Source: Orbilia blumenaviensis (lineage: Eukaryota; Ascomycota; Orbiliomycetes; Orbiliales; Orbiliaceae). Taken from it: a stretch of DNA of 64,000 nucleotides. The translations under genes and the position numbers were made by a program. The stretch spans positions 620,001 to 684,000 of the forward strand of contig JAVHNS010000019.1 of assembly GCA_036872755.1 (NCBI GenBank), given 5' to 3'. Positions 1-64,000 of the stretch are shown one piece after another. Positions within the stretch are counted from its first letter, which is position 1. Each line of letters opens with the position of its first letter. The notes under the pieces are model-generated. The model was not told the DNA's origin and did not search any database. It saw only the letters and a program-made list of their open reading frames with translations.

Positions 1-1992
1 TGTTGACTGTGTGTATGTGGGATCAGTCTGCAACGTGTGCACTCTGGTGGCCACGGTGGAGCAACATTGCAATTGCAGATGGATGCATTTGGTGCTATTG
101 CATTTGCATTTGATGCGATTGCGACCTCTCGCTCAAATCGTTTTTGAAGTTTACCGGACCGATAAATCCAGGCAGACTAAGCCGCCTGGGATGTCATGTC
201 ATTTCGCTTGTCAATCAACAATGATAAGGAGGCCCAGTCGATTTCGATTCCATAATCAAAACCGAGAAGCGCTAGGCTGGTCGAGTCCGTCATTAAATGA
301 CGATCGCATGACAGACTAATCGCATGACATTTTCTCCGAACTATGCTGGAGCAGCTGGAGAGTTCCTTCCAACATAGTAGTAGTAATAGTAGTAATTGCT
401 TTGACAGCGGCAAAATTTGAAAAAAAGGTCGAGAGAGAAGGGGAAAAAAAAGTGGAAAGAGAATTTGACATAGCCAATCGAGTGCAGGCAGGGATAAATC
501 AAAAGAAAGAGGAAGGGAACAGCTACGTACCAGTAGAGAGGAACACTTCGCACCAAATATAGCACTATAATTGATGGCGTTAGCTAACATTCCAGAGATC
601 GGGAGGTGCCAAATTTCAACGTGAAAATGCCATCAACATGGTACCCGAGAATCTGTCAATTGGATAAATAGCGTCATTCCTCTGAACTTACCGTTTATGA
701 GGGGTTTGCGACAGGAAAGGGTAGATTTGATTAAAGTCCCCGCGTCCCAGAAGGGTGCACTTTCCTTCCTGATCCGCTGTTGCGAATAAGAAGATAAGAA
801 GTTCCCAGCAGAAGGCAGCTAGCTTTCCCTCCTTCTAAGTTACTTAATTGTGTAACCTGCAAACGACCAGAGAGAAAAGGAGTGTATATCACCAGGATCG
901 GACGAAAAAGGACTAACGACCGGCCGTGAAGAATCGAAAAGGAAAGACCTTTAAAGGGATGGATTTGTTGTTGTTAACAATTGGAACCAATCTTTTGTAT
1001 GTGAGTGAGTATGATTGTCGTAATAATGTGGTGATGATGATAATGAGGACGATGGAGGACGATAACAAAGAAAAGGATGATGATGATGGTAAGAAGAAGA
1101 AGAAGAAGAAAGCAGAGAGACGGAGACAGACGTTTGTACTAGAAAGAGCGACAGTCCCTTTCTTTTTGTTCTCGGCACCAAGATGTTATCAATTATAAGC
1201 ATCAGAAAGCTGCGCGCAGGAAAGGGCATGGCGCACCAGAACTTCCTCCTTTCTGGTCCATCCAGCAGCCGCCATGCTGCATCGCTGGGGAACACACCTA
1301 ACCTCGTCGGGGGGCCATATGCTGGCGTGGTCGTTGAACCCACCGCTGCTTCAAGGGGATAATGCTTCAAATCTCGAAAGCGAAAGTTGAGGGCTTCCTG
1401 CACGGTGATGGCTAGCCTGGTGGCATCGTCAAATTCCGAACCGAGTCAAGTCCAGATCTAACAAGCTAGCGCCCTTTGTTACGCAACATACAACGCGTCC
1501 ACTCTCGGTCCAGTGGACCTCAATCAGAGAGCTAGCTATCACGATCACCCCTCGAACGAATCTTATATCGATCGTTTTCAAACGATTTAGTTGGCTCCCT
1601 TCCAATTCAATTCAATTCAAACAAATACAAGCTAAACTACAGACTATCGGCACGGGAAACTCCGATTAAATTATCAGACTAACCGTTGAGTTCAAGTTCA
1701 TAGACTGCACCTGCACTTCGATCTGCAGGCCGATGCAGGTACCGTTTGCAGAGGTTGTGCCACGTTCACATGCATACTAGCCAAGTCTCAGTCGGCAAGT
1801 AAGCTCTGCAGGAACAGACGAGACTCGGCTTATCTCATCATCAGGTCAGATCAGAAACCCGTTTAATTTGTTGACAGGACCGGACAGCAGGTCCCTGTCA
1901 GACAAATTCCTTCACAGACAGGTGGTACGTAGTAGTACGTACACAGTGGTACTGTCCACTTCCAAATATCACGCATCCCAAGCTCCTGAACA
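1..1992. other. Intergenic region upstream of the F-box gene
   Basis: No convincing coding region on either strand. The open frames here are short, rich in Ser/Lys/Tyr homopolymers and match no family I know. The stretch contains GAT and AAG microsatellites around 1070-1110 and a quasi-repeat of a GCATTTG-like word at 60-125. The right-hand 200-400 bases are presumably the promoter and leader of the F-box gene. Confidence 0.6.
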
Positions 1993-3552
1993 ATGCAGAA
2001 TTCTCGGAACAAGGAGGACAATCCCAGGGGATCTGGTCCTCCTGCAACCTTAGGCTTGCTTTCGCTGCCTGAAGAGCTCATTGAGCTTGTCTGCGAACAG
2101 CTTTCTTCCGACAGGGATAGCAAGTCCTTAGCTTCTTTATGCCGAGCATCCAGAGATCTGAACCGAATTGCCACCTACGCCCTCTACTCCAGGTTCGCTT
2201 CCAATGGGGACTTACGCCGTCTCGCTCTCTTTCTGAGAACACTTTGCGAGCGGCCCGAATTAGGTGCATCCGTCCGTTCATTATCATTGGCCGTTGACAG
2301 TTGGTTTGACTGCCCGCCGGAATACATCGGTTTTGTTACTGAGACAGCGGAACGCTTCGGTTTCGATGTCGGACTCCCGACTGTTTATAATTATAATGAT
2401 CGCGCTCTCGTTAGAGGGCTCGAAGAGGGGGAATATGGAGATAGTGAAGGCGAAGACCAAGCTCAGTCAGATGATCGCAGGAAAAGCGAATTAGAGAATG
2501 GCTACGACCGCAACGACGAAGAAATAGAGAGCGAAGAAGACATTGGTCAATCTCAATTGGACTTATATCCCTTTGAGACGATAGCGCAGCTAACAATCGC
2601 ATTAACGCCAAATATTCAAAGTCTTGATGTCGTAGCCAAACAGATAATGTGCGACACTGGTGAAGGGGCCTTTACAATGCTTGAGGAACTGGCTCAGCAA
2701 TCACCACCCCCAATTTCATTGCTCCGTCTTCATCACTTCTCCTTCGGTCATGAGGACTGTCGCGAAGTATCTTTCAAGTATTTCGAAGGTGTAATCGCTT
2801 TGGCTCCGAATATTCGCACCATCCATGCACACCCTTGCTTCGACCAACCTAGATACGCCCCAAAAGCTCCCGTTAATATCAAAAATGTCACCGACCTTAG
2901 ATTCAAATCCGGGCACCTCTCTGCACGAGGATTGAGAGCAATCGTCTCGTCCTGTAACAGGCTGGAGATATTTCAATACTGTTACGACACAATATACGCT
3001 GGTCTGGACCCAGGGTGCGCAACTCCAAGAGAAATAGCGGAAATTCTCTCACAGCACAAGGACTCACTAAAGTACATGGATATTGACCTCGGAAGCCGTG
3101 AAGAGCATCAGGGGGGTCTATTTTTCGGCTTTTGCATTGCAGGAGAAGAAATTGAATCACTCAAAGAATTTTCCTGTCTGGAGACATTCAAAATCGATGG
3201 CTCGTCGATTTTGTTCCCAGAAGCAGGTAGCGATAAATGCCATACGAATATCCTCCTCGACATGCTCCCGCAATCGATTCGCATTCTGCATCTTAAGGAC
3301 ACGCAGATAGAAGCTGCCGCAAATTTGATTACGCTGACGGAGTCGCTCGATTCTTTTCCGAATCTCTGTGAGGTTTTCCTTGCTGGTAACGGGATTGGTG
3401 GACCTCTTGGAAAATTCGAGGTTGCCTTTGAGGACTCAGAAATCCAGATACTGCGTGAGAGATTCAAGAGCAGAGGGATATCATTTCTAAAGCCAGGTCA
3501 ATGGAGGAATGCATTCATCTCAGATGACGTGGAACCGACAGAAGACTGGTAG
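1993..3552 (+). CDS. F-box domain protein
   Basis: Intronless 519-aa reading frame. Residues about 21-65 (LLSLPEELIELVCEQL, then SLASLCRASRDLNRIA) fit an F-box: a Leu-Pro-x-Glu start, a hydrophobic helix and the conserved second-helix Leu/Arg pattern. Proteins of this kind normally bind Skp1 and bring substrates to an SCF ubiquitin ligase. The rest has no recognisable WD40 domain. It includes an acidic insert at about residues 148-185 and irregular Leu-rich stretches towards the C terminus that could be degenerate leucine-rich repeats. Fungal genomes carry large, fast-evolving families of such proteins, so no orthologue or substrate is assigned. The start is the first ATG before the F-box. 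Unlike its neighbours, this gene lacks both introns and the A/C-to-G/T codon gradient, which could mean a younger or duplicated gene (inference). Confidence 0.8.
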   Translation: MQNSRNKEDNPRGSGPPATLGLLSLPEELIELVCEQLSSDRDSKSLASLCRASRDLNRIATYALYSRFASNGDLRRLALFLRTLCERPELGASVRSLSLAVDSWFDCPPEYIGFVTETAERFGFDVGLPTVYNYNDRALVRGLEEGEYGDSEGEDQAQSDDRRKSELENGYDRNDEEIESEEDIGQSQLDLYPFETIAQLTIALTPNIQSLDVVAKQIMCDTGEGAFTMLEELAQQSPPPISLLRLHHFSFGHEDCREVSFKYFEGVIALAPNIRTIHAHPCFDQPRYAPKAPVNIKNVTDLRFKSGHLSARGLRAIVSSCNRLEIFQYCYDTIYAGLDPGCATPREIAEILSQHKDSLKYMDIDLGSREEHQGGLFFGFCIAGEEIESLKEFSCLETFKIDGSSILFPEAGSDKCHTNILLDMLPQSIRILHLKDTQIEAAANLITLTESLDSFPNLCEVFLAGNGIGGPLGKFEVAFEDSEIQILRERFKSRGISFLKPGQWRNAFISDDVEPTEDW

Positions 3553-5089
3553 TCCTCTAACTATCTGCTAGTTAACTTGTTGGATTTTTTTTTCATTCTC
3601 TAGTAGATCTGCAGAAAATCTGCATGTGGAGTGGCTACTGTGGTGCTGTTTGGCGTGACGCCCACGTTCTCCACAGCGGGTGGTGAAGTGCAAAGTAAGC
3701 CTTTTATATCACCGGCTTACGACGCAGCTTAAGCGGCTGTTCCTGCCCTAAATCGATGAATTCTAAATAAACTCAATAAGGATCATCAACCTCCCGGTTT
3801 TTGATTATTTCCGTGATGGTTTTATCTCATGATCCCGTTTCCAAGATCACACGATCTTAAACCTGCATCTAGAAACTCAAATTCACAAAGAGAAAGATGA
3901 TATTCCCCAAGCCCACATGGTTATTAATATTCACCTCCTTTCTTTCAATCATATTTGTTGCCGGCTCTCAATCCAAGGCTCTTAGGCAAGACAATAGAAA
4001 ATATCAAGATTCTTGGAATATTCTGCCCAGAGCGCTCGTCCTTTTGACCTTCTAGAGAGGTTCTTTTTCGACTGTGAATCGAATCTCAATGTGATAGATA
4101 ATTTGCTTTTTTTTTTTTTTTTTTTCTGGCTCTCAATTCGAATTCCCCCAGCACCCGCGAACCCTAGTGGATACGGCAGCTATCGATTTCTGGGCAGGGG
4201 TTTAAGTTGGGTCTTCCTGAGCGGGTGCAACATCACCCTCCGCTCGCGAAAGATCCTTCTCCTTTAATCTTTTACAAGGCTATAAGACAACTAAAAATTG
4301 ATCTATGATCTGAAATGAACAATACGAAGAGTTTTTACAAAGAAAAATATTTGCTGATTGCAACAGAATTCGTTGAACAGAGAGAAGAAGAAAAAAAGAA
4401 GGTTCGTGTCCCAAACTGGATAACCCGGTGCAAAATGCAACAGCATGTCGCAGATAGACGAGGGCCTCGTATGGAAGAATTATCGGAAATTTAAGAAGAA
4501 TAATCTATAAATTTATTTATTGAGTGCCACATCTGCACTTTTTTCTGTTTTTGTATGCTTACACGTCTTACAAGTGATTTATTCCCTCTCAATAATATAT
4601 GTAAAAATCAAACGACAGGTTGGTCGTGAGTCTATAGAGATGTCTATGTAGTGGTTTTCCCTCTAACGAGTCGATAGACCAAGAGCTGCGGAAAAAGAAA
4701 CAGGGCCGCCCAGGCTTAAAATTGATAAATGCATCAAATGTCATATAGAAATTTGAATAAGGCGATATATTGCTACTCTGCATGTGCAGGTATGCATTCC
4801 TACGTCAGCACATGTTGAAAAGGCGTTATGGGGTCTGGCCCGCGACGGCAAAGCTGAGAGATTTTACTGCCCTGAATGTTGTCTCGCCTGGAGACCCGAA
4901 TTGTAATATTGGTATTTTTTTTGCTATATTCATAAACATAGTAAGCTGACAAAAAGTAGGCTGGTATACTATCACATGCTCTTTTACCATTCGAGATGAA
5001 TGACTCTTCGTGTCATTTTAATTTGAAGTGCTCCAATATGTATACTAGACGATATATTGCTATTGATCTACGCACTAGCAAGAAATTCA
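3553..5089. other. Intergenic region between convergent genes
   Basis: Non-coding as far as I can see. It follows the F-box stop and holds AATAAA-like words near 3766, a 19-T run at 4107-4125 and AT-rich sequence down to the stop of the next, minus-strand gene. It probably contains the 3' UTRs of both genes. Confidence 0.6.
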
Positions 5090-6159
5090 TTATGCGGCCA
5101 TGGGTTTCTTCTTATTGTATGCGAGTGCTTTATGTTGCTTCATATCATATGGGGCATCTTTTCCACGGTGCCCTATATCAAATGTATTAGAGCCGAGAGA
5201 ATATAATTTTAACTGCGTTATGACTTTGACTTACCTTCATTGAAGCATTCATTGCAGTATAAATCTCCATCACAACCTAGACACTTAACCACAGCGTCCT
5301 CATTACATATACCTTTTAAATACGATCGGTAAGCCAACTACTCAAATCTTCAAAAATTAGAATGTTATGTAAAACTTACAGCACCAATTCTCGATATCGT
5401 CCATCAAGTCGTCCACTTTCTGGGTCACGGTCTTCTTCTTGCCCTTGGCGCCGGGTTGAGATGTCGGGACGCCAGGCAGATCTAATGAGCTCGAGGGTAT
5501 ATCCTTCGGAGGCGGTGGTAGCTCTAGTTTTTCTAGTGCCGCGAACCGTTTAGCTAATTCATCATCCGCACCGTCTTCGTCTTCGGTCGCTTGAGGTGGT
5601 TCTTGTCCCGCGCCTTTTGATCCCGTTTTATCATCAAGGATTTCTTCTACACTCAACGAATCTTGAATCTGGCGTAATACCTCATCCGCTTCGTCATCTG
5701 AATTTGCAGCTTTATCGTCATGATCGTCGACTTTGGCTGATGTTTCAAGTGATATTGCCTTTTCACGCGATTTGTCTTCCTGACTTTGTGCTTTTAGTCG
5801 TTCTCTTGCCTCTGCAAGAAGTTTGTTGACAGCGCTAGAGTCGTCTTTGTCTAGTTTCCCTGCTTGCTTCCCTTCTATTGATAGAGTTTTTGCCTCTTCT
5901 ATCCATGAGGTGTCTTCAGCGCCTAGCTCTCCGAGTAAGTCCTATTCAATCATATTAATAGACAATACTTTTACTTAAATTCTGGGTTCTCACATACCTC
6001 AAGCGACGCTTCCTCAGTGTCCTGCCAACTAAGATCAGCGTCATGACTCGCATTATTGCTTAGAGTGCTGGTGGCGGCTTTATCCCACCCACTATTCGCA
6101 ACCGGTTTCTTGGAGAAGATGCTCTCGAATCTCTTCGCGAGGTTGTCGTCGTCGCCCAT
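5090..6159 (-). CDS. ANCHR/ZFYVE19-like abscission checkpoint regulator
   Basis: Four exons (6159-5998, 5941-5380, 5312-5235, 5172-5090) join in frame to 294 aa. The last 50 residues form a compact zinc finger with ligands WCCICNEDA, KCLGCDG, YCNECF and EGHRG, then a basic tail. This is the B-box-like finger at the C terminus of the ANCHR/ZFYVE19 family, which restrains ESCRT-mediated abscission (NoCut checkpoint). Two acidic short helices upstream, [14 protein letters not shown] and [14 protein letters not shown], resemble the MIT-interacting motifs that ANCHR uses to bind Vps4. The N terminus ([12 protein letters not shown]) repeats the same helix. The finger is split over two introns and would be missed if only the long exon were translated. 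The family call comes from motif pattern and architecture. The cellular role is known for the animal protein and is inferred here. Confidence 0.75.
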
Positions 6160-6785
6160 GCTGGGAACTGGCTCTGGGGCCTTTTCTCTAGTGATTCTAA
6201 ACTAATTTTGCCTTTCCGAATCGAATCTTAATAAGTTTATAATCCTGAGAAGAATCTATATCTCGTGGTTTGTGATGTTTATGCCAGCTTTGAGCATGTT
6301 CGGGGAAACACGGGCGTTCCGGTTGGCAATGTTTGTGTCTATGTGTTATAAAAACCTCAAGTATAAGGATATAATAGTGTATTCAGATACAAACCTATCC
6401 TCGTGATACTTCTGGACCTTCTAGGATTATTAGCACCTGCAGCAGCGAAGAGTGGTCATGCATTCCAGGTAACATTTGCAATTGGAGCTTGCAAGTGCAC
6501 TTGTATCTGCATAGCGGGGTGGTTGTGTTGGAGTGTGTCCACAAGCAGAACCCCGTCAATCCTGTCGCCCAGCCCGCCCGCAAAAAGCAAACCTTACTTT
6601 TTTTGTCCTCCCAAGAAAAAATTCTGGACAGGCAAACGCATTTCTTTCTTTGCTTCTCTTCGTCAAACTTTTTTTTTTTCGCGACCCAGCTCTAACCAAG
6701 AAGCCCTTCTGGACAACTAACTTATATGCGATCAGGTTTGAGATCTTTCTAAGCTAGATCCAAGGTCGCATTACCGTTCTTAACT
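6160..6785. promoter_or_regulatory. Divergent promoter, ANCHR-like gene and KRE33
   Basis: The 626 bp between the two divergent start codons must hold both promoters. It includes T-rich tracts near 6595-6690 and a GA/CT-rich stretch. I see no clear RRPE or PAC element of the kind that marks ribosome-biogenesis promoters in yeasts. Confidence 0.5.
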
Positions 6786-9700
6786 ATGGTTAAGAAAGAA
6801 CTGTACGAGTTTTATACCCCTTGATCTGTCAATTGTCGTAACTTGTCTGTGTGCTCACTAAAAAATCTTCATAACAGTGATAAGCGCATCACAGCGCTGA
6901 TACGGAATGGCGTTCAGGTACGTCTATAAACCTCATATCCCACTTCTCTACAGTATTACATACTAACTTCCTCCAAGGAGAAGAAACGATCCTTCTTTAT
7001 CGTCGTCGGCGACCGCGCCAAGGACGTCATCGTCCATCTCCACTACATCCTCTCCCACGTCGACATCAAGCAGAACCGCTCAGTACTCTGGGCCTACAAG
7101 CACAAACTCATCGGCTTCACCAGCCACCGAAAGAAGCGAGAAGCGAAGATAAAAAAGGAGATCAAACGTGGTATCCGCGAAGCGAATTCCGAGGACCCGT
7201 TCGAGCTGTTCGTCAGCTCCCAGGATATACGATATGTGTACTATAAAGAGACGGAGAAGATTTTGGGAAATACATATGGAATGTGTATTCTTCAGGATTT
7301 TGAGGCTATAACGCCTAATCTGTTGGCGAGGACAATTGAAACTGTGGAAGGTGGTGGGTTGGTTATTATGCTATTGAAGACGATGACGAGTTTGAAGCAG
7401 CTATATACGATGACTATGGATGTTCACTCGCGGTACAGGACGGAAGCTCATGGGGATGTGGTTGCGAGATTCAATGAACGGTTTATATTGTCGCTTGGAG
7501 ACTGTCAGAGCTGTTTGGTCATTGACGACGAAATGAACGTACTACCGATATCCGGCGCCAGACATGTTAAGCAGCTACCACCAGTATCCGCGGACGACAA
7601 GGATTCGAAGTCAAAGAAGGAATTAGACGCTGTGAAGGAATTGGTCGCAGACGTCCAGCCTACATCCTCATTAGTCAACCTAGCCAAAACAGCCGACCAA
7701 GCGCAAGCCCTGTTGACCTTTATCAAAGCAATAACAGACAAGACTCTTCGGAGCACAGTCACACTAACAGCAGGCCGTGGTCGAGGAAAGTCCGCAGCAC
7801 TCGGTGTAGCTATCGCCGCAGCAGTAGCGTACGGCTACTCTAATATTTTCATAACATCGCCCAGCCCGGAGAACTTGAAGACCCTCTTCCAGTTCATATT
7901 TAAAGGCTTCGACGCCCTAGGCTACACCGACCACCTCGATTACAATATCGTTCAATCCACAAACCCAGATTTCAATAAAGCTATTGTCAGGGTCAACATC
8001 TTCCGTCAGCATAGGCAGACAATTCAGTATATCCAGCCTGCAGACGCACATGTTCTAGGACAGGCCGAATTAGTAGTAATCGATGAAGCCGCCGCCATCC
8101 CACTCCCTCTCGTTCGAAACCTCCTGGGGCCATACTTAGTCTTCATGGCCTCCACTATAAATGGTTATGAAGGAACAGGCCGATCTCTCTCCCTCAAGCT
8201 CATCCAACAACTGCGCGAACAATCTCGCAGCAGCAGTAAAAACACCGACTCCGCCAAGGACAACGGTGTTCCAGGCGGCCGTCAACTCCAGGAAATAGTT
8301 CTAAACGAACCAATCCGTTATGCTCCTGGAGATTCTGTAGAAGAATGGCTTAACAAGCTTCTATGCTTGAACGCCACCCTTCCCAGAAAATCCAACATCA
8401 AGGGCTGTCCTCATCCGGATGAATGCCAGCTATACAATGTAAACCGAGATACACTATTCTCATACAACAAAGTTTGCGAGGCATTCCTTCAGAATATGAT
8501 GGCGCTCTACGTCGCAAGTCATTACAAAAACTCGCCGAACGATCTACAATTGATGAGTGACGCGCCCGCCCACCAGCTCTTCGTTCTACTCCCACCAATA
8601 GACCCAAACTCTAAGGAAATCCCAGAACCACTCTGCGTGATCCAGGTAGCACTGGAAGGTCAAATCTCGAAACAATCGGTGATGAACCAACTCGGGCGCG
8701 GACAGCGTGCAGACGGTGATTTAATACCCTGGCTCGTAACCCAACAATTCCAAGACGAAGACTTTGCAACTCTATCCGGTGCAAGAGTGGTCCGTATCGC
8801 CGTTAACCCAGAATATACAAAAATGGGTTACGGCTCTCGAGCTCTCCAGCTTCTCCAAGACTTCTATGAAGGAAAATTCGCTAGTTTGGATGAAAACGAT
8901 ACCTACATAAACGAAAAAATGGTCAGAATAACAGATGAAGAACTCGAAGACGCATCTTTAACTACCGACAAAGTCGCCGTTAGGGAGATGAATGCTATGC
9001 CACCTCTACTCCTCCGTCTCAACGAAAAGAGACCAGATGAACTCGACTATCTCGGTGTATCGTACGGTCTAACAAACCAACTTCATCGATTCTGGAAAAA
9101 AGCAAGCTTCGTACCAGTATACCTCCGCCAAACCGCTAACGAGCTAACAGGAGAACACACCTGTGTCATGATCAAAACGCTGGCAGAAAAGGACAAAGAA
9201 TGGCTCGGAGCATTCGCAAAGGATTTCCACAAGCGATTTATAAACCTCTTAGCATACCAATTCCGAACGTTCCCATCAGTACAGTCTCTATCAATCATGG
9301 AGTCTGCTACCGCGGGCGCGGCGTTGGCAAATATCCCCACCGAGGCTTTACGAAAAGAACAGCTTGATGAACAGTTTTCGCCGTTTGATTTGAAGCGATT
9401 GGAGTCCTATGCGAATAGTATGCTGGATCATCATGTTATCACTGATTTGGTACCATTGATCGCTGCGCTGTACTTCACTGGGAAACTACCCGCAAGTGCA
9501 AAACTCTCCGGCGTGCAAAGCGCCATATTACTCGCCATCGGTCTACAGAAAAAAACAACAGACGACGTAGAAAAGGAGCTAAACCTACCAAACCAACAGA
9601 TCCTAGCCATGTTCGTCAAAATCATGAGGAAAGTATCCACTGCGCTTGGTGGTATTGTTTCCCAGGCCATCGAGGAGACATTACCAGCCGAGCATCATGG

Positions 9701-10146
9701 TAGACGCAAAGTTGGTGCTGAGGAGGTTATTGACGGTGATGACGACGAGGAGATGACCGATATGGTGAAGAAGTTGAAACCGTTGGAGCAGACTTTGGAA
9801 GAGGATTTGGAGGAAGGAGCTGATGAGGTTAAGGTTGCGTTGAGGGAGAAGCAGAGAGAGTTGATTAATGCTTTGGATTTGCAGAAGTATGTTCCCTGAC
9901 CTCCTGTAAATGGTTGAATATGGCGTGCTAACATGAAGGGGTTGTAGGTATGAAATCCCATCGGCATCCGGAGAATGGGACGAAGCGGAAAAACAAGTCG
10001 CAGGCGGCACCAACGGCGGTAGGAGCACAACCATCAGCGTCAAGTCTTCGAAGCAAATAAAGAGGAAAGCGGGTGAATCGGCAGCAGAGATCTATGAGAA
10101 AGAGATGAGCTCCACCAAGTCTTCTAAGAAGAACAAGAGGAAGTGA
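6786..10146 (+). CDS. KRE33: RNA cytidine acetyltransferase (NAT10/Kre33)
   Basis: Four exons (6786-6802, 6878-6917, 6978-9886, 9948-10146) give 1054 aa, the usual family length. The enzyme makes N4-acetylcytidine in 18S rRNA, and with an adaptor in tRNA, using ATP and acetyl-CoA in the nucleolus. It is needed for small-subunit maturation. Seen in order: the N-terminal TmcA-like region (FTSHRKKREAKIKKEIKRGI, then the YYKETEKILG block), a Walker A loop GRGRGKSAA at about residue 285, a Walker B-like VVIDEAAAIPLP, and the GNAT acetyl-CoA loop in VRIAVNPEYTKMGYGSRA near residue 625. The C terminus is Lys-rich, as expected for a nucleolar protein. The first coding exon is only 17 nt; the start is fixed because MVKKELDKRITALIRNGVQ aligns with the family N terminus across two introns. 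It converges on ERG10. Confidence 0.96.
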
Positions 10147-10751
10147 GGCTTCCTTACCCTCCCTCCTATTCTCTTGTCAGCATCTTGGGTTTGTAAAAAA
10201 TAGTCATACTAGTATCACTATATATATGTTGGGGTTTTGCAATTGGTGTAATATAATGCATCTTTGCAGGAGTTTCTTTTTCTTTCGCTTTTCTTTGTTT
10301 TAGATGGGGAGATGTACGATATTTTTGTGTAAAGATAGCACGTTTAGGTAGCTCTTACTACGTATGAAAGGATCATGAGTACTGAATAAAAACCTGCATT
10401 TTCATTACAATTATTTATTTGAATTATGCATATCTTTTGGGCCCGAAAGCAGCCGACTGCCTCTGACAACTTCAAATGGGTCCTTTGTGATTCAAGACCC
10501 GGTATTTGTTTCTATGTAATGTTGCATGCCAAATACAAACTAGAATGCACAATATCTAAAGAGTGGCAGTAATCAGACCTCGATCGAGCCAGCAGAATAT
10601 GGTGGAGCTTCAGTAGAGTTTCAAGTGATGCTCGCCTCTCCTCCCTTTCACCAGCAGTCGAACGACGCCCACCCCACCCCCCTAGGAACTACCTAATATC
10701 ATGCCTCAAATGCCTCAGCAGCTCCGGACGCCTGTTCATATCAAAGATACT
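10147..10751. other. Intergenic region between convergent KRE33 and ERG10
   Basis: AT-rich 3' flank with TATATATA and AATAAA-like words (10218-10225, 10385-10390). No reading frame worth calling. It presumably carries both 3' UTRs and poly(A) sites. Confidence 0.6.
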
Positions 10752-12339
<1,588 letters not shown>

Positions 12340-13814
12340 CTTGTGAATTATGCTTTAAGCTTCAGAAATACGCGATTGAGGTATAGAGAAGAAGGAAAAG
12401 AAGAGAATTTCAGATTTCCAATTCGTCTTATGTCCCTGAATGGAAGTTCAATTGAACAGTAGATGGATCAATAGACCTGGTCACTACTACTACTTGAATT
12501 GAATTGAGGTGGGGAATTGTCTGGTGTGTTTAGTTAGCGTGCAGTCACGAGGAGAAGAAACTGCAGAGAAATGCAGGGTTACAGCTAGCTTTATATAGCA
12601 AGCTTAGCTACCCAGCTAGCACGTATACAAAGGAAGCAATTGCAATCTGTGAGAGTCCGGGATAGAACTCACCGACGCGCTGATGTCAGGATACCGGACT
12701 CCGAGCTCGGACTGAAGCTATCGCGAATCAACGAGCGCGGGTTTCTCGTTTACTGTATTTGTTTCACAAGAAGAAATTATAATAATCATGGCTGTGCTAT
12801 GAAGCTGTGGAAGTTTTTGGCTTGTTGGGATTTGTTCTGCCACGGATTTTCGGTAGCCGAGTTTGTGTGCTGGCAAAAGCAAGCCCAAAAAAACGAGAGC
12901 TGGAGAGCTTAAGCTTACTCCACCCCACGACAATCCTTACTTCGAGATCTAAACCCTAGAGGCTCGAGGGAGCTAGAGAGATACCACCATGTCCTGCTAT
13001 TGGTATGCTGGGTACATGTACTCTGGGTACTTAGTATTGGTTGTGTATTAATATCTGCTGCATGCAAGGTACTTCACAGACGATGCAGACATGGTCATGG
13101 CCATGGCTGTGGACCGGCCTCCCACGATCGAGTCCTGATCAGAGTGCCCCACCATCACACTGTCGGCTCAGCCGAACGAGTAAGATCAGAAGAATTGCCA
13201 ATAATAAGTCCTCAGATAAACATTAAAAGCCTCTTCCTCTCAATTTCCTCGATCACATCCTTGCATATATTACATACATTACTCAAAGTGAGGGACTTCG
13301 CGGATTCCAACAGACCCCCCAACAGCTTCGGATACTTGATTATCGTACTCGATATCAAAACCTTCTATGGCTTCCAAAAAAAGAGGTTACTACTAATACA
13401 CATTACTACAATCTAATACTAATAATAAAAATAAAGATAACCCATAGGTATTGAAAAACAAGGAAGAATAAGAAGCAGAAGCAGCCCAAATGTTGCAAAC
13501 ATCCTCCCCTTTTTATACGATTTCCCCCCCTCCATTTTGAATAATCATAAAGTTAAACCTCACCCACGGGTATTAGTCCCTCCTCTCCTGTCCCCACCAA
13601 GTGCAAACCCAAGTACTTATACCTCCCCAAAAAGCTGGAAGGCTTTGAATCCAAAAGAAGGAAAGAAGATATCCAAGACTGGACCGGTTAGTATCTATAC
13701 CACTCAACTCAAGAAGTATATGCACGCGTGCTGTTAAATACACAAGCAAAAACACCTAAGACTTCGACAAAAATAGCCCAGCAAGGGAGGATATATATAT
13801 ATATATCAAATATA
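12340..13814. other. Intergenic region between ERG10 and the Zn2Cys6 gene
   Basis: Holds the ERG10 promoter and leader on its left and the 3' UTR of the transcription-factor gene on its right. Short frames in it (for example 13000-13416) carry no recognisable domain. A TA dinucleotide tract lies at about 13791-13806, next to the transcription-factor stop codon. Confidence 0.55.
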
Positions 13815-16800
13815 TCACTGGTTAGCATACTGCCACGACCGCTTTGTCCCCGCGAACACATGCGCGACTGTATTCTGCCACACGTCCGGTGTGACAACCG
13901 GTATCGATGGCTGGAAGTATGTGCTCGTCGGAGGCATCAGCCCTTCTACCAATCCATTCTCTGGTACTGTGGGTAAAGTAGACGGTGGCAGGGGCGCCGA
14001 TGCCAATCCTGGGAATCCGGTATTCCAGTGTCTATTTGTAAAAAACGGTGGTTAGCTATGTTGCATCTCCATTTTATGAACGAATAAAGAAGATGGAATG
14101 CTTTAACATACTCAAAAATCCTCTGTGGGTTCCATCCTTCCTGAGCAGGTCCATGATGATGCGACTTCCTCGGCACAGGCTGCACGACTGGTGGCGTACC
14201 ATGCTGCATCATGACTAGCGATGGATTCGGGGAATCTCCCCTCTCTGAATTTGGCGGCGAGATGGTAACCCTCGACGAGTTAATCGGTGCACTAAGGCTG
14301 CTGGACAACGGTGACCTTGTGATCTCAACTGGCGAGTATGAACCAGCGGATGCAGCAGGTGACATTTGATGTGTGCTTGGTGAGGAGTAGAATGGGAAGT
14401 TCGGGTTCAGAACGAAAGGCTGGTTAACGTCCTGCGAGAAGGCTGCACGGAGAGCTTCGATCTGAGCTCTGGTCTCCATGCTAGCTGAGATGTCGATGCA
14501 GACTTCAAGGATACGCATCGCGCGACTGAAGTACTCCCTTGCATCAGAGTTGAACTCATGGTCTGGACAAGTAGCAGCGACCTAGAATTCTAGTTAGCAC
14601 TCGAAGCCGCAGTATACATGGAGGTATCGTAAATACTCACCAAGTTAACCATAGTACAAGTCAACATAGCATAAATCGTAAAATTGATCCCCCGAAGCAT
14701 GCACTGCAGACCGCGGATCCCAAACTGATCCATAATCGCCTCAGTCAACCTACAAGCCTTCCTAGACGAATCATAACATGCCCTCAAATGCACCTTCCAC
14801 TGCCCTGAAGCCGTGAAATTCCTCGCAAAGGCAAGGGCGGGGCGGTGAAACATTATCCTTCCAAGGTATCCATATACCAACAAATTACCCGCATAATGGG
14901 TCAGGACCGGTTCCATAGGCATTCTTGGATCAGTGGGGACGTCGATTTGGAGATGTGCCGGGAGTGTATATAACCAATTGTCGAAGCTGGGGCCACAGGC
15001 GAGGAACTCTGGGTCACCGGCCCAATTTGCGCCTGTAGCTTTTAATCTGGCGAATACATCGTTGATACGGCGGATGAGCTTCAGAAGTTCAACAAAGTAC
15101 GAGAAGTTCACATGAATCGCAAGTTCTTTATCGGTCATGTCCCAGTAAGAACCCGACTCTGGAACGTCGATTGTGGTCGGATCGCTGGTCATTATATGGC
15201 GGCCTAATTTGTCTCATTGTCAGAAAAAACGAATCTTAGCGCAGGAGAAGCGGCACAGAATCAACTAACCTTGCGGCGCACAAACCATAAACTCCAACAT
15301 AAAGCATGCTTGCCAGACTTTCGTCTTTGTAAGGCACTCTATAGTACCATCATTACAAACCGACCCACCTCTATGCAAATCGGCATGTTTATCCAGCCCA
15401 AGATCTCGGGCCATCGCCATCATCGTAACAATAGAAATGTACGATCTGAAAAAGTACCCGCGCTGGGGTGCACTCTCCCTCGCCTTTAGCAAAAGCAACA
15501 GAGCCTGGATCGTGCTTATACGCGGAACATCGAAGAAGCAATCCAGATGTTCTGAAGATAGAATTAGCATACAGACCCGCCTAGATTCCTGCAGGAGGCC
15601 AAATACTTACTTGAAGCCATATTCAGCCACTTCAGTCCAACCTTCGGGTTATTAGATATCCTTCCAGCACACGCAAGTATCGCCTCCAACAGCAACGGCG
15701 ATATCGAATGCCGAGATCCATGCCACTGTCTATAAAACGCGTTCTTATTCACAACAGGAAGATAAGGATGTACGTCAGAGAAGAAAATTTCAAATAGAGC
15801 AAGAGCTTCTTCATCGGTAGGTAATTCTTCTGGCGGTATTCGTACTGCATAGTCGTGGATGCCAGGGTTGAAGATCGGGTAAAGTTCAGAGTCTTCCAGT
15901 GACTCGTCAACTGCTGGCCTTGCCGCTATCTCTTTGCCCTGTATTGTGATGTAAGTTGCTTGAAGGGAAAAAAAAGAGTATTAGTATATATAACGCCTGT
16001 CAAAGCTGTGGCACAAGGACATACCAACGCCAGTATCCCCGATATTCAACTGATCAAGAGCTTCATGCATCCCCGCAGCACTAAACGTCGTAACAGGGCT
16101 CTCAGATCGCCAACTGGCATGCGACGCTGCCGTTCCAGGTATTTGCTGGTGAATCGTCGGCGGAGGCGTAGTATAAAGATTATTAGGATTAATAGGATTA
16201 AAATCCGCCGATGTTTCCACCGCAATAGCCCCAGCATGGTTATTATACAACCCTGGCACAAACGACGTCTGTGGGGCAACCTGGAACTGCGTTACCGGCC
16301 TAACACCGAAGTGATCTCTCCCAACATAATGGGGCAGACTTCCCGTGCTCGTGGACCTTCGAAGGAACTGCTGGGTAGGGACCTGCGGCTGAGGAGGCAG
16401 GTAGTCTTCCTCGCCCCCGCTGGAATGCCCATCAACGTCGTCTCCGAACTCAATGGTGTGAGTCTGGAAACCCTTGTCGAATTGCATGGTAGGCGGAACA
16501 CATGTGAGCTTTAACCTCTTACAGGCGGAGCAGGGCCATGTGTTCGTTGTTGCAGCATCGCATTTTATCTTGCGACGACGGCAGCCTTCGCATGCCCGCA
16601 TTACTACGTAAGAAATGTGTCAGTAGATACTCCCACCCCTCCCGTTACTTGCAAAACGTTATGCTTGTAGTAAAAGTACCTTTTAACCGCTTGTGGCGGT
16701 TATGTTCGTCTACGAATACATAGTCTACAGGTAGATATGTTAGCAAAGGAGCCTGATAGTATATGATACCTCCGGGCATAAACCTACTCTTCTGGCTCGA

Positions 16801-16842
16801 ACTGGGGAAGTTCTCCGAAGTGGCAAAGTTGATGCTCTGCAT
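13815..16842 (-). CDS. Zn2Cys6 transcription factor with fungal-specific regulator domain
   Basis: Eight exons (16842-16770, 16724-16680, 16603-16025, 15958-15611, 15551-15270, 15203-14641, 14581-14112, 14031-13815) give 858 aa with every phase consistent. The DNA-binding binuclear cluster is Cys44-x2-Cys47-x6-Cys54-x9-Cys64-x2-Cys67-x6-Cys74, preceded by the basic stretch DEHNRHKRLKVM. A Ser/Gln-rich linker follows. From about residue 260 comes the middle homology region typical of fungal regulators (FFSDVHPYLPVVNKNAFYRQW, then SYISIVTMMAMARDLGL and FMLEFMVCAPQGR). The C terminus is Pro/Ser-rich and could activate transcription. I recognise the conserved N-terminal block as a widespread Pezizomycotina regulator but cannot attach a regulon. 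The acceptor of exon 4 had to be placed upstream of the nearest AG to keep frame. Upstream lies an 8 kb gene-poor region. Confidence 0.92.
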
Positions 16843-19800
16843 GATTAGATGGGAGTACCGAATAGCTATTCCAGTACCGACAAGCGAATTCCTGATTAAT
16901 AGAGAAAGAAAAGGAAAAAATAATAAAAAGTTTATAGAAGCAAGGAGGATTTAGTGACGATTGAGACCTAGAGATATATACGGGGTTCCGGATATTTGAA
17001 GGTTATGAAACTCTTTGTGCTTCCCAATAAACTTCAATCAGAGGAAATTATATGGCAGCAGCACAATGCAGTAGAGACTTTTTATTCCGCCGCTGGATTT
17101 AAGAACTGAGTCTGGAATGGTACTCGGGCGGTCGTTAAAAGGCAGGACCAATCCTTGAGCACGGAGCTATGCGTCAAGCGGCTGTGTTTTTTTTTTTTTC
17201 CTTCCCTCAGTGCAGTGACCCTCCAAAAACAATAAGTATGGAGATATACCAAGGCGAAAAGAGAGTGGTAAAACTGTGACCCTTAGTCCAGAATCCCAGC
17301 TATTGACCAAAATGTTGGCAAAAGAATAAAAATGTTATTTTTGTTTCCTCGATTTTGAGAGATGTTTGCCGACCAGGAACCAGTCGAATGTTAAATAGAT
17401 TAATTAGATCCCCACCAGAGTTGAGTACCAATTAATATATTGAAATGAAAAATCGAGAAGCACCCGACCCCAGAGAGATTCGTAATGCTCAACTTCTTTT
17501 TTCTTTTCTCTCATGCAAATATAATTATAGTACCCGGTGCCGGCGGTACCTTCTTCTCTGAAGGTGTGGGTGTATAATCCTGGGGGAGGGAAGGGTGGTG
17601 GCCAGCGGTACAAATTTTTGGTAGTTCCTCCTCTGTGACAGGAAGCCTTCTCTTTTGTTTCCAATGGGGGTATGTGCGATTGCCAGATGAGGGGCTGTTA
17701 CGTTTCACAACATTAGATTTCTAGCGAGAGGGACGGCGAGATAATCGTTTTAAAAAGGACTCCTTGGTGAGTTAATGTGGAGCTAGATGAGAAGGTCGGA
17801 GGTCGGCCGTTGGTCTTTTTAAAAGGCGAGACACCTCGGGCAGTTCGATCTGATGGGCTGGATAGGGCTGGAGTTTAGAGATGGATCCTGGGGGATCGGT
17901 AGTAGGACGAAAATCGATAACGGGTCTGATAGTTGGAATCGTGGGGCAACATGCAGAAACGAGTCACGGCTATAGTACCCAGCCCTTTAAGTTAGTCTCT
18001 ACTTATGACAGTAGTTTGGACGAATAGCCAGAGCCAGGGGAACGAGCAATCTGAGAATGAAGTGGCGCTTTTTGAAAAGGAAAAATAAAATAAAATCAAT
18101 GCAAGTGACCAAGGTTAACCGTTGGAGGCGGTTTGAAGACATGCCTTTTTGGTGTAAATCTTTCCTGAGGGGAAAGCGTGCGTGACAATAGCGGCTAGAT
18201 TGCGAACCTCAAAGTGCACAGGCTAGCGAGGGGCACGACAGAACAGGTCCGATGATGGGGTTCCCGTCAAACCACTAATACATCACGGCTAATCAAGGAA
18301 TTACAGATGAAGGGGGAAAGAATTATACTGGGTGGCGAGCCTGATTCTGCAAGAAAGGATATAGGAGCCGCCGTTGAACGAGCTCTTTCTTTTTTTTTTT
18401 TTTTTTTTTTTTTTCCAAACAGGGCGCCCAGGGCTCGTTTGACATGATATCAAGCAAAGAAAATATGACCCAAAGCAAAAATAAATAAAAAATGACGGCT
18501 CTAGGGAGCGGGTACCTGAACTGATGGATTTTCCTGCCAGCAGGCGATTTGCTTCCCTTAGCAGGCTGGCTGTTTGGAACCTGGAATCCCCGCCTGGGCT
18601 TCCCGCTCTCAAGACGGATGTATCAGCGTCGTTTCGCAGCCGGGTCGCACAATTTCAGTGAACAAGTGCAGGACTGGATAGATCAGGGTAAAAGGATAAC
18701 CCGAGACCAGGGCGGACTTTGGAAGTTTGAGGTTTTTGAGCGGGTACAGGCTTCGAGGTTCTAGTCGCTGCGCATAGCCGAGAATTGATGGATGGGGGGA
18801 CCGGTGTATCTCGAGATAGATCTGTCAAATTGTCGGCGAAGGAAAGATATAACTTTTTTTCTTGGTATTTTTCTTTTCCTTTTTTTTTTTTTTTTTTTTT
18901 TACAGGCGAAGGATCACTACCAAGCCGAGGGAATAGATAAATTTCTCACAACCGGCGGTGGTCAAGCTTGAGGTCATGTAAGATTGGGATCAATCTATGG
19001 AAAATGCCGCTAGTCAATAATCGCTTGTCTTGATTACCAGGCAGCCGACCTGACTAGCATGCAAGGACGATGCAGGTAAGGCGAATGCCTGGACGGTGTC
19101 GACGGAGTGGGTACAGGTACAGGTCAGGTACGGGACCGAGAGGGTGTCATGCTATAGGTAGGTTAACTTAACAATGACATTCACTGCACGGTTGACGTCG
19201 GCTGGCTGGCAGTAAAAAAGGAGTTAAACTAGCGGCTGGTTTTTTATAATTTGAATTATATAAAACGGGTGCTATTGAGGTCGTTCTTGACTATAGCTAC
19301 GTATTTCAGTAGAGTCAAGATTTGTTTTGGTCTTTCGCTGTTTGCGTAGCTGTCGGTACCTTGAAGCTATAGCTGCCGGTCGTTCTCGGGGTTTACTAGA
19401 AAGCTGGTGACATGACATGACATATGAGACCTGGGATCAATAATACCATTTGCATTCTGGACCGGACCGACAGAGAGGAAACAGAAGAAGAAAAGGGAGA
19501 CTAGACGGGGGGTAAGTGGCTATTGGGCATTTGTTTTTGCATACGTACACAGTAGACTATATCCAGACGAAAACCAGGACCAGGACCATGACCATGACCA
19601 TTTCGCCTAGTCGACTTAAGCTGATTCTCGCAAGGTGCCGTTCGCGTTCCCCAGAGCGTTTGATGGTATGGGAGGGAAGGTGGGGTCTCTTCCTGTGCAG
19701 TCGCTAATTCCGTATGCCTGCTCGAGCCTCCTAACTTCTGGGTGATTGGCAAGGCCCTATTCTTCCGAAGCTCTGGTTAAAACATATCCTTCGAATGTGC

Positions 19801-22800
19801 TTCTTTCCCAGTGTATGCAGGCATCTCAGTTTTATCCCCTGTTGGTTGTGCTTGCTATGCCGTTTACAATACTAGCAGATGCCTCATCGATGCATCATAT
19901 AAACCTCCAATCACAAACTTTAAACGGCTTAACCTTAACCCTGAACTAAAGCTCACGCCACCATGAAAGACAGTTACATGTAATTTCAGTCAGTACCTAA
20001 TGCACTGAGAAGGGAAGAAAAAAAAAAAAAAAAAAAAACTCAGTTCCGTTCCAGTTCGTCCGTGCTGCTTTCCAGGTCCCTTCCGATGGCTTCTGGAAGG
20101 CGGACATCCGGCATCTGGCGTGCTAACAGCCAACAGCTTAGACCAACTGGATAAGTACTCGCTTTACTTCACAAAGCACTTCTTAGGCGATGGAACTTTT
20201 AACTGAATTTGAATAGGTATTCTTAGGCCAGAGCTACAGAAGCTTACGTGCATGTGTGTCTACGGGTACATGTAGATATCAAGCCAGGCCAGATGTGACA
20301 CACCATTAACCATCCTGCATAATTATCTGCCAGATTCCATCGGGGAAAGCAATCCAGATACCCGTTCTCAGACAATCAAACGGGTACCTCCCCGGGTTTT
20401 GCATGGGTAAGGAAACCTGTATCGACACCTTCCCTCCCGAAAATATGCGACTGCGATCACAGCACACGTACGTTACTGGCCCGATGCAATGCATAATCCC
20501 AATTCTAATCGGCTCCAGAAGACGAAAAAAAACAAAAAAGGAAACGGAAGAATAGAGAGGATAAGAAGAAGGAGACGAAGGCATGTACATGTGATCCCAA
20601 CATCCAATTTATACCGTCGACAGGCGCTTAAACCAAGCCTATCATATATTTACATAGTTTCTGTGATATTTATCCGTCGAGATTGAAAATTGAGTGTCCC
20701 TCCTCCACTTCCAACTTCTGAGCCCCAAAAACCTTGATCAATTTCTATCAAGATTGGCGAAAACTATAATACCATGTGAACTATAGCTCCAGTTCAAGCC
20801 CATTTTAATCAAGGAAAATTAAACTAGTGCAGGAGATTATTTTCGTCGTCTTCTCTTACATTTTTTTCTTTTCTTCTTGTTTCTTTCTCAGCGGGCCCGG
20901 GGAAGGGGGAGGTAACATCCACAGTACCCAGCTATTACTTACTAACTCCATCGATTGTGATTAGCAAATCGAATGCATGCTCCTAGCTTCCTCTCTTTCG
21001 ATGGTGCCGCAGTGTGCATTCGAACCTTCGGAACTGCAGACACCAGCTGTTTTCAGTCGCTTGGCTTGCTGCGGGACCGTCTAAGTAGATCACGCATTAT
21101 GCCATCGAAACGCCATCTTTTACTGTGAGACGTCGTTCAGAAACGCCATTTTTTCGCTACTGGGGAAATATTTTGTGCTGCAGCTGTGCGTACGCACCAT
21201 TAGCCAGCTAGCGCCGCCAATGCCGATTGTTGAACGTTCGTGAATAGTATACTAGTATATAAAAAATATATTTATATCACTTGATTTTTCAATATTAGTC
21301 GCAAACATTCAGTCCAATGGGAAGCCGCATGCCGTCCTGTAATACCGGCATGTCAAATTATAGTATTAAGTAGTATATATATATAAAAAACAATTATTGA
21401 AGTTGTAATTCCGCACAATTGCAACATTGAAGTTCATGCTATTGATCATGGATAACCCCAGCAACTTAGATTCACCTGTTGCCGCAATCATCAGATCTCC
21501 TGAAAAAGCTCCCTTAGGAAGGTATGCACAGGGCATCGATATTCCTGGGTACAAATGACCCCATGTCTTCATCTTTTCTGATATCGTTTCTTTGAGCGAG
21601 AGCATGGTCCTGCATACTCAAATTCGTCATAGTCGAAAGATAGGGTCCCTTTTTCCCCCCTTCGTTTTCCTTTCGAGCTCCCCTTTTCAAATAATTTTCG
21701 CCTCCCTCAGGCACCAATCAATCGTTAATTTATAATCTGATCGATATCGAGTCGAAGCTCTAAAACCTTAGCCGTCTCGCTGCTAAGCCTGCATGCAAGG
21801 CCTCAAAACTAGCCTATTTCCCAAAGCTCGACCACGCGAGAATGATCAGTTAAATCTCAAGGGAGGGGGAACCCGGTAAGTTCACGAACATCCCCACAGT
21901 TGCTGGAAAAGTCGGGACACCCCTCTCTCTCGCCGAACCAGCGGTTGTCCCTTAAAATGGCCCTTGAGTTAAGTAGTTTTACATATTCTACCCGATTACC
22001 GTCTTAAAAGACGAAATAAGTTGAAACAAATTTCGAATTCATCCAACATTATTGAAGGTCTGTCGGTTTCTCCACCCTCCTTGGACGGCAACTTCCGTCC
22101 AAAAAAACTAAGATCTTGAAAAGAAAGGGAGGGGAATCCTTTGGTGCTGTTCCATGCCAGAGCCATGCTTCCCGCTTCGTAATTCACACGTGTCAGCCAA
22201 ACCCGCACGAGACATTTTCCATCTCATTATTTTGCCCCTGGACTTCAGAGTAGCTTGTACGGCAAATTTTGGGGTTCTTGTTACATCTTTCCTGTCTGGA
22301 TGGATATCCAACATCATCAACCGCCTCCAGACTGCAGGCGTAAACTCGCGATAAGCCCAAATGCAAGGCCCTAATTTCGAGGCGAGACAGACTGGCTTGG
22401 TAGCACCTAACTGTATAGTACATACCCTATATAAAGTCTTACAGATTTACACACATCTTATTACACAGCAGGTAATACCAAAAACGTGCGGCATTCTGCC
22501 GCAAAGCAATTATTCCAAAAAAGTATATAAATTAAAATAAAATAAAATAGACATGCTCTAGTAAAGTAATAATCTCGAAGGCAATCTTACATGTCTAGTT
22601 TCGAGCCGATAACCGGGACATGGAGAGAGTAACGGGTACACTGCACTGTACGACGCTGTACATGTACCGCAACCGATACAGCAATCATGCACACATACTC
22701 TTTTTTTAAAATAACAAATATAATAGAAGGAGGCCCTTGCGCTCTTCGGATACACAGAAGGAGTCATATAACCCCGTCCCTCCCATCAAATTCGCAGGGT

Positions 22801-23843
22801 TGGTAATCCAACGGGAATACAGATACATATAAATATATTTTGACAGGCCGGGTTCTTACATAACTCTGGATCTTCTGTTGGGCCTTCTGTGATGATTCGA
22901 TTCTTCCAACATGGGGGCGAACGGAATACCATGTTTCAAAAAAAACAGAAAAACAAAATGTTTTAGCATTTCTCATTCCCATTTAACTAGATCCTTCAGG
23001 AGTAGGAGTAGGAGTAGGAGGTAGGAAATCGAACATGTTGTGATATATCGAGATAAGATCACCCGTCAAAGCAAATAAAAACTAACAGGAGTTAATTGAA
23101 CTGAGGAATTTCTTGAAACGGGTTTAAGCATTCACGTCGATACATTCGCCCGACCCATTACGGGATATTCCATCCGTCGGTCAGAAACATTCTTGGGTTG
23201 ATAATCATCTGCGTCTAAGCTCTGTGGGTCCCGCTAGAGCTCCCAAGGCTGCAGGACAGCAAGAAAAAACCGTCGACTTTGCAAAAAAAATGTACAGTTG
23301 GAACCATTGCATTTGCTCTTGACCCGCTTTCTTGCATCCGCAGCAACCGTTTCCATGAGGCCGAGGTCGGCCGCGCGGTTTTAACGCCTTTTTGTTACGT
23401 ACATACCTGTTCCTGCGTATAGATCGATCGTAAATTCGACAGTCGGTAAGATTGGGGGGGAAGAAATAGAAGTGTGGAATTTGGTAATTAGTCTGGTCTG
23501 CAAATTGGTTTTGATTTGTGCCTGAATAGAATTGAGAACCATGGTAGAGGAAGGCTACCCATGCCATATGCCGCCGGCACTTTCTGCTGTCTGTGTATGC
23601 ATGTCATATCACATGATTCCCCAAGAATACTATAAGCCTAAATCTACTCTAATTCCGATTCCGAATGGCATCTACCAGAGTTAGGTACCTAGACCAGAAA
23701 TCCACCTAAATTGGCGTCATTCCCTGCACAATGAAGTTTATTAAACAGGCAGTTGAAGAAAATTAGAAGACGGTGAAGTGCTTATTTTTGTATTGGTCAG
23801 TTAGAGGAAGGATTTAGTTGGCGATGGGTTGGATATCGAAGAA
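16843..23843. other. Long gene-poor region upstream of the Zn2Cys6 gene
   Basis: About 7 kb with no supported gene. Reading frames are under 125 codons and have no family features. The stretch contains a 25-T run (18390-18414), a 22-T run (18880-18901), a 21-A run (20018-20038), AT-rich segments around 21240-21390 and 22500-22560, and an AGGAGT microsatellite near 23000. It could hold a long promoter and leader for the regulator gene, or non-coding transcripts. Nothing in the sequence decides this. Confidence 0.5.
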
Positions 23844-24203
23844 TTAATATCTCTGAAATCTGGTATTTAAATGGTATAAGACCCATAAATCAGAATCGAT
23901 GTCGTAGCCGGTAAGGATGACATTGCGAGAATCTGTGATTAAAGCATCAATTTTCTCAAGCATATATTTCTGGTCTTCATTAATCGATTCTCTAAAGAGA
24001 AACTGTCGAGATACTTTTTGACAGTACTTTGAAGTTCCAGTAGCGAATTCGAAGCTACGGGTTGATATATTTGCTGTCGATGAAGTTAGAAGGACTTTGA
24101 TATCAAGAATTGCAAACCCGATCTTCGAATTGATATTTTCGAGAGTATCGTTCTCGGTTATCCGTTGATCGTTTTCACAACCCATGGCGATAAGCACAAC
24201 ATT
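23844..24203 (-). pseudogene. Gfd2/YDR514C-like RNase H-fold exon, probably decayed
   Basis: An open exon of 119 codons preceded by a good splice acceptor (GATGTATAG). It reads NVVLIAMGCEND, then NSKIGFAILDIKVL and later NVILTGYDIDSDLWVLYHL. This order (hydrophobic strand with an acidic site, IGxAxLD strand, GxDIxSDL helix) matches the Gfd2/YDR514C-like C-terminal domain of fungi, a DEDD-type nuclease fold. In that family the first strand usually ends in D-x-E; here the first Asp is Gly. The frame stops just after the GYDIDSDL helix, well before the domain should end, while another frame carries on for 16 codons (DINSSISNPSP...). No full upstream exon is clear. I read it as a relic, but a small diverged gene with unseen exons cannot be excluded. 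Confidence 0.45.
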
Positions 24204-24803
24204 CTATACATCTGGGTTAGAAGAGGCAGCAGGGTGGGATAAGTCCCAGCAGTGCCCGTAGATCTATAGAGTTTGAATGCTCTCCCGGGTATCGATCGAT
24301 CTGGGCCATATGGAGCTATCAACTTATACATATGAGCAATTTTGGTGGTGTCGTCTTTGATCTAGCTTTACTTGTGAGCATGAGCATAACTGTACTTTGC
24401 AAGAAATGGCTTGTATCATTCGGCCATTATTAATTTATGATGTGATCGTGATATTTAGATGGTGGTGATGCTTCCAACGCATCTCTCGGGAAAACCCAGG
24501 CATCTCTTGGGCACAGTTACCAGGGACGAGCTGAGTTACCAGGTATTCCCTTATCGATAAGACTGCCTTTTTCAGCAGGTCCCAGCTCTGATCGCTGTGT
24601 TGCCGACATAAACCTCACGCCACAATTGCATTTCAAATCCCAATACCCATGCCGATCAATAGCAGCTTCATCCTCAGTTTAGAATCTTCATATTCTGCCT
24701 AACACCCTCCAAATACTACCTACTCACCCACTCCTGACCTACCGACATCACCACCATCAAACCCAGCTATCCAATCATCTAAAGCTCTACAAACCCCTCC
24801 AAA
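24204..24803. other. Promoter region of CIA2
   Basis: The right half becomes C/A-rich and lacks reading frames, as expected for a fungal promoter and 5' leader running to the ATG at 24804. The left part might contain an upstream exon of the Gfd2-like relic (a short frame near 24210-24330 on the minus strand), but I cannot support it. Confidence 0.45.
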
Positions 24804-25527
24804 ATGTCGGACATCATAAACGCCAACCCCACCATCCTCAATCCCTCCGACCTTCCAACCCGCCAATCAGAATCTCGCAAAAAGCAATCCTCATCAGCCC
24901 ACATCGCAGACAAAATCTCTCGTCTTCCAACATCCAAAGCTCTACTATACGATCCATTCTCTGCTTCTCTGGGTGAAGACTCAGCATATGGATCCGGCGC
25001 ATCTGATCAAGATGATGACGATGAAGATGAATCTGCGCCAGAGGATATCGATGAGCAGGAAATTTATGGTAATAAGAGCCGATATCTACTTAATTCGGTA
25101 TAATACGAATACAGAACATTCATCACTAACAACATCTCTCTATCTTACAGACTTAATCTCCACAATCTCCGACCCAGAACACCCCCTCTCCCTAGGTGAA
25201 CTTGCCGTCATAAACCTCCCTCACATCCATGTAACCCACGCTCCTGCAACGCCCGAGAACCCGTACCCAATGTCCCACGTCCTCGTAGAAATCACTCCTA
25301 CAATAAACCACTGCTCTTTGGCAACAGTTATCGGTCTCGGTGTGAGAGTAAGACTGGAACAGGCGTTGCCTCCCAGGTTTAGGATCGATGTGAGAATCAG
25401 AGAAGGGACACATCAAAGCACGGACCAGGTTAACAAGCAATTGAATGATAAGGAAAGGGTTGCAGCGGCCTGTGAGAATGAGACTTTGATGGGAGTGTTA
25501 AGTAATATGTTGGCGACCTGTAAATAG
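24804..25527 (+). CDS. CIA2: Cytosolic Fe-S targeting factor Cia2 (MIP18/FAM96 family)
   Basis: Two exons (24804-25068, 25151-25527) give 213 aa. Cia2 works with Cia1 and Met18/MMS19 in the CIA targeting complex, which delivers 4Fe-4S clusters to nuclear and cytosolic enzymes such as DNA polymerases and helicases. The MIP18 (DUF59) fold starts at about residue 86 with EIYDLISTISDPEHPLSLGEL. It continues with ITPTINHCSLATVIGLGVRVRL, where the reactive Cys of the conserved HCSxAT motif is present, and ends with the RIDVRIREGTHQS block and a C-terminal helix of conserved type (KERVAAACENETLMGVL). The acidic, Ser-rich N-terminal 85 residues are the variable part seen in fungal Cia2 proteins. It ends 395 bp from the convergent SNU114 gene. 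Confidence 0.95.
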
Positions 25528-25922
25528 GTAAACTATGGTGATTACGGCGCTAGGGAGCTAACAATCGGGTATTTGGAGGGTTGAGGGGGGACAGTCTGGG
25601 TTTGTATTGCTATTTAGCGGATTAGAATGTGAGGTAGTAATGTATAGTACACTATTATACCCGGAAGGGTGATATTTTCAATATATCAGCCAATCTATAA
25701 CAGCTTTGGGATTTACACATTCGCATTCCTTTGGTAACCGTTTGTATAAGTAGCAGTGGCTAGTATATCATTAAATGCTCCCCTCATCATATAAAATAAA
25801 TCATATATCGTACAGTCTATAGTCACCGTTACTAGCTCTCATAGAAGCTGGTGTTTGGTGTCGGCGCGCAGGAGCTACTCAGCTAGGCTCTCAGCCAAGT
25901 AGTCAGGGGAAGAAAAAAAAAA
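25528..25922. other. Short region between convergent CIA2 and SNU114
   Basis: AT-rich 3' flank of 395 bp shared by the two stop codons, with several TATAT words but no coding signal. It probably contains both transcript ends. Confidence 0.6.
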
Positions 25923-28900
25923 CTAGTTAAGCAGTCCCGATTCCTGTAAGCTCTTTTGCAGTTCTGGCTCCAAGAATTTCGAAATGGTCACATCCTCGCT
26001 GAGACCCTTTCTCCGCCTCGTCTTGAGTGTGAAATCTCTTGCCAATGCTTGTGCATTTGCTGGCTCTAATGGCCGTAGTTTGATCTCCTTGTCCAAAGGA
26101 TCACCTGGGACGACACTCCACTTGTCAAACACAAGAGATACGAATGCCTGACCTTGAGTATGAATCTACAAAAAGAAATAACGATTAGTGACTGTAGTTC
26201 GCCAAATTTTTTGGAGACTGGGTCAACTTACTCTTAAGTCTGTCTCGAAACCAAACGAATCGATCACAGGAATCAATCCCTTAACGAGATACAAGGCTAT
26301 ATCGAACATCAGTTTATGATCTCATCCAAAAAAAAAATACAAACGAGCGATAGGTGGACTCACGAGTTCCAGCAATTGGGCCATCAGTGAGAACATGCCC
26401 TCGCCTCTTCGCTAAAACAGTGTACAGCGGAGTAACGGAGTCGATTGGTCCAGTCATATGGCACGAATACATAGGCTCCATAAGTCGCGGTGAAGCCATC
26501 AGGAAAGAAGAGTAACACGCTCTCCTAGCAGTGGGGATAATCTGCCCACCACCACGGTAGATTGCTTCTGAAGCCAGCGAAGCATCCATAAGTTTGAACT
26601 TTGTATTCCGAATGGCTGTGGGAAACTTGTCAGTCACTATTCTAAAAAAGGTGTTTCGGAGTTTAGAGGAAGAACTTACGCTCTTCGCACAAAGGCCCCT
26701 CCCGGGTGCCCCACGAAAATCCCTGCTTTATCGAATCCCTTACAGAGTTCAACAGCTTTTTATCTACCTCTGACGGCAGAGTGTCATCCTGTAGGATGTT
26801 TGGGCTCATCTCCTCCGGTCCAAATGCCCAGATACTTCTGCTAGCAAGTACATCCCAACCATGTACTTCTTCGAAGAACTTTCCAACTTTTCTGATCGGC
26901 CACTTGATGCTAACTTTTCCGGTCTCAATGTCCTTAGCGACATCCTCTTCGAGCGGCTCTGCAACCATTGTAATCTTGTTTTTCTTGTTGGGCGTCATGG
27001 CATAACATTTCAGCGCCGACATTTCCACCACAGTTTCACAGAACCTAGTGACAGGATCCGAGACCTTGAGTTCCATCTCGGAATATAATCTTCGCAAATC
27101 GTGGAGAACACAGTCCATATATAACTCTCCTGTTCCCAGGATAATATGCTCGCCCGACTCCTCCACTTTTGTAACAACAAGCGGGTAGGACTTGTTGATC
27201 CTTCGAAGACCATCCAACATCTTTGGAAGCTCTGACGGGTTTACTGGCTCAACCGCCACCTTGAATACAGATTCTGTGAAATGTTTGATCGGTTTGAAGA
27301 TATAAGCGTCGTCTTCCATTTTCGGTGGGACCAATGTTGCGGTTTTGACGATTGAGTTGTCGATTCCACCGAGCAGACACCAGCATCCAGCCGGAATACC
27401 AGATGTGGGAACCTGATACCTTGTCTCAGCGACCCAGACATCAGATATAGTTGCTATTGTCATATCTTCCTCGTCATCGATCGTATAGCCCTCTCCCAAA
27501 ACCCGAACCTGGTCGCCGGGCTTAATAGTTCCAGACATAACCCTTCCGAATGCATTAAACCCCGTAGCATCAGTCGTATTATACAACTTTGTGATATGCA
27601 CAACCAATGGTCCGTTCTGGTCGCAAGTAAGCATTGCATTCGCAACATCACTGTCCAATGGTCCTGTATACGCCGATTCGATCTTTGCTTTGGCTCCATC
27701 AACCGGCGATGGGACATGCTCCACGATCATATCCACAAACCCAGTTGCCGTTCCAAAGAACTGCTCGCAAACAGCCTTGAGCAAGTCCCCTGCATCCATT
27801 TTGTACTGCGCCGGCTTTAGTGTGATTCCCAATCCAGCCAGTGTCGCCTTCAAGTTTGCTGCACTCTCACCAATTGTATGCGCATAAAGCTTATACAACG
27901 GCTCCAGCACAAAGTGCACAAACGTCCTCTTAGCCCCTTTCTCTGCGGACTTTTGCCTGGTGAACTTCCTGCTCTCGGCTCCAAAGTAGATATCTCCCCA
28001 CATCCTCCTTGCGAAGCCATCGATATCGACGCCCGAGTAGGTATCCGCATACATCTTCGCAAACGACCTGAGCGAAAAGCACCATCCCATCTTTGTTGAT
28101 GCAAAGCACACGTTACCCTTCTCAGGCGACAATCTTAGGTCGTCTCTCCCTGGAGCCGCCTCTGCAATGATGGTATTAACCTGCTCCACCGCGTGCTTAA
28201 CCTTGAAATATGCATCTGTCGGCGGGATCTTTAACTCCAGCATCAACCGATCCATCTTGTTCACCACCAGAACCAGTGGCAGGCCTTCGTTTACGGCATA
28301 CCGCACAATCTGCTCGGTATTGATCATCAGACCCTCCACCACATCAACCACAAGTACCACACCATCCGCCAACCTCAAAGACGCCGCAACCTCGTCCACA
28401 AAGTTCACATGTCCCGGAGTATCAATAATATTGACCAGATGTGATTTCCCAGCCGAACTCTGTAACACCAACGACATAGGCGCTGACTTGATCGATACCG
28501 CCCGTTCGCGTTCCAGCGTATGCACGTCCGTATACCTTAACTGCACCTCCTCCCTCCTCCCAACCGCCTTCTTCTGATCAACAATATGCGTCTCCAAAAC
28601 CAGCATATCCATAAAGGCCGTCTTCCCATGATGCAAATGCCCCGCCAACGCCACATTCCTAACCTGTTCCGGAAAACTCATCATATCCATCATAAACTCG
28701 CGTGAGAAATGCGTAACCGGTAATTCCGCTTCTTCAACAATGAATTTCTTGACTTTTATAGGCGCGATTATGGGTTCTGTTAGGGGTTGGGCGTCTTCTT
28801 CTTGGACCATTGCTTCGACGTCTGCACCGTAGACTTGTTCGGCGGTTGGGTAGTATTGTTTGTCTTCATGGAGGATCACGGCGTTGGAAGGACCCGAGTC

Positions 28901-29227
28901 GACTTCCATCAGTTGCATGTCGTTCGACGGGGAGTGTGGGGCTGGTTCGTCGTCTGAGGCGGCGTCGAAGTCGACGTAGGCGTCCGCGCCGGTGTCTTCT
29001 TGTGCTGAGCCATCGTCTGAGGAACCGGCGTCGCCGATGTAGTTTCCGAATCTGTGTGATAATAAAAAAATATCAGTTTAGGCCCTTCCATCTTTTTTGA
29101 TAAAAGATCAATGGGACAGTTGTGATAGTTTTGATAGTTAACAGAGCTTAAAGTTGCTCTGGTAGTAATACGGTATCAAGCTTTGGGGTGAAGGTTTAAC
29201 CACTTACTCGTCGTAAAGGTCATCCAT
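25923..29227 (-). CDS. SNU114: U5 snRNP GTPase Snu114 (EFTUD2/U5-116K)
   Basis: Five exons (29227-29208, 29051-26680, 26615-26364, 26296-26232, 26165-25923) give 983 aa, close to the human 972. Snu114 is the EF-2-like GTPase of the U5 snRNP. It acts with Prp8 and Brr2 in spliceosome activation and disassembly. The acidic N-terminal region (residues 1-115) is characteristic. The G domain follows: G1 GHLHHGKT at about 144-151, the switch region ending [12 protein letters not shown]3 DTPGHVNF and G4 NKMDR. EF-2-like domains II-V then run to the end, including [35 protein letters not shown] and [16 protein letters not shown]. The C terminus ([15 protein letters not shown]) matches the family. The first coding exon is only 20 nt (MDDLYD plus two bases). 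Confidence 0.97.
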
Positions 29228-29761
29228 TGTGAATTAATGAGCGGCAAGAGCAGCAATCTGAGATAAAGAAGTAAAGAGGCCGTGCTTTGGGGGGGTTATC
29301 GGAGATATGACGGCCGATTGCTGCTCCGGGTCTTGGGATAGTGGTGAGGATGGAGCTGGATGAGTCGCGCGAACTCTGTTGGCCTGAATTTTTGGTGTTC
29401 ATGTCCAACGCCACACATCGAAGTTGCTTCGCGTTGCGGCGGTGGCTTCGTCATTTTAGCTCAAGTCCAAGCTTCAAATATAATATGGACAATGTAGACA
29501 ATAGTAATTCAAAGATTCTATAGCTTCAAGCAGAAAAAGTACAGACTATAATACATAATAATAAGTACAGGGCACCCAGTAAACACTTTAGTTACCCATA
29601 TATAGCTCATAACCTCATAATACTATTCACAATCCGTTTCTTCTCATACCAACTTTTTTTTTGCCCTTTAATAAAAAGTCCATATAGTACGTGTACATTG
29701 CAATTCCCTCCTCTATAAAAAAGAATTTTTGGATTTCAATTGAAATCAAGCAAGGCTGGGA
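29228..29761. promoter_or_regulatory. SNU114 promoter and 3' flank of the zinc transporter
   Basis: Both flanking genes are on the minus strand. The half next to 29228 should be the SNU114 promoter and leader; the other half is the 3' end of the ZIP gene and is AT-rich. No separate feature is visible. Confidence 0.5.
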
Positions 29762-31688
29762 TCACGCAAATGCTCCAATGAATGCCATACCAAATGCACC
29801 CGCAAACACGCATAAAGAAGCATGTATCCTTTTCTTCCCCTTTAATATCTTCCAGCTTTCGTCTGTTAAGAAGTCTTCGGCGAGAAGCTCGACAAGCCCA
29901 CTACGGAAAAACCAGTATTAGTTCAAGAATGTCGTAAAGATATAAAGGCCAAACATGGGCGTCTTACGCAAATAGAAGAAGGCCGGAACTGATAGCATTC
30001 ATGATTCCGACCATCAATAGCCCAACCTCGCTGGCCGGGTCATAGAGTGTGTGCGTCGCGAGACCAATAGCCTGCCCAATTGGAGTTGTGGTTCCACTGA
30101 ACGTCCTCATTAGCGTCATATTATTTAGCTTCCAGCATCCTGGTGTCTACTTACTACGCCAACGCCATTAGCCACGGTTTCATAGATCCCTCCGGGAATA
30201 TCGTAATAGCCGATATCCTGGCACCCAATGCCAAACCTTCAAACGTTTCTGCGAATAATAGTCAGCATAGAGCTTTAGGAATCCGTTATTCCAGCAGCAA
30301 AAGGACTTACGGTGGAACGAAATAGCAATAAGCAGAACTATAAAGTTTGAACCCGTAGCCACACTCAACGCCATTCCAATGAAGACGCTATGGAACAAGA
30401 TACCCGCCTCTAATAGCATTACCTGTAGTAAATTCTTCTTCTGCTGAGCGATTTCCGCCGGAGACATCTGGTCGATACTTGGAAGATTGCTGTGATGTTT
30501 TTTGGGTTTGTGTTTCGCTGCACCATTCGATGAATCTCCTTCGTCGTCTGAATCAGAAAGAATGGTTTCAAGAGCAATCCCATCATCCTGCCTAGTAACC
30601 CCCAGATGTCAGCATATACCTCCCGCTTAAAAAAAAAAAACCATGAATTGACCATACTCTGACGAAATTCTATTCAATTGCATACTAATGCTCCCACTCC
30701 TGGTCCTTTTGTGTACCGACTTTCCAAGCAGACTACTAGCTGCCTCTCCATTTGTCTGATACTCTGGATCTTCATTTGGATGGAGGTCCGGCCGTAGAGC
30801 TGGCGATGAAGGCGCAACCATTTGCTCAAAATCTCCATGACTATGTGTCGGTGCACCAAATCCACTGAATACCATCTCAATTGTAACGACGAAGAACACC
30901 GCAGCAAGGGCGATAGCACCGGCCATAGCTGGATATGTTTCGGTCCAGAATTTCGGAAGACATGGATCTGTCAGGGACATGAAAGCAGTTGGGAGAAGCT
31001 GAAAAGAACTATAGTTAGCAATCATGCCAGGTCAATGTTACTCCAGAGCGTCCCCTCCTTACATGCACAAAAGCCGTCGCTAGCAGCACCCCGGTTCCGA
31101 AATGTCTTGCTAGGAACCTTCAAGCTCCAGTTAGCAAACCCTTACTCAATAATTAACCCCCCTTCCTCCATGGATGCATCCACCTACAGGAAATGATGAG
31201 GTACCCTCAGCTGCGGCACTCGTCGGACCAGAATCGGAAAACCACAAGCTGCACAGCCAAGATCGTCAGCAAACTGCAAATGCCCCTCCCGTATAATCCA
31301 CCAAGTTGTAGTGTTCCAAAAGCTCCCATACCCAGTGTGCTCAAAGCCAGCACTATTATCAACGCGAGAACATGTAGAGGCGTATCATAGGACCCTTTGG
31401 TCTTGGTGCCGCATGTCGACTGACGTCCGAGGTGTATCGGGTGGTGTGCTTCCCCTGTGTACCACAAACAATTAACCAAGCTGTCCAAGATCTGATATAA
31501 ATCCCATTATCATTATCGAAGTACCTTCAGCGAACGCCCTTATGACTAAAAATAATACAGATTAACCATCAGCTTCGAAAATTTCTTCCATCCCTTGCTT
31601 CATATGCATGAGAGAAACCAAGGTGCGCGCAGTGTGAAGAGGGAAAAAAATTACCATTGCCAGCATGAGTAGCGACGACGTCCGTCAT
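29762..31688 (-). CDS. ZIP-family zinc transporter (Zrt-like)
   Basis: Ten exons (31688-31655, 31545-31525, 31454-31332, 31248-31188, 31117-31063, 30998-30658, 30591-30311, 30248-30155, 30096-29968, 29900-29762) join to 425 aa with consistent phases. ZIP proteins bring Zn2+ into the cytosol across eight helices. Visible parts are the Cys-Gly N-terminal loop (STCGTK), helix 1 (LHVLALIIVLALSTLACG), VRRVPQLRVPHHFL, the FGTGVLLATAFVHLLP helix, a His-containing cytosolic loop (PTHSHGD) with Ser/Asp-rich spacer, and both metal-site helices: H279-SVFIG and H305-QTFEG. This is the Zrt1/Zrt2 plasma-membrane group, but high or low affinity cannot be decided. Exon 2 is 21 nt. The first two exons are chosen because they give the only in-frame ATG, so the extreme N terminus is the least certain part. 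Confidence 0.92.
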
Positions 31689-34600
31689 TTCAGGAAGTTT
31701 TCTATCAACAGTCGTGTTCCTCCGGGGATGAAAACCCGGGGTAGATAAAAATCGGTAGAATCCTGGAGTCGCGAGTATAAAATTGAACCAGATATCATCG
31801 AGTATCGCTGAACTCGGGCATGTCGGAGCGGTAAGGGGACCACGGGTGATGGAAACAGGACGGACCGGGAAGGTAAGGGGGGGAAGGTTTGGACCGGCGA
31901 TTCGGTTCGAACAGAGCTGCGGAAAAGACAGAAAGCAATGGATGCGTTAGACTGTTTTTGGTGGAAGCAGAAGCAACGGTGGCTCTTGGGCTGTCGACGG
32001 ATCAGGGGAGAGCAACGTTGGCGGGAGCTGGCGCATCGGATTGGACTGGACCGAACGTTGGGTGCTCGGGCTAGCCTGTGGGTCCTTGGCCTTGTGCTCC
32101 GTAGGGCCTTTGCCTTTACCTTGCGGCCACTTTTGGGTGAACCCAACGACAACATCTTCAACACATCCACCGGGCTCGCTTCTTTCCCATGTACCCTAGA
32201 GTATCATGAGATTACAATGAACCTCCGTATCCTACTAGTAATGATATAGTTTGCTTGCAATGGTAAGCATGGTAAACTAAATGCGCATTTTTTCTGTGTT
32301 AAAACTACAGTTTATAGGTTACTTGACTTGGAAATTTTTATGTCGATTAAAACATTCAGCTCATATAAAGCTTCGAAAGCACAAATATCAGAACTCTAGA
32401 ATACTTGTGTAACAGAAGCTTGTATGTATCCAACTCCGCCAAATTGTATTAGCTTTGACGTCAGTACTAGTGATATTCAATGAATTAAAGGCAACAAAGG
32501 CACTACATCACTCTTGCAAAAAATAATACACTATACTATTATTTTGAATATCCATCAAACTTAATCAATAGCAATGCTTCAACTAGATATATTTCTCGAT
32601 CGAATCAGTATATTGACGTAAACACTGTAACATATTAACAACTAGCTCGGAATTATCATGTAGTAGGCCATACCATTCTCAAAATAGAAGAGTCTCGACC
32701 AAGGTAGCTGCCAAAACATGGGATATCCAACATAAAACGAGTACCATATGATATAAGGAAGCTAACTATTATAAACTACTTAACTAACATCCAGATGTCG
32801 ACATGTCCTGACGTCAAAGCACCATGTGTCACAGCTTATTACTGCCCGAAACATAACTATAAACCCACAGATCTATTCACAGATAGCTGATACAAGCTAT
32901 TGCCAATATTTCTAGATTCCGCAGATCTAGCATGGCGGCATAGTCTAAAGACGATCTAGTATCGAAAGAGGATATATAAAATCCCCTCGAACTCCGAACT
33001 CGCCGCATTAAACATGCCCCCCACTTGGTCATTTTGATCATCCAACCACATTTCCAGCAGCTCCCACGCATTGAGCTAGCGTTTCAACCCCCGCAGAACA
33101 CCTACCGACTCTAGTACCTATCTTCTACATGTAAATGAGGGGTCCAAAGGCAAAGGTCACACAAACTCCCGCCTGCATACTCACCCGATCCTCGCCAAGT
33201 AAGCTTAAAAAAACCAAGTTTCAAAATATAAAGGAAAAGAAAAGCGAGAGAACCCCCCCAAGATGCCGCATTTGTTAGCTGCGGGCGACGTCAATCCCAG
33301 GGTTCATACAAGTCAGATCTCTCCCATATACGGCAGGATTATATGCTAATAACCGATTTATACGCCTGCAATAGCGTTTACCACATGCCAAACTTCGACA
33401 TAGCACGATCTTGATTCCAAAAATTCGCAATACTAACGAATCAAATAGCCTTCCTTCCGTTCGTAGCACAAGCGCGCCGAGTAGCCCTGGCAAGCGACGA
33501 TGAGGGGGGCGTACCTGCTTTCTTACACCTTACCGATATTACCAGGTCTCAGATGTTTGATCAACCTATCCTAAGCAAAAGCTTGATGATAAGAAGATAT
33601 CGCAGATAATCAAACCCACCTTCCAAAGGGTACCAAGGTTCCGTTCATCACTCCCCTGATGCAAGGCCCAGGTCAGGCCGGTGGGTATGTTTTTTATTAC
33701 TAGCGAAAAAACGGACCTTACTGGTATTACATACCCTTGTAAATTTAAGTATAAGGGGAAGGGAAGAATAGAGGGCGGAATTATGTCGAATCAAAGACGT
33801 CATCCGACGGCATTCCTTCACCACCAGCAAACATTAAACAGCAGCATTCTCATGATTCCTGCTCAAAATGGAAGGCCAGCCGAAATGGGCAGTTGTGTTT
33901 CCCTTGGCCCCTTTTTAACTACCCACTGTGTTGGCTGACATACATATCACGCTGGCGGTTGTTATGGTATTATCGAACTGCGAACGGAGCGAACGGGCGA
34001 GCGAAAGGAAAAAGTGGGTTCCTGCAGAATTGGCGGTCGGAAAGCCCTCGTATCATGTTATTGTTCGGAACGGGCTGGGGCTTGCTTGCTTTGCTTATCA
34101 ACGGGATATATCCTTGTGCGCCTGTGCGGGTGTTGGATTTCCTCTTTTTTTGAAATTTTACGTTTCAGGATTCAGAGAACGAAATTAATTGACGATAGTC
34201 AGTCTGAGAGATTTCCATTGGTGGCACATTTTTGATCAAAGACCCCCAATCAGTTTGAGAAATAAAATGAAATGGATGCTGATGAGCTCCAAACCGGGCA
34301 TGATATCATCGCTGCCTGGAGGGCAAGGAGGGTCCGGATAGGGAGCCGAATGTCGTTAGGACGTTGTATTTTTTTTTATTTTTTCCTTCTTACATGGTGT
34401 TACTCGGAGCTCGGAATCAATCTTGAGGTGGCCGCTAGAGTAATCAACAAAAAATACGAGCTCGAAGCGGGGGGTAAGCAAAGGAATTCGCAAAAAAAGA
34501 CTTCACGGGAGGACCATCGCGATTTTGGTAAGAGATCTGTGAATAGAGTTTTCGATTTCCACGACTACTTATAACTATAACTCTTGGACACGTTGACGAT

Positions 34601-37600
34601 CTCTACTGCTAGATAACCTCGTGAGCATTTTAACAACGTTCACGGATATAATTCCGAAAGACCAGATCAGAAAGAGAACCGGAAACCAAGAATCTATTCG
34701 TTCGATTCTTGCATGTTCTCCATACCTGCATGCAAGCTTAAGAACAAACCCTAGAAGGGTAACGATGGAAAGGCTTGCATTCTCCATCTTGGCGTACGTG
34801 CTCAAGACCAAAAGCGAGGATGCTAGCATCCTTTTCCTCTGAAGAGAAAGAGCAAAAAACTGGACGCTAAAAGCTGTCGTGCGTGTTACATTCCGTCGAC
34901 CGAACCCTTCTTGGTTCGGATGTTCAGGCTCTTGGAACTGCATATGCTACGTCGAAATTATCATGGTGGTTGAACCTTCGCAGAATATCAACAATTAAGG
35001 TAGGAGTCACTACTGAAAAAGCCAGTTCTAATATTTCCTTTTTTTTTTTTTTTTTTTTTTTTTTTTCCTTCGTTCTCTTCCGTTGAAACGGTTGCTTGCG
35101 TTTCCAGCTATCATCTGCATCTGAAATCCGATCAGACGGTTGGAATCCTCTCCTCTCCTTCGTTTGATATTTTTAGAAAAGCCGCTTTCAAGGCTGGAAA
35201 AACTCGCCACTTTAGACGGACGTGGGCGCAGCCCTGTCGAATATCTTTTCCGGGGAGGGAACAGACATGAAGGGGGCCCGAGTTCACGGGGTGCATATGT
35301 AAGTACTTAGTGTAGTACATATACATACCGTCTACCGACCTTGGCTTGTAGAAGTTTATCTCGGCCTATTGGCTTTGCAAGCTTTGCTTTGAGTTTCTAT
35401 TATTCGTCGGTGTCATAATTACTCTGCCTCAAGCGCCGAAGTACATAGATAGTACAACCTGCTTTTCTTCCCCTTCCCTTCCGTCCCCCAGCCCCCACTT
35501 TATAGTGGTGAATCCACCACACCCTGGTTTAGATGTGATGGGAAAGAAAAAAAAGGGAAGGATTTCTTATCGTACTGATAGACAGATAGCTAGACTCTTC
35601 TTTTGAGTTGCGCGGCAAGGCTGCATGTCAGTCTGCCCCGGTCGCCTGTTGTGATTTATGATATATCGACGATGTAGATTTCCAGTTATATATAGCAGGT
35701 GGTGGCATCTTTATAAAAAGACCTGGCTCTTTCGCTCTCTAGAAACTATAATAGTGCCATTACCCATAATACTATTGTTCGCACAGGTCGACCAAGTAAA
35801 TTTAATTAAGAAGAGAGAGATCTGAAAAAGCCGCCGCCCGGATCTTCAGATTGAAGGGCTAGTTTTGGAAGCATACAGAGTTTGAGGCAGCATCTCCCGT
35901 GCTTACCCATCCCTACTACTATTATAACGATCAAAATCCTGTTCTATGACAATCTACACCTGACCGGTTCGAACCCTGAATATCGTTATTGACACCGACA
36001 ACGGCGCACAGCTATTTGCTACTTCAGCTTAGGATTGTCGCTCTCAAACTTAACTCCTGATCAAAAAGGAAAAAGAAGCAAAAGGACTGGAGATAAAATA
36101 CCCAACTTGCAACTCGATAGGCACGAGAACCCCCAACCCCAGACGGACGGCGAGAAAAAGGTTATTTCCTTGGCAAAGCAAAAGGTAAGAATGAAGCTGC
36201 TAGTTGGTTGGGCTTGACCGGATTCTCCTGTCATTTTCGTTCGCTTCGTCACATCACATTATTGTTGACCCACATGGCTGGTTTAGTTAGTGGGTTTTTT
36301 CTTTCTTTCTTTTCGTTAGTTTGAGGGCTCCCCGTCCTTTTCAGAATAGAGGCTGACGCATGCTGCGCGTTAGAATCTGGTTGTTTATATATAAGAAAGC
36401 CGACTGGTGGCAGCTCTTTTGGCAGCCGATTTATCCGTTCCTTTTGCTATTCTATTTATTCCAGGCTGCAGCCCCGACTCGACTGTGCTACTCCAGAATA
36501 AAAAGACTGGTGCCGCCGACGAAGTCCTTTTTTTTCCCTTATATATATTACTTGTAATAAGTACTAAGTACTTATATATAATAACAACCACAAGCTTAAG
36601 AGCACTCGAAGATCTCGTATTGGATCCTTGAATAGGTTATCGACTCTTCTAGTTTGGTTCAACGTCAGTAAAAGAAAGTACGAGATATCCGACAACCGCA
36701 CGCACGCACGCACGCACGCACCTACACACGCACGACCTGATTCGGTTCGAAACATATACATACCGCCTAAAAATATTTTAAAATCTTGTTCAAAGGTGAG
36801 TTTCAGGATTGTGCTACGGAGTAACGAGTCAATAAAATATGTATTGCTTGGCAATCAACATCACACACGAGCATGGAGGTTCTGAGGTTCTGCTCCTCGT
36901 GGGGCCCCCGGGTTGGGATCAGGTCGAATCAATCCAGTCCAGCAATCAATTAAGACAGGCGTGGTCCTCGATCTTGGTTAATTGTCTTGGTGGTGGTGGC
37001 ACCGATCTACCGACCGGGCAGGAGCAAGCTTCGCGAGTGGGCAAACGAACGAGCGGGTGAACAAACAATGGGATTGATGCCGCCCCTAACTGGCAGCTTC
37101 GATTAACGGCGTGCACGTTCGTTTCGCTCGTTGCAAGACCCCATTTCCATGTCCATTTCAATTGCCGTTTACCTATATGGACGGTGGAGGCCCTTCGTTC
37201 CATCCCTTTTCCTGCAGTTGAGAGAATTTACCCGCCGTCAATCGAAATCTCGTCCCACTTGGCGGGATCCGATAGCATTAATTGCTTTCCACACGGAGGC
37301 GCCCTTTTTAGCCATCGTGTGCCTTGGAACGGGTATTACTCGCAGGGGGGTAATTGATTGTTATGTTAGCGTCTGACCTTTTTTCTTGCCCTTTTCTTTC
37401 GTTCGTTTTTTTCCCCAATTGCAAATAAAATAAAATACGTCAAGAGAAAAAAAGAAGGAAAGGAAATCGGGCTTGCCTTGTTCGCGGACAGCGTCTGGAG
37501 ATTTGCTTACATTGCATGCCTGGGATCCTTTTTTCTCTTGTTTCTTTTTTTCTTTCTCTTTTCGGATTTGCCTCTGGGATGCGTGCCAGCACGATGGTTT

Positions 37601-38001
37601 CGACATCGGACTTTGGATTGCGACTAGTAAGAACTATGGGATTTGGGGATATCAGGGGCATGGGCTACATATGATAATATACCACCGTCGACGGATACAG
37701 TCGCTGACGGGGTGTGCGTGTGTATTCTGGAAACAGTATAGCACACTACATTCTACCCTCCCCGTGCTCATTTTAATAAATTTCTTTCGCCCCCATTTGG
37801 CATCCATCGGTCGCCGTTGTTGAAGACCCCGAGAGAGATCTAGCAAAAGGCAAAGCACGTCAAGGCAAAGCAGAGCAAAACAAGAGGCAAAGTAAGACGA
37901 AAAAAAAAAAAAAAAAGGGTGAGCTTGGTTTGTAACAGCTACGAGTTGGAGTTTTTTCTTCTCTTGTCGATGTCTGTAGCAGTATTGTATTCCAGCGAAT
38001 G
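31689..38001. other. Long divergent intergenic region
   Basis: No supported gene over more than 6 kb between the ZIP gene and the leader of the translocator gene. It holds AT-rich sequence at 32250-32900, a 28-T run (35039-35066), a 17-A run (37900-37916) and an ACGC microsatellite (about 36699-36722). One 122-codon frame on the minus strand (34943-34575) has two hydrophobic stretches of about 20 residues, but no family match and no splice context, so I leave it uncalled. The region next to 31688 must contain the ZIP promoter; I found no perfect Zap1-type zinc element (ACCTTNAAGGT) in it. Confidence 0.5.
36699..36722. repeat. ACGC microsatellite
   Basis: Five to six tandem ACGC units in the long divergent intergenic region, followed by two imperfect copies. 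No coding context. Confidence 0.8.
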
Positions 38002-39148
38002 TTAATATTCCGTTTGGCGGTGGTCCCTGCGAAATTGGGTGGGTGTTCTGCCAATCAGGGCCAGCTGGCCCCCCTTCCCAGCGCATTCCATCAATCTTAC
38101 TCGCTCGCTGTCTCTCATCCTTTAACCTTTAACCTTTTTTCTTCTTGTTCCTTTTTCCTTAACCTTCAACCTCTCTCCTTGTTTTTTTTTTCTCATCCTT
38201 CTTTCTCCTTTCTCTCCTCCTTCGTCTCTTCTTGGGTTTTCTGTCGTTAAGGGTTTTTTATTTTTATTTTATTCTTTTATTCGGTTTTTTATATTTCCAT
38301 TCGGGTTGCTGTTATAACTTCAACTACACAACCATCACACATATCGACTTGACTCGACTCCTTTCTTGTCGCATAAGGAGATATAGTCTATCAGACCAGA
38401 CTAACCCGCTGTCTTCTGCGCCACCAGTCTAGTCTAACAAACAAGCAAGCAAGCATCGTCTTCCTCGGTATTATTTCAGTCGACAGAGGCTCTGGTTAGC
38501 TGCTTGTTCACCACACTCGTTTGGTTGTCCTTGGAAGCCCAAAAAAGAGAGCCGTTTGCTGCCTTGACATCTCCACCATCCCTTTTCAACCTCACCTTCA
38601 CTCCCAACAGCAAAAACCCATCGACAGGGTTATAACAGCACAGCACCGACCTACAAGAGATAACAACCCCTCTTTCTATTTATTTATCTATCTCTTCTAT
38701 CTCTTCTATCTCCTCTACTATATCTCTCTCCTCTTCTCCGTCATTCGTTTTTCTTCGTCAATTCTAGATTATATTCTTTCTTTGTGTGTTACCACGATAC
38801 CACACATAGTACCTGGGTTTATAGTGACAGCTCCCTCTCCCCGACGACAGCCAAGCCAACAACACCATAACTACACAGCCGCTACCCTTCTTCCATTCGC
38901 CTCACCTCACCTCAACTCAACTCAGCTCAGCTCAACACCCCCCCTTACTCCCTTACTCCATTCTCTCCTTGTGATTGGAACACTTCACACGTTTCTCCCA
39001 TCCACCGCGTATCACCTCACATCCGACTGTCTCTTTCGCGCTCTCTCCATACGATCACGCACACGCACACCTTTCCAACCTACCTATTATATCCTTCAAA
39101 CTGGATCGATTCCTGCGGCACTCGCGCTCGTCATCCGATTCGAGCAAC
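38002..39148 (+). promoter_or_regulatory. ATG-free, pyrimidine-rich leader and promoter of the translocator gene
   Basis: Reading the plus strand, the last ATG before the start codon is at 37999-38001, and none occurs in the following 1,147 nt. Over most of this length C and T dominate (for example 38100-38260 and 38690-38950). CT-rich tracts near the start of transcription and avoidance of upstream ATGs are typical of strongly expressed fungal genes. The length suggests a long 5' UTR, perhaps with an intron, but the transcription start cannot be read from sequence. Confidence 0.55.
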
Positions 39149-40380
39149 ATGTCTATGAACACAGAACAGGAGAAGCCTCTCCTCCCTCTCTACTCGGATA
39201 TCCCGGAGCAGAAACCGGTCCCTCTGCCGCCACAGCAGCGAGAGGATTCGTTGGCGACCAAATATGCATGGCTGGCTGTCTATTTCGGGCTCAATCTGGC
39301 CCTTACTCTCTATAATAAATCAGTGATGGGCTCGAAGGTGCGTAGGATTCATCCGAATGTTTCAACCATATTTTTATGCTAGTCAGAATCCATTGCAATG
39401 CTAACATTAGCGAACGATATAGCCCGATCGTCCGGCAATATTCCCATTCCCTTATCTCCTTACAGGTTTGCACGCCCTGTGCGGTTCGATAGGATGCATG
39501 TTCTTTTATGCTCGTGGCGCTTTCACATTTACAAGGTTATCAGAGTATGAAAACATCATTATGTTGCTGTTCTCTGGCCTATACACAATCAACATTGCTA
39601 TTTCCAATGTATCACTGTAAGTGCATTTCCCAAAGATTTTTTTTTTCCAGCAGGAATAACTGAAGCTGATTGTGTTTGTATAGGAATTTGGTCACTGTTC
39701 CCTTCCACCAGGTCGTCCGTGCTATGACCCCTTTCTTCACCGTCATTATCTTTGTTGTCTGCTTCCGAAAGACCTACGGATACATGACCTACATCTCCCT
39801 GATTCCCGTCGTTGCCGGTGTTGGTTTCGCCACAGCAGGTGATTACTACTTCACACCTCTCGGTTTCTTCTTGACTCTCCTAGGCGCTTTCCTCGCTGCC
39901 CTCAAGACCGTCGTCACCAACAAGGTCCAAACCGGAAGACTCCGACTGACTGCTTTCGAACTCCTGGCCCGCATGTCGCCACTCGCCTTCCTTCAGACTC
40001 TCCTCTACTCCTACTATACTGGAGAAATGGCCAAGGCTCGCGTTTGGTTCTTCACTTCTTACGACAATCAGAAAGCTATGATTTTGCTATTGAACGGTGC
40101 CATCGCTTTTGCTTTGAATGTTATCAGCTTCACTGCCAACAAGAAGACCGGTGCATTGACAATGACTGTTGCCGCCAACGTCAAGCAGATTCTGACAATC
40201 GTCATCTCGTTCGCTTTCTACGACCTCAGAGTGACCTGGCTCAACTCGCTTGGAATCATTCTCACATTGATCGGTGGAGCCTGGTACGCTAAGGTGGAAC
40301 TGGAAGCCAAGCAGAGGAACAACCCACAGCAGAAAGAGGGTCCTCCTTCGTTGCAGCACGTCGTTGTCACAAAGTCGTGA
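39149..40380 (+). CDS. Triose-phosphate-translocator-type transporter (DMT superfamily)
   Basis: Three exons (39149-39337, 39423-39616, 39684-40380) give 359 aa. About ten hydrophobic helices follow a 35-residue polar N terminus, starting with WLAVYFGLNLALTLYNKSVM. The order of motifs fits the TPT family of nucleotide-sugar and phosphate-ester transporters: NIAISNVSLNLVTVPFHQVVRA, then the PF-x-T helix, KTVVTNKVQTG, and a late SFTANKKTGALTMTVAANVKQ. Fungal members usually sit in the Golgi or ER membrane. The substrate cannot be told from sequence. The C-terminal tail is polar and carries no clear KKXX retrieval signal. Codon choice (C/T-ending, e.g. CTC, ATC, GTC) and the long CT-rich leader suggest high expression. 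The second exon start was placed at CCCGATCGTCCG because it keeps phase with exon 1. Confidence 0.9.
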
Positions 40381-41606
40381 GACATCTCTCTTTTTCCTCG
40401 CTGGTGTCTTTTTGAGCGATTTTCATTTTTTCCAACTTTGTGAATTTTGTCCGACACATCCTTCGAAATCCTATCTGGTTTATAGCGGAACGGAAATGAA
40501 ACAATTACTCCCTTGTTCTTTTTGGTCTTTCGAGAAACAAAAAAATTTCGTTGTTACTACTATTACTACTAAAGTCGCATTATAGAGGAGGGGTTTTGTC
40601 GTTAAAGCAAGCAAATGGGTACTCTTTTTGGCATTCTTTTCGAACACTTGCTTCTATCAATCACCTTTTTTACACATCTTCGTTTACCAGAGCCCGCTTC
40701 TTTTTTTTTTTTCCCTGAGCGAGTTTGGAGCATTCATGGGATCAACCTCATCCGTTTACCTACCATAATTCGCATTCCGATATCCGCCCGCGTTGGCATT
40801 TCGCATAGGAGCGTCTCGCGTCGTCGTCATACAGAATTCAACATATGCACATCAGAAACCTCTCTAACCCCTTCAGCATTCCGCTCCTGCTGGCATAAAC
40901 CCGGCTTTTCTTCAGATTTTCTTCTTACCAACTTTTTTTTTTTTTTTTTTTCTTTTCTCGGCTCGTCGTCCTGGACGATACTTTTCTTGGCCCTGCTTGC
41001 GTGTGTTTTCGATGTGTTTCATGACCTTATAAGCTTAATGTGGTTGATATTTTTTTCCCTTTTGTCTCTTTTGTCTAGCAAACTTGTCCTCTTTTGTTCC
41101 ATTTCCCTTTTTTTTGCGTCTCTCTTCGACCTTCTTCTTTCTATACCCACGAAGGTTCCATTATTCAACACCTTGTTTCTCTTCTTTTCTCCTCTTTATA
41201 ATTTTTAAACCCGGGGTTGATGGGGTTGATGATTTAGCTTTTTTAGCCCAGAAACTTTTTTCACTCGGTTTGCTAAAGCTTCTTTATCGATGTTGTTCTT
41301 TCTCCCTTTCTTCTTCTTTTTTTCTTTCCTCATCTCATTTTTTTACGGGATGAGGCTATTCTTGTATATACCCATTCTTCATTATTACTTACTACTATTA
41401 CTACTACTAACTAACTAGTACACAAATACAAAAATTGAAAAATAAACAATTCAAACAAACCTGAGCTCTCTCTCTCTCTCTCTCTCTTTTCGTGAGACTT
41501 GCGTAGCTTCGAAATTCAAAGACATGATGACATGCTATTAGAGAAAACCCAACCCATCCCAACATCCTCCTTGATCACGATCGTACCATACCGTGCAGTT
41601 CCAGCC

Positions 41607-41627
41607 GGGGGGGGGGGGGGGGGGGGG
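41607..41627. repeat. 21-base G homopolymer
   Basis: An uninterrupted run of 21 G on the plus strand, long enough to form G-quadruplex structures. Nearly all other long homopolymers in the window are A or T. The next longest G run is the 12-base tract at about 57209-57220, in an intron of the PX gene (its poly-C acceptor tract on the coding strand). Confidence 0.9.
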
Positions 41628-42713
41628 TGGCTACATACCTAACATGTGTACTGAGTACACACGAGACATAGGTAAACAATCCAGGATTCAACCCGATAGG
41701 CTAACGACGCACGACCATAGACGTGTATGTATATGCATATTTCTGTGAACATGAACCCCACACCGCATAAACTGCATGTTTTTTTATATACACGTCGGTT
41801 GTATATACTACTATACCATATAGATATCATGATCTACCATCTTAAAAAAAAAAAAACAAATACATGATCCCAATTAAAACGTCAGACATCATCACCTTGG
41901 AAAAAAAGTAGCCAATATACTTATGTACACCCGCTCACAGCCCTTCCCGCCAAGGAAACGTCTAAATGAACGGCGCCAAGTGGGCCCTCCCCTCCCAAAA
42001 CCTTCGTCGCGAATCGCCATGAAAGAACAAGAACTGTGTGTTAATGTATGTATGTACTGACCGGGGAGGGGAGGGGGGCTACGTAATCCTCCATGCAGCT
42101 GTGGATGCTTTTTTAAGGGGGGACTTTGGGCTTTGCCGAGTTCCGGTTTTGTCAATGTCTATTCTTTCGGGGTTTATACAGTATATACAGTATAATACAG
42201 TGGTACAATGCGCGGTAGGTAGGTGGGTGTAGCGTATCATCCGATATTTCCATGTTGGGGTAAGGGGAGGTTCGCATAATTACCTACTTAAACCTAGGTT
42301 GGTGGGACATACATATGTAGAACTGAATTCTGTGGGCAGTGCAGGTTTCGAATTGAAGATCTCTCTCTCTCTTGTTTTTTTTTTTTAACTACGAATCTGT
42401 CTGTGCCAGAGTATAGACTAACTTGACACTATTTGAGAGACCAGAGCTCTGGAGGTGGGGGGGAGGGCCTGGTAGGTTAAGCAAAGCTTCGGCTTGCAAT
42501 TGAACGCTAACTACCTTTAATGTCTAATAGTTCGAAGTAGTTAAGCCAAAGCCAAAGCTGGAGCAAGGGCACGGACGCCAGCCAGCTGGGATAATACATA
42601 CGTGCGCAGTGCTTGTATTGTATTGTATTGTATGGGGCATAACTAGAGGTATCAAAGCTGAGATCTCAAGAAGGTCTAGAAAATCGAATATCGAATATCT
42701 AAAACCCACCGGT

Positions 42714-42715
<2 letters not shown>

Positions 42716-42744
<29 letters not shown>
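42716..42744. repeat. 29-base T homopolymer
   Basis: The longest homopolymer in the window, in the intergenic region between the translocator and haspin genes. Exact length may be affected by sequencing error. Confidence 0.85.
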
Positions 42745-42747
<3 letters not shown>

Positions 42748-43334
42748 TTAGCGATTCCCCTGGTGTTTAAGTTACGTTTCTTCCGTCTGCAGCCATTGCT
42801 AACTATCCTTGAATTCCAATACTACATGCAAAAGAAGGCTATTGACGGGGAACAAAGGCAGGCGCCGTTATGCATTGCATATGTCTGCCTCAATCCCGTC
42901 TATGTCAACCGGACCGCCATAAAAACATCGGAATTGGAATAAAAAAAATAAAAAAAATAAAAAAAATAAACTAAACTAATCGATTGAGAAACCATATACC
43001 ATGAGACTAAACCAACCTCCCCCCTTATCATATCTCAATCAATTGACCCTTTAAACCTTTTTTTTCCCTCTTCAACAAAAAAGAAATCGGGATATTAGTA
43101 GTGCATAATCGCCACCGCAATCTCCGTCCCGACACGCAAGACCACATATACATACTTAGACGCTCCCGGACCCCAAGTTTCCCCCCACCTACCCACTAAT
43201 CCACTATTCAACTAACTAGGAATATATATTGCAATTGTACGACAATGGCTAAAATAATGTAATTTACCATTCGACTGCATCCTGGATTCATGAAATCGTG
43301 ATCATGCCATAAACTTACCGCGCGCGCCCTTGGA

Positions 43335-43366
<32 letters not shown>

Positions 43367-45202
43367 GAAATTCATTCCGATGAAGAACGGAGTGTAAGAG
43401 TTAACCTAGACTACGGTAAACGGGGCTAACCGGTTAACCGAGTTTATATATTTTTTTCATGTAGTTAAGCCCAGATTTATCCATATATATAAGGTGCATT
43501 GAGGCCCAGACGTCTAGACGCTTGTATAGCAATAGCATTGATATTAACACACAAGCGCCTGCGCCTGGCGATGTTAAGCGGTTCTCGAGATCGCGGATAT
43601 ATATATGTAGACGTCGGCGTTAATATTGACTATTGACTATTCTACTCTCTAAAAAGTCGATGAATAGATACTGTTACCACTAGCTTTTAGGGGGACCTGG
43701 CTAACCTACAATACGTAATACTAACCACCCCAATACCTCAGCATATCTACTTCCTTACTTAACACAGGTTCACCCTACCCATCAAGTCGATCGTCTGGGG
43801 GCTGAACAATTAATGTACCACCCAACCAAACCCACGGGGGCTGAGAAAAAAAGACGGATGTGATGTACTTACTTACACAATGCTATACATGTCTCAGGAC
43901 CCCCCCAGCCAGGCCAGAACTACCCTAGCTCTTCCGTCGGCAACCCCCATACATATGTACATGTCAGTCGATCGATCCCCAGCTATCATGCAATCTGGAT
44001 CACAGTATCCTATATATATATACATCATCATCATCATAAACAGCAACCTTCTGGCCAGGAACTTCAACCAAAGTCTCAGTGTGTAACACACCCTTCCCCC
44101 CCTTTTATAGCTGAGGGCTCTAGACCACAACGTTACATTATGGGTAGGTAAGGTAGTTACTTTACCTGCCACCTTGAATAAACGAATAATTATTAGACAA
44201 AAGGGAACGTGGGGTTCGTTACCAGCCGGGTGGACGGACGGGCTATACCGCTCTTGCTCGCTCGCCTCGCCTCGGGGATTTATTTAATTGAATCATTTTT
44301 TTATCAATTTGTTTATCCCAACCGCTTGGGTCCCGTAAGTTGGTATGTCATGGTCTCGTAAACCGGCCTCAACGGCATGTCATGATAAGGAATATGCCAG
44401 TGCAAAAGTGAATATAGCTACAATTATATGTACTGACAAAAGACCTCGAGTGATAAAGCCCGTGATATCGATCCCCAACTGTGGATTTTATAATTAAATA
44501 ATGACATTAGACATTTGTTATGCAATCACTCAAACAAAAAAGAGGCATTCTAAAAAAGATTATATCTAAGTAATTACCTACCTACCTACCTACCTACTGT
44601 ACGTATAGTCTCGTAAACGTTTAAACAAGCGAGCTAATGTGATATATATATATTTGTACCGGTTTTGGTCAACTGAATTATCCTGATATAATGTTCTACC
44701 ACTTTTAAATTGCAACCCACTGTGGGCTGTAGCACGCTGAAGATCTATAGTTACCATGAAGCTTCTATTTATCGTACCCTGATGATAGCTCTTCCAGGGT
44801 TATAGTGCGCAAGCATTATAGCTTATGGTCTATATAAAACCATGGTTCTCATTCCGATTACTACGAGACTAATTCCGATCTGTATCCACACCCAAACAAA
44901 ATACAAAGTCTATATACAATAAACTAGAGACAGACAAAAAAAAACTCCAAAGCCATGAGATATCGGTAAATGATGCAAAATATGCAATTTGTCCAATCTG
45001 TAATACTCCCGCCAGAATGTATATACACAGAGTAATAATCCAAAAAACTAAAACTACGCCGTCCCAAACCCCCATGTTTTTTTTTATTTAAGAAAAGGCA
45101 GAACTTATCAAAAAATACCCAAATCATATATACTCATGCTTAAGAATATGATATATAGCCATATATCCATAACCCTCCCCTAAAAAAATGCAACAAAGCA
45201 AC

Positions 45203-48001
45203 CTACTTCCTCAACCTCTCCGACCTCCTAACCCCTCCCTTCCCACCCCTCTTCCTCTTCTCAACCTGCACCTCCTTCTCCACCCCCGCCACAACCACTA
45301 CCTCACTTTCCAACGTCTCCCCCCTCCTCCTAGCTCTCTCCTCATCAAGCACCCCAAAAACCCCTTCCTCCAAACACCACCTCTCAATATCCACCGCCCC
45401 TCCAAACCTCGCCCCATCAGCATCAACCTCCGCATCCAAAACCTCATGAATCCTCATAACCATCCCCCAACAGGCAAGATCGAACGCATTCTTCTTGGCT
45501 TTGGAAGGTTTCCATATCCTCAGTTTCCCATCGTTTCTTCTTCCGTCGTCAGATCTTATCAATTGTTTGATTAGGAAGTGCAGCCAGATTACGTTTGACC
45601 GCGGGCAGTAGAGGGACCAGTCCGGTTTGTTGATTCTTTCCGAACGGCGGGTACTGCTGTTGGTGCTGGTTGTGGGATGCCCGTTTGCGGCTGCTACCAG
45701 TTTTACGACTTCGTCTCGCACGCTATATCATAATATCAGCATACAAACCCTCTTGTCATATTAAAAAAATAAGGAAAGGAAAAGGGAGAAGTAAAAAAGA
45801 CTCACATCCGATAAATATCAAACTGATACAACCCCTCCGCCTCAAACATCCCTTCCTCCATCTCCATAAACGCCACTCCACCCCCAACTTCCTCAGGAAT
45901 CTTCGCCCTCGAAAGCGTATAATCAATCATAGTAACTACCACATCCTCAAACCCCGCATGCGTAACCTCCAAACTCCTCCCCACCCCTGAATCCTCCCTA
46001 ACCCCAACCTCCCTCTCCTTCTTAACATCCCTAACCAACAAATTCCCAGAATGTAAATCTCTATGCTCAAACTCTCGATCCCTTTCAGCTTGTGCGAACG
46101 CTGAGATCGTTTGTCGGAATATTTCCAGTGGGACGTCCCATGTGCTCCAGCGGGTGTCTTCGAGACTGCACCCGCCGTCTTCGAGGGCGATTATGGCGTG
46201 GTAGGGGGTGTCGACGTAGATCGGGATTGTGGGGTCGTATCTACTGTTGTTCTTTTCTTCCCAGAGTCGCCATGCTGCTTCTAGTTCGGGGGGGATGCGG
46301 GTGCAGACGACTTGGCAGCCGAGGTATTTGATAAATCCGGGGATGGGGGATAGCGCGCGGGTAGTTTTTAGCTCTTGTAGGACTTCCATCTGTGTTTTTG
46401 TAGAACTTAGTATTTAGATCCAGTAAAAGAAAATTAAACAAACGGAAAGTGAAAGGGAGAGAGAGAGGGAAGACATACAACATTCGTCTCCGTCGTCATC
46501 GGCACAAACTTCAGCACCACAGACCGTCCATCATCTCTCTTGTGAATATACACCTCCGCAAAACTCGACTCTCCGATCTTTTTGATATGTGAAAAGTCCG
46601 AGGAGATTGTTTGTAGGTATTCCGTGTAGGAGATGATCTGTGGTTTGTCGCATACGGGGAGGAGGGAGTGGATCTTGCTGTTGCGCTCGAAATTTGGTAT
46701 TTCTACAGGTGGGGTGACGAGGCCCTTTGGTTTTTTGGTTGGCTTGGGTGTTGGTGTGACGTTAGTTTGGGGCTGTTTGGTTGGTGTGGAGGGTGCTGCA
46801 ATTTTATAATAGAAGAAATGTTAGATATAAATTCTTTCGAGGCGTTTTTTTTTTTAAAAAAGGGTAATAATGAATGGGTGGTGGTGGTCTTACGAGAATG
46901 CAGAGTTAAAGAGCGCAGACCGGTGATGATCTCCGGGTCTTTAACGGCGAGAGCGGGGCCTTCTTGGATACGACCGCGACGTCTGGCTTCATTGTGGAGC
47001 TCTCCGCGCTTTTCGGGGCTGATGAAGACGGACTCGTCGTATTCCTCGATTTCTTGGACGTCGTCCTCGTCGTATTCCTCCTCTTCCTCCTCTTCCTCCT
47101 CATTATCATCGTTAGACCCGTCGGATTCGGATTGTGTGTATTCCACTGCTTCTTCTTCTTCTTCTTGTTCGCTATGTCCTTGTGGTTGGGGCTCGGCGGC
47201 CTCTGCTTCGAGGGGAGGGGTTATGCTGCGCCTGGAGGATACTATCTCAACAGCGAAGGTCTCCCTGCGCTTGACAGCTGTCTGTTCTTGCGCATAACCC
47301 TGCTGCAGCTCAACCTCGACCTCGACCTCAACTTCAGCAGAAGCAGCAGCAACCACCACTTCTTCATGCGCGAAAGTCTCAGTCTCAGCCGGCTGACAAA
47401 CCGGCTCCGGTATTCTGCTCTCCCGCCTGGCACATGAATTCCTCTGCTTGGGTTTATTCTTGGGAGTAGATGGAGGTTGTAGCTGATTGAGTTGATTGTC
47501 TGGTTTGGGGATAAGCGGCTGGCGGGTTCTGAGGTGGACGGGCATGGTCGGGGCATGCTGCTGCTTGACAGGGGAAATATCGACATCCTCATTGTCATCA
47601 ACGCCGGCGTCGTTAGATGTCAATACTTGCTTGGCTGCTGTATCATAACAATAAAACTTATGTGTCAGTACATATACTTATATAATACAGGTATGGATAT
47701 ATAGTATATAATTCTAACAATCAAAGAGGTGTATAATATGAGAGGGGACCGACTGACCTGCTCTCTCAACCAACGGCGATTGCGGCGGAGACTCCAGTAC
47801 AAAGCTATCGTCGTCATCGTCATCACTATCAGAACCACGGGTCCCGGAAGCTACAGGAACGGCGGATGGCCTCTGCAGGAGCAGTCCCTGGTGTTTCCGT
47901 TGGGAGTCCCATGCGCGGGCCGAGCCTCTGAAGGACTTTGTGAGGGTTCCGGCGCGACGGCCTGTGCCGTACTGCTTTGGCTTGTGTAGGGCCGACGGCA
48001 T
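45203..48001 (-). CDS. Haspin-type histone H3 kinase
   Basis: Five exons (48001-47758, 47637-46894, 46795-46479, 46389-45806, 45722-45203) give 802 aa. Haspin phosphorylates histone H3 Thr3 in mitosis and so helps place the chromosomal passenger complex at centromeres. Residues 1-330 are disordered: an acidic block, a 'TPPLEAEAAEPQPQ' region and a run of nine Glu. The kinase domain begins near residue 400 with the Gly-loop IGESSFAEVY. It has the beta-3 Lys425 in VVLKF, a catalytic loop HRDLHSGNLLV (Asp546) and, in place of DFG, the haspin-specific DYT at 591-593 (MIDYTLSR). GLYQFDIYR and DWSLYCPRSNVIWLHFLIKQL are family signatures. About 110 residues with a strongly basic end (KRKRGGKGG) follow the core. 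It is divergent from ERO1. Confidence 0.93.
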
Positions 48002-50038
48002 TTTTTATTTTTATTTTTTTTACTTTCTTTATTGTGTCCACTCCCTTCTTCCTTTTTCTTCTTCTTCTTCTATTCCCTGTTACTAGTGTACTATTTCCCT
48101 TTACTCGTATTATACAACAGACACAGCCCCCCTGTAGAGATCGATCGATTGGTGTAGTGTAGTCGGTTGGATGGCTGATTGTTCGGGAAGCGGAGGGTGA
48201 GTGGGTGTATATGTAGTTTTTAATCCAATATGGTTAATATAGTATAGAGTGGATTGGAGTGGAGGGTATGCGGGCATATGGGTGGTGGGTGTGCAGGCAG
48301 TTTTGTAATTGGGGTGGTTTAATAGGTATTTGATAAAAAGAAGAGGTTGAAGTCAGTGGTGGTGATGGTGATGATGGTGCCGTCGTTTGGGGAATGCTGA
48401 TTTGGATGTTTCCGGGGGCACGTCGTTCGTTCGTCCGCCCCGTCGTCGGGTTAGACAAAGAGGGATTGGGATGTTGTGGAATTGCCTGTTTGGGACGCTC
48501 TCCAAACAACGCCCTTCGTCTGCTGGGGAAACCACCAGCCACAAAAACATTACATACATACATACACTAGCCACTGTGATACAAATACACACTAGCCACA
48601 GTTACTTGCATTGGCCACATTGCCTCATCTGGACCAAAATGTGGCTGTGGTGGTACTATTTATAGGGGGAAAGGGAAACGACAGGGATCTGGTTTGCGGC
48701 GACGGCGGAACACTACGAGTGCTAGTAGCACAGGAACAGGGACAACAGGAAACAGGACAAGGCGGAACCAAACAGCGATTGATCCGATGGAGCCGCTCCC
48801 CCCGGCCTGGCCTGTTTGTCCTCTATATTCCTCTGTTCCTGCATGCATGCCCCATCTATATATACTTAAAAAGTATTTAGTTCTTTCGAGTTTAAAAAGT
48901 TCGTCCGACGTCCGACGACTTGACATGGGCGAGTTTACTGCAATCTGGCCTGTACGCTCGGTCATGGCCGGTTATGACATATGCATTCCCCCGGCTTCCC
49001 GCATCGAATTTCGAATCTGACGGTCGATCATATACCCCTACATGCCATAAGCACTTAACTTCCTTACTTTACTTAACTACTTAGTTTATAGCGGACGGAC
49101 CGAATGAAGAAGGTCTTGAGAAAAAAAAAAAAAAAGGAATGGACTGATGCAGTTAGTATGATATATCTAAAGAGTGCGATGCAGGGGTAAAAAAAATCTT
49201 AGAAGGAGGAAGAATGAAGAAGAGTACACCGTTTCACGCCGGACATCGATTTCTAATCCACTTCCAGCTTTATATACTCCTACTTCTTCTTCCCTTTCCA
49301 ATCTTGTATACTTCTGATCTATAGGGGGGAGACCTTTCTACTTCATGTATACATCTGTCTAAATAACTCTTTGTTTTTTAACCATCGTATTCTCTTTTTA
49401 TATATTTTTTTAAAGCTTTAGCCCCCGCCATAAAAAGGAAAGTAGAAGGGGGAAAAGTTAAAGACGCTATTCTCACGCCACCCCGGAATCATAATCCTAG
49501 ACATCTTCTTTTCCTGCGATCTCACCAGCGCAGCCTACCTAGCCTAGCTATCCCCCATTCTATCCAGTTATAATCTTATATGATACGATAGTACAATAGG
49601 AATAGGATGCGGATGGCCTCTTGATCGCATCACCATTCTTTGTGGAATTCAGAACAGCCTGTCATCTTTGAAACCCTTCCCTCCTTCTCTTCTAATATCA
49701 ATATCAATTGCCTCCCCTCCACTCCCACTCCCACTCCCACTCCCACTCCGCTCCACTCCACTCCACTCTTCCCCCCTCTATTCCTCTTCCTCACTCTTAC
49801 TCGACCCTCCACATGCGCCGCCCATAGACATAGCTGCTACTTCTTTTTTTTACAACACTAGCAAGGTATCGGTATCGCGCATTCTTATTTATTTTTCAAC
49901 AACCCAACAGACCTTCAAAACCAACCAACCTCAAACTTCGAATCCTCACCTATCGACAAATATACTATTAAATATATTATATAATATAATAGAAAGATAT
50001 AGAGGGCAAAGAGAGAGAGAGAGAGACAGACACACACA
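48002..50038. promoter_or_regulatory. Divergent promoter region, haspin and ERO1
   Basis: Two kb between divergent start codons with no supported gene. It contains CCCACT tandem repeats followed by CTCCA repeats (about 49719-49768), a 15-A run near 49120 and GA-rich sequence directly before the ERO1 ATG (50009-50028). I looked for a clear unfolded-protein-response element before ERO1 and cannot point to one. Confidence 0.5.
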
Positions 50039-52119
50039 ATGGCCGCCCGCCGCACCCACCGGCACGCCGCTCGCGGCTTCTTCCTCGGTTGCCTCGTCGC
50101 CACAGCCACCCACGCCGCCGTCGACAAGGACCTCAGCTACTGCTCCGTACGTCTTTATACCCCCCAATCCCCCCCACCCCCTCTCTTAGCTCTATGAAGA
50201 AGCAGCTGTAGCTAATATATCAACAGAACGAACCAAACTCACTAGTCTCCGACGCCTGCGTCTCCTACGCCACCCTCGAATCCATCAACTCCGAAATCCG
50301 CCCCGCGATCCAATACCTAACCAACCACGTCGACTTCTTCACCTACTACCGTCTAGACCTCTACGGCCGCGAATGTCCCTTCTGGTCCGACGACGCCGGT
50401 TTCTGCGCAAACCGCGCTTGCGCCGTAGAACTAACCGATGAAAACGACATCCCTGAATCCTGGCGTTCCTCTGAATTGGGAAAATTGGAAGGTCCGAAGG
50501 CATCACAACCTTCGCCGGAGGTTAGGAAGGAGGAACCCTCGCCGTTTAAAGGTGAATTGGGGGAGGATACGGCTGAGAGCTGTGTTTTTGAACCGGCGGA
50601 GGGGGATAAGCGCGACTACTGCGTTCCTGAGGATGAAGGGAATGGGAATAATTGTGTATATGTCAGCTTGTTGGATAACCCTGAGAGGTTCACGGGGTAT
50701 GCGGGACAGTCGGCGAATAATGTATGGAAAGCGGTTTACCAGGAAAACTGCTTCAACACGCAAGCTCAGGCTCAGGCTCAGAAGCAGAGCACCAACAGCC
50801 AACCATTCGGCGCATTCGGCGCTGGTATGCCAAAGGCGCCGGTAGCGGCGGATCCTAATGCCGCCGCCGATCTCAAGAACGTGATGGATAGGAGGAAGCA
50901 TGAGGTCGTTCAGAAGAACTTGATCTCTCCGCCACCGGAGGAGCAGTGTCTTGAGAAACGGGTGTTTTACAAGGTCGTCAGCGGGATGCACGCCAGCATC
51001 TCCATGCACCTGTGCTACGACTTCTTCAATCAGACTACTGGCGAGTGGGTGCGTATTCCCCCTCTTACATACCTAACCCCCCTCCTATCACCCCCATAAT
51101 AACAATAGTAATATACTAACGAATCACGATGATATTTGAATTTAAACACAGGGCCCAAACCTCCAATGCTACAAATCCCGCCTCCACAACTTCCCAGACC
51201 GCATCCAAAACATGTACTTCAACTACGCAATCCTCCTCCGCGCGATCTCAAAACTCCGCAAAAACCTCCCTCAATACACCTTCTGCGCAGGAGACAAACG
51301 CACCAACGAATTCACCCGCAAAAAACTCGCAGCTCTGACGGACAGCATAGCATCCCACCCGAGCGTATTCGACGAAAGTGTAATGTTCAGAGATGAGAAT
51401 GCAGCTGTTTTAAAAGAGGATTTTAGAACGAGGTTTAGGAATGTTAGCAGATTGATGGATTGCGTTGGGTGTGATAAGTGTAGGCTTTGGGGGAAGTTGC
51501 AGACGTCAGGGTATGGAACTGCTATGAAGATACTTTTTGAATACGATGAGAATGAGGAAGGGGGGAATAAAAACCCGGTGTTAAGACGCACGGAGTTGGT
51601 AGCGCTGGTTAACACCCTCGGCCGGCTCTCGAATTCTCTACACGCATTCACGAGATTCGGGGCAATGATCGAACGGGAACGTGTGATCGAGGAAATGCGC
51701 GCTCAAGATGCGTTCGTGCAGCTGGAGAAGGAGGCGGAAAGACAAAGGAAGGAGGCTGAGGAGAAGAAGGATGAAGACGAGGGAATATTGAGATGGCCAG
51801 AACAGCCGGAGCTGACGGGGAATGAGTCGGTGAAGGAGCTGGTGATGCGTGAGATGGAGCTGATATGGTTCGCTTTTCGGTTCATCATGAAGAGTTGGTA
51901 TGACCTGCCGCTGAAGATGTGAGTCCCCTCCCCCTTTTCCACCCACCCACCATTCGCCTATTTAAATGCATCGTATAAGGGAATGTAATGGCTAATATAT
52001 TTTGATATAGATGGCGAATCTACCGCTGGGGCAGTGCCGTCGTGATGGACAAGTTCTTGGGCCGGGACCGCTACCAAACCCGCGTGTTCCCCTACCGCCA
52101 TGCCCTCGACGAGCTATAA
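50039..52119 (+). CDS. ERO1: ER oxidoreductin Ero1
   Basis: Four exons (50039-50146, 50227-51048, 51152-51918, 52011-52119) give 601 aa. Ero1 is the FAD enzyme of the ER lumen that reoxidises protein disulfide isomerase and passes electrons to O2. A signal peptide covers about residues 1-27 (basic start, then GFFLGCLVATATHA). The shuttle-Cys region includes YGRECPFWSDDAGFCANRACAVE. FAD-contact blocks such as WKAVYQENCF and HASISMHLCYDF are present. The core redox motif is C-x2-C-x2-C (CVGCDKC) at residues 414-420, followed by the family sequence RLWGKLQTSGYGTAMKIL. Residues about 515-545 are a charged, coiled-coil-like insertion (KEAERQRKEAEEKKDEDEG). The last exon encodes WRIYRWGSAVV and a short tail without HDEL. 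Length and motif order fit fungal Ero1. Confidence 0.96.
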
Positions 52120-52915
52120 ATCAATCAATAAATAAATAAATCTAAAACAAACCCTCAAAAGTTTGGGAGATATCCTACTAGATGAATATATGTTATAAAA
52201 AAGGGGAAAGAAAAAAGAAAAAGAAAGATAGAGAAAGAGAGAAGAGAAGAGAGAGGGGTGCATAGAGGGGACACGGAGTTAAGTATTCCTGATATTATTT
52301 TATATCTTTTCTTTTTGTATTTTTATTAGTACTATAAGCAGAAACCCCGGCGTTTTTTTTGTTACTCTATCATTGTATTCATATCCATATATACTATGGC
52401 TTCCTTCCTTCCTTCCTTTTTTTATTTTGTATATATCTTTTTTTTTACCTTCGTTCTTTCTCTTTATTATTTATTATACTTCTTTCCGAAACCAGGTCAA
52501 GAAATTAGCCCATCTTATATGTTATATGTACTGTGTATAAAAAAAGGAGCAGAGTCGTGTGTCCGAGCTCAAGCTCGAGCTCAAGCTCGAGCTCAAGCCT
52601 AGCTTAACTGTCTTGAGTACTTGGGCAAGGTAGCTTAGCGCACTTCTTCCCGATCACCGACATCATCGTGCATAAAGAAAAACCCGCATCATCCCAAACC
52701 AACCACCAAAAAAAAAGTTCCAACAACCTCTTCTTCGGCTAGCTGCGCTTTACATCTAAAAAACCCACAATCCTTTAGAACCCTCAGAGCTTCGGATACC
52801 ATACCATACTCTACCGTCCTATAAAAAATCCAAAAAAAAAAGAGAGAGAGAGAGAGAAGTTAGAGTTAGAGAGTTAGAGAGAGAGAGAGAGGAGGGAGAC
52901 GAAAAGAACAAAAAG
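52120..52915. other. Intergenic region between ERO1 and JAC1
   Basis: Contains the ERO1 3' flank (AATAAA repeats right after the stop, 52123-52141), a GA-rich stretch (52200-52256) and a 12-bp palindromic tandem repeat (reported separately). GA dinucleotide runs immediately precede the JAC1 start (52841-52890). The two genes are in tandem, so the right part is the JAC1 promoter. Confidence 0.6.
52565..52598. repeat. 12-bp tandem repeat GAGCTCAAGCTC
   Basis: Almost three perfect head-to-tail copies (12 + 12 + 10 bases) of GAGCTCAAGCTC. The unit contains a SacI-like palindrome GAGCTC, and the junctions make further palindromes, so the array can fold on itself. It lies about 320 bp before the JAC1 start codon. 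Confidence 0.9.
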
Positions 52916-53629
52916 ATGACGGCACGCGCCCACCAGCTCCTAACCCTCACCGCGACAAAAGGCCGCATACCATTCCTCCTCCTCCCCCGCGCCGCCGCCG
53001 CCGCCGCCTTCCTCCCCCCCACAAACCGCCACTACTCCACCTCCTCACAATCATCACCAGAAACACCACCCCCAGGCAAAAAGAACAAACCAACATACTA
53101 CACCCTCTTCCCCCTCACCCTCCCCCTCGGCCCCCCGCCCTCAGGCCCCTTCACAATCCCCCTCCGCCCCCTCCGTTCCGAATTCCTAAAACTCCAACAA
53201 TCAACCCATCCAGACCTCTTCCCCCCCTCACAAAGAAAACTTTACGAAACCGCCTCAGCACAACTCAACAAAGCCTACACAACATTATCATCCCCCCTCC
53301 TCCGCGCCGAATACTTATTATCCATAAAGGGACACCTACCACCATCGGATGATGAAGGTGGGAAAGTTGCGGATGCAGAGTTGTTGTTAGAGGTTCTTGA
53401 TGCGAATGAGTTGCTTGAGACGGCGGTTGATGAGAAGGAGTTGGAGCCGTTGAAGAGGAGGAATGAGGAGAGGATCGAGGGGTGTGTTGGGAGGCTTGAG
53501 GAGCTTTTTAAGGATGATGCCAAGCTGGAGGAGGTTAGAGCGGAGGTTGTGAGGTTGAGGTATTGGGTTAATCTTGCGGAGGCTTTGAGGCATTGGGAGC
53601 CTGGGAAGGGGGTTAGTTTGCAGCATTAG
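52916..53629 (+). CDS. JAC1: Mitochondrial J-protein co-chaperone Jac1 (HscB type)
   Basis: Intronless, 237 aa. Jac1 brings the Fe-S scaffold Isu to the Hsp70 chaperone Ssq1/Ssc1 and stimulates ATP hydrolysis for cluster transfer in the mitochondrial matrix. Residues 1-45 are rich in Arg, Ala, Leu and Ser with almost no acidic residues, as in a presequence. The J domain starts near residue 59 (TYYTLFPL) and has its invariant HPD at 98-100 (QQSTHPDLF), then SAQLNKAYTTLSSPLLRAEYLLS. The C-terminal HscB helical domain carries ELLLEVLDANELLE, which corresponds to the Isu-binding surface. Codon use flips sharply near 53340, from C/A-ending to G/T-ending codons. Confidence 0.94.
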   Translation: MTARAHQLLTLTATKGRIPFLLLPRAAAAAAFLPPTNRHYSTSSQSSPETPPPGKKNKPTYYTLFPLTLPLGPPPSGPFTIPLRPLRSEFLKLQQSTHPDLFPPSQRKLYETASAQLNKAYTTLSSPLLRAEYLLSIKGHLPPSDDEGGKVADAELLLEVLDANELLETAVDEKELEPLKRRNEERIEGCVGRLEELFKDDAKLEEVRAEVVRLRYWVNLAEALRHWEPGKGVSLQH

Positions 53630-54001
53630 CCTCTTCCTCCCCTCTTTAACTACCACTTAAACTGGGTTTTTTTCTTATATGTTTAGATGGGGGAGTTAGA
53701 TGGTATGGTATAATTATTAATGACGGCGGGGAGAAAGAGGTGGGATATTGTTTCATAAGTGTATATAAGTATATAGTATATAGTCAAAAAAAGTAGATAT
53801 CGTAGCTGTATGATATGATATGTATGGAAGGGGGGTATGATATTTATTCTTCACCACCACCATCACCATACATGGCATAGGACCCAATTAACTTATTTAT
53901 AGCTATCATAAAAATCCCTACTTCATCCAGCCCTTCCATCATAATACAAATCCAAAATACTTAAAAGAATATAGAGTAATATATATATATAGTAGTATAA
54001 A
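53630..54001. other. Short region between convergent JAC1 and the PX gene
   Basis: AT-rich 372 bp between two stop codons, with TATATA and GTATAT words. It presumably holds both 3' ends. No gene seen. Confidence 0.6.
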
Positions 54002-57000
54002 CTACTCCGCCAGCACGTTCTTCAGCGCCACCAAAAACACGTCTCCCATCTTATGCAGCTCGTCGATCGGTGGCTTCACCGGCTGTCCCGCAGTCCGTCT
54101 CAAGATCTCTGCCTGCCGATTCCTCCTCTTCTGCTCAACCGCGATTAAATCCGCATCGTCTCCTTCCTCTTCAAACGCCAGATCCTCATCCATCTCCGCG
54201 TCATCAATTGCTAGGTCCGCCAGGTCCTCCTGTAGCACACATCAACAATAATTAGCCCCATAAACATAACTATGATAGAACAATAAAAAAGGGAAGAAGG
54301 AGAATAACATACCGGCTCCAGCCCAAAATCCGTCACACTAAACCCCCCAGGCGTAGCCTCCGCCCAATTCTCCCTTCCACTCGCCATCTTCTGCCTCGTC
54401 TTCCCCTCATGCCACCTCTTCCTATCAAACTGCCATTTGATCAAACTATCAATCTCCGCCTTCGCTTTAACGGGATCAATAATCTTTTGCTCAACCGCAT
54501 CCTCAAACAGTTTGTTCATATCTAACGCTCCCCGTTTGGGTCCGTTACGCAGGAATGATAGAATATCTTCGATCCAGCCCATCAGCGACGAGAAGAGACC
54601 GTTGTCGTGTAGATGGACTTCGTGGATGAATTTGAAAAAGTTGTCTTCGTGGCGGGCGCAGAGGTCTATGAACGCCTGTACTGTCTTGTTTGGATCCGAT
54701 GCTAAGTCTGGTTCTGTTAGTTAGGACCATAAAACACACACACACACCTACAAAATAAGAATATAAAGAGGGGAAGAGGGGCGGAGGACTACCTTGCTTC
54801 TGCGCCTTCTCCACAACAACAATAATATCATCCAAGAAATGCGCAAAGTCCGTAATACTGTTATACACATTCGCAGACTTATAAACCCTCACTAGCGGCT
54901 CATAGAAGATATGGAACAGATCCCTAAACAGCTGCAGCGTAACCGGCTCTTCGATCAACGCCTGCATCATCATCTTGTCCCTTCGCCGGGTATACAGCTT
55001 CAACAGCTGTTTCAAATGCGAAAATAGTACCGCACCCTGTCGCATCTCGTCATCGACGTTGTTGACAGCGTTGGTCCAGGCGACGTAGGCGTTGAACACC
55101 GTTCCGATCTGCTCGGGCGTGAGATCGGGTTCCAATAGATCAGACCGCAGTATAGAGACCAAGATATCGACATCGTCAGCTGCGGCATCCTCTCGGATGA
55201 TATCCCGAACATCGTCGCTGGCTTCAGCGAATTGCTTAATCTTGTCGCATAGCACAGCGTCCCCAACCTTAGGCCACAACGAATCAATCGCCTTCTGCAC
55301 CTGATTCACACCGTCCGAAATCGCCATACCAAACACCCGCTGCATGAGCGAACGAGACTTAAACGGCTGCGCAAGGAACAGATCCAACACTCCGGACATA
55401 ACAGCCGCCGGGTTTGCAATGCGAATAATATTCTTAAGCACAGCGTACGGTATCAGGGAGTGTATCCTCTTCATCTGCGCGAATAACTCCGGAGAGTTAT
55501 CCTCCGCGAGGAAGAGGTGGTAGATTGTAGCGGCGACTTCTATCCTGGCCCATTCTGCGAACTTTTGGTAGTTGGGTGAGAGCTCCGAGATGTGGTTCTT
55601 TTCCTTGATTTCGGCGAATAAGTTCGTCAAGCCGTCTACTTTATATTAGTAAATTGTTCCGCATCTTTTGGGTATACGCCCACTTACTAGCTTCAACGAT
55701 CTCCCGCCTAAACCCTTCCATGTAAGCGTCAAGCTCCCTAGCTCTCGCTCTCGCGATCTCAAAGAACTTCATCTGCTCATCAACCCTCGCCTGATCCGCC
55801 AACCTTCTCCGCTTCTCATCCGCCTCCTCCTCTCTATTCAGCTTCACCGGCGAATCCGTCAAGAAATTCTTGATAGCCGTGGACGTCGCAATCTGCTGAT
55901 TCTTCAGCAGATTCCTAATGTACGCACGCAACGAAACTCGTTGATCTTCCCTCCATAGCGGCGAGCTCTCCTGCGGCGGCGAATCTCCTCTTTCCGAATT
56001 CAGGCTGTTCCGATTCCTCGACACAGACCTCGAATTTCTAGTTGAGGATGCGGAGCGGGAATGCGAGAACGGCGCCGACAATCTACGGGAGGAGACTTCG
56101 ACCGACGCAGTAGTTGATACGGATGAGATTGAACTGGAGTCGTCATCTTTGATCGCGCCGCTTGGGGTTAGGAGACCGGTGGAGCCGCCGGACGAGGCTT
56201 TGGTTTTGATGGGTAGCGGTGGGAATGTCTTTCCGGGGAATTCCTTCTTCAACTACATGTCCCCAAGTCATATTAGCTAGCTTCTTCGCGGGTTTAAATA
56301 TAGTCTTGTAAAATGTTGAACTTACGTCTCTTGTCAGCTGCTTGAAGGCGCCATACCGCCTGCCCACCAGCGTCTCTCCATGCTTCTCATGCTTGCTGCG
56401 TATCAGGAATTCCTACCACCCCACATCACATTACAATTAGCCCACCCTTTCTTTATAATTCCATAAGATTCCCACCAAAAACCACTCACAGCATGCGTAT
56501 GATACCGCACAGTCCTCTTCACCGACGTCTGTCGCACGCTAACAACATTGACGTCCCACCCATTAAGCACATGTCCCTCGGGCACATTAACCATCAAAGA
56601 CTCATCCCTAGCATCCCTATCCACCACTTCTATCTCCTCGAACCCCACGCGCTCTTCGTAACCTGAAGCGGTGGGGATACCGGAGTTCATCATCAATTCT
56701 ACCAGTTTTTCGCATTTTAGGGCTAGTTTTCGACGCTTTGTTTCTTCGAGGCGGTCTTCGGAGGAGGATATTTGTTTGGTGGCGAAGGATTCTAGGAACT
56801 ATATTTTTTTATTTTTATCAATGATTAATTAGCATTTTTTTTTTAGCAATAAAACTATATTTTTTTTTTTAAAAAAATTTTATTTTTGGAAATTTCCGGT
56901 TTGCTGTAGTTGTCCGGCACATAGTGAAAGAAGAGAGAGAGAGAGAGAGAGAGAGATGTGATATGACGTACCACCTGCAGCTTATCCTGCCAAAACTCCT

Positions 57001-57494
57001 TCTCCTTCGCCTGATCCAGGAACGGGAACTTGCGCACATGATGAACGAAGATAAACCGGAGGATGGGTAGGTCTGAATCGGTGGGCGATACCTCGCCGAG
57101 GTCAGATTTGAAGGGAGCACCGAAACGACGGAGGGCGGTTGGGGAGTTGAGTTCTGCGATTTCGGATTTGGTTTGGCGGGAGATGAGTTCGCGTTTGAGG
57201 TCTTTTGGTGGGGGGGGGGGGGAAGAGGCGGGGGAAGGTTGATTATGTTAGCTTTGGGATTCAACAAAAATAATAACAATAAAAATATATAGAATTATCT
57301 AGAGATAGAAGATAATTATAGGAGAAGATGAAGAGGAGGAAGCAGGAAAGGCTATAATTACAGTGCTCTTGCTTCCCGGTGAGGATGTTCCCGGTATTAT
57401 CGCCGCCGCCCTTATTATAGCGTTTGCTGTTTGCTCCCATCATCTTTGTTTCTGGAGGAGTGCCATAGGGCGGAGTGACTGAGCCGTCAGACAT
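54002..57494 (-). CDS. PX-domain protein of the Ypr097w/Lec1 type
   Basis: Eight exons (57494-57362, 57201-56972, 56798-56490, 56412-56326, 56252-55688, 55635-54793, 54713-54313, 54229-54002) give 931 aa. The N-terminal PX-associated helical domain (residues about 40-140) begins QEHYLKRELISRQTKSEI. A PX domain follows, with strands around VSVRQTSVKRTVRYHTHAEF, then RSKHEKHGETLVGRRYGAFKQLTR and the FPGKTFPPLPIK loop. This binds phosphoinositides in endosomal or vacuolar membranes. After a Ser-rich linker come LRAYIRNLLKNQQIA and the long alpha-helical DUF3818 region, then an acidic C terminus. This order is that of yeast Ypr097w (Lec1), linked to lipid distribution; the exact role is open. The start is the only ATG upstream of the first domain. 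The acceptor of exon 2 follows a poly-C tract. Confidence 0.88.
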
Positions 57495-60340
57495 AGGACG
57501 AAGGTAATGATTTCGATGGGTGGATAACGGTGATGATGATGGTGATTATAACCGTTGGATGGTGGAAAGAAGAGAGGATGAAGAGGATGGGAAGGAGAGA
57601 AGATAAGAAGATGAGGATGAGGAGGAGTAGTGGCAGGAATTAAGAGGGCTGGATTTGAGACCGTGCGGGAAGAACGGAGAGTTTTTTGGTTGAAGATCGA
57701 TTCGTTTCGATTTCAGTCTCGATGTTGAGATTGATTTTGGCTTTAAGGTTAAAAACAAAACCCACGCTTCTTTCCACTCTTGAGCTGGATGGTATCTTTT
57801 TTTAGTATTTTTATATTTTATATTTTTTTCAAATTTCTTGAAGCTATTCAGATACAAGATGATGATATCAACTATAAGAAGAGAAGAAGGACGAGGAGGA
57901 AGAGGATGAAGAGGATGGTGATATGATTATACCCCCTTGAAGATAGAGGAGAAAGAGAAGAAGGCGCAGTCTCTTCAAATTGATTGATTGATTGCCTGTC
58001 CGAATTCAGAACAATGCAAGCAATCCAGAGATAGGTCACCGGGGCTTAGGTCTTTTATACACTTTTTCAATATAGGTAACATAACTATCTTGAAACGTCC
58101 GACAGCCATCTCGAGTCAGAGTCAAAGTAGCGTTCAGGTTCCGAATCGAGGAAGTATAATACATGTGCCCAGGCATGCATGCATGCAAGCCAGAGACCAC
58201 ACAGCATTCCAAGGAATATGCGGTGTAAGTACATGTCTCTCTGTCTCTCTGTCTCCAGACTATGCAGGCACGAGTTCAACGGAAACATATGGATAATAGT
58301 ACTCAGTACTATAGCTGTTATTACTGTACCATACTATACTAATCACGATGCACTGTGTGCATGGGGGGAAGGGGTGGGGATCATATCGGCGCTTCGTACG
58401 ACCAGCCAGCAAAGAAGAAACTTCAGATGCAGAAAGCTAGGAGCTAGAAGCTAGAAGCTAGAAAAGTCTGTATGGTAAGTAAGTAAGTAAGAGTACATGT
58501 ATGTAGGTTGATATGCCCCGCCAGCAGGATAACGTAACCAACCTCCCCCCCTCGATGGAGCTAGCTAACTATGATATGATGCCATGCATAAGCCAAGCTC
58601 CACTCGCCAGGCCTCACCTTTTCTCTCTTCTTCTATTTCGTCTTGGCCGTCCGAGCAAGGGGGGGGGTTAGGTTAAGTGGTTATCGACATGTATGGGTTC
58701 TGCATCTGCCCCCCTCCCCTTCCCGGAGACGGTTTAGCCTGGCTCGCTCGGATACCGGCAGGCACGCACTAACTCACCATTTGATTCCGACGGCGGGGGC
58801 CACAGAAAAATATGGGTATCAATCACATCATACCGTACCATATCGTAAGATGGCATAGACAGGATCGGATAGGATTTGATAGGATAGCATTGAATAAGGT
58901 GGATATGCATATGCTCCGTATTATCATGATACCTGCTGACTTAGGTAGCCCAGCAGTACGTACGTACGTATGTTCGAGTGTATGTAAGCACGGGAAGTCC
59001 AAAGAAACTGCCTTTTTTTTACCAATACTTCAAACTAAAAAGAAAAAAGCCTAGGATTGATAAAATCCGATCTTGGAGATACCTACCTTAGCTTTGTCGA
59101 CATACTTAGCAGTAGACAATCGTCAAAAAAATCCGCCTTGCGGAACAAACATACAGACAAGCTTGTTCTGTCTCAGCCTTGGGGGAAGGTGCCTGTCTCA
59201 CTCACTTACGCGGCCTTTTTTCCCTACAAACTTGGTTTTGCGTCGGATATCGATCATCTGTGCCAATTTATCACAATCAATCGTCAAGAAAGACTTCAAA
59301 AGCTAAGTTAGTTCGGAACCTCCAAGGAAATACGCCACATCAGAAGAGGCACTAGTGCTATAGTTTGCATGTTGGCGGCTTGCTAGTATGGCTATTTATA
59401 ATAAGCTTGGATTCAACCGGACCAGGCCGCCCACCTGCCCTATATCGATAGCCTGATTGCTGATTCGGGACTTCGGTAACCTCGGATGTGAATTAATACA
59501 TGAGGGTTCTACTACTACTACTCTAAGTTAGGCACGTTAGGATGTAACCGTAATACCTCATTGATTGTGAGTTTTTTTAAAGCTTGAATTGATCAATTCC
59601 AGCCTCAAAGCTACCCCATGCATATGGCTCATGCGACACCGCGGACGCCACGGAACACCGTCCTAGTTATTGAGAGAGAAAAGAAAGGAAAAGAGGAGGA
59701 GGAGGAGGGGCTTTCTGTGTAACAGGCTTCCCGCATACACGTACATCATGCAGTGTACTGCCACACCATACCGTATGTATACCATGTATATGTCAAGAGC
59801 CAATGCAAAACGTTGGGAGGACAGAAAGACATGACATGCCGAAACGCCACTGCCTCATCAGCCGCACTTTCCTTTCCCCGGACCATGTAACCCATGCCCA
59901 TGTCCAAAACCCACAGGTCCCACAGGTTTCACAACCGCCCAATGCGCCATGATATATCGTATACCTACCTAACTGTCCTACACTTTCTGATATAGAAAGT
60001 AATGCGTGCATGAATCTTGTGCATGTAGAGGTATAAACCCCGTCCCCAATGAAATCTTGACATTTGAGTCTGACAGCCCCGGTGAATACGCAATTTCCCT
60101 CATATGCGGATTTGAAATCAATATTTTCTCCCCTGTTAATAGATGATTCCATATTCTGTATCCCGCTTCCTATTCTTCGCCTTTTCTTGGCTTTTTATTA
60201 TCATTTTTTTTTTTTTTTTTGTTCGGTTTCGTTTTCCGTAGGAATGGTATGATAATAATATAGGATGTTTAACGGTAATTATTCCGAGTAGCGTATCTGC
60301 AGGCAGTAATGGGCAAAATGCAATGCTAAAGCGTCCACTT
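57495..60340. other. Intergenic region upstream of the PX gene
   Basis: No supported gene in 2.8 kb. It contains the PX-gene promoter on its left and the 3' flank of the Mis18-like gene on its right. Short tandem repeats occur: CTAGAAG-type at about 58435-58462, GTAA at about 58475-58491, a CATG run near 58172 and GTAC near 58957-58970. The 120-codon frame at 60152-59793 (minus strand) has no recognisable feature. Confidence 0.55.
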
Positions 60341-62281
60341 TCACGAAGGTCTCTTAGACCTTGTAACTCTTCCTGCTGTACCCTGGTCATGATCGCCATC
60401 TTCATCCTCATCCTCATTGGGTCTATCAATTCTCAGCTCCTGCTTCGGAAACGTCCCGTTCGGCGGTCTTCCTCTTTTCTTTTTGCTACTGCTGTATGCA
60501 TGCATCTGCTGTTGCTGTTGCTGTTGCTCCTTGTTTAACCTCGCTCGTTTCGATGTATGTTCCTCTGCTACTGCAGCATGCTCTGCATTACCATCGTCGT
60601 CGTCGTCGTCATCACTCTCACCGTCACTTATAACAATGCCCGTCTCAGGTCTAGCTCCTTCCTCACGTCTTCCCTGCTGCCTAGTAGTAGTAGCTTTTCT
60701 GCTATCCCCAGCTTCTCGTCCAACCGCTTCTTGTGCATTTGGCGGGATCGTGGATTCTGCCTGACGAGGTTGAGATTTCGTGCCTCGACCGTGCTTACTC
60801 TTTGATCTTCTTGTCGTTGTATTTGCTGCTGTCGTGTCCTTGTGGGATTCGTCGATGGGTTCTTCGGATTGATTATGAGAAGGAGGAGGAGGGGATATAT
60901 GTCTGCGCTTAACAGGAATCTCCACGGCTATATTGCTCTTGTGATGAGATGCTACCTCAACATCATTCCCATCATCTTTGTTATGATTACTACCACCCCC
61001 ACTACCACTCTGCGCACCAACCAGCGAATGGCAGCCTTGAGCCTGGTTCTCCAGTATTATCTGCAGCGCCGATTCAACCGCCTCAAGCCGGGTTTGAACG
61101 GAGAACTCCACATCCATCAAACGGCGTTCGAAGGATCTGAACGTACGTTTCAGGTCATCTAGTTCCTTTTGTAAGTTTTGAATCTGTGGTTGTGAGTCTT
61201 GGAGTTCGGCGGAGAAGGCGTTTTGGGCATCATCGAGGTTTAGACAGAACTGTTTGAGTTGGAGGATGTCCTTTGCAATTTCTTGAGATTCGCTTTGGGG
61301 GGCGGCGTAGGATGGGGGGTTGTAATTGTAGTTATAATTATAGTTGTCGTCTGAGAGGGGTATAGTCTCGGCGCTGGAGACAGGCATAGGTGGGGACTTA
61401 GGGTTTGGAGGAAGAGGAGGAGCTTCGTATAGATATGGATGTTGTGAATCCTGACTTTGAGATCGTTCATCTTCATCAACTGATGATAGCCTTGCAGTTT
61501 CGGTACTAGGTCCCGAGGGCGGTTGTGCTCCTTTGGCTACCACTCCCTTGAAAGATATTGGCGGTGGGTATTTACCAACGTTGTAGTCGATAATGATGCT
61601 ATCCTTATAGAAGAATATCTTGTTCTCAAGTCTTCAGCAAAAAGGAACAAAGAAACAAAGTTAGCCTCTAGAACCATTCACTCGCTAAGTTAAGCGTGTG
61701 TGGGGGTAGGAATAAACTCAAGACTATATATATACATATGGTGGGCATGTATATTGCGTACTTATCCATGTATCCAACGTCTATACCGCACCCGATGCAC
61801 CTTAATTCGATATAATTGAAGTCCTGCTTCAGTCTTGGTGCTTTACCTGATGGCCTACCTCGTTTGTTCAAGAGTCACCATTAACTGTTAGCCAAGTAGC
61901 ATTGATATCCTACCTAGGTACTTTAAGCAGGCAATTACTTAACCACTTAAATACCTATGTAGAGAAATAGCTGACAATAAGAGAGAAAAAAACTCACCAC
62001 ATATGCACACCTTTCTCCCGTGGATTGCTCTTATGACGCCAGGCGAAACGGCAAACCTGATTAACGTCATCGAACGTTAAAACCATTAAAGATCTGCCTC
62101 TGAATGAGGACGTGCTGTGTAGTTTTGGTGGATAGCATATAATTTCGCGACAATTGGGGAAACTGCATCTGATGATGAAGGGACGTTGCGCATCCAGTTG
62201 TAGTTCTTGTGTGGGGTTGGGTGCCTTGAGCTCGGGTGTAGCTGCAGCTGCAGCCACAGCCGCTGCCGACTTGGGGGGCAT
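60341..62281 (-). CDS. Putative Yippee/Mis18-like zinc protein with coiled coil and AT-hook
   Basis: Three exons (62281-61998, 61854-61762, 61631-60341) give 555 aa. The first 150 residues contain RPFIIRCSFPNCREIICY (Cys39, Cys44), a beta-rich middle and FNYIELRCIGCGIDVGYM (Cys114-x2-Cys117), then LENKIFFYKDSIIIDYN. Two Cys pairs 70 residues apart, the second before an IxVGY strand, resemble the Yippee/Mis18 zinc fold. A coiled coil of about 80 residues (242-322) follows, then a long acidic, basic and Gln-rich disordered tail with an AT-hook-like KKKRGRPP near residue 508. Mis18 proteins combine such a fold with a coiled coil and prime centromeres for CENP-A loading. The first Cys spacing is x4 rather than x2, so the assignment is tentative. 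A nuclear, DNA-binding protein is likely from the tail. Confidence 0.55.
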
Positions 62282-62965
62282 CCTGGTAGATGCGGTGCTT
62301 TGTGATATCGTCACTCAGTTAATTATTATGGAGTCATGAGATCGTGAAATCGTGCAGTCGTAAAGTCGTGAAGCCGTGAAGTCGTGAAGATGGAGATGGC
62401 TGGTTGGCAGGGAATTGGTGGGTAGCTGGCAGCTGGTGGGGAGAAGAGAAGAGAGGGAAGGTTGGATCCATGAATTCGAATTCGAAGGTTCGACGCGAGC
62501 AACCTTAGTCAACAAAGCTCGTCTCTATAACATTATTGCATTGAACATAGCCAATATATTACAAGCCTTTCTATAACTCTCCCAGTCCGTATCTTTAATA
62601 CCGGCGACCCAGAATATACTATTTTTAACCATCAAAGATGTAAAGTTGGTGAAGCAATGGGAGCTTGAAGATAAACCTGGTCTGGTCTGGTCGCATGTTC
62701 ATGTGATAGTCTTAACTAGCTTTATCAGGCGAATCTGGCTTGGCGCTTTTTTTGTGCGACGACTCAATTCGATTCAATCCAACCTCCAACTTCCAACCTC
62801 ATCCTTCTTTCTTTCATTCTTTCAACATCATCACCATCACTATCACCACCTTCATCGCTTCTACCACGGCAGTCGCTATTATATATCCCGACTGACTGAC
62901 CGACCAATTAATGATCCGCCATCACCAGTGAATACGATACATATATCTATATATATACCAAAACC
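62282..62965. promoter_or_regulatory. Divergent promoter, Mis18-like gene and Rex1-like gene
   Basis: The 684 bp between two divergent start codons. It contains an array of an 8-bp unit (listed separately) close to the minus-strand gene and CATCAC-rich sequence before the plus-strand ATG. No transcription-factor site can be assigned with confidence. Confidence 0.5.
62342..62389. repeat. 8-bp tandem repeat TCGTGAAG, six copies
   Basis: Six consecutive 8-base units read TCGTGAAA, TCGTGCAG, TCGTAAAG, TCGTGAAG, CCGTGAAG, TCGTGAAG. The copies differ by single substitutions but keep an exact period of 8. They lie 61 bp upstream of the Mis18-like start codon, inside the divergent promoter. Confidence 0.85.
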
Positions 62966-64000
62966 ATGGCCAGAAAGAGCAAAAGAAAGACCTCCCGCGG
63001 CAAAAGAAGACCCGAAGCCCGCGACGACGCAGATGAGAAAGCACACTCACCCCTCCCCACCCTCCCCTCCTTCGACGACCTCCCAACCTTCACCCTTCAA
63101 TCCCACACTCCCTCCGAACAGAAGTCCGCTCGAAAGCGCACCGCTGATCACATATCCGACGCCGAAGATTCTTCGAAAGAAGACTCATCCTCAAAACGTC
63201 ACTGCGCGTCTACCGAAGACACTCCTAAGGATAAACCCAACGACGACAAGGATGGTGATAATTATAAGAAGGATAGTAATGACGGCGGCGACGACGACGA
63301 CGGAGAAGGCTGGCAGCACATACCCGTCCGAAAGAAGAAGACCAACCGTGGAGATTCATACCCAGAGATCTCAATCTCCTCCCAAAGAATCCACACATGG
63401 ACCAGAATCGCCGACCTACAATCTCTAATCCTCCACTTACTCTCCTTCGACGCCCCTCCGCAATGGATGCTTATAAAAAACAAGTCCGCGGTCAGAAGGG
63501 TAGTCTACCTCTACGTGCCCGGTTTCTCAATGGACCTCTTCGACGGCCGAACACCCTTAATATCAAAACCCGTAGACGAAAAAGAAGAAGAAGAAGAAGA
63601 AGAAAAAAAGACCAAACCCACCCACTCAACCCTCGGCGAATTCTTCCCCGTCTCTTTATCTCAAAAACCGCTCCCACAGCCCCTCGCCCCTCTATCCTCG
63701 ATATTTACGCACGTCCTCCCCGTCCGTGCCGGCGGTGATAACAACAAAATCTTCTCCCCAGTCTACAACATGCTAAACGTCCCCATCGAAGCGGACACCA
63801 ACAAAAAATCCAACAGCAGACACCATAAACGCCCCCCTCGTCTAAAAATCTCAGACCTCCTCCTCTCAACCGAAGACCTAATAGAAAACGAATACCCACT
63901 GCATAGCTCCCAAGTCCCCGAATCCGACCAGCCAACTTCAGACGACTCTGCCGACAAACCCAACGAAAACAGTGATGAAGAAGAATGGTTCGAAACCCAA
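62966..64000 (+). CDS. Rex1/Rnh70-type RNA exonuclease, N-terminal part
   Basis: An open frame of 345 codons runs from the ATG at 62966 to the last base without a stop, so the gene continues beyond the window. The start MARKSKRKTSRGKRRP and the following Lys/Asp-rich 120 residues look nuclear or nucleolar. From about residue 145 the sequence reads RIADLQSLILHLL, then PPQWMLIKNKSAVRRVVYLYVPGFSMDLFDG, and near the end ISDLLLSTEDLIENEYPLHS. These blocks in this order precede the DEDDh exonuclease domain in fungal Rex1-type proteins, which trim the 3' ends of 5S rRNA and tRNA precursors. The catalytic domain itself lies outside the window, so the call rests on the N-terminal blocks. A Glu run (about residues 208-214) is a local expansion. 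Confidence 0.82.
   Translation, partial: MARKSKRKTSRGKRRPEARDDADEKAHSPLPTLPSFDDLPTFTLQSHTPSEQKSARKRTADHISDAEDSSKEDSSSKRHCASTEDTPKDKPNDDKDGDNYKKDSNDGGDDDDGEGWQHIPVRKKKTNRGDSYPEISISSQRIHTWTRIADLQSLILHLLSFDAPPQWMLIKNKSAVRRVVYLYVPGFSMDLFDGRTPLISKPVDEKEEEEEEEKKTKPTHSTLGEFFPVSLSQKPLPQPLAPLSSIFTHVLPVRAGGDNNKIFSPVYNMLNVPIEADTNKKSNSRHHKRPPRLKISDLLLSTEDLIENEYPLHSSQVPESDQPTSDDSADKPNENSDEEEWFETQ

What the first reader, a model, noticed from the sequence alone, without database searches (positions are those of the whole stretch)
24804..57494. Coding exons run from A/C-ending to G/T-ending synonymous codons and reset at each exon
In most genes here, on both strands, the 5' part of an exon uses A/C-rich synonyms (CTC/CTA Leu, CGC Arg, TCC/TCA Ser) and the 3' part uses G/T-rich ones (TTG Leu, AGG Arg, AGT Ser). 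Clear cases: both CIA2 exons; ERG10 exons 5 and 6; haspin exons 4 and 5; PX-gene exons 5, 6 and 7; JAC1, with a flip near 53340. Because the trend follows transcription direction on both strands and restarts after introns, it is not a regional base-composition drift. The F-box gene does not show it. Possible causes are exon-edge splicing signals, co-transcriptional mutation bias or mRNA structure.
Basis: seen in the sequence. Interest (0 to 1): 0.75.

Follow-up and report, generated by a model that had tools for sequence, protein, structure and literature searches.

The report
Exons that flip synonymous codon letters
In patches of this nematode-trapping fungus's chromosomes, many exons use codons ending in A or C in their first part and then switch abruptly to codons ending in G or T, apparently because a strand-specific DNA process rewrote those genes; what makes such exon-sized switches is not known.

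Summary
The window is from the nematode-trapping fungus Orbilia blumenaviensis. In my gene models 21 of 44 window exons go from A/C-ending (M) to G/T-ending (K) synonyms at p<0.05; 3 lean the other way at p>0.95. Three corrections. (1) It is mostly a step, not a gradient: JAC1 goes from 0.95 to 0.06 M. (2) It is patchy: blocks cover 49% of codons in patterned stretches of three contigs and 3% elsewhere. (3) M-then-K is its own reverse complement, so both strands must agree; transcription direction cannot be inferred. The reset at introns is real, yet long intronless genes also cycle. The two arms do not pair better than shuffles. Amino-acid replacements private to this species follow the blocks, those of relatives do not, which favours a DNA-level pressure over codon selection. 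GC4 peaks at exon edges. Best reading: a strand-asymmetric repair footprint like that beside meiotic breaks (PMC7615360), with breaks in introns and spacers. The sharp mid-exon flip stays unexplained. Nine literature searches found no description.

The parts
52916..53344 (+). JAC1 (HscB-like, intronless): A/C-ending (M) block
   Evidence: fourfold M fraction 0.95, LLR 49.5; flip at 53345; Pfam HSCB_C
53345..53629 (+). JAC1: G/T-ending (K) block
   Evidence: fourfold M fraction 0.06
10752..11267 (-). ERG10 (thiolase) exon 6: M 0.84 then K 0.23, flip about 10948
   Evidence: LLR 18.6; p=0.001; flip
11344..11688 (-). ERG10 exon 5: M 0.84 then K 0.33
   Evidence: LLR 7.6; p=0.001
14641..15212 (-). 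exon 4 of the gene at 13815-16487: 0.60 then 0.12
   Evidence: LLR 8.6; p=0.001
24804..25068 (+). CIA2 exon 1, M then mixed
   Evidence: p=0.009; LLR only 2.6
25151..25527 (+). CIA2 exon 2, M then K
   Evidence: p=0.001; LLR 5.4
26680..29051 (-). RIA1-like exon 2: M start (first 286 bp) only, then 0.40
   Evidence: LLR 12.2; half test p=0.59
45203..45722 (-). haspin exon 5: 0.59 then 0.09, flip about 45499
   Evidence: LLR 11.3; p=0.001; flip
45806..46389 (-). haspin exon 4: M 0.84 then K 0.09, flip about 46086
   Evidence: LLR 25.9; p=0.001; flip
46479..46795 (-). haspin exon 3: M 0.89 then K 0.07, flip about 46570
   Evidence: LLR 17.5; p=0.001; flip
50227..51048 (+). ERO1 exon 2: M to about 50455, K to about 50700, then mixed
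   Evidence: LLR 16.2; flip; track
51152..51918 (+). ERO1 exon 3: M to about 51371, then mostly K
   Evidence: LLR 19.6; flip
54313..54713 (-). PX gene exon 7: 0.65 then 0.09
   Evidence: LLR 9.2; p=0.001; Pfam PX, PXB, DUF3818
55688..56252 (-). PX gene exon 5: 0.72 then 0.09
   Evidence: LLR 21.6; p=0.001
56490..56798 (-). PX gene exon 3: 0.86 then 0.20
   Evidence: LLR 11.6; p=0.001

Best explanation
In patches of this genome a strand-asymmetric DNA substitution process has rewritten genes. It acts on modules a few hundred bp long that are bounded by gene ends and, where present, introns. In the second part of a module the top strand has become rich in G, and slightly in T, at the expense of A and C; in the first part the bottom strand has, so that the top strand reads C/A-rich. 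Shown here: the blocks, the step, the intron reset, the patchiness, the higher GC4 at exon edges, and amino-acid replacements in the same direction on this species' branch. Inferred: the agent is error-prone repair of single-stranded 3' tails at recurrent breaks in introns and spacers of recombination-hot patches. Damage and translesion synthesis on the exposed strand (A>G, C>G, C>T) would leave K to the left and M to the right of each break. The sharp mid-module flip does not follow from this.
For: 20 of 20 exons with LLR>=9 go M to K among 211 testable; 29 of 30 with LLR>=7 in the larger set. Short-range M/K autocorrelation is 0.21 in patterned stretches and 0.02 elsewhere, and neighbouring genes jump from 0.00 to 0.19 near C15:207 kb and from 0.00 to 0.18 between C18:191 and 199 kb. 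M is 0.38 before and 0.67 after introns (46 introns). K blocks against other exons at fourfold sites: G 0.47 against 0.20, T 0.33 against 0.28, A 0.12 against 0.25, C 0.08 against 0.27; M blocks roughly the complement. GC4 within 120 bp of an exon edge minus interior: +0.105 (se 0.023) in 19 strong exons, +0.007 (se 0.011) in 118 exons outside the patches. Replacements private to this species shift toward M-coded residues in M blocks (+0.29, n=40) and K-coded ones in K blocks (-0.15, n=39), one-sided permutation p=0.012; on relatives' branches the sign is opposite. [quoted passage not shown] that this means K left and M right is my reading).
Against: The mid-exon flip is mostly a step (median logistic scale 15 bp); two opposing sources should give a blurred, partly neutral middle. 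In ERO1 exon 2 K follows M directly at about 228 bp and fades before the 3' edge. Cycles occur inside a 4.1-kb intronless gene. Flanks of genes carry roughly 40-60% of the codon effect and far intergenic DNA almost none, odd for a purely mutational process. The K-block half of the replacement test is weak alone (8 up, 11 down, 20 zero). The edge effect on GC4 is not clear in the other patch exons (+0.027, se 0.035, n=20). No break map, recombination map or relatives' DNA was available; the spectrum is inferred from composition. Patches were defined after seeing the pattern.
Confidence: 0.38

Rival explanations
1. Selection against local base pairing. If short-range pairing in mRNA or single-stranded DNA is harmful, synonymous sites settle into domains made only of A/C or only of G/T, with sharp walls, because letters of one class hardly pair with each other. 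Weak biases at exon edges fix the sign.
For: Explains sharp walls of both kinds. The blocks weaken local folding from -21.9 (whole-exon shuffles) to -18.5 kcal/mol per 99 nt, z +3.0. Exons outside the patches share a weak slope of the same sign (-0.22).
Against: No avoidance beyond the blocks themselves (z 0.07; -0.26 for whole modules). Selection on mRNA should not switch on and off between neighbouring genes. Replacements follow the blocks too.
Confidence: 0.17
2. Strand-asymmetric biased gene conversion: heteroduplex DNA forms between diverged haplotypes inside exons, which lack insertions and deletions, and stops at introns and spacers, which have them; mismatch repair then favours one letter class on each strand. 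Recombination drives fixation, not mutation.
For: Exons as units follow naturally; the effect is patchy and comes with raised GC4, 0.60 and 0.55 against 0.47, highest near exon edges in the strong exons.
Against: No known repair bias favours letters by strand in this way (from general knowledge, not searched); a fixed sharp flip and cycles inside long exons need fixed initiation points.
Confidence: 0.15
3. The patches were acquired from another lineage in which this codon pattern is genome-wide, so their edges are introgression breakpoints.
For: Sharp on/off between neighbouring genes.
Against: Non-coding GC is nearly the same inside and outside patches (0.427 and 0.423); the proteins are about as close to relatives as expected for a sister lineage (ERO1 0.89 and 0.88, haspin about 0.70). 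It only moves the question to the donor.
Confidence: 0.07
4. Divergent transcription from introns, promoters and terminators, with a transcription-linked mutation bias that makes the non-template strand A/C-rich over a few hundred bp in both directions.
For: Would put K-to-M changes at introns and gene ends.
Against: Needs the opposite of the usual transcription-linked bias (recalled) and hundreds of short transcripts; not tested here.
Confidence: 0.08
5. Exonic splicing signals near both exon ends.
For: The restart at introns; exon-end biases are known in intron-rich species (abstract and passages of PMC2374712).
Against: Strongest in intronless JAC1, several cycles in intronless genes, blocks of hundreds of bp, absent next door.
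Confidence: 0.02

Closest known systems
Strand-asymmetric mutation flanking human meiotic break hotspots (PMC7615360, passages seen)
   Same: Sign of the asymmetry on the two sides of the source, gain of G, higher GC towards the presumed source.
   Different: There rare variants over about 2 kb per side with a symmetric central 100 bp. Here nearly saturated codon choice in blocks of about 200-450 bp with sharp flips, bounded by introns and gene ends; breaks not shown.
Replication skew N-domains of mammals (PMC3320577, passages seen)
   Same: A/C to G/T is an abrupt upward skew jump, strand-symmetric, as at replication initiation zones.
   Different: Megabase scale with linear decline between jumps, also in intergenic DNA. 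Here the scale is a few hundred bp, inside genes.
Exon-end composition bias from splicing enhancers (PMC2374712, abstract and passages seen)
   Same: Composition depends on position in the exon and affects amino acids.
   Different: There graded near exon-intron boundaries and absent in the intron-poor ascomycetes tested. Here blocks fill exons, occur in intronless genes, and depend on chromosomal patch.
Transcription-associated strand skew (recalled)
   Same: Strand-asymmetric composition in genes.
   Different: One sign along the transcribed strand. Here two signs within one exon.

Membership tests
meiotic-break mutational footprint | skew changes sign across the source (K left, M right) | tested here: met
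   46 introns in patches: M 0.38 before, 0.67 after; gene flanks have the same signs
meiotic-break mutational footprint | gain of G at the expense of A and C on the exposed strand | tested here: inconclusive
   composition of K blocks fits; no polarised nucleotide changes available
meiotic-break mutational footprint | effect fades with distance from the source | tested here: not met
   M and K stay high up to a sharp flip; GC4 does fade from exon edges
meiotic-break mutational footprint | breaks and recombination at the source sites | not testable with these tools
   no break or recombination map
replication skew N-domain | linear decline between jumps over about a megabase, genic and intergenic | tested here: not met
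   blocks of about 200-450 bp; far intergenic windows sd 0.193 against 0.177
exonic splicing-enhancer bias | tied to the presence of introns and to the exon ends | tested here: not met
   intronless JAC1 LLR 49.5; cycles in intronless C18 genes; flip 195-320 bp from the exon start in 15 of 19 strong exons
selected RNA hairpin | arms pair better than their composition predicts | tested here: not met
   mean z -0.26 over 19 exons against shuffles within blocks
transcription-associated skew | one sign along the transcribed strand | tested here: not met
   both signs within single exons

The most novel reading that the evidence does not exclude
A regionally switched process treats DNA in exon-sized modules and drives the two parts of each module to opposite strand composition, with a sharp wall, until synonymous sites are nearly saturated and amino acids begin to follow. 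I know of no mutation, repair, conversion or selection process that does this; walls of both kinds suggest a self-reinforcing or centre-initiated mechanism.
Probability: 0.35. Interest if true: 0.9.

Novelty: new variant of a known kind. Interest (0 to 1): 0.76.

Why it matters
If break repair writes it, base composition alone would map past recombination breaks at fine scale in a fungus without a recombination map, and introns would be shown to bound repair tracts. If not, a strand-specific process strong enough to override codon usage and alter proteins is still undescribed. Either way codon-usage, dN/dS and tree inference are biased in such patches, and unpatterned genes next door give an internal control.

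Tried and rejected
RNA hairpins between the two arms: no support. Avoidance of local structure beyond the blocks: none. Splicing signals as sole cause: rejected by intronless cases. Whole-gene gradient: exon position wins. Genome-wide codon rule: outside the patches the half difference is only 0.093 against a null of 0.013, sd 0.020 (141 exons, 93 positive; intronless genes 0.077 against 0.011, sd 0.042, 19 exons), a weak tendency of the same sign. Foreign origin by composition: no sign in non-coding GC. A simple sum of two fading sources: does not give the sharp flip. My first gene-finder version made micro-exons and was discarded.

Literature: nine searches, of which one search was aimed at break mutagenesis and at nucleosomes, found no description. 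The library is open-access only and lacks preprints.

Dropped before counts: exons with under 16 fourfold sites (change-points), under 8 fourfold sites per half (70 half tests), under 100 bp or under 5 sites per half, exons cut by a stretch end in most tests (not change-points). The 19 strong exons are those with LLR>=9 and a drop above 0.4. The split into patterned and other stretches was drawn after seeing the data. 26 stretches were fetched without knowledge of their content; two of them (C18:200 kb, C15:200 kb) lie in or overlap a patch; L022, L023 and L030 were fetched because a neighbour was patterned. For the replacement test I used 9 ERO1 proteins of 120 listed, 10 haspin proteins of 13 listed, 8 PX proteins of 120 listed.
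Full report
What was checked. The window is G000:C19:620001-684000 of a 42.46-Mb, 23-contig genome. The ERO1 and haspin proteins of the window match Orbilia blumenaviensis entries at 100% over full length, so the host is this member of the Orbiliomycetes. I wrote a gene finder, trained it on the window plus 20 stretches of 10 kb, and obtained 76 genes and 224 exons. Later stretches brought the set to 27 loci, 354 kb, 107 genes and 292 exons. Gene names: Pfam supports thiolase, ZIP, haspin, PX and ERO1; JAC1 rests on HSCB_C, with no J domain reported; CIA2 is just under the cut-off of its domain; the gene called F-box gives only an LRR domain at threshold. RIA1 is the name by resemblance.

Is it there? 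At fourfold sites, window exons of at least 300 bp have a first-half minus second-half M-K difference of 0.58 (24 exons, 21 positive); with synonymous codons permuted within exon and amino acid it is 0.075 (sd 0.037). In the loci outside the window it is 0.13 (85 exons, 58 positive) against 0.003 (sd 0.020). Exon by exon, 21 of 44 window exons reach p<0.05, 14 reach p<0.002, and 3 exceed 0.95.

What shape? Mostly a step. Over 19 strong exons the fitted logistic scale has a median of 15 bp; the upper bound is below 45 bp in 10 of 19, and one exon (C18 gene 4 exon 2) is more gradual, 45-90 bp. M blocks have fourfold A 0.29, C 0.52, G 0.08, T 0.11; K blocks A 0.12, C 0.08, G 0.47, T 0.33; other exons 0.25, 0.27, 0.20, 0.28. 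Two-fold sites follow: C/(C+T) is 0.65, 0.25 and 0.51, and A/(A+G) 0.60, 0.23 and 0.50, in M blocks, K blocks and unpatterned stretches. Strong change-points go M to K: 20 of 20 at LLR>=9, 24 of 25 at LLR>=7, 33 of 38 at LLR>=5 among 211 testable exons, and 29 of 30 at LLR>=7 in the larger set, the exception being in L026. An HMM finds that of 48 exons in patterned stretches 28 begin in M, 1 in K and 19 neutral; 27 end in K, none in M and 21 neutral; returns from K to M exist (4 direct, others through neutral). Tracks of C18 show several M/K cycles inside intronless genes of 1.0 and 4.1 kb.

A logical point. A/C followed by G/T on one strand is A/C followed by G/T on the other. Genes on both strands must show the same order if the pattern depends only on position between boundaries, and in patterned stretches they do: + strand mean 0.50 (13 exons, 12 positive), - strand 0.56 (35 exons, 28 positive). 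Transcription direction cannot be read from this.

Where is it? Change-points with LLR>=7 occur in 16 of 44 testable exons of the window, 5 of 8 at C18:190-220 kb and 6 of 14 at C15:200-220 kb, but in 3 of 163 in the other 24 loci (the sum is mine). Gene by gene, short-range M/K autocorrelation is 0.00 for the first two genes of C15 and then 0.08-0.21; 0.00 for the first gene of C18 and then 0.11-0.35; in the window 0.00 and 0.02 for the first two genes, then 0.04-0.59, except ZIP (0.02) and its neighbour (0.01). The separation is not perfect: 20 of 23 genes in patterned stretches and 8 of 80 elsewhere are at 0.08 or more (my count from rounded values; this measure also rises when a whole gene leans to one class). 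Pooled at 3-15 bp, M/K autocorrelation in patches is 0.21 (null 0.04), R/Y 0.13 (0.04), S/W 0.09 (0.03). HMM blocks cover 4903 of 10101 codons in patterned stretches against 1040 of 31171 elsewhere. Patterned genes include conserved ones: thiolase, haspin, ERO1, PX, and by recalled resemblance TatD and ALG14 on C15.

Exons or genes? In patterned stretches the M fraction is 0.38 in the last 120 bp before an intron and 0.67 in the first 120 bp after; the mean step is +0.272 (se 0.043) and 37 of 46 are positive; at pseudo-introns inside exons it is -0.113 (324 places). Regression gives exon position -1.75 (-2.55..-1.16) and gene position -0.24 (-0.72..0.13) in 18 multi-exon genes. Outside the patches exon position is -0.22 (-0.35..-0.10), weak but not zero.

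Codon choice or DNA? Flanks share the sign more weakly. In the first 200 bp upstream of ATG M-K is +0.05 to +0.19 in the window and +0.16 to +0.31 at C18, downstream of stop -0.04 to -0.18 and -0.20 to -0.36, but upstream of genes elsewhere it is also +0.04 to +0.13. Far intergenic windows hardly differ from other loci (sd 0.193 against 0.177), windows within 300 bp of genes do (0.255 against 0.198). First and second codon positions follow the third: r=0.36 in 350 windows against 0.14 in 1172. With orthologues of haspin, ERO1 and PX, replacements private to O. blumenaviensis move toward M-coded residues in M blocks (+0.29, n=40) and K-coded ones in K blocks (-0.15, n=39; one-sided permutation p=0.012); with outgroup polarity +0.35 (19) and -0.40 (10), p=0.012. 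Replacements private to relatives go the other way (-0.14, n=33; +0.25, n=57), as regression to the mean would give. So the pressure seems to act on DNA, to change proteins, and to belong at least partly to this lineage. The sample is three genes, and the K side alone is weak (8 up, 11 down, 20 zero).

RNA structure. Modules fold no better than shuffles within blocks (z -0.26) or across the exon (z -0.19). Blocks do weaken local folding (z +3.0 against whole-exon shuffles) with no further avoidance inside blocks (z 0.07).

A hint at the source. In the 19 strong exons GC4 is 0.63-0.66 within 120 bp of an exon edge, 0.48-0.56 farther in, and 0.52 within 60 bp of the flip. Edge minus interior is +0.105 (se 0.023; 16 of 19 positive), against +0.027 (se 0.035, 20 exons) in the rest of the patches and +0.007 (se 0.011, 118 exons) elsewhere. 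This points to exon edges, that is introns and spacers, as the source, and to recombination. [quoted passage not shown] Sign and gain of G match. The sharp flip, the K that follows M directly in ERO1 exon 2, the cycles in long exons and the weak flanks do not follow from it. I hold this explanation at 0.38 and leave room for conversion bias, selection against local pairing, and an unknown bistable process.

Novelty. Nine literature searches found nothing describing it, within an open-access library. The nearest things in print differ in scale, sharpness and dependence on exons.

Noticed in passing
L007 (C6:200001-210000): A 10-kb stretch with only 24.9% GC, unlike the other loci (43-48%); perhaps an AT-rich repeat or decayed block.
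   Followed up: no
window 46894-47637: Haspin exon 2 runs against the rule (half test p=1.000) between strongly patterned exons; it encodes acidic low-complexity sequence.
   Followed up: partly
window 29762-30926 and 39498-40380: Two genes inside the window (ZIP transporter and a transporter-like gene) show no M/K pattern (0.02 and 0.01), so the patch is interrupted.
   Followed up: partly
exons outside the patches: A weak slope of the same sign exists (exon-position logit slope -0.22, -0.35..-0.10).
   Followed up: partly
patches, non-coding DNA: CpG and GpC odds are lower than elsewhere (0.85 against 0.95; 1.01 against 1.09).
   Followed up: no
window 45203-52119: Haspin and ERO1 also have consecutive locus tags in Dactylellina haptotyla (H072_5118, H072_5117) and Drechslerella stenobrocha (DRE_06031, DRE_06030), so this gene order is old.
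   Followed up: no
L007:2309-3184 and L021:4108-4983: Predicted 876-bp intronless genes with the same length, number of fourfold sites and low M fraction on two contigs; probably copies of one repeat.
   Followed up: no
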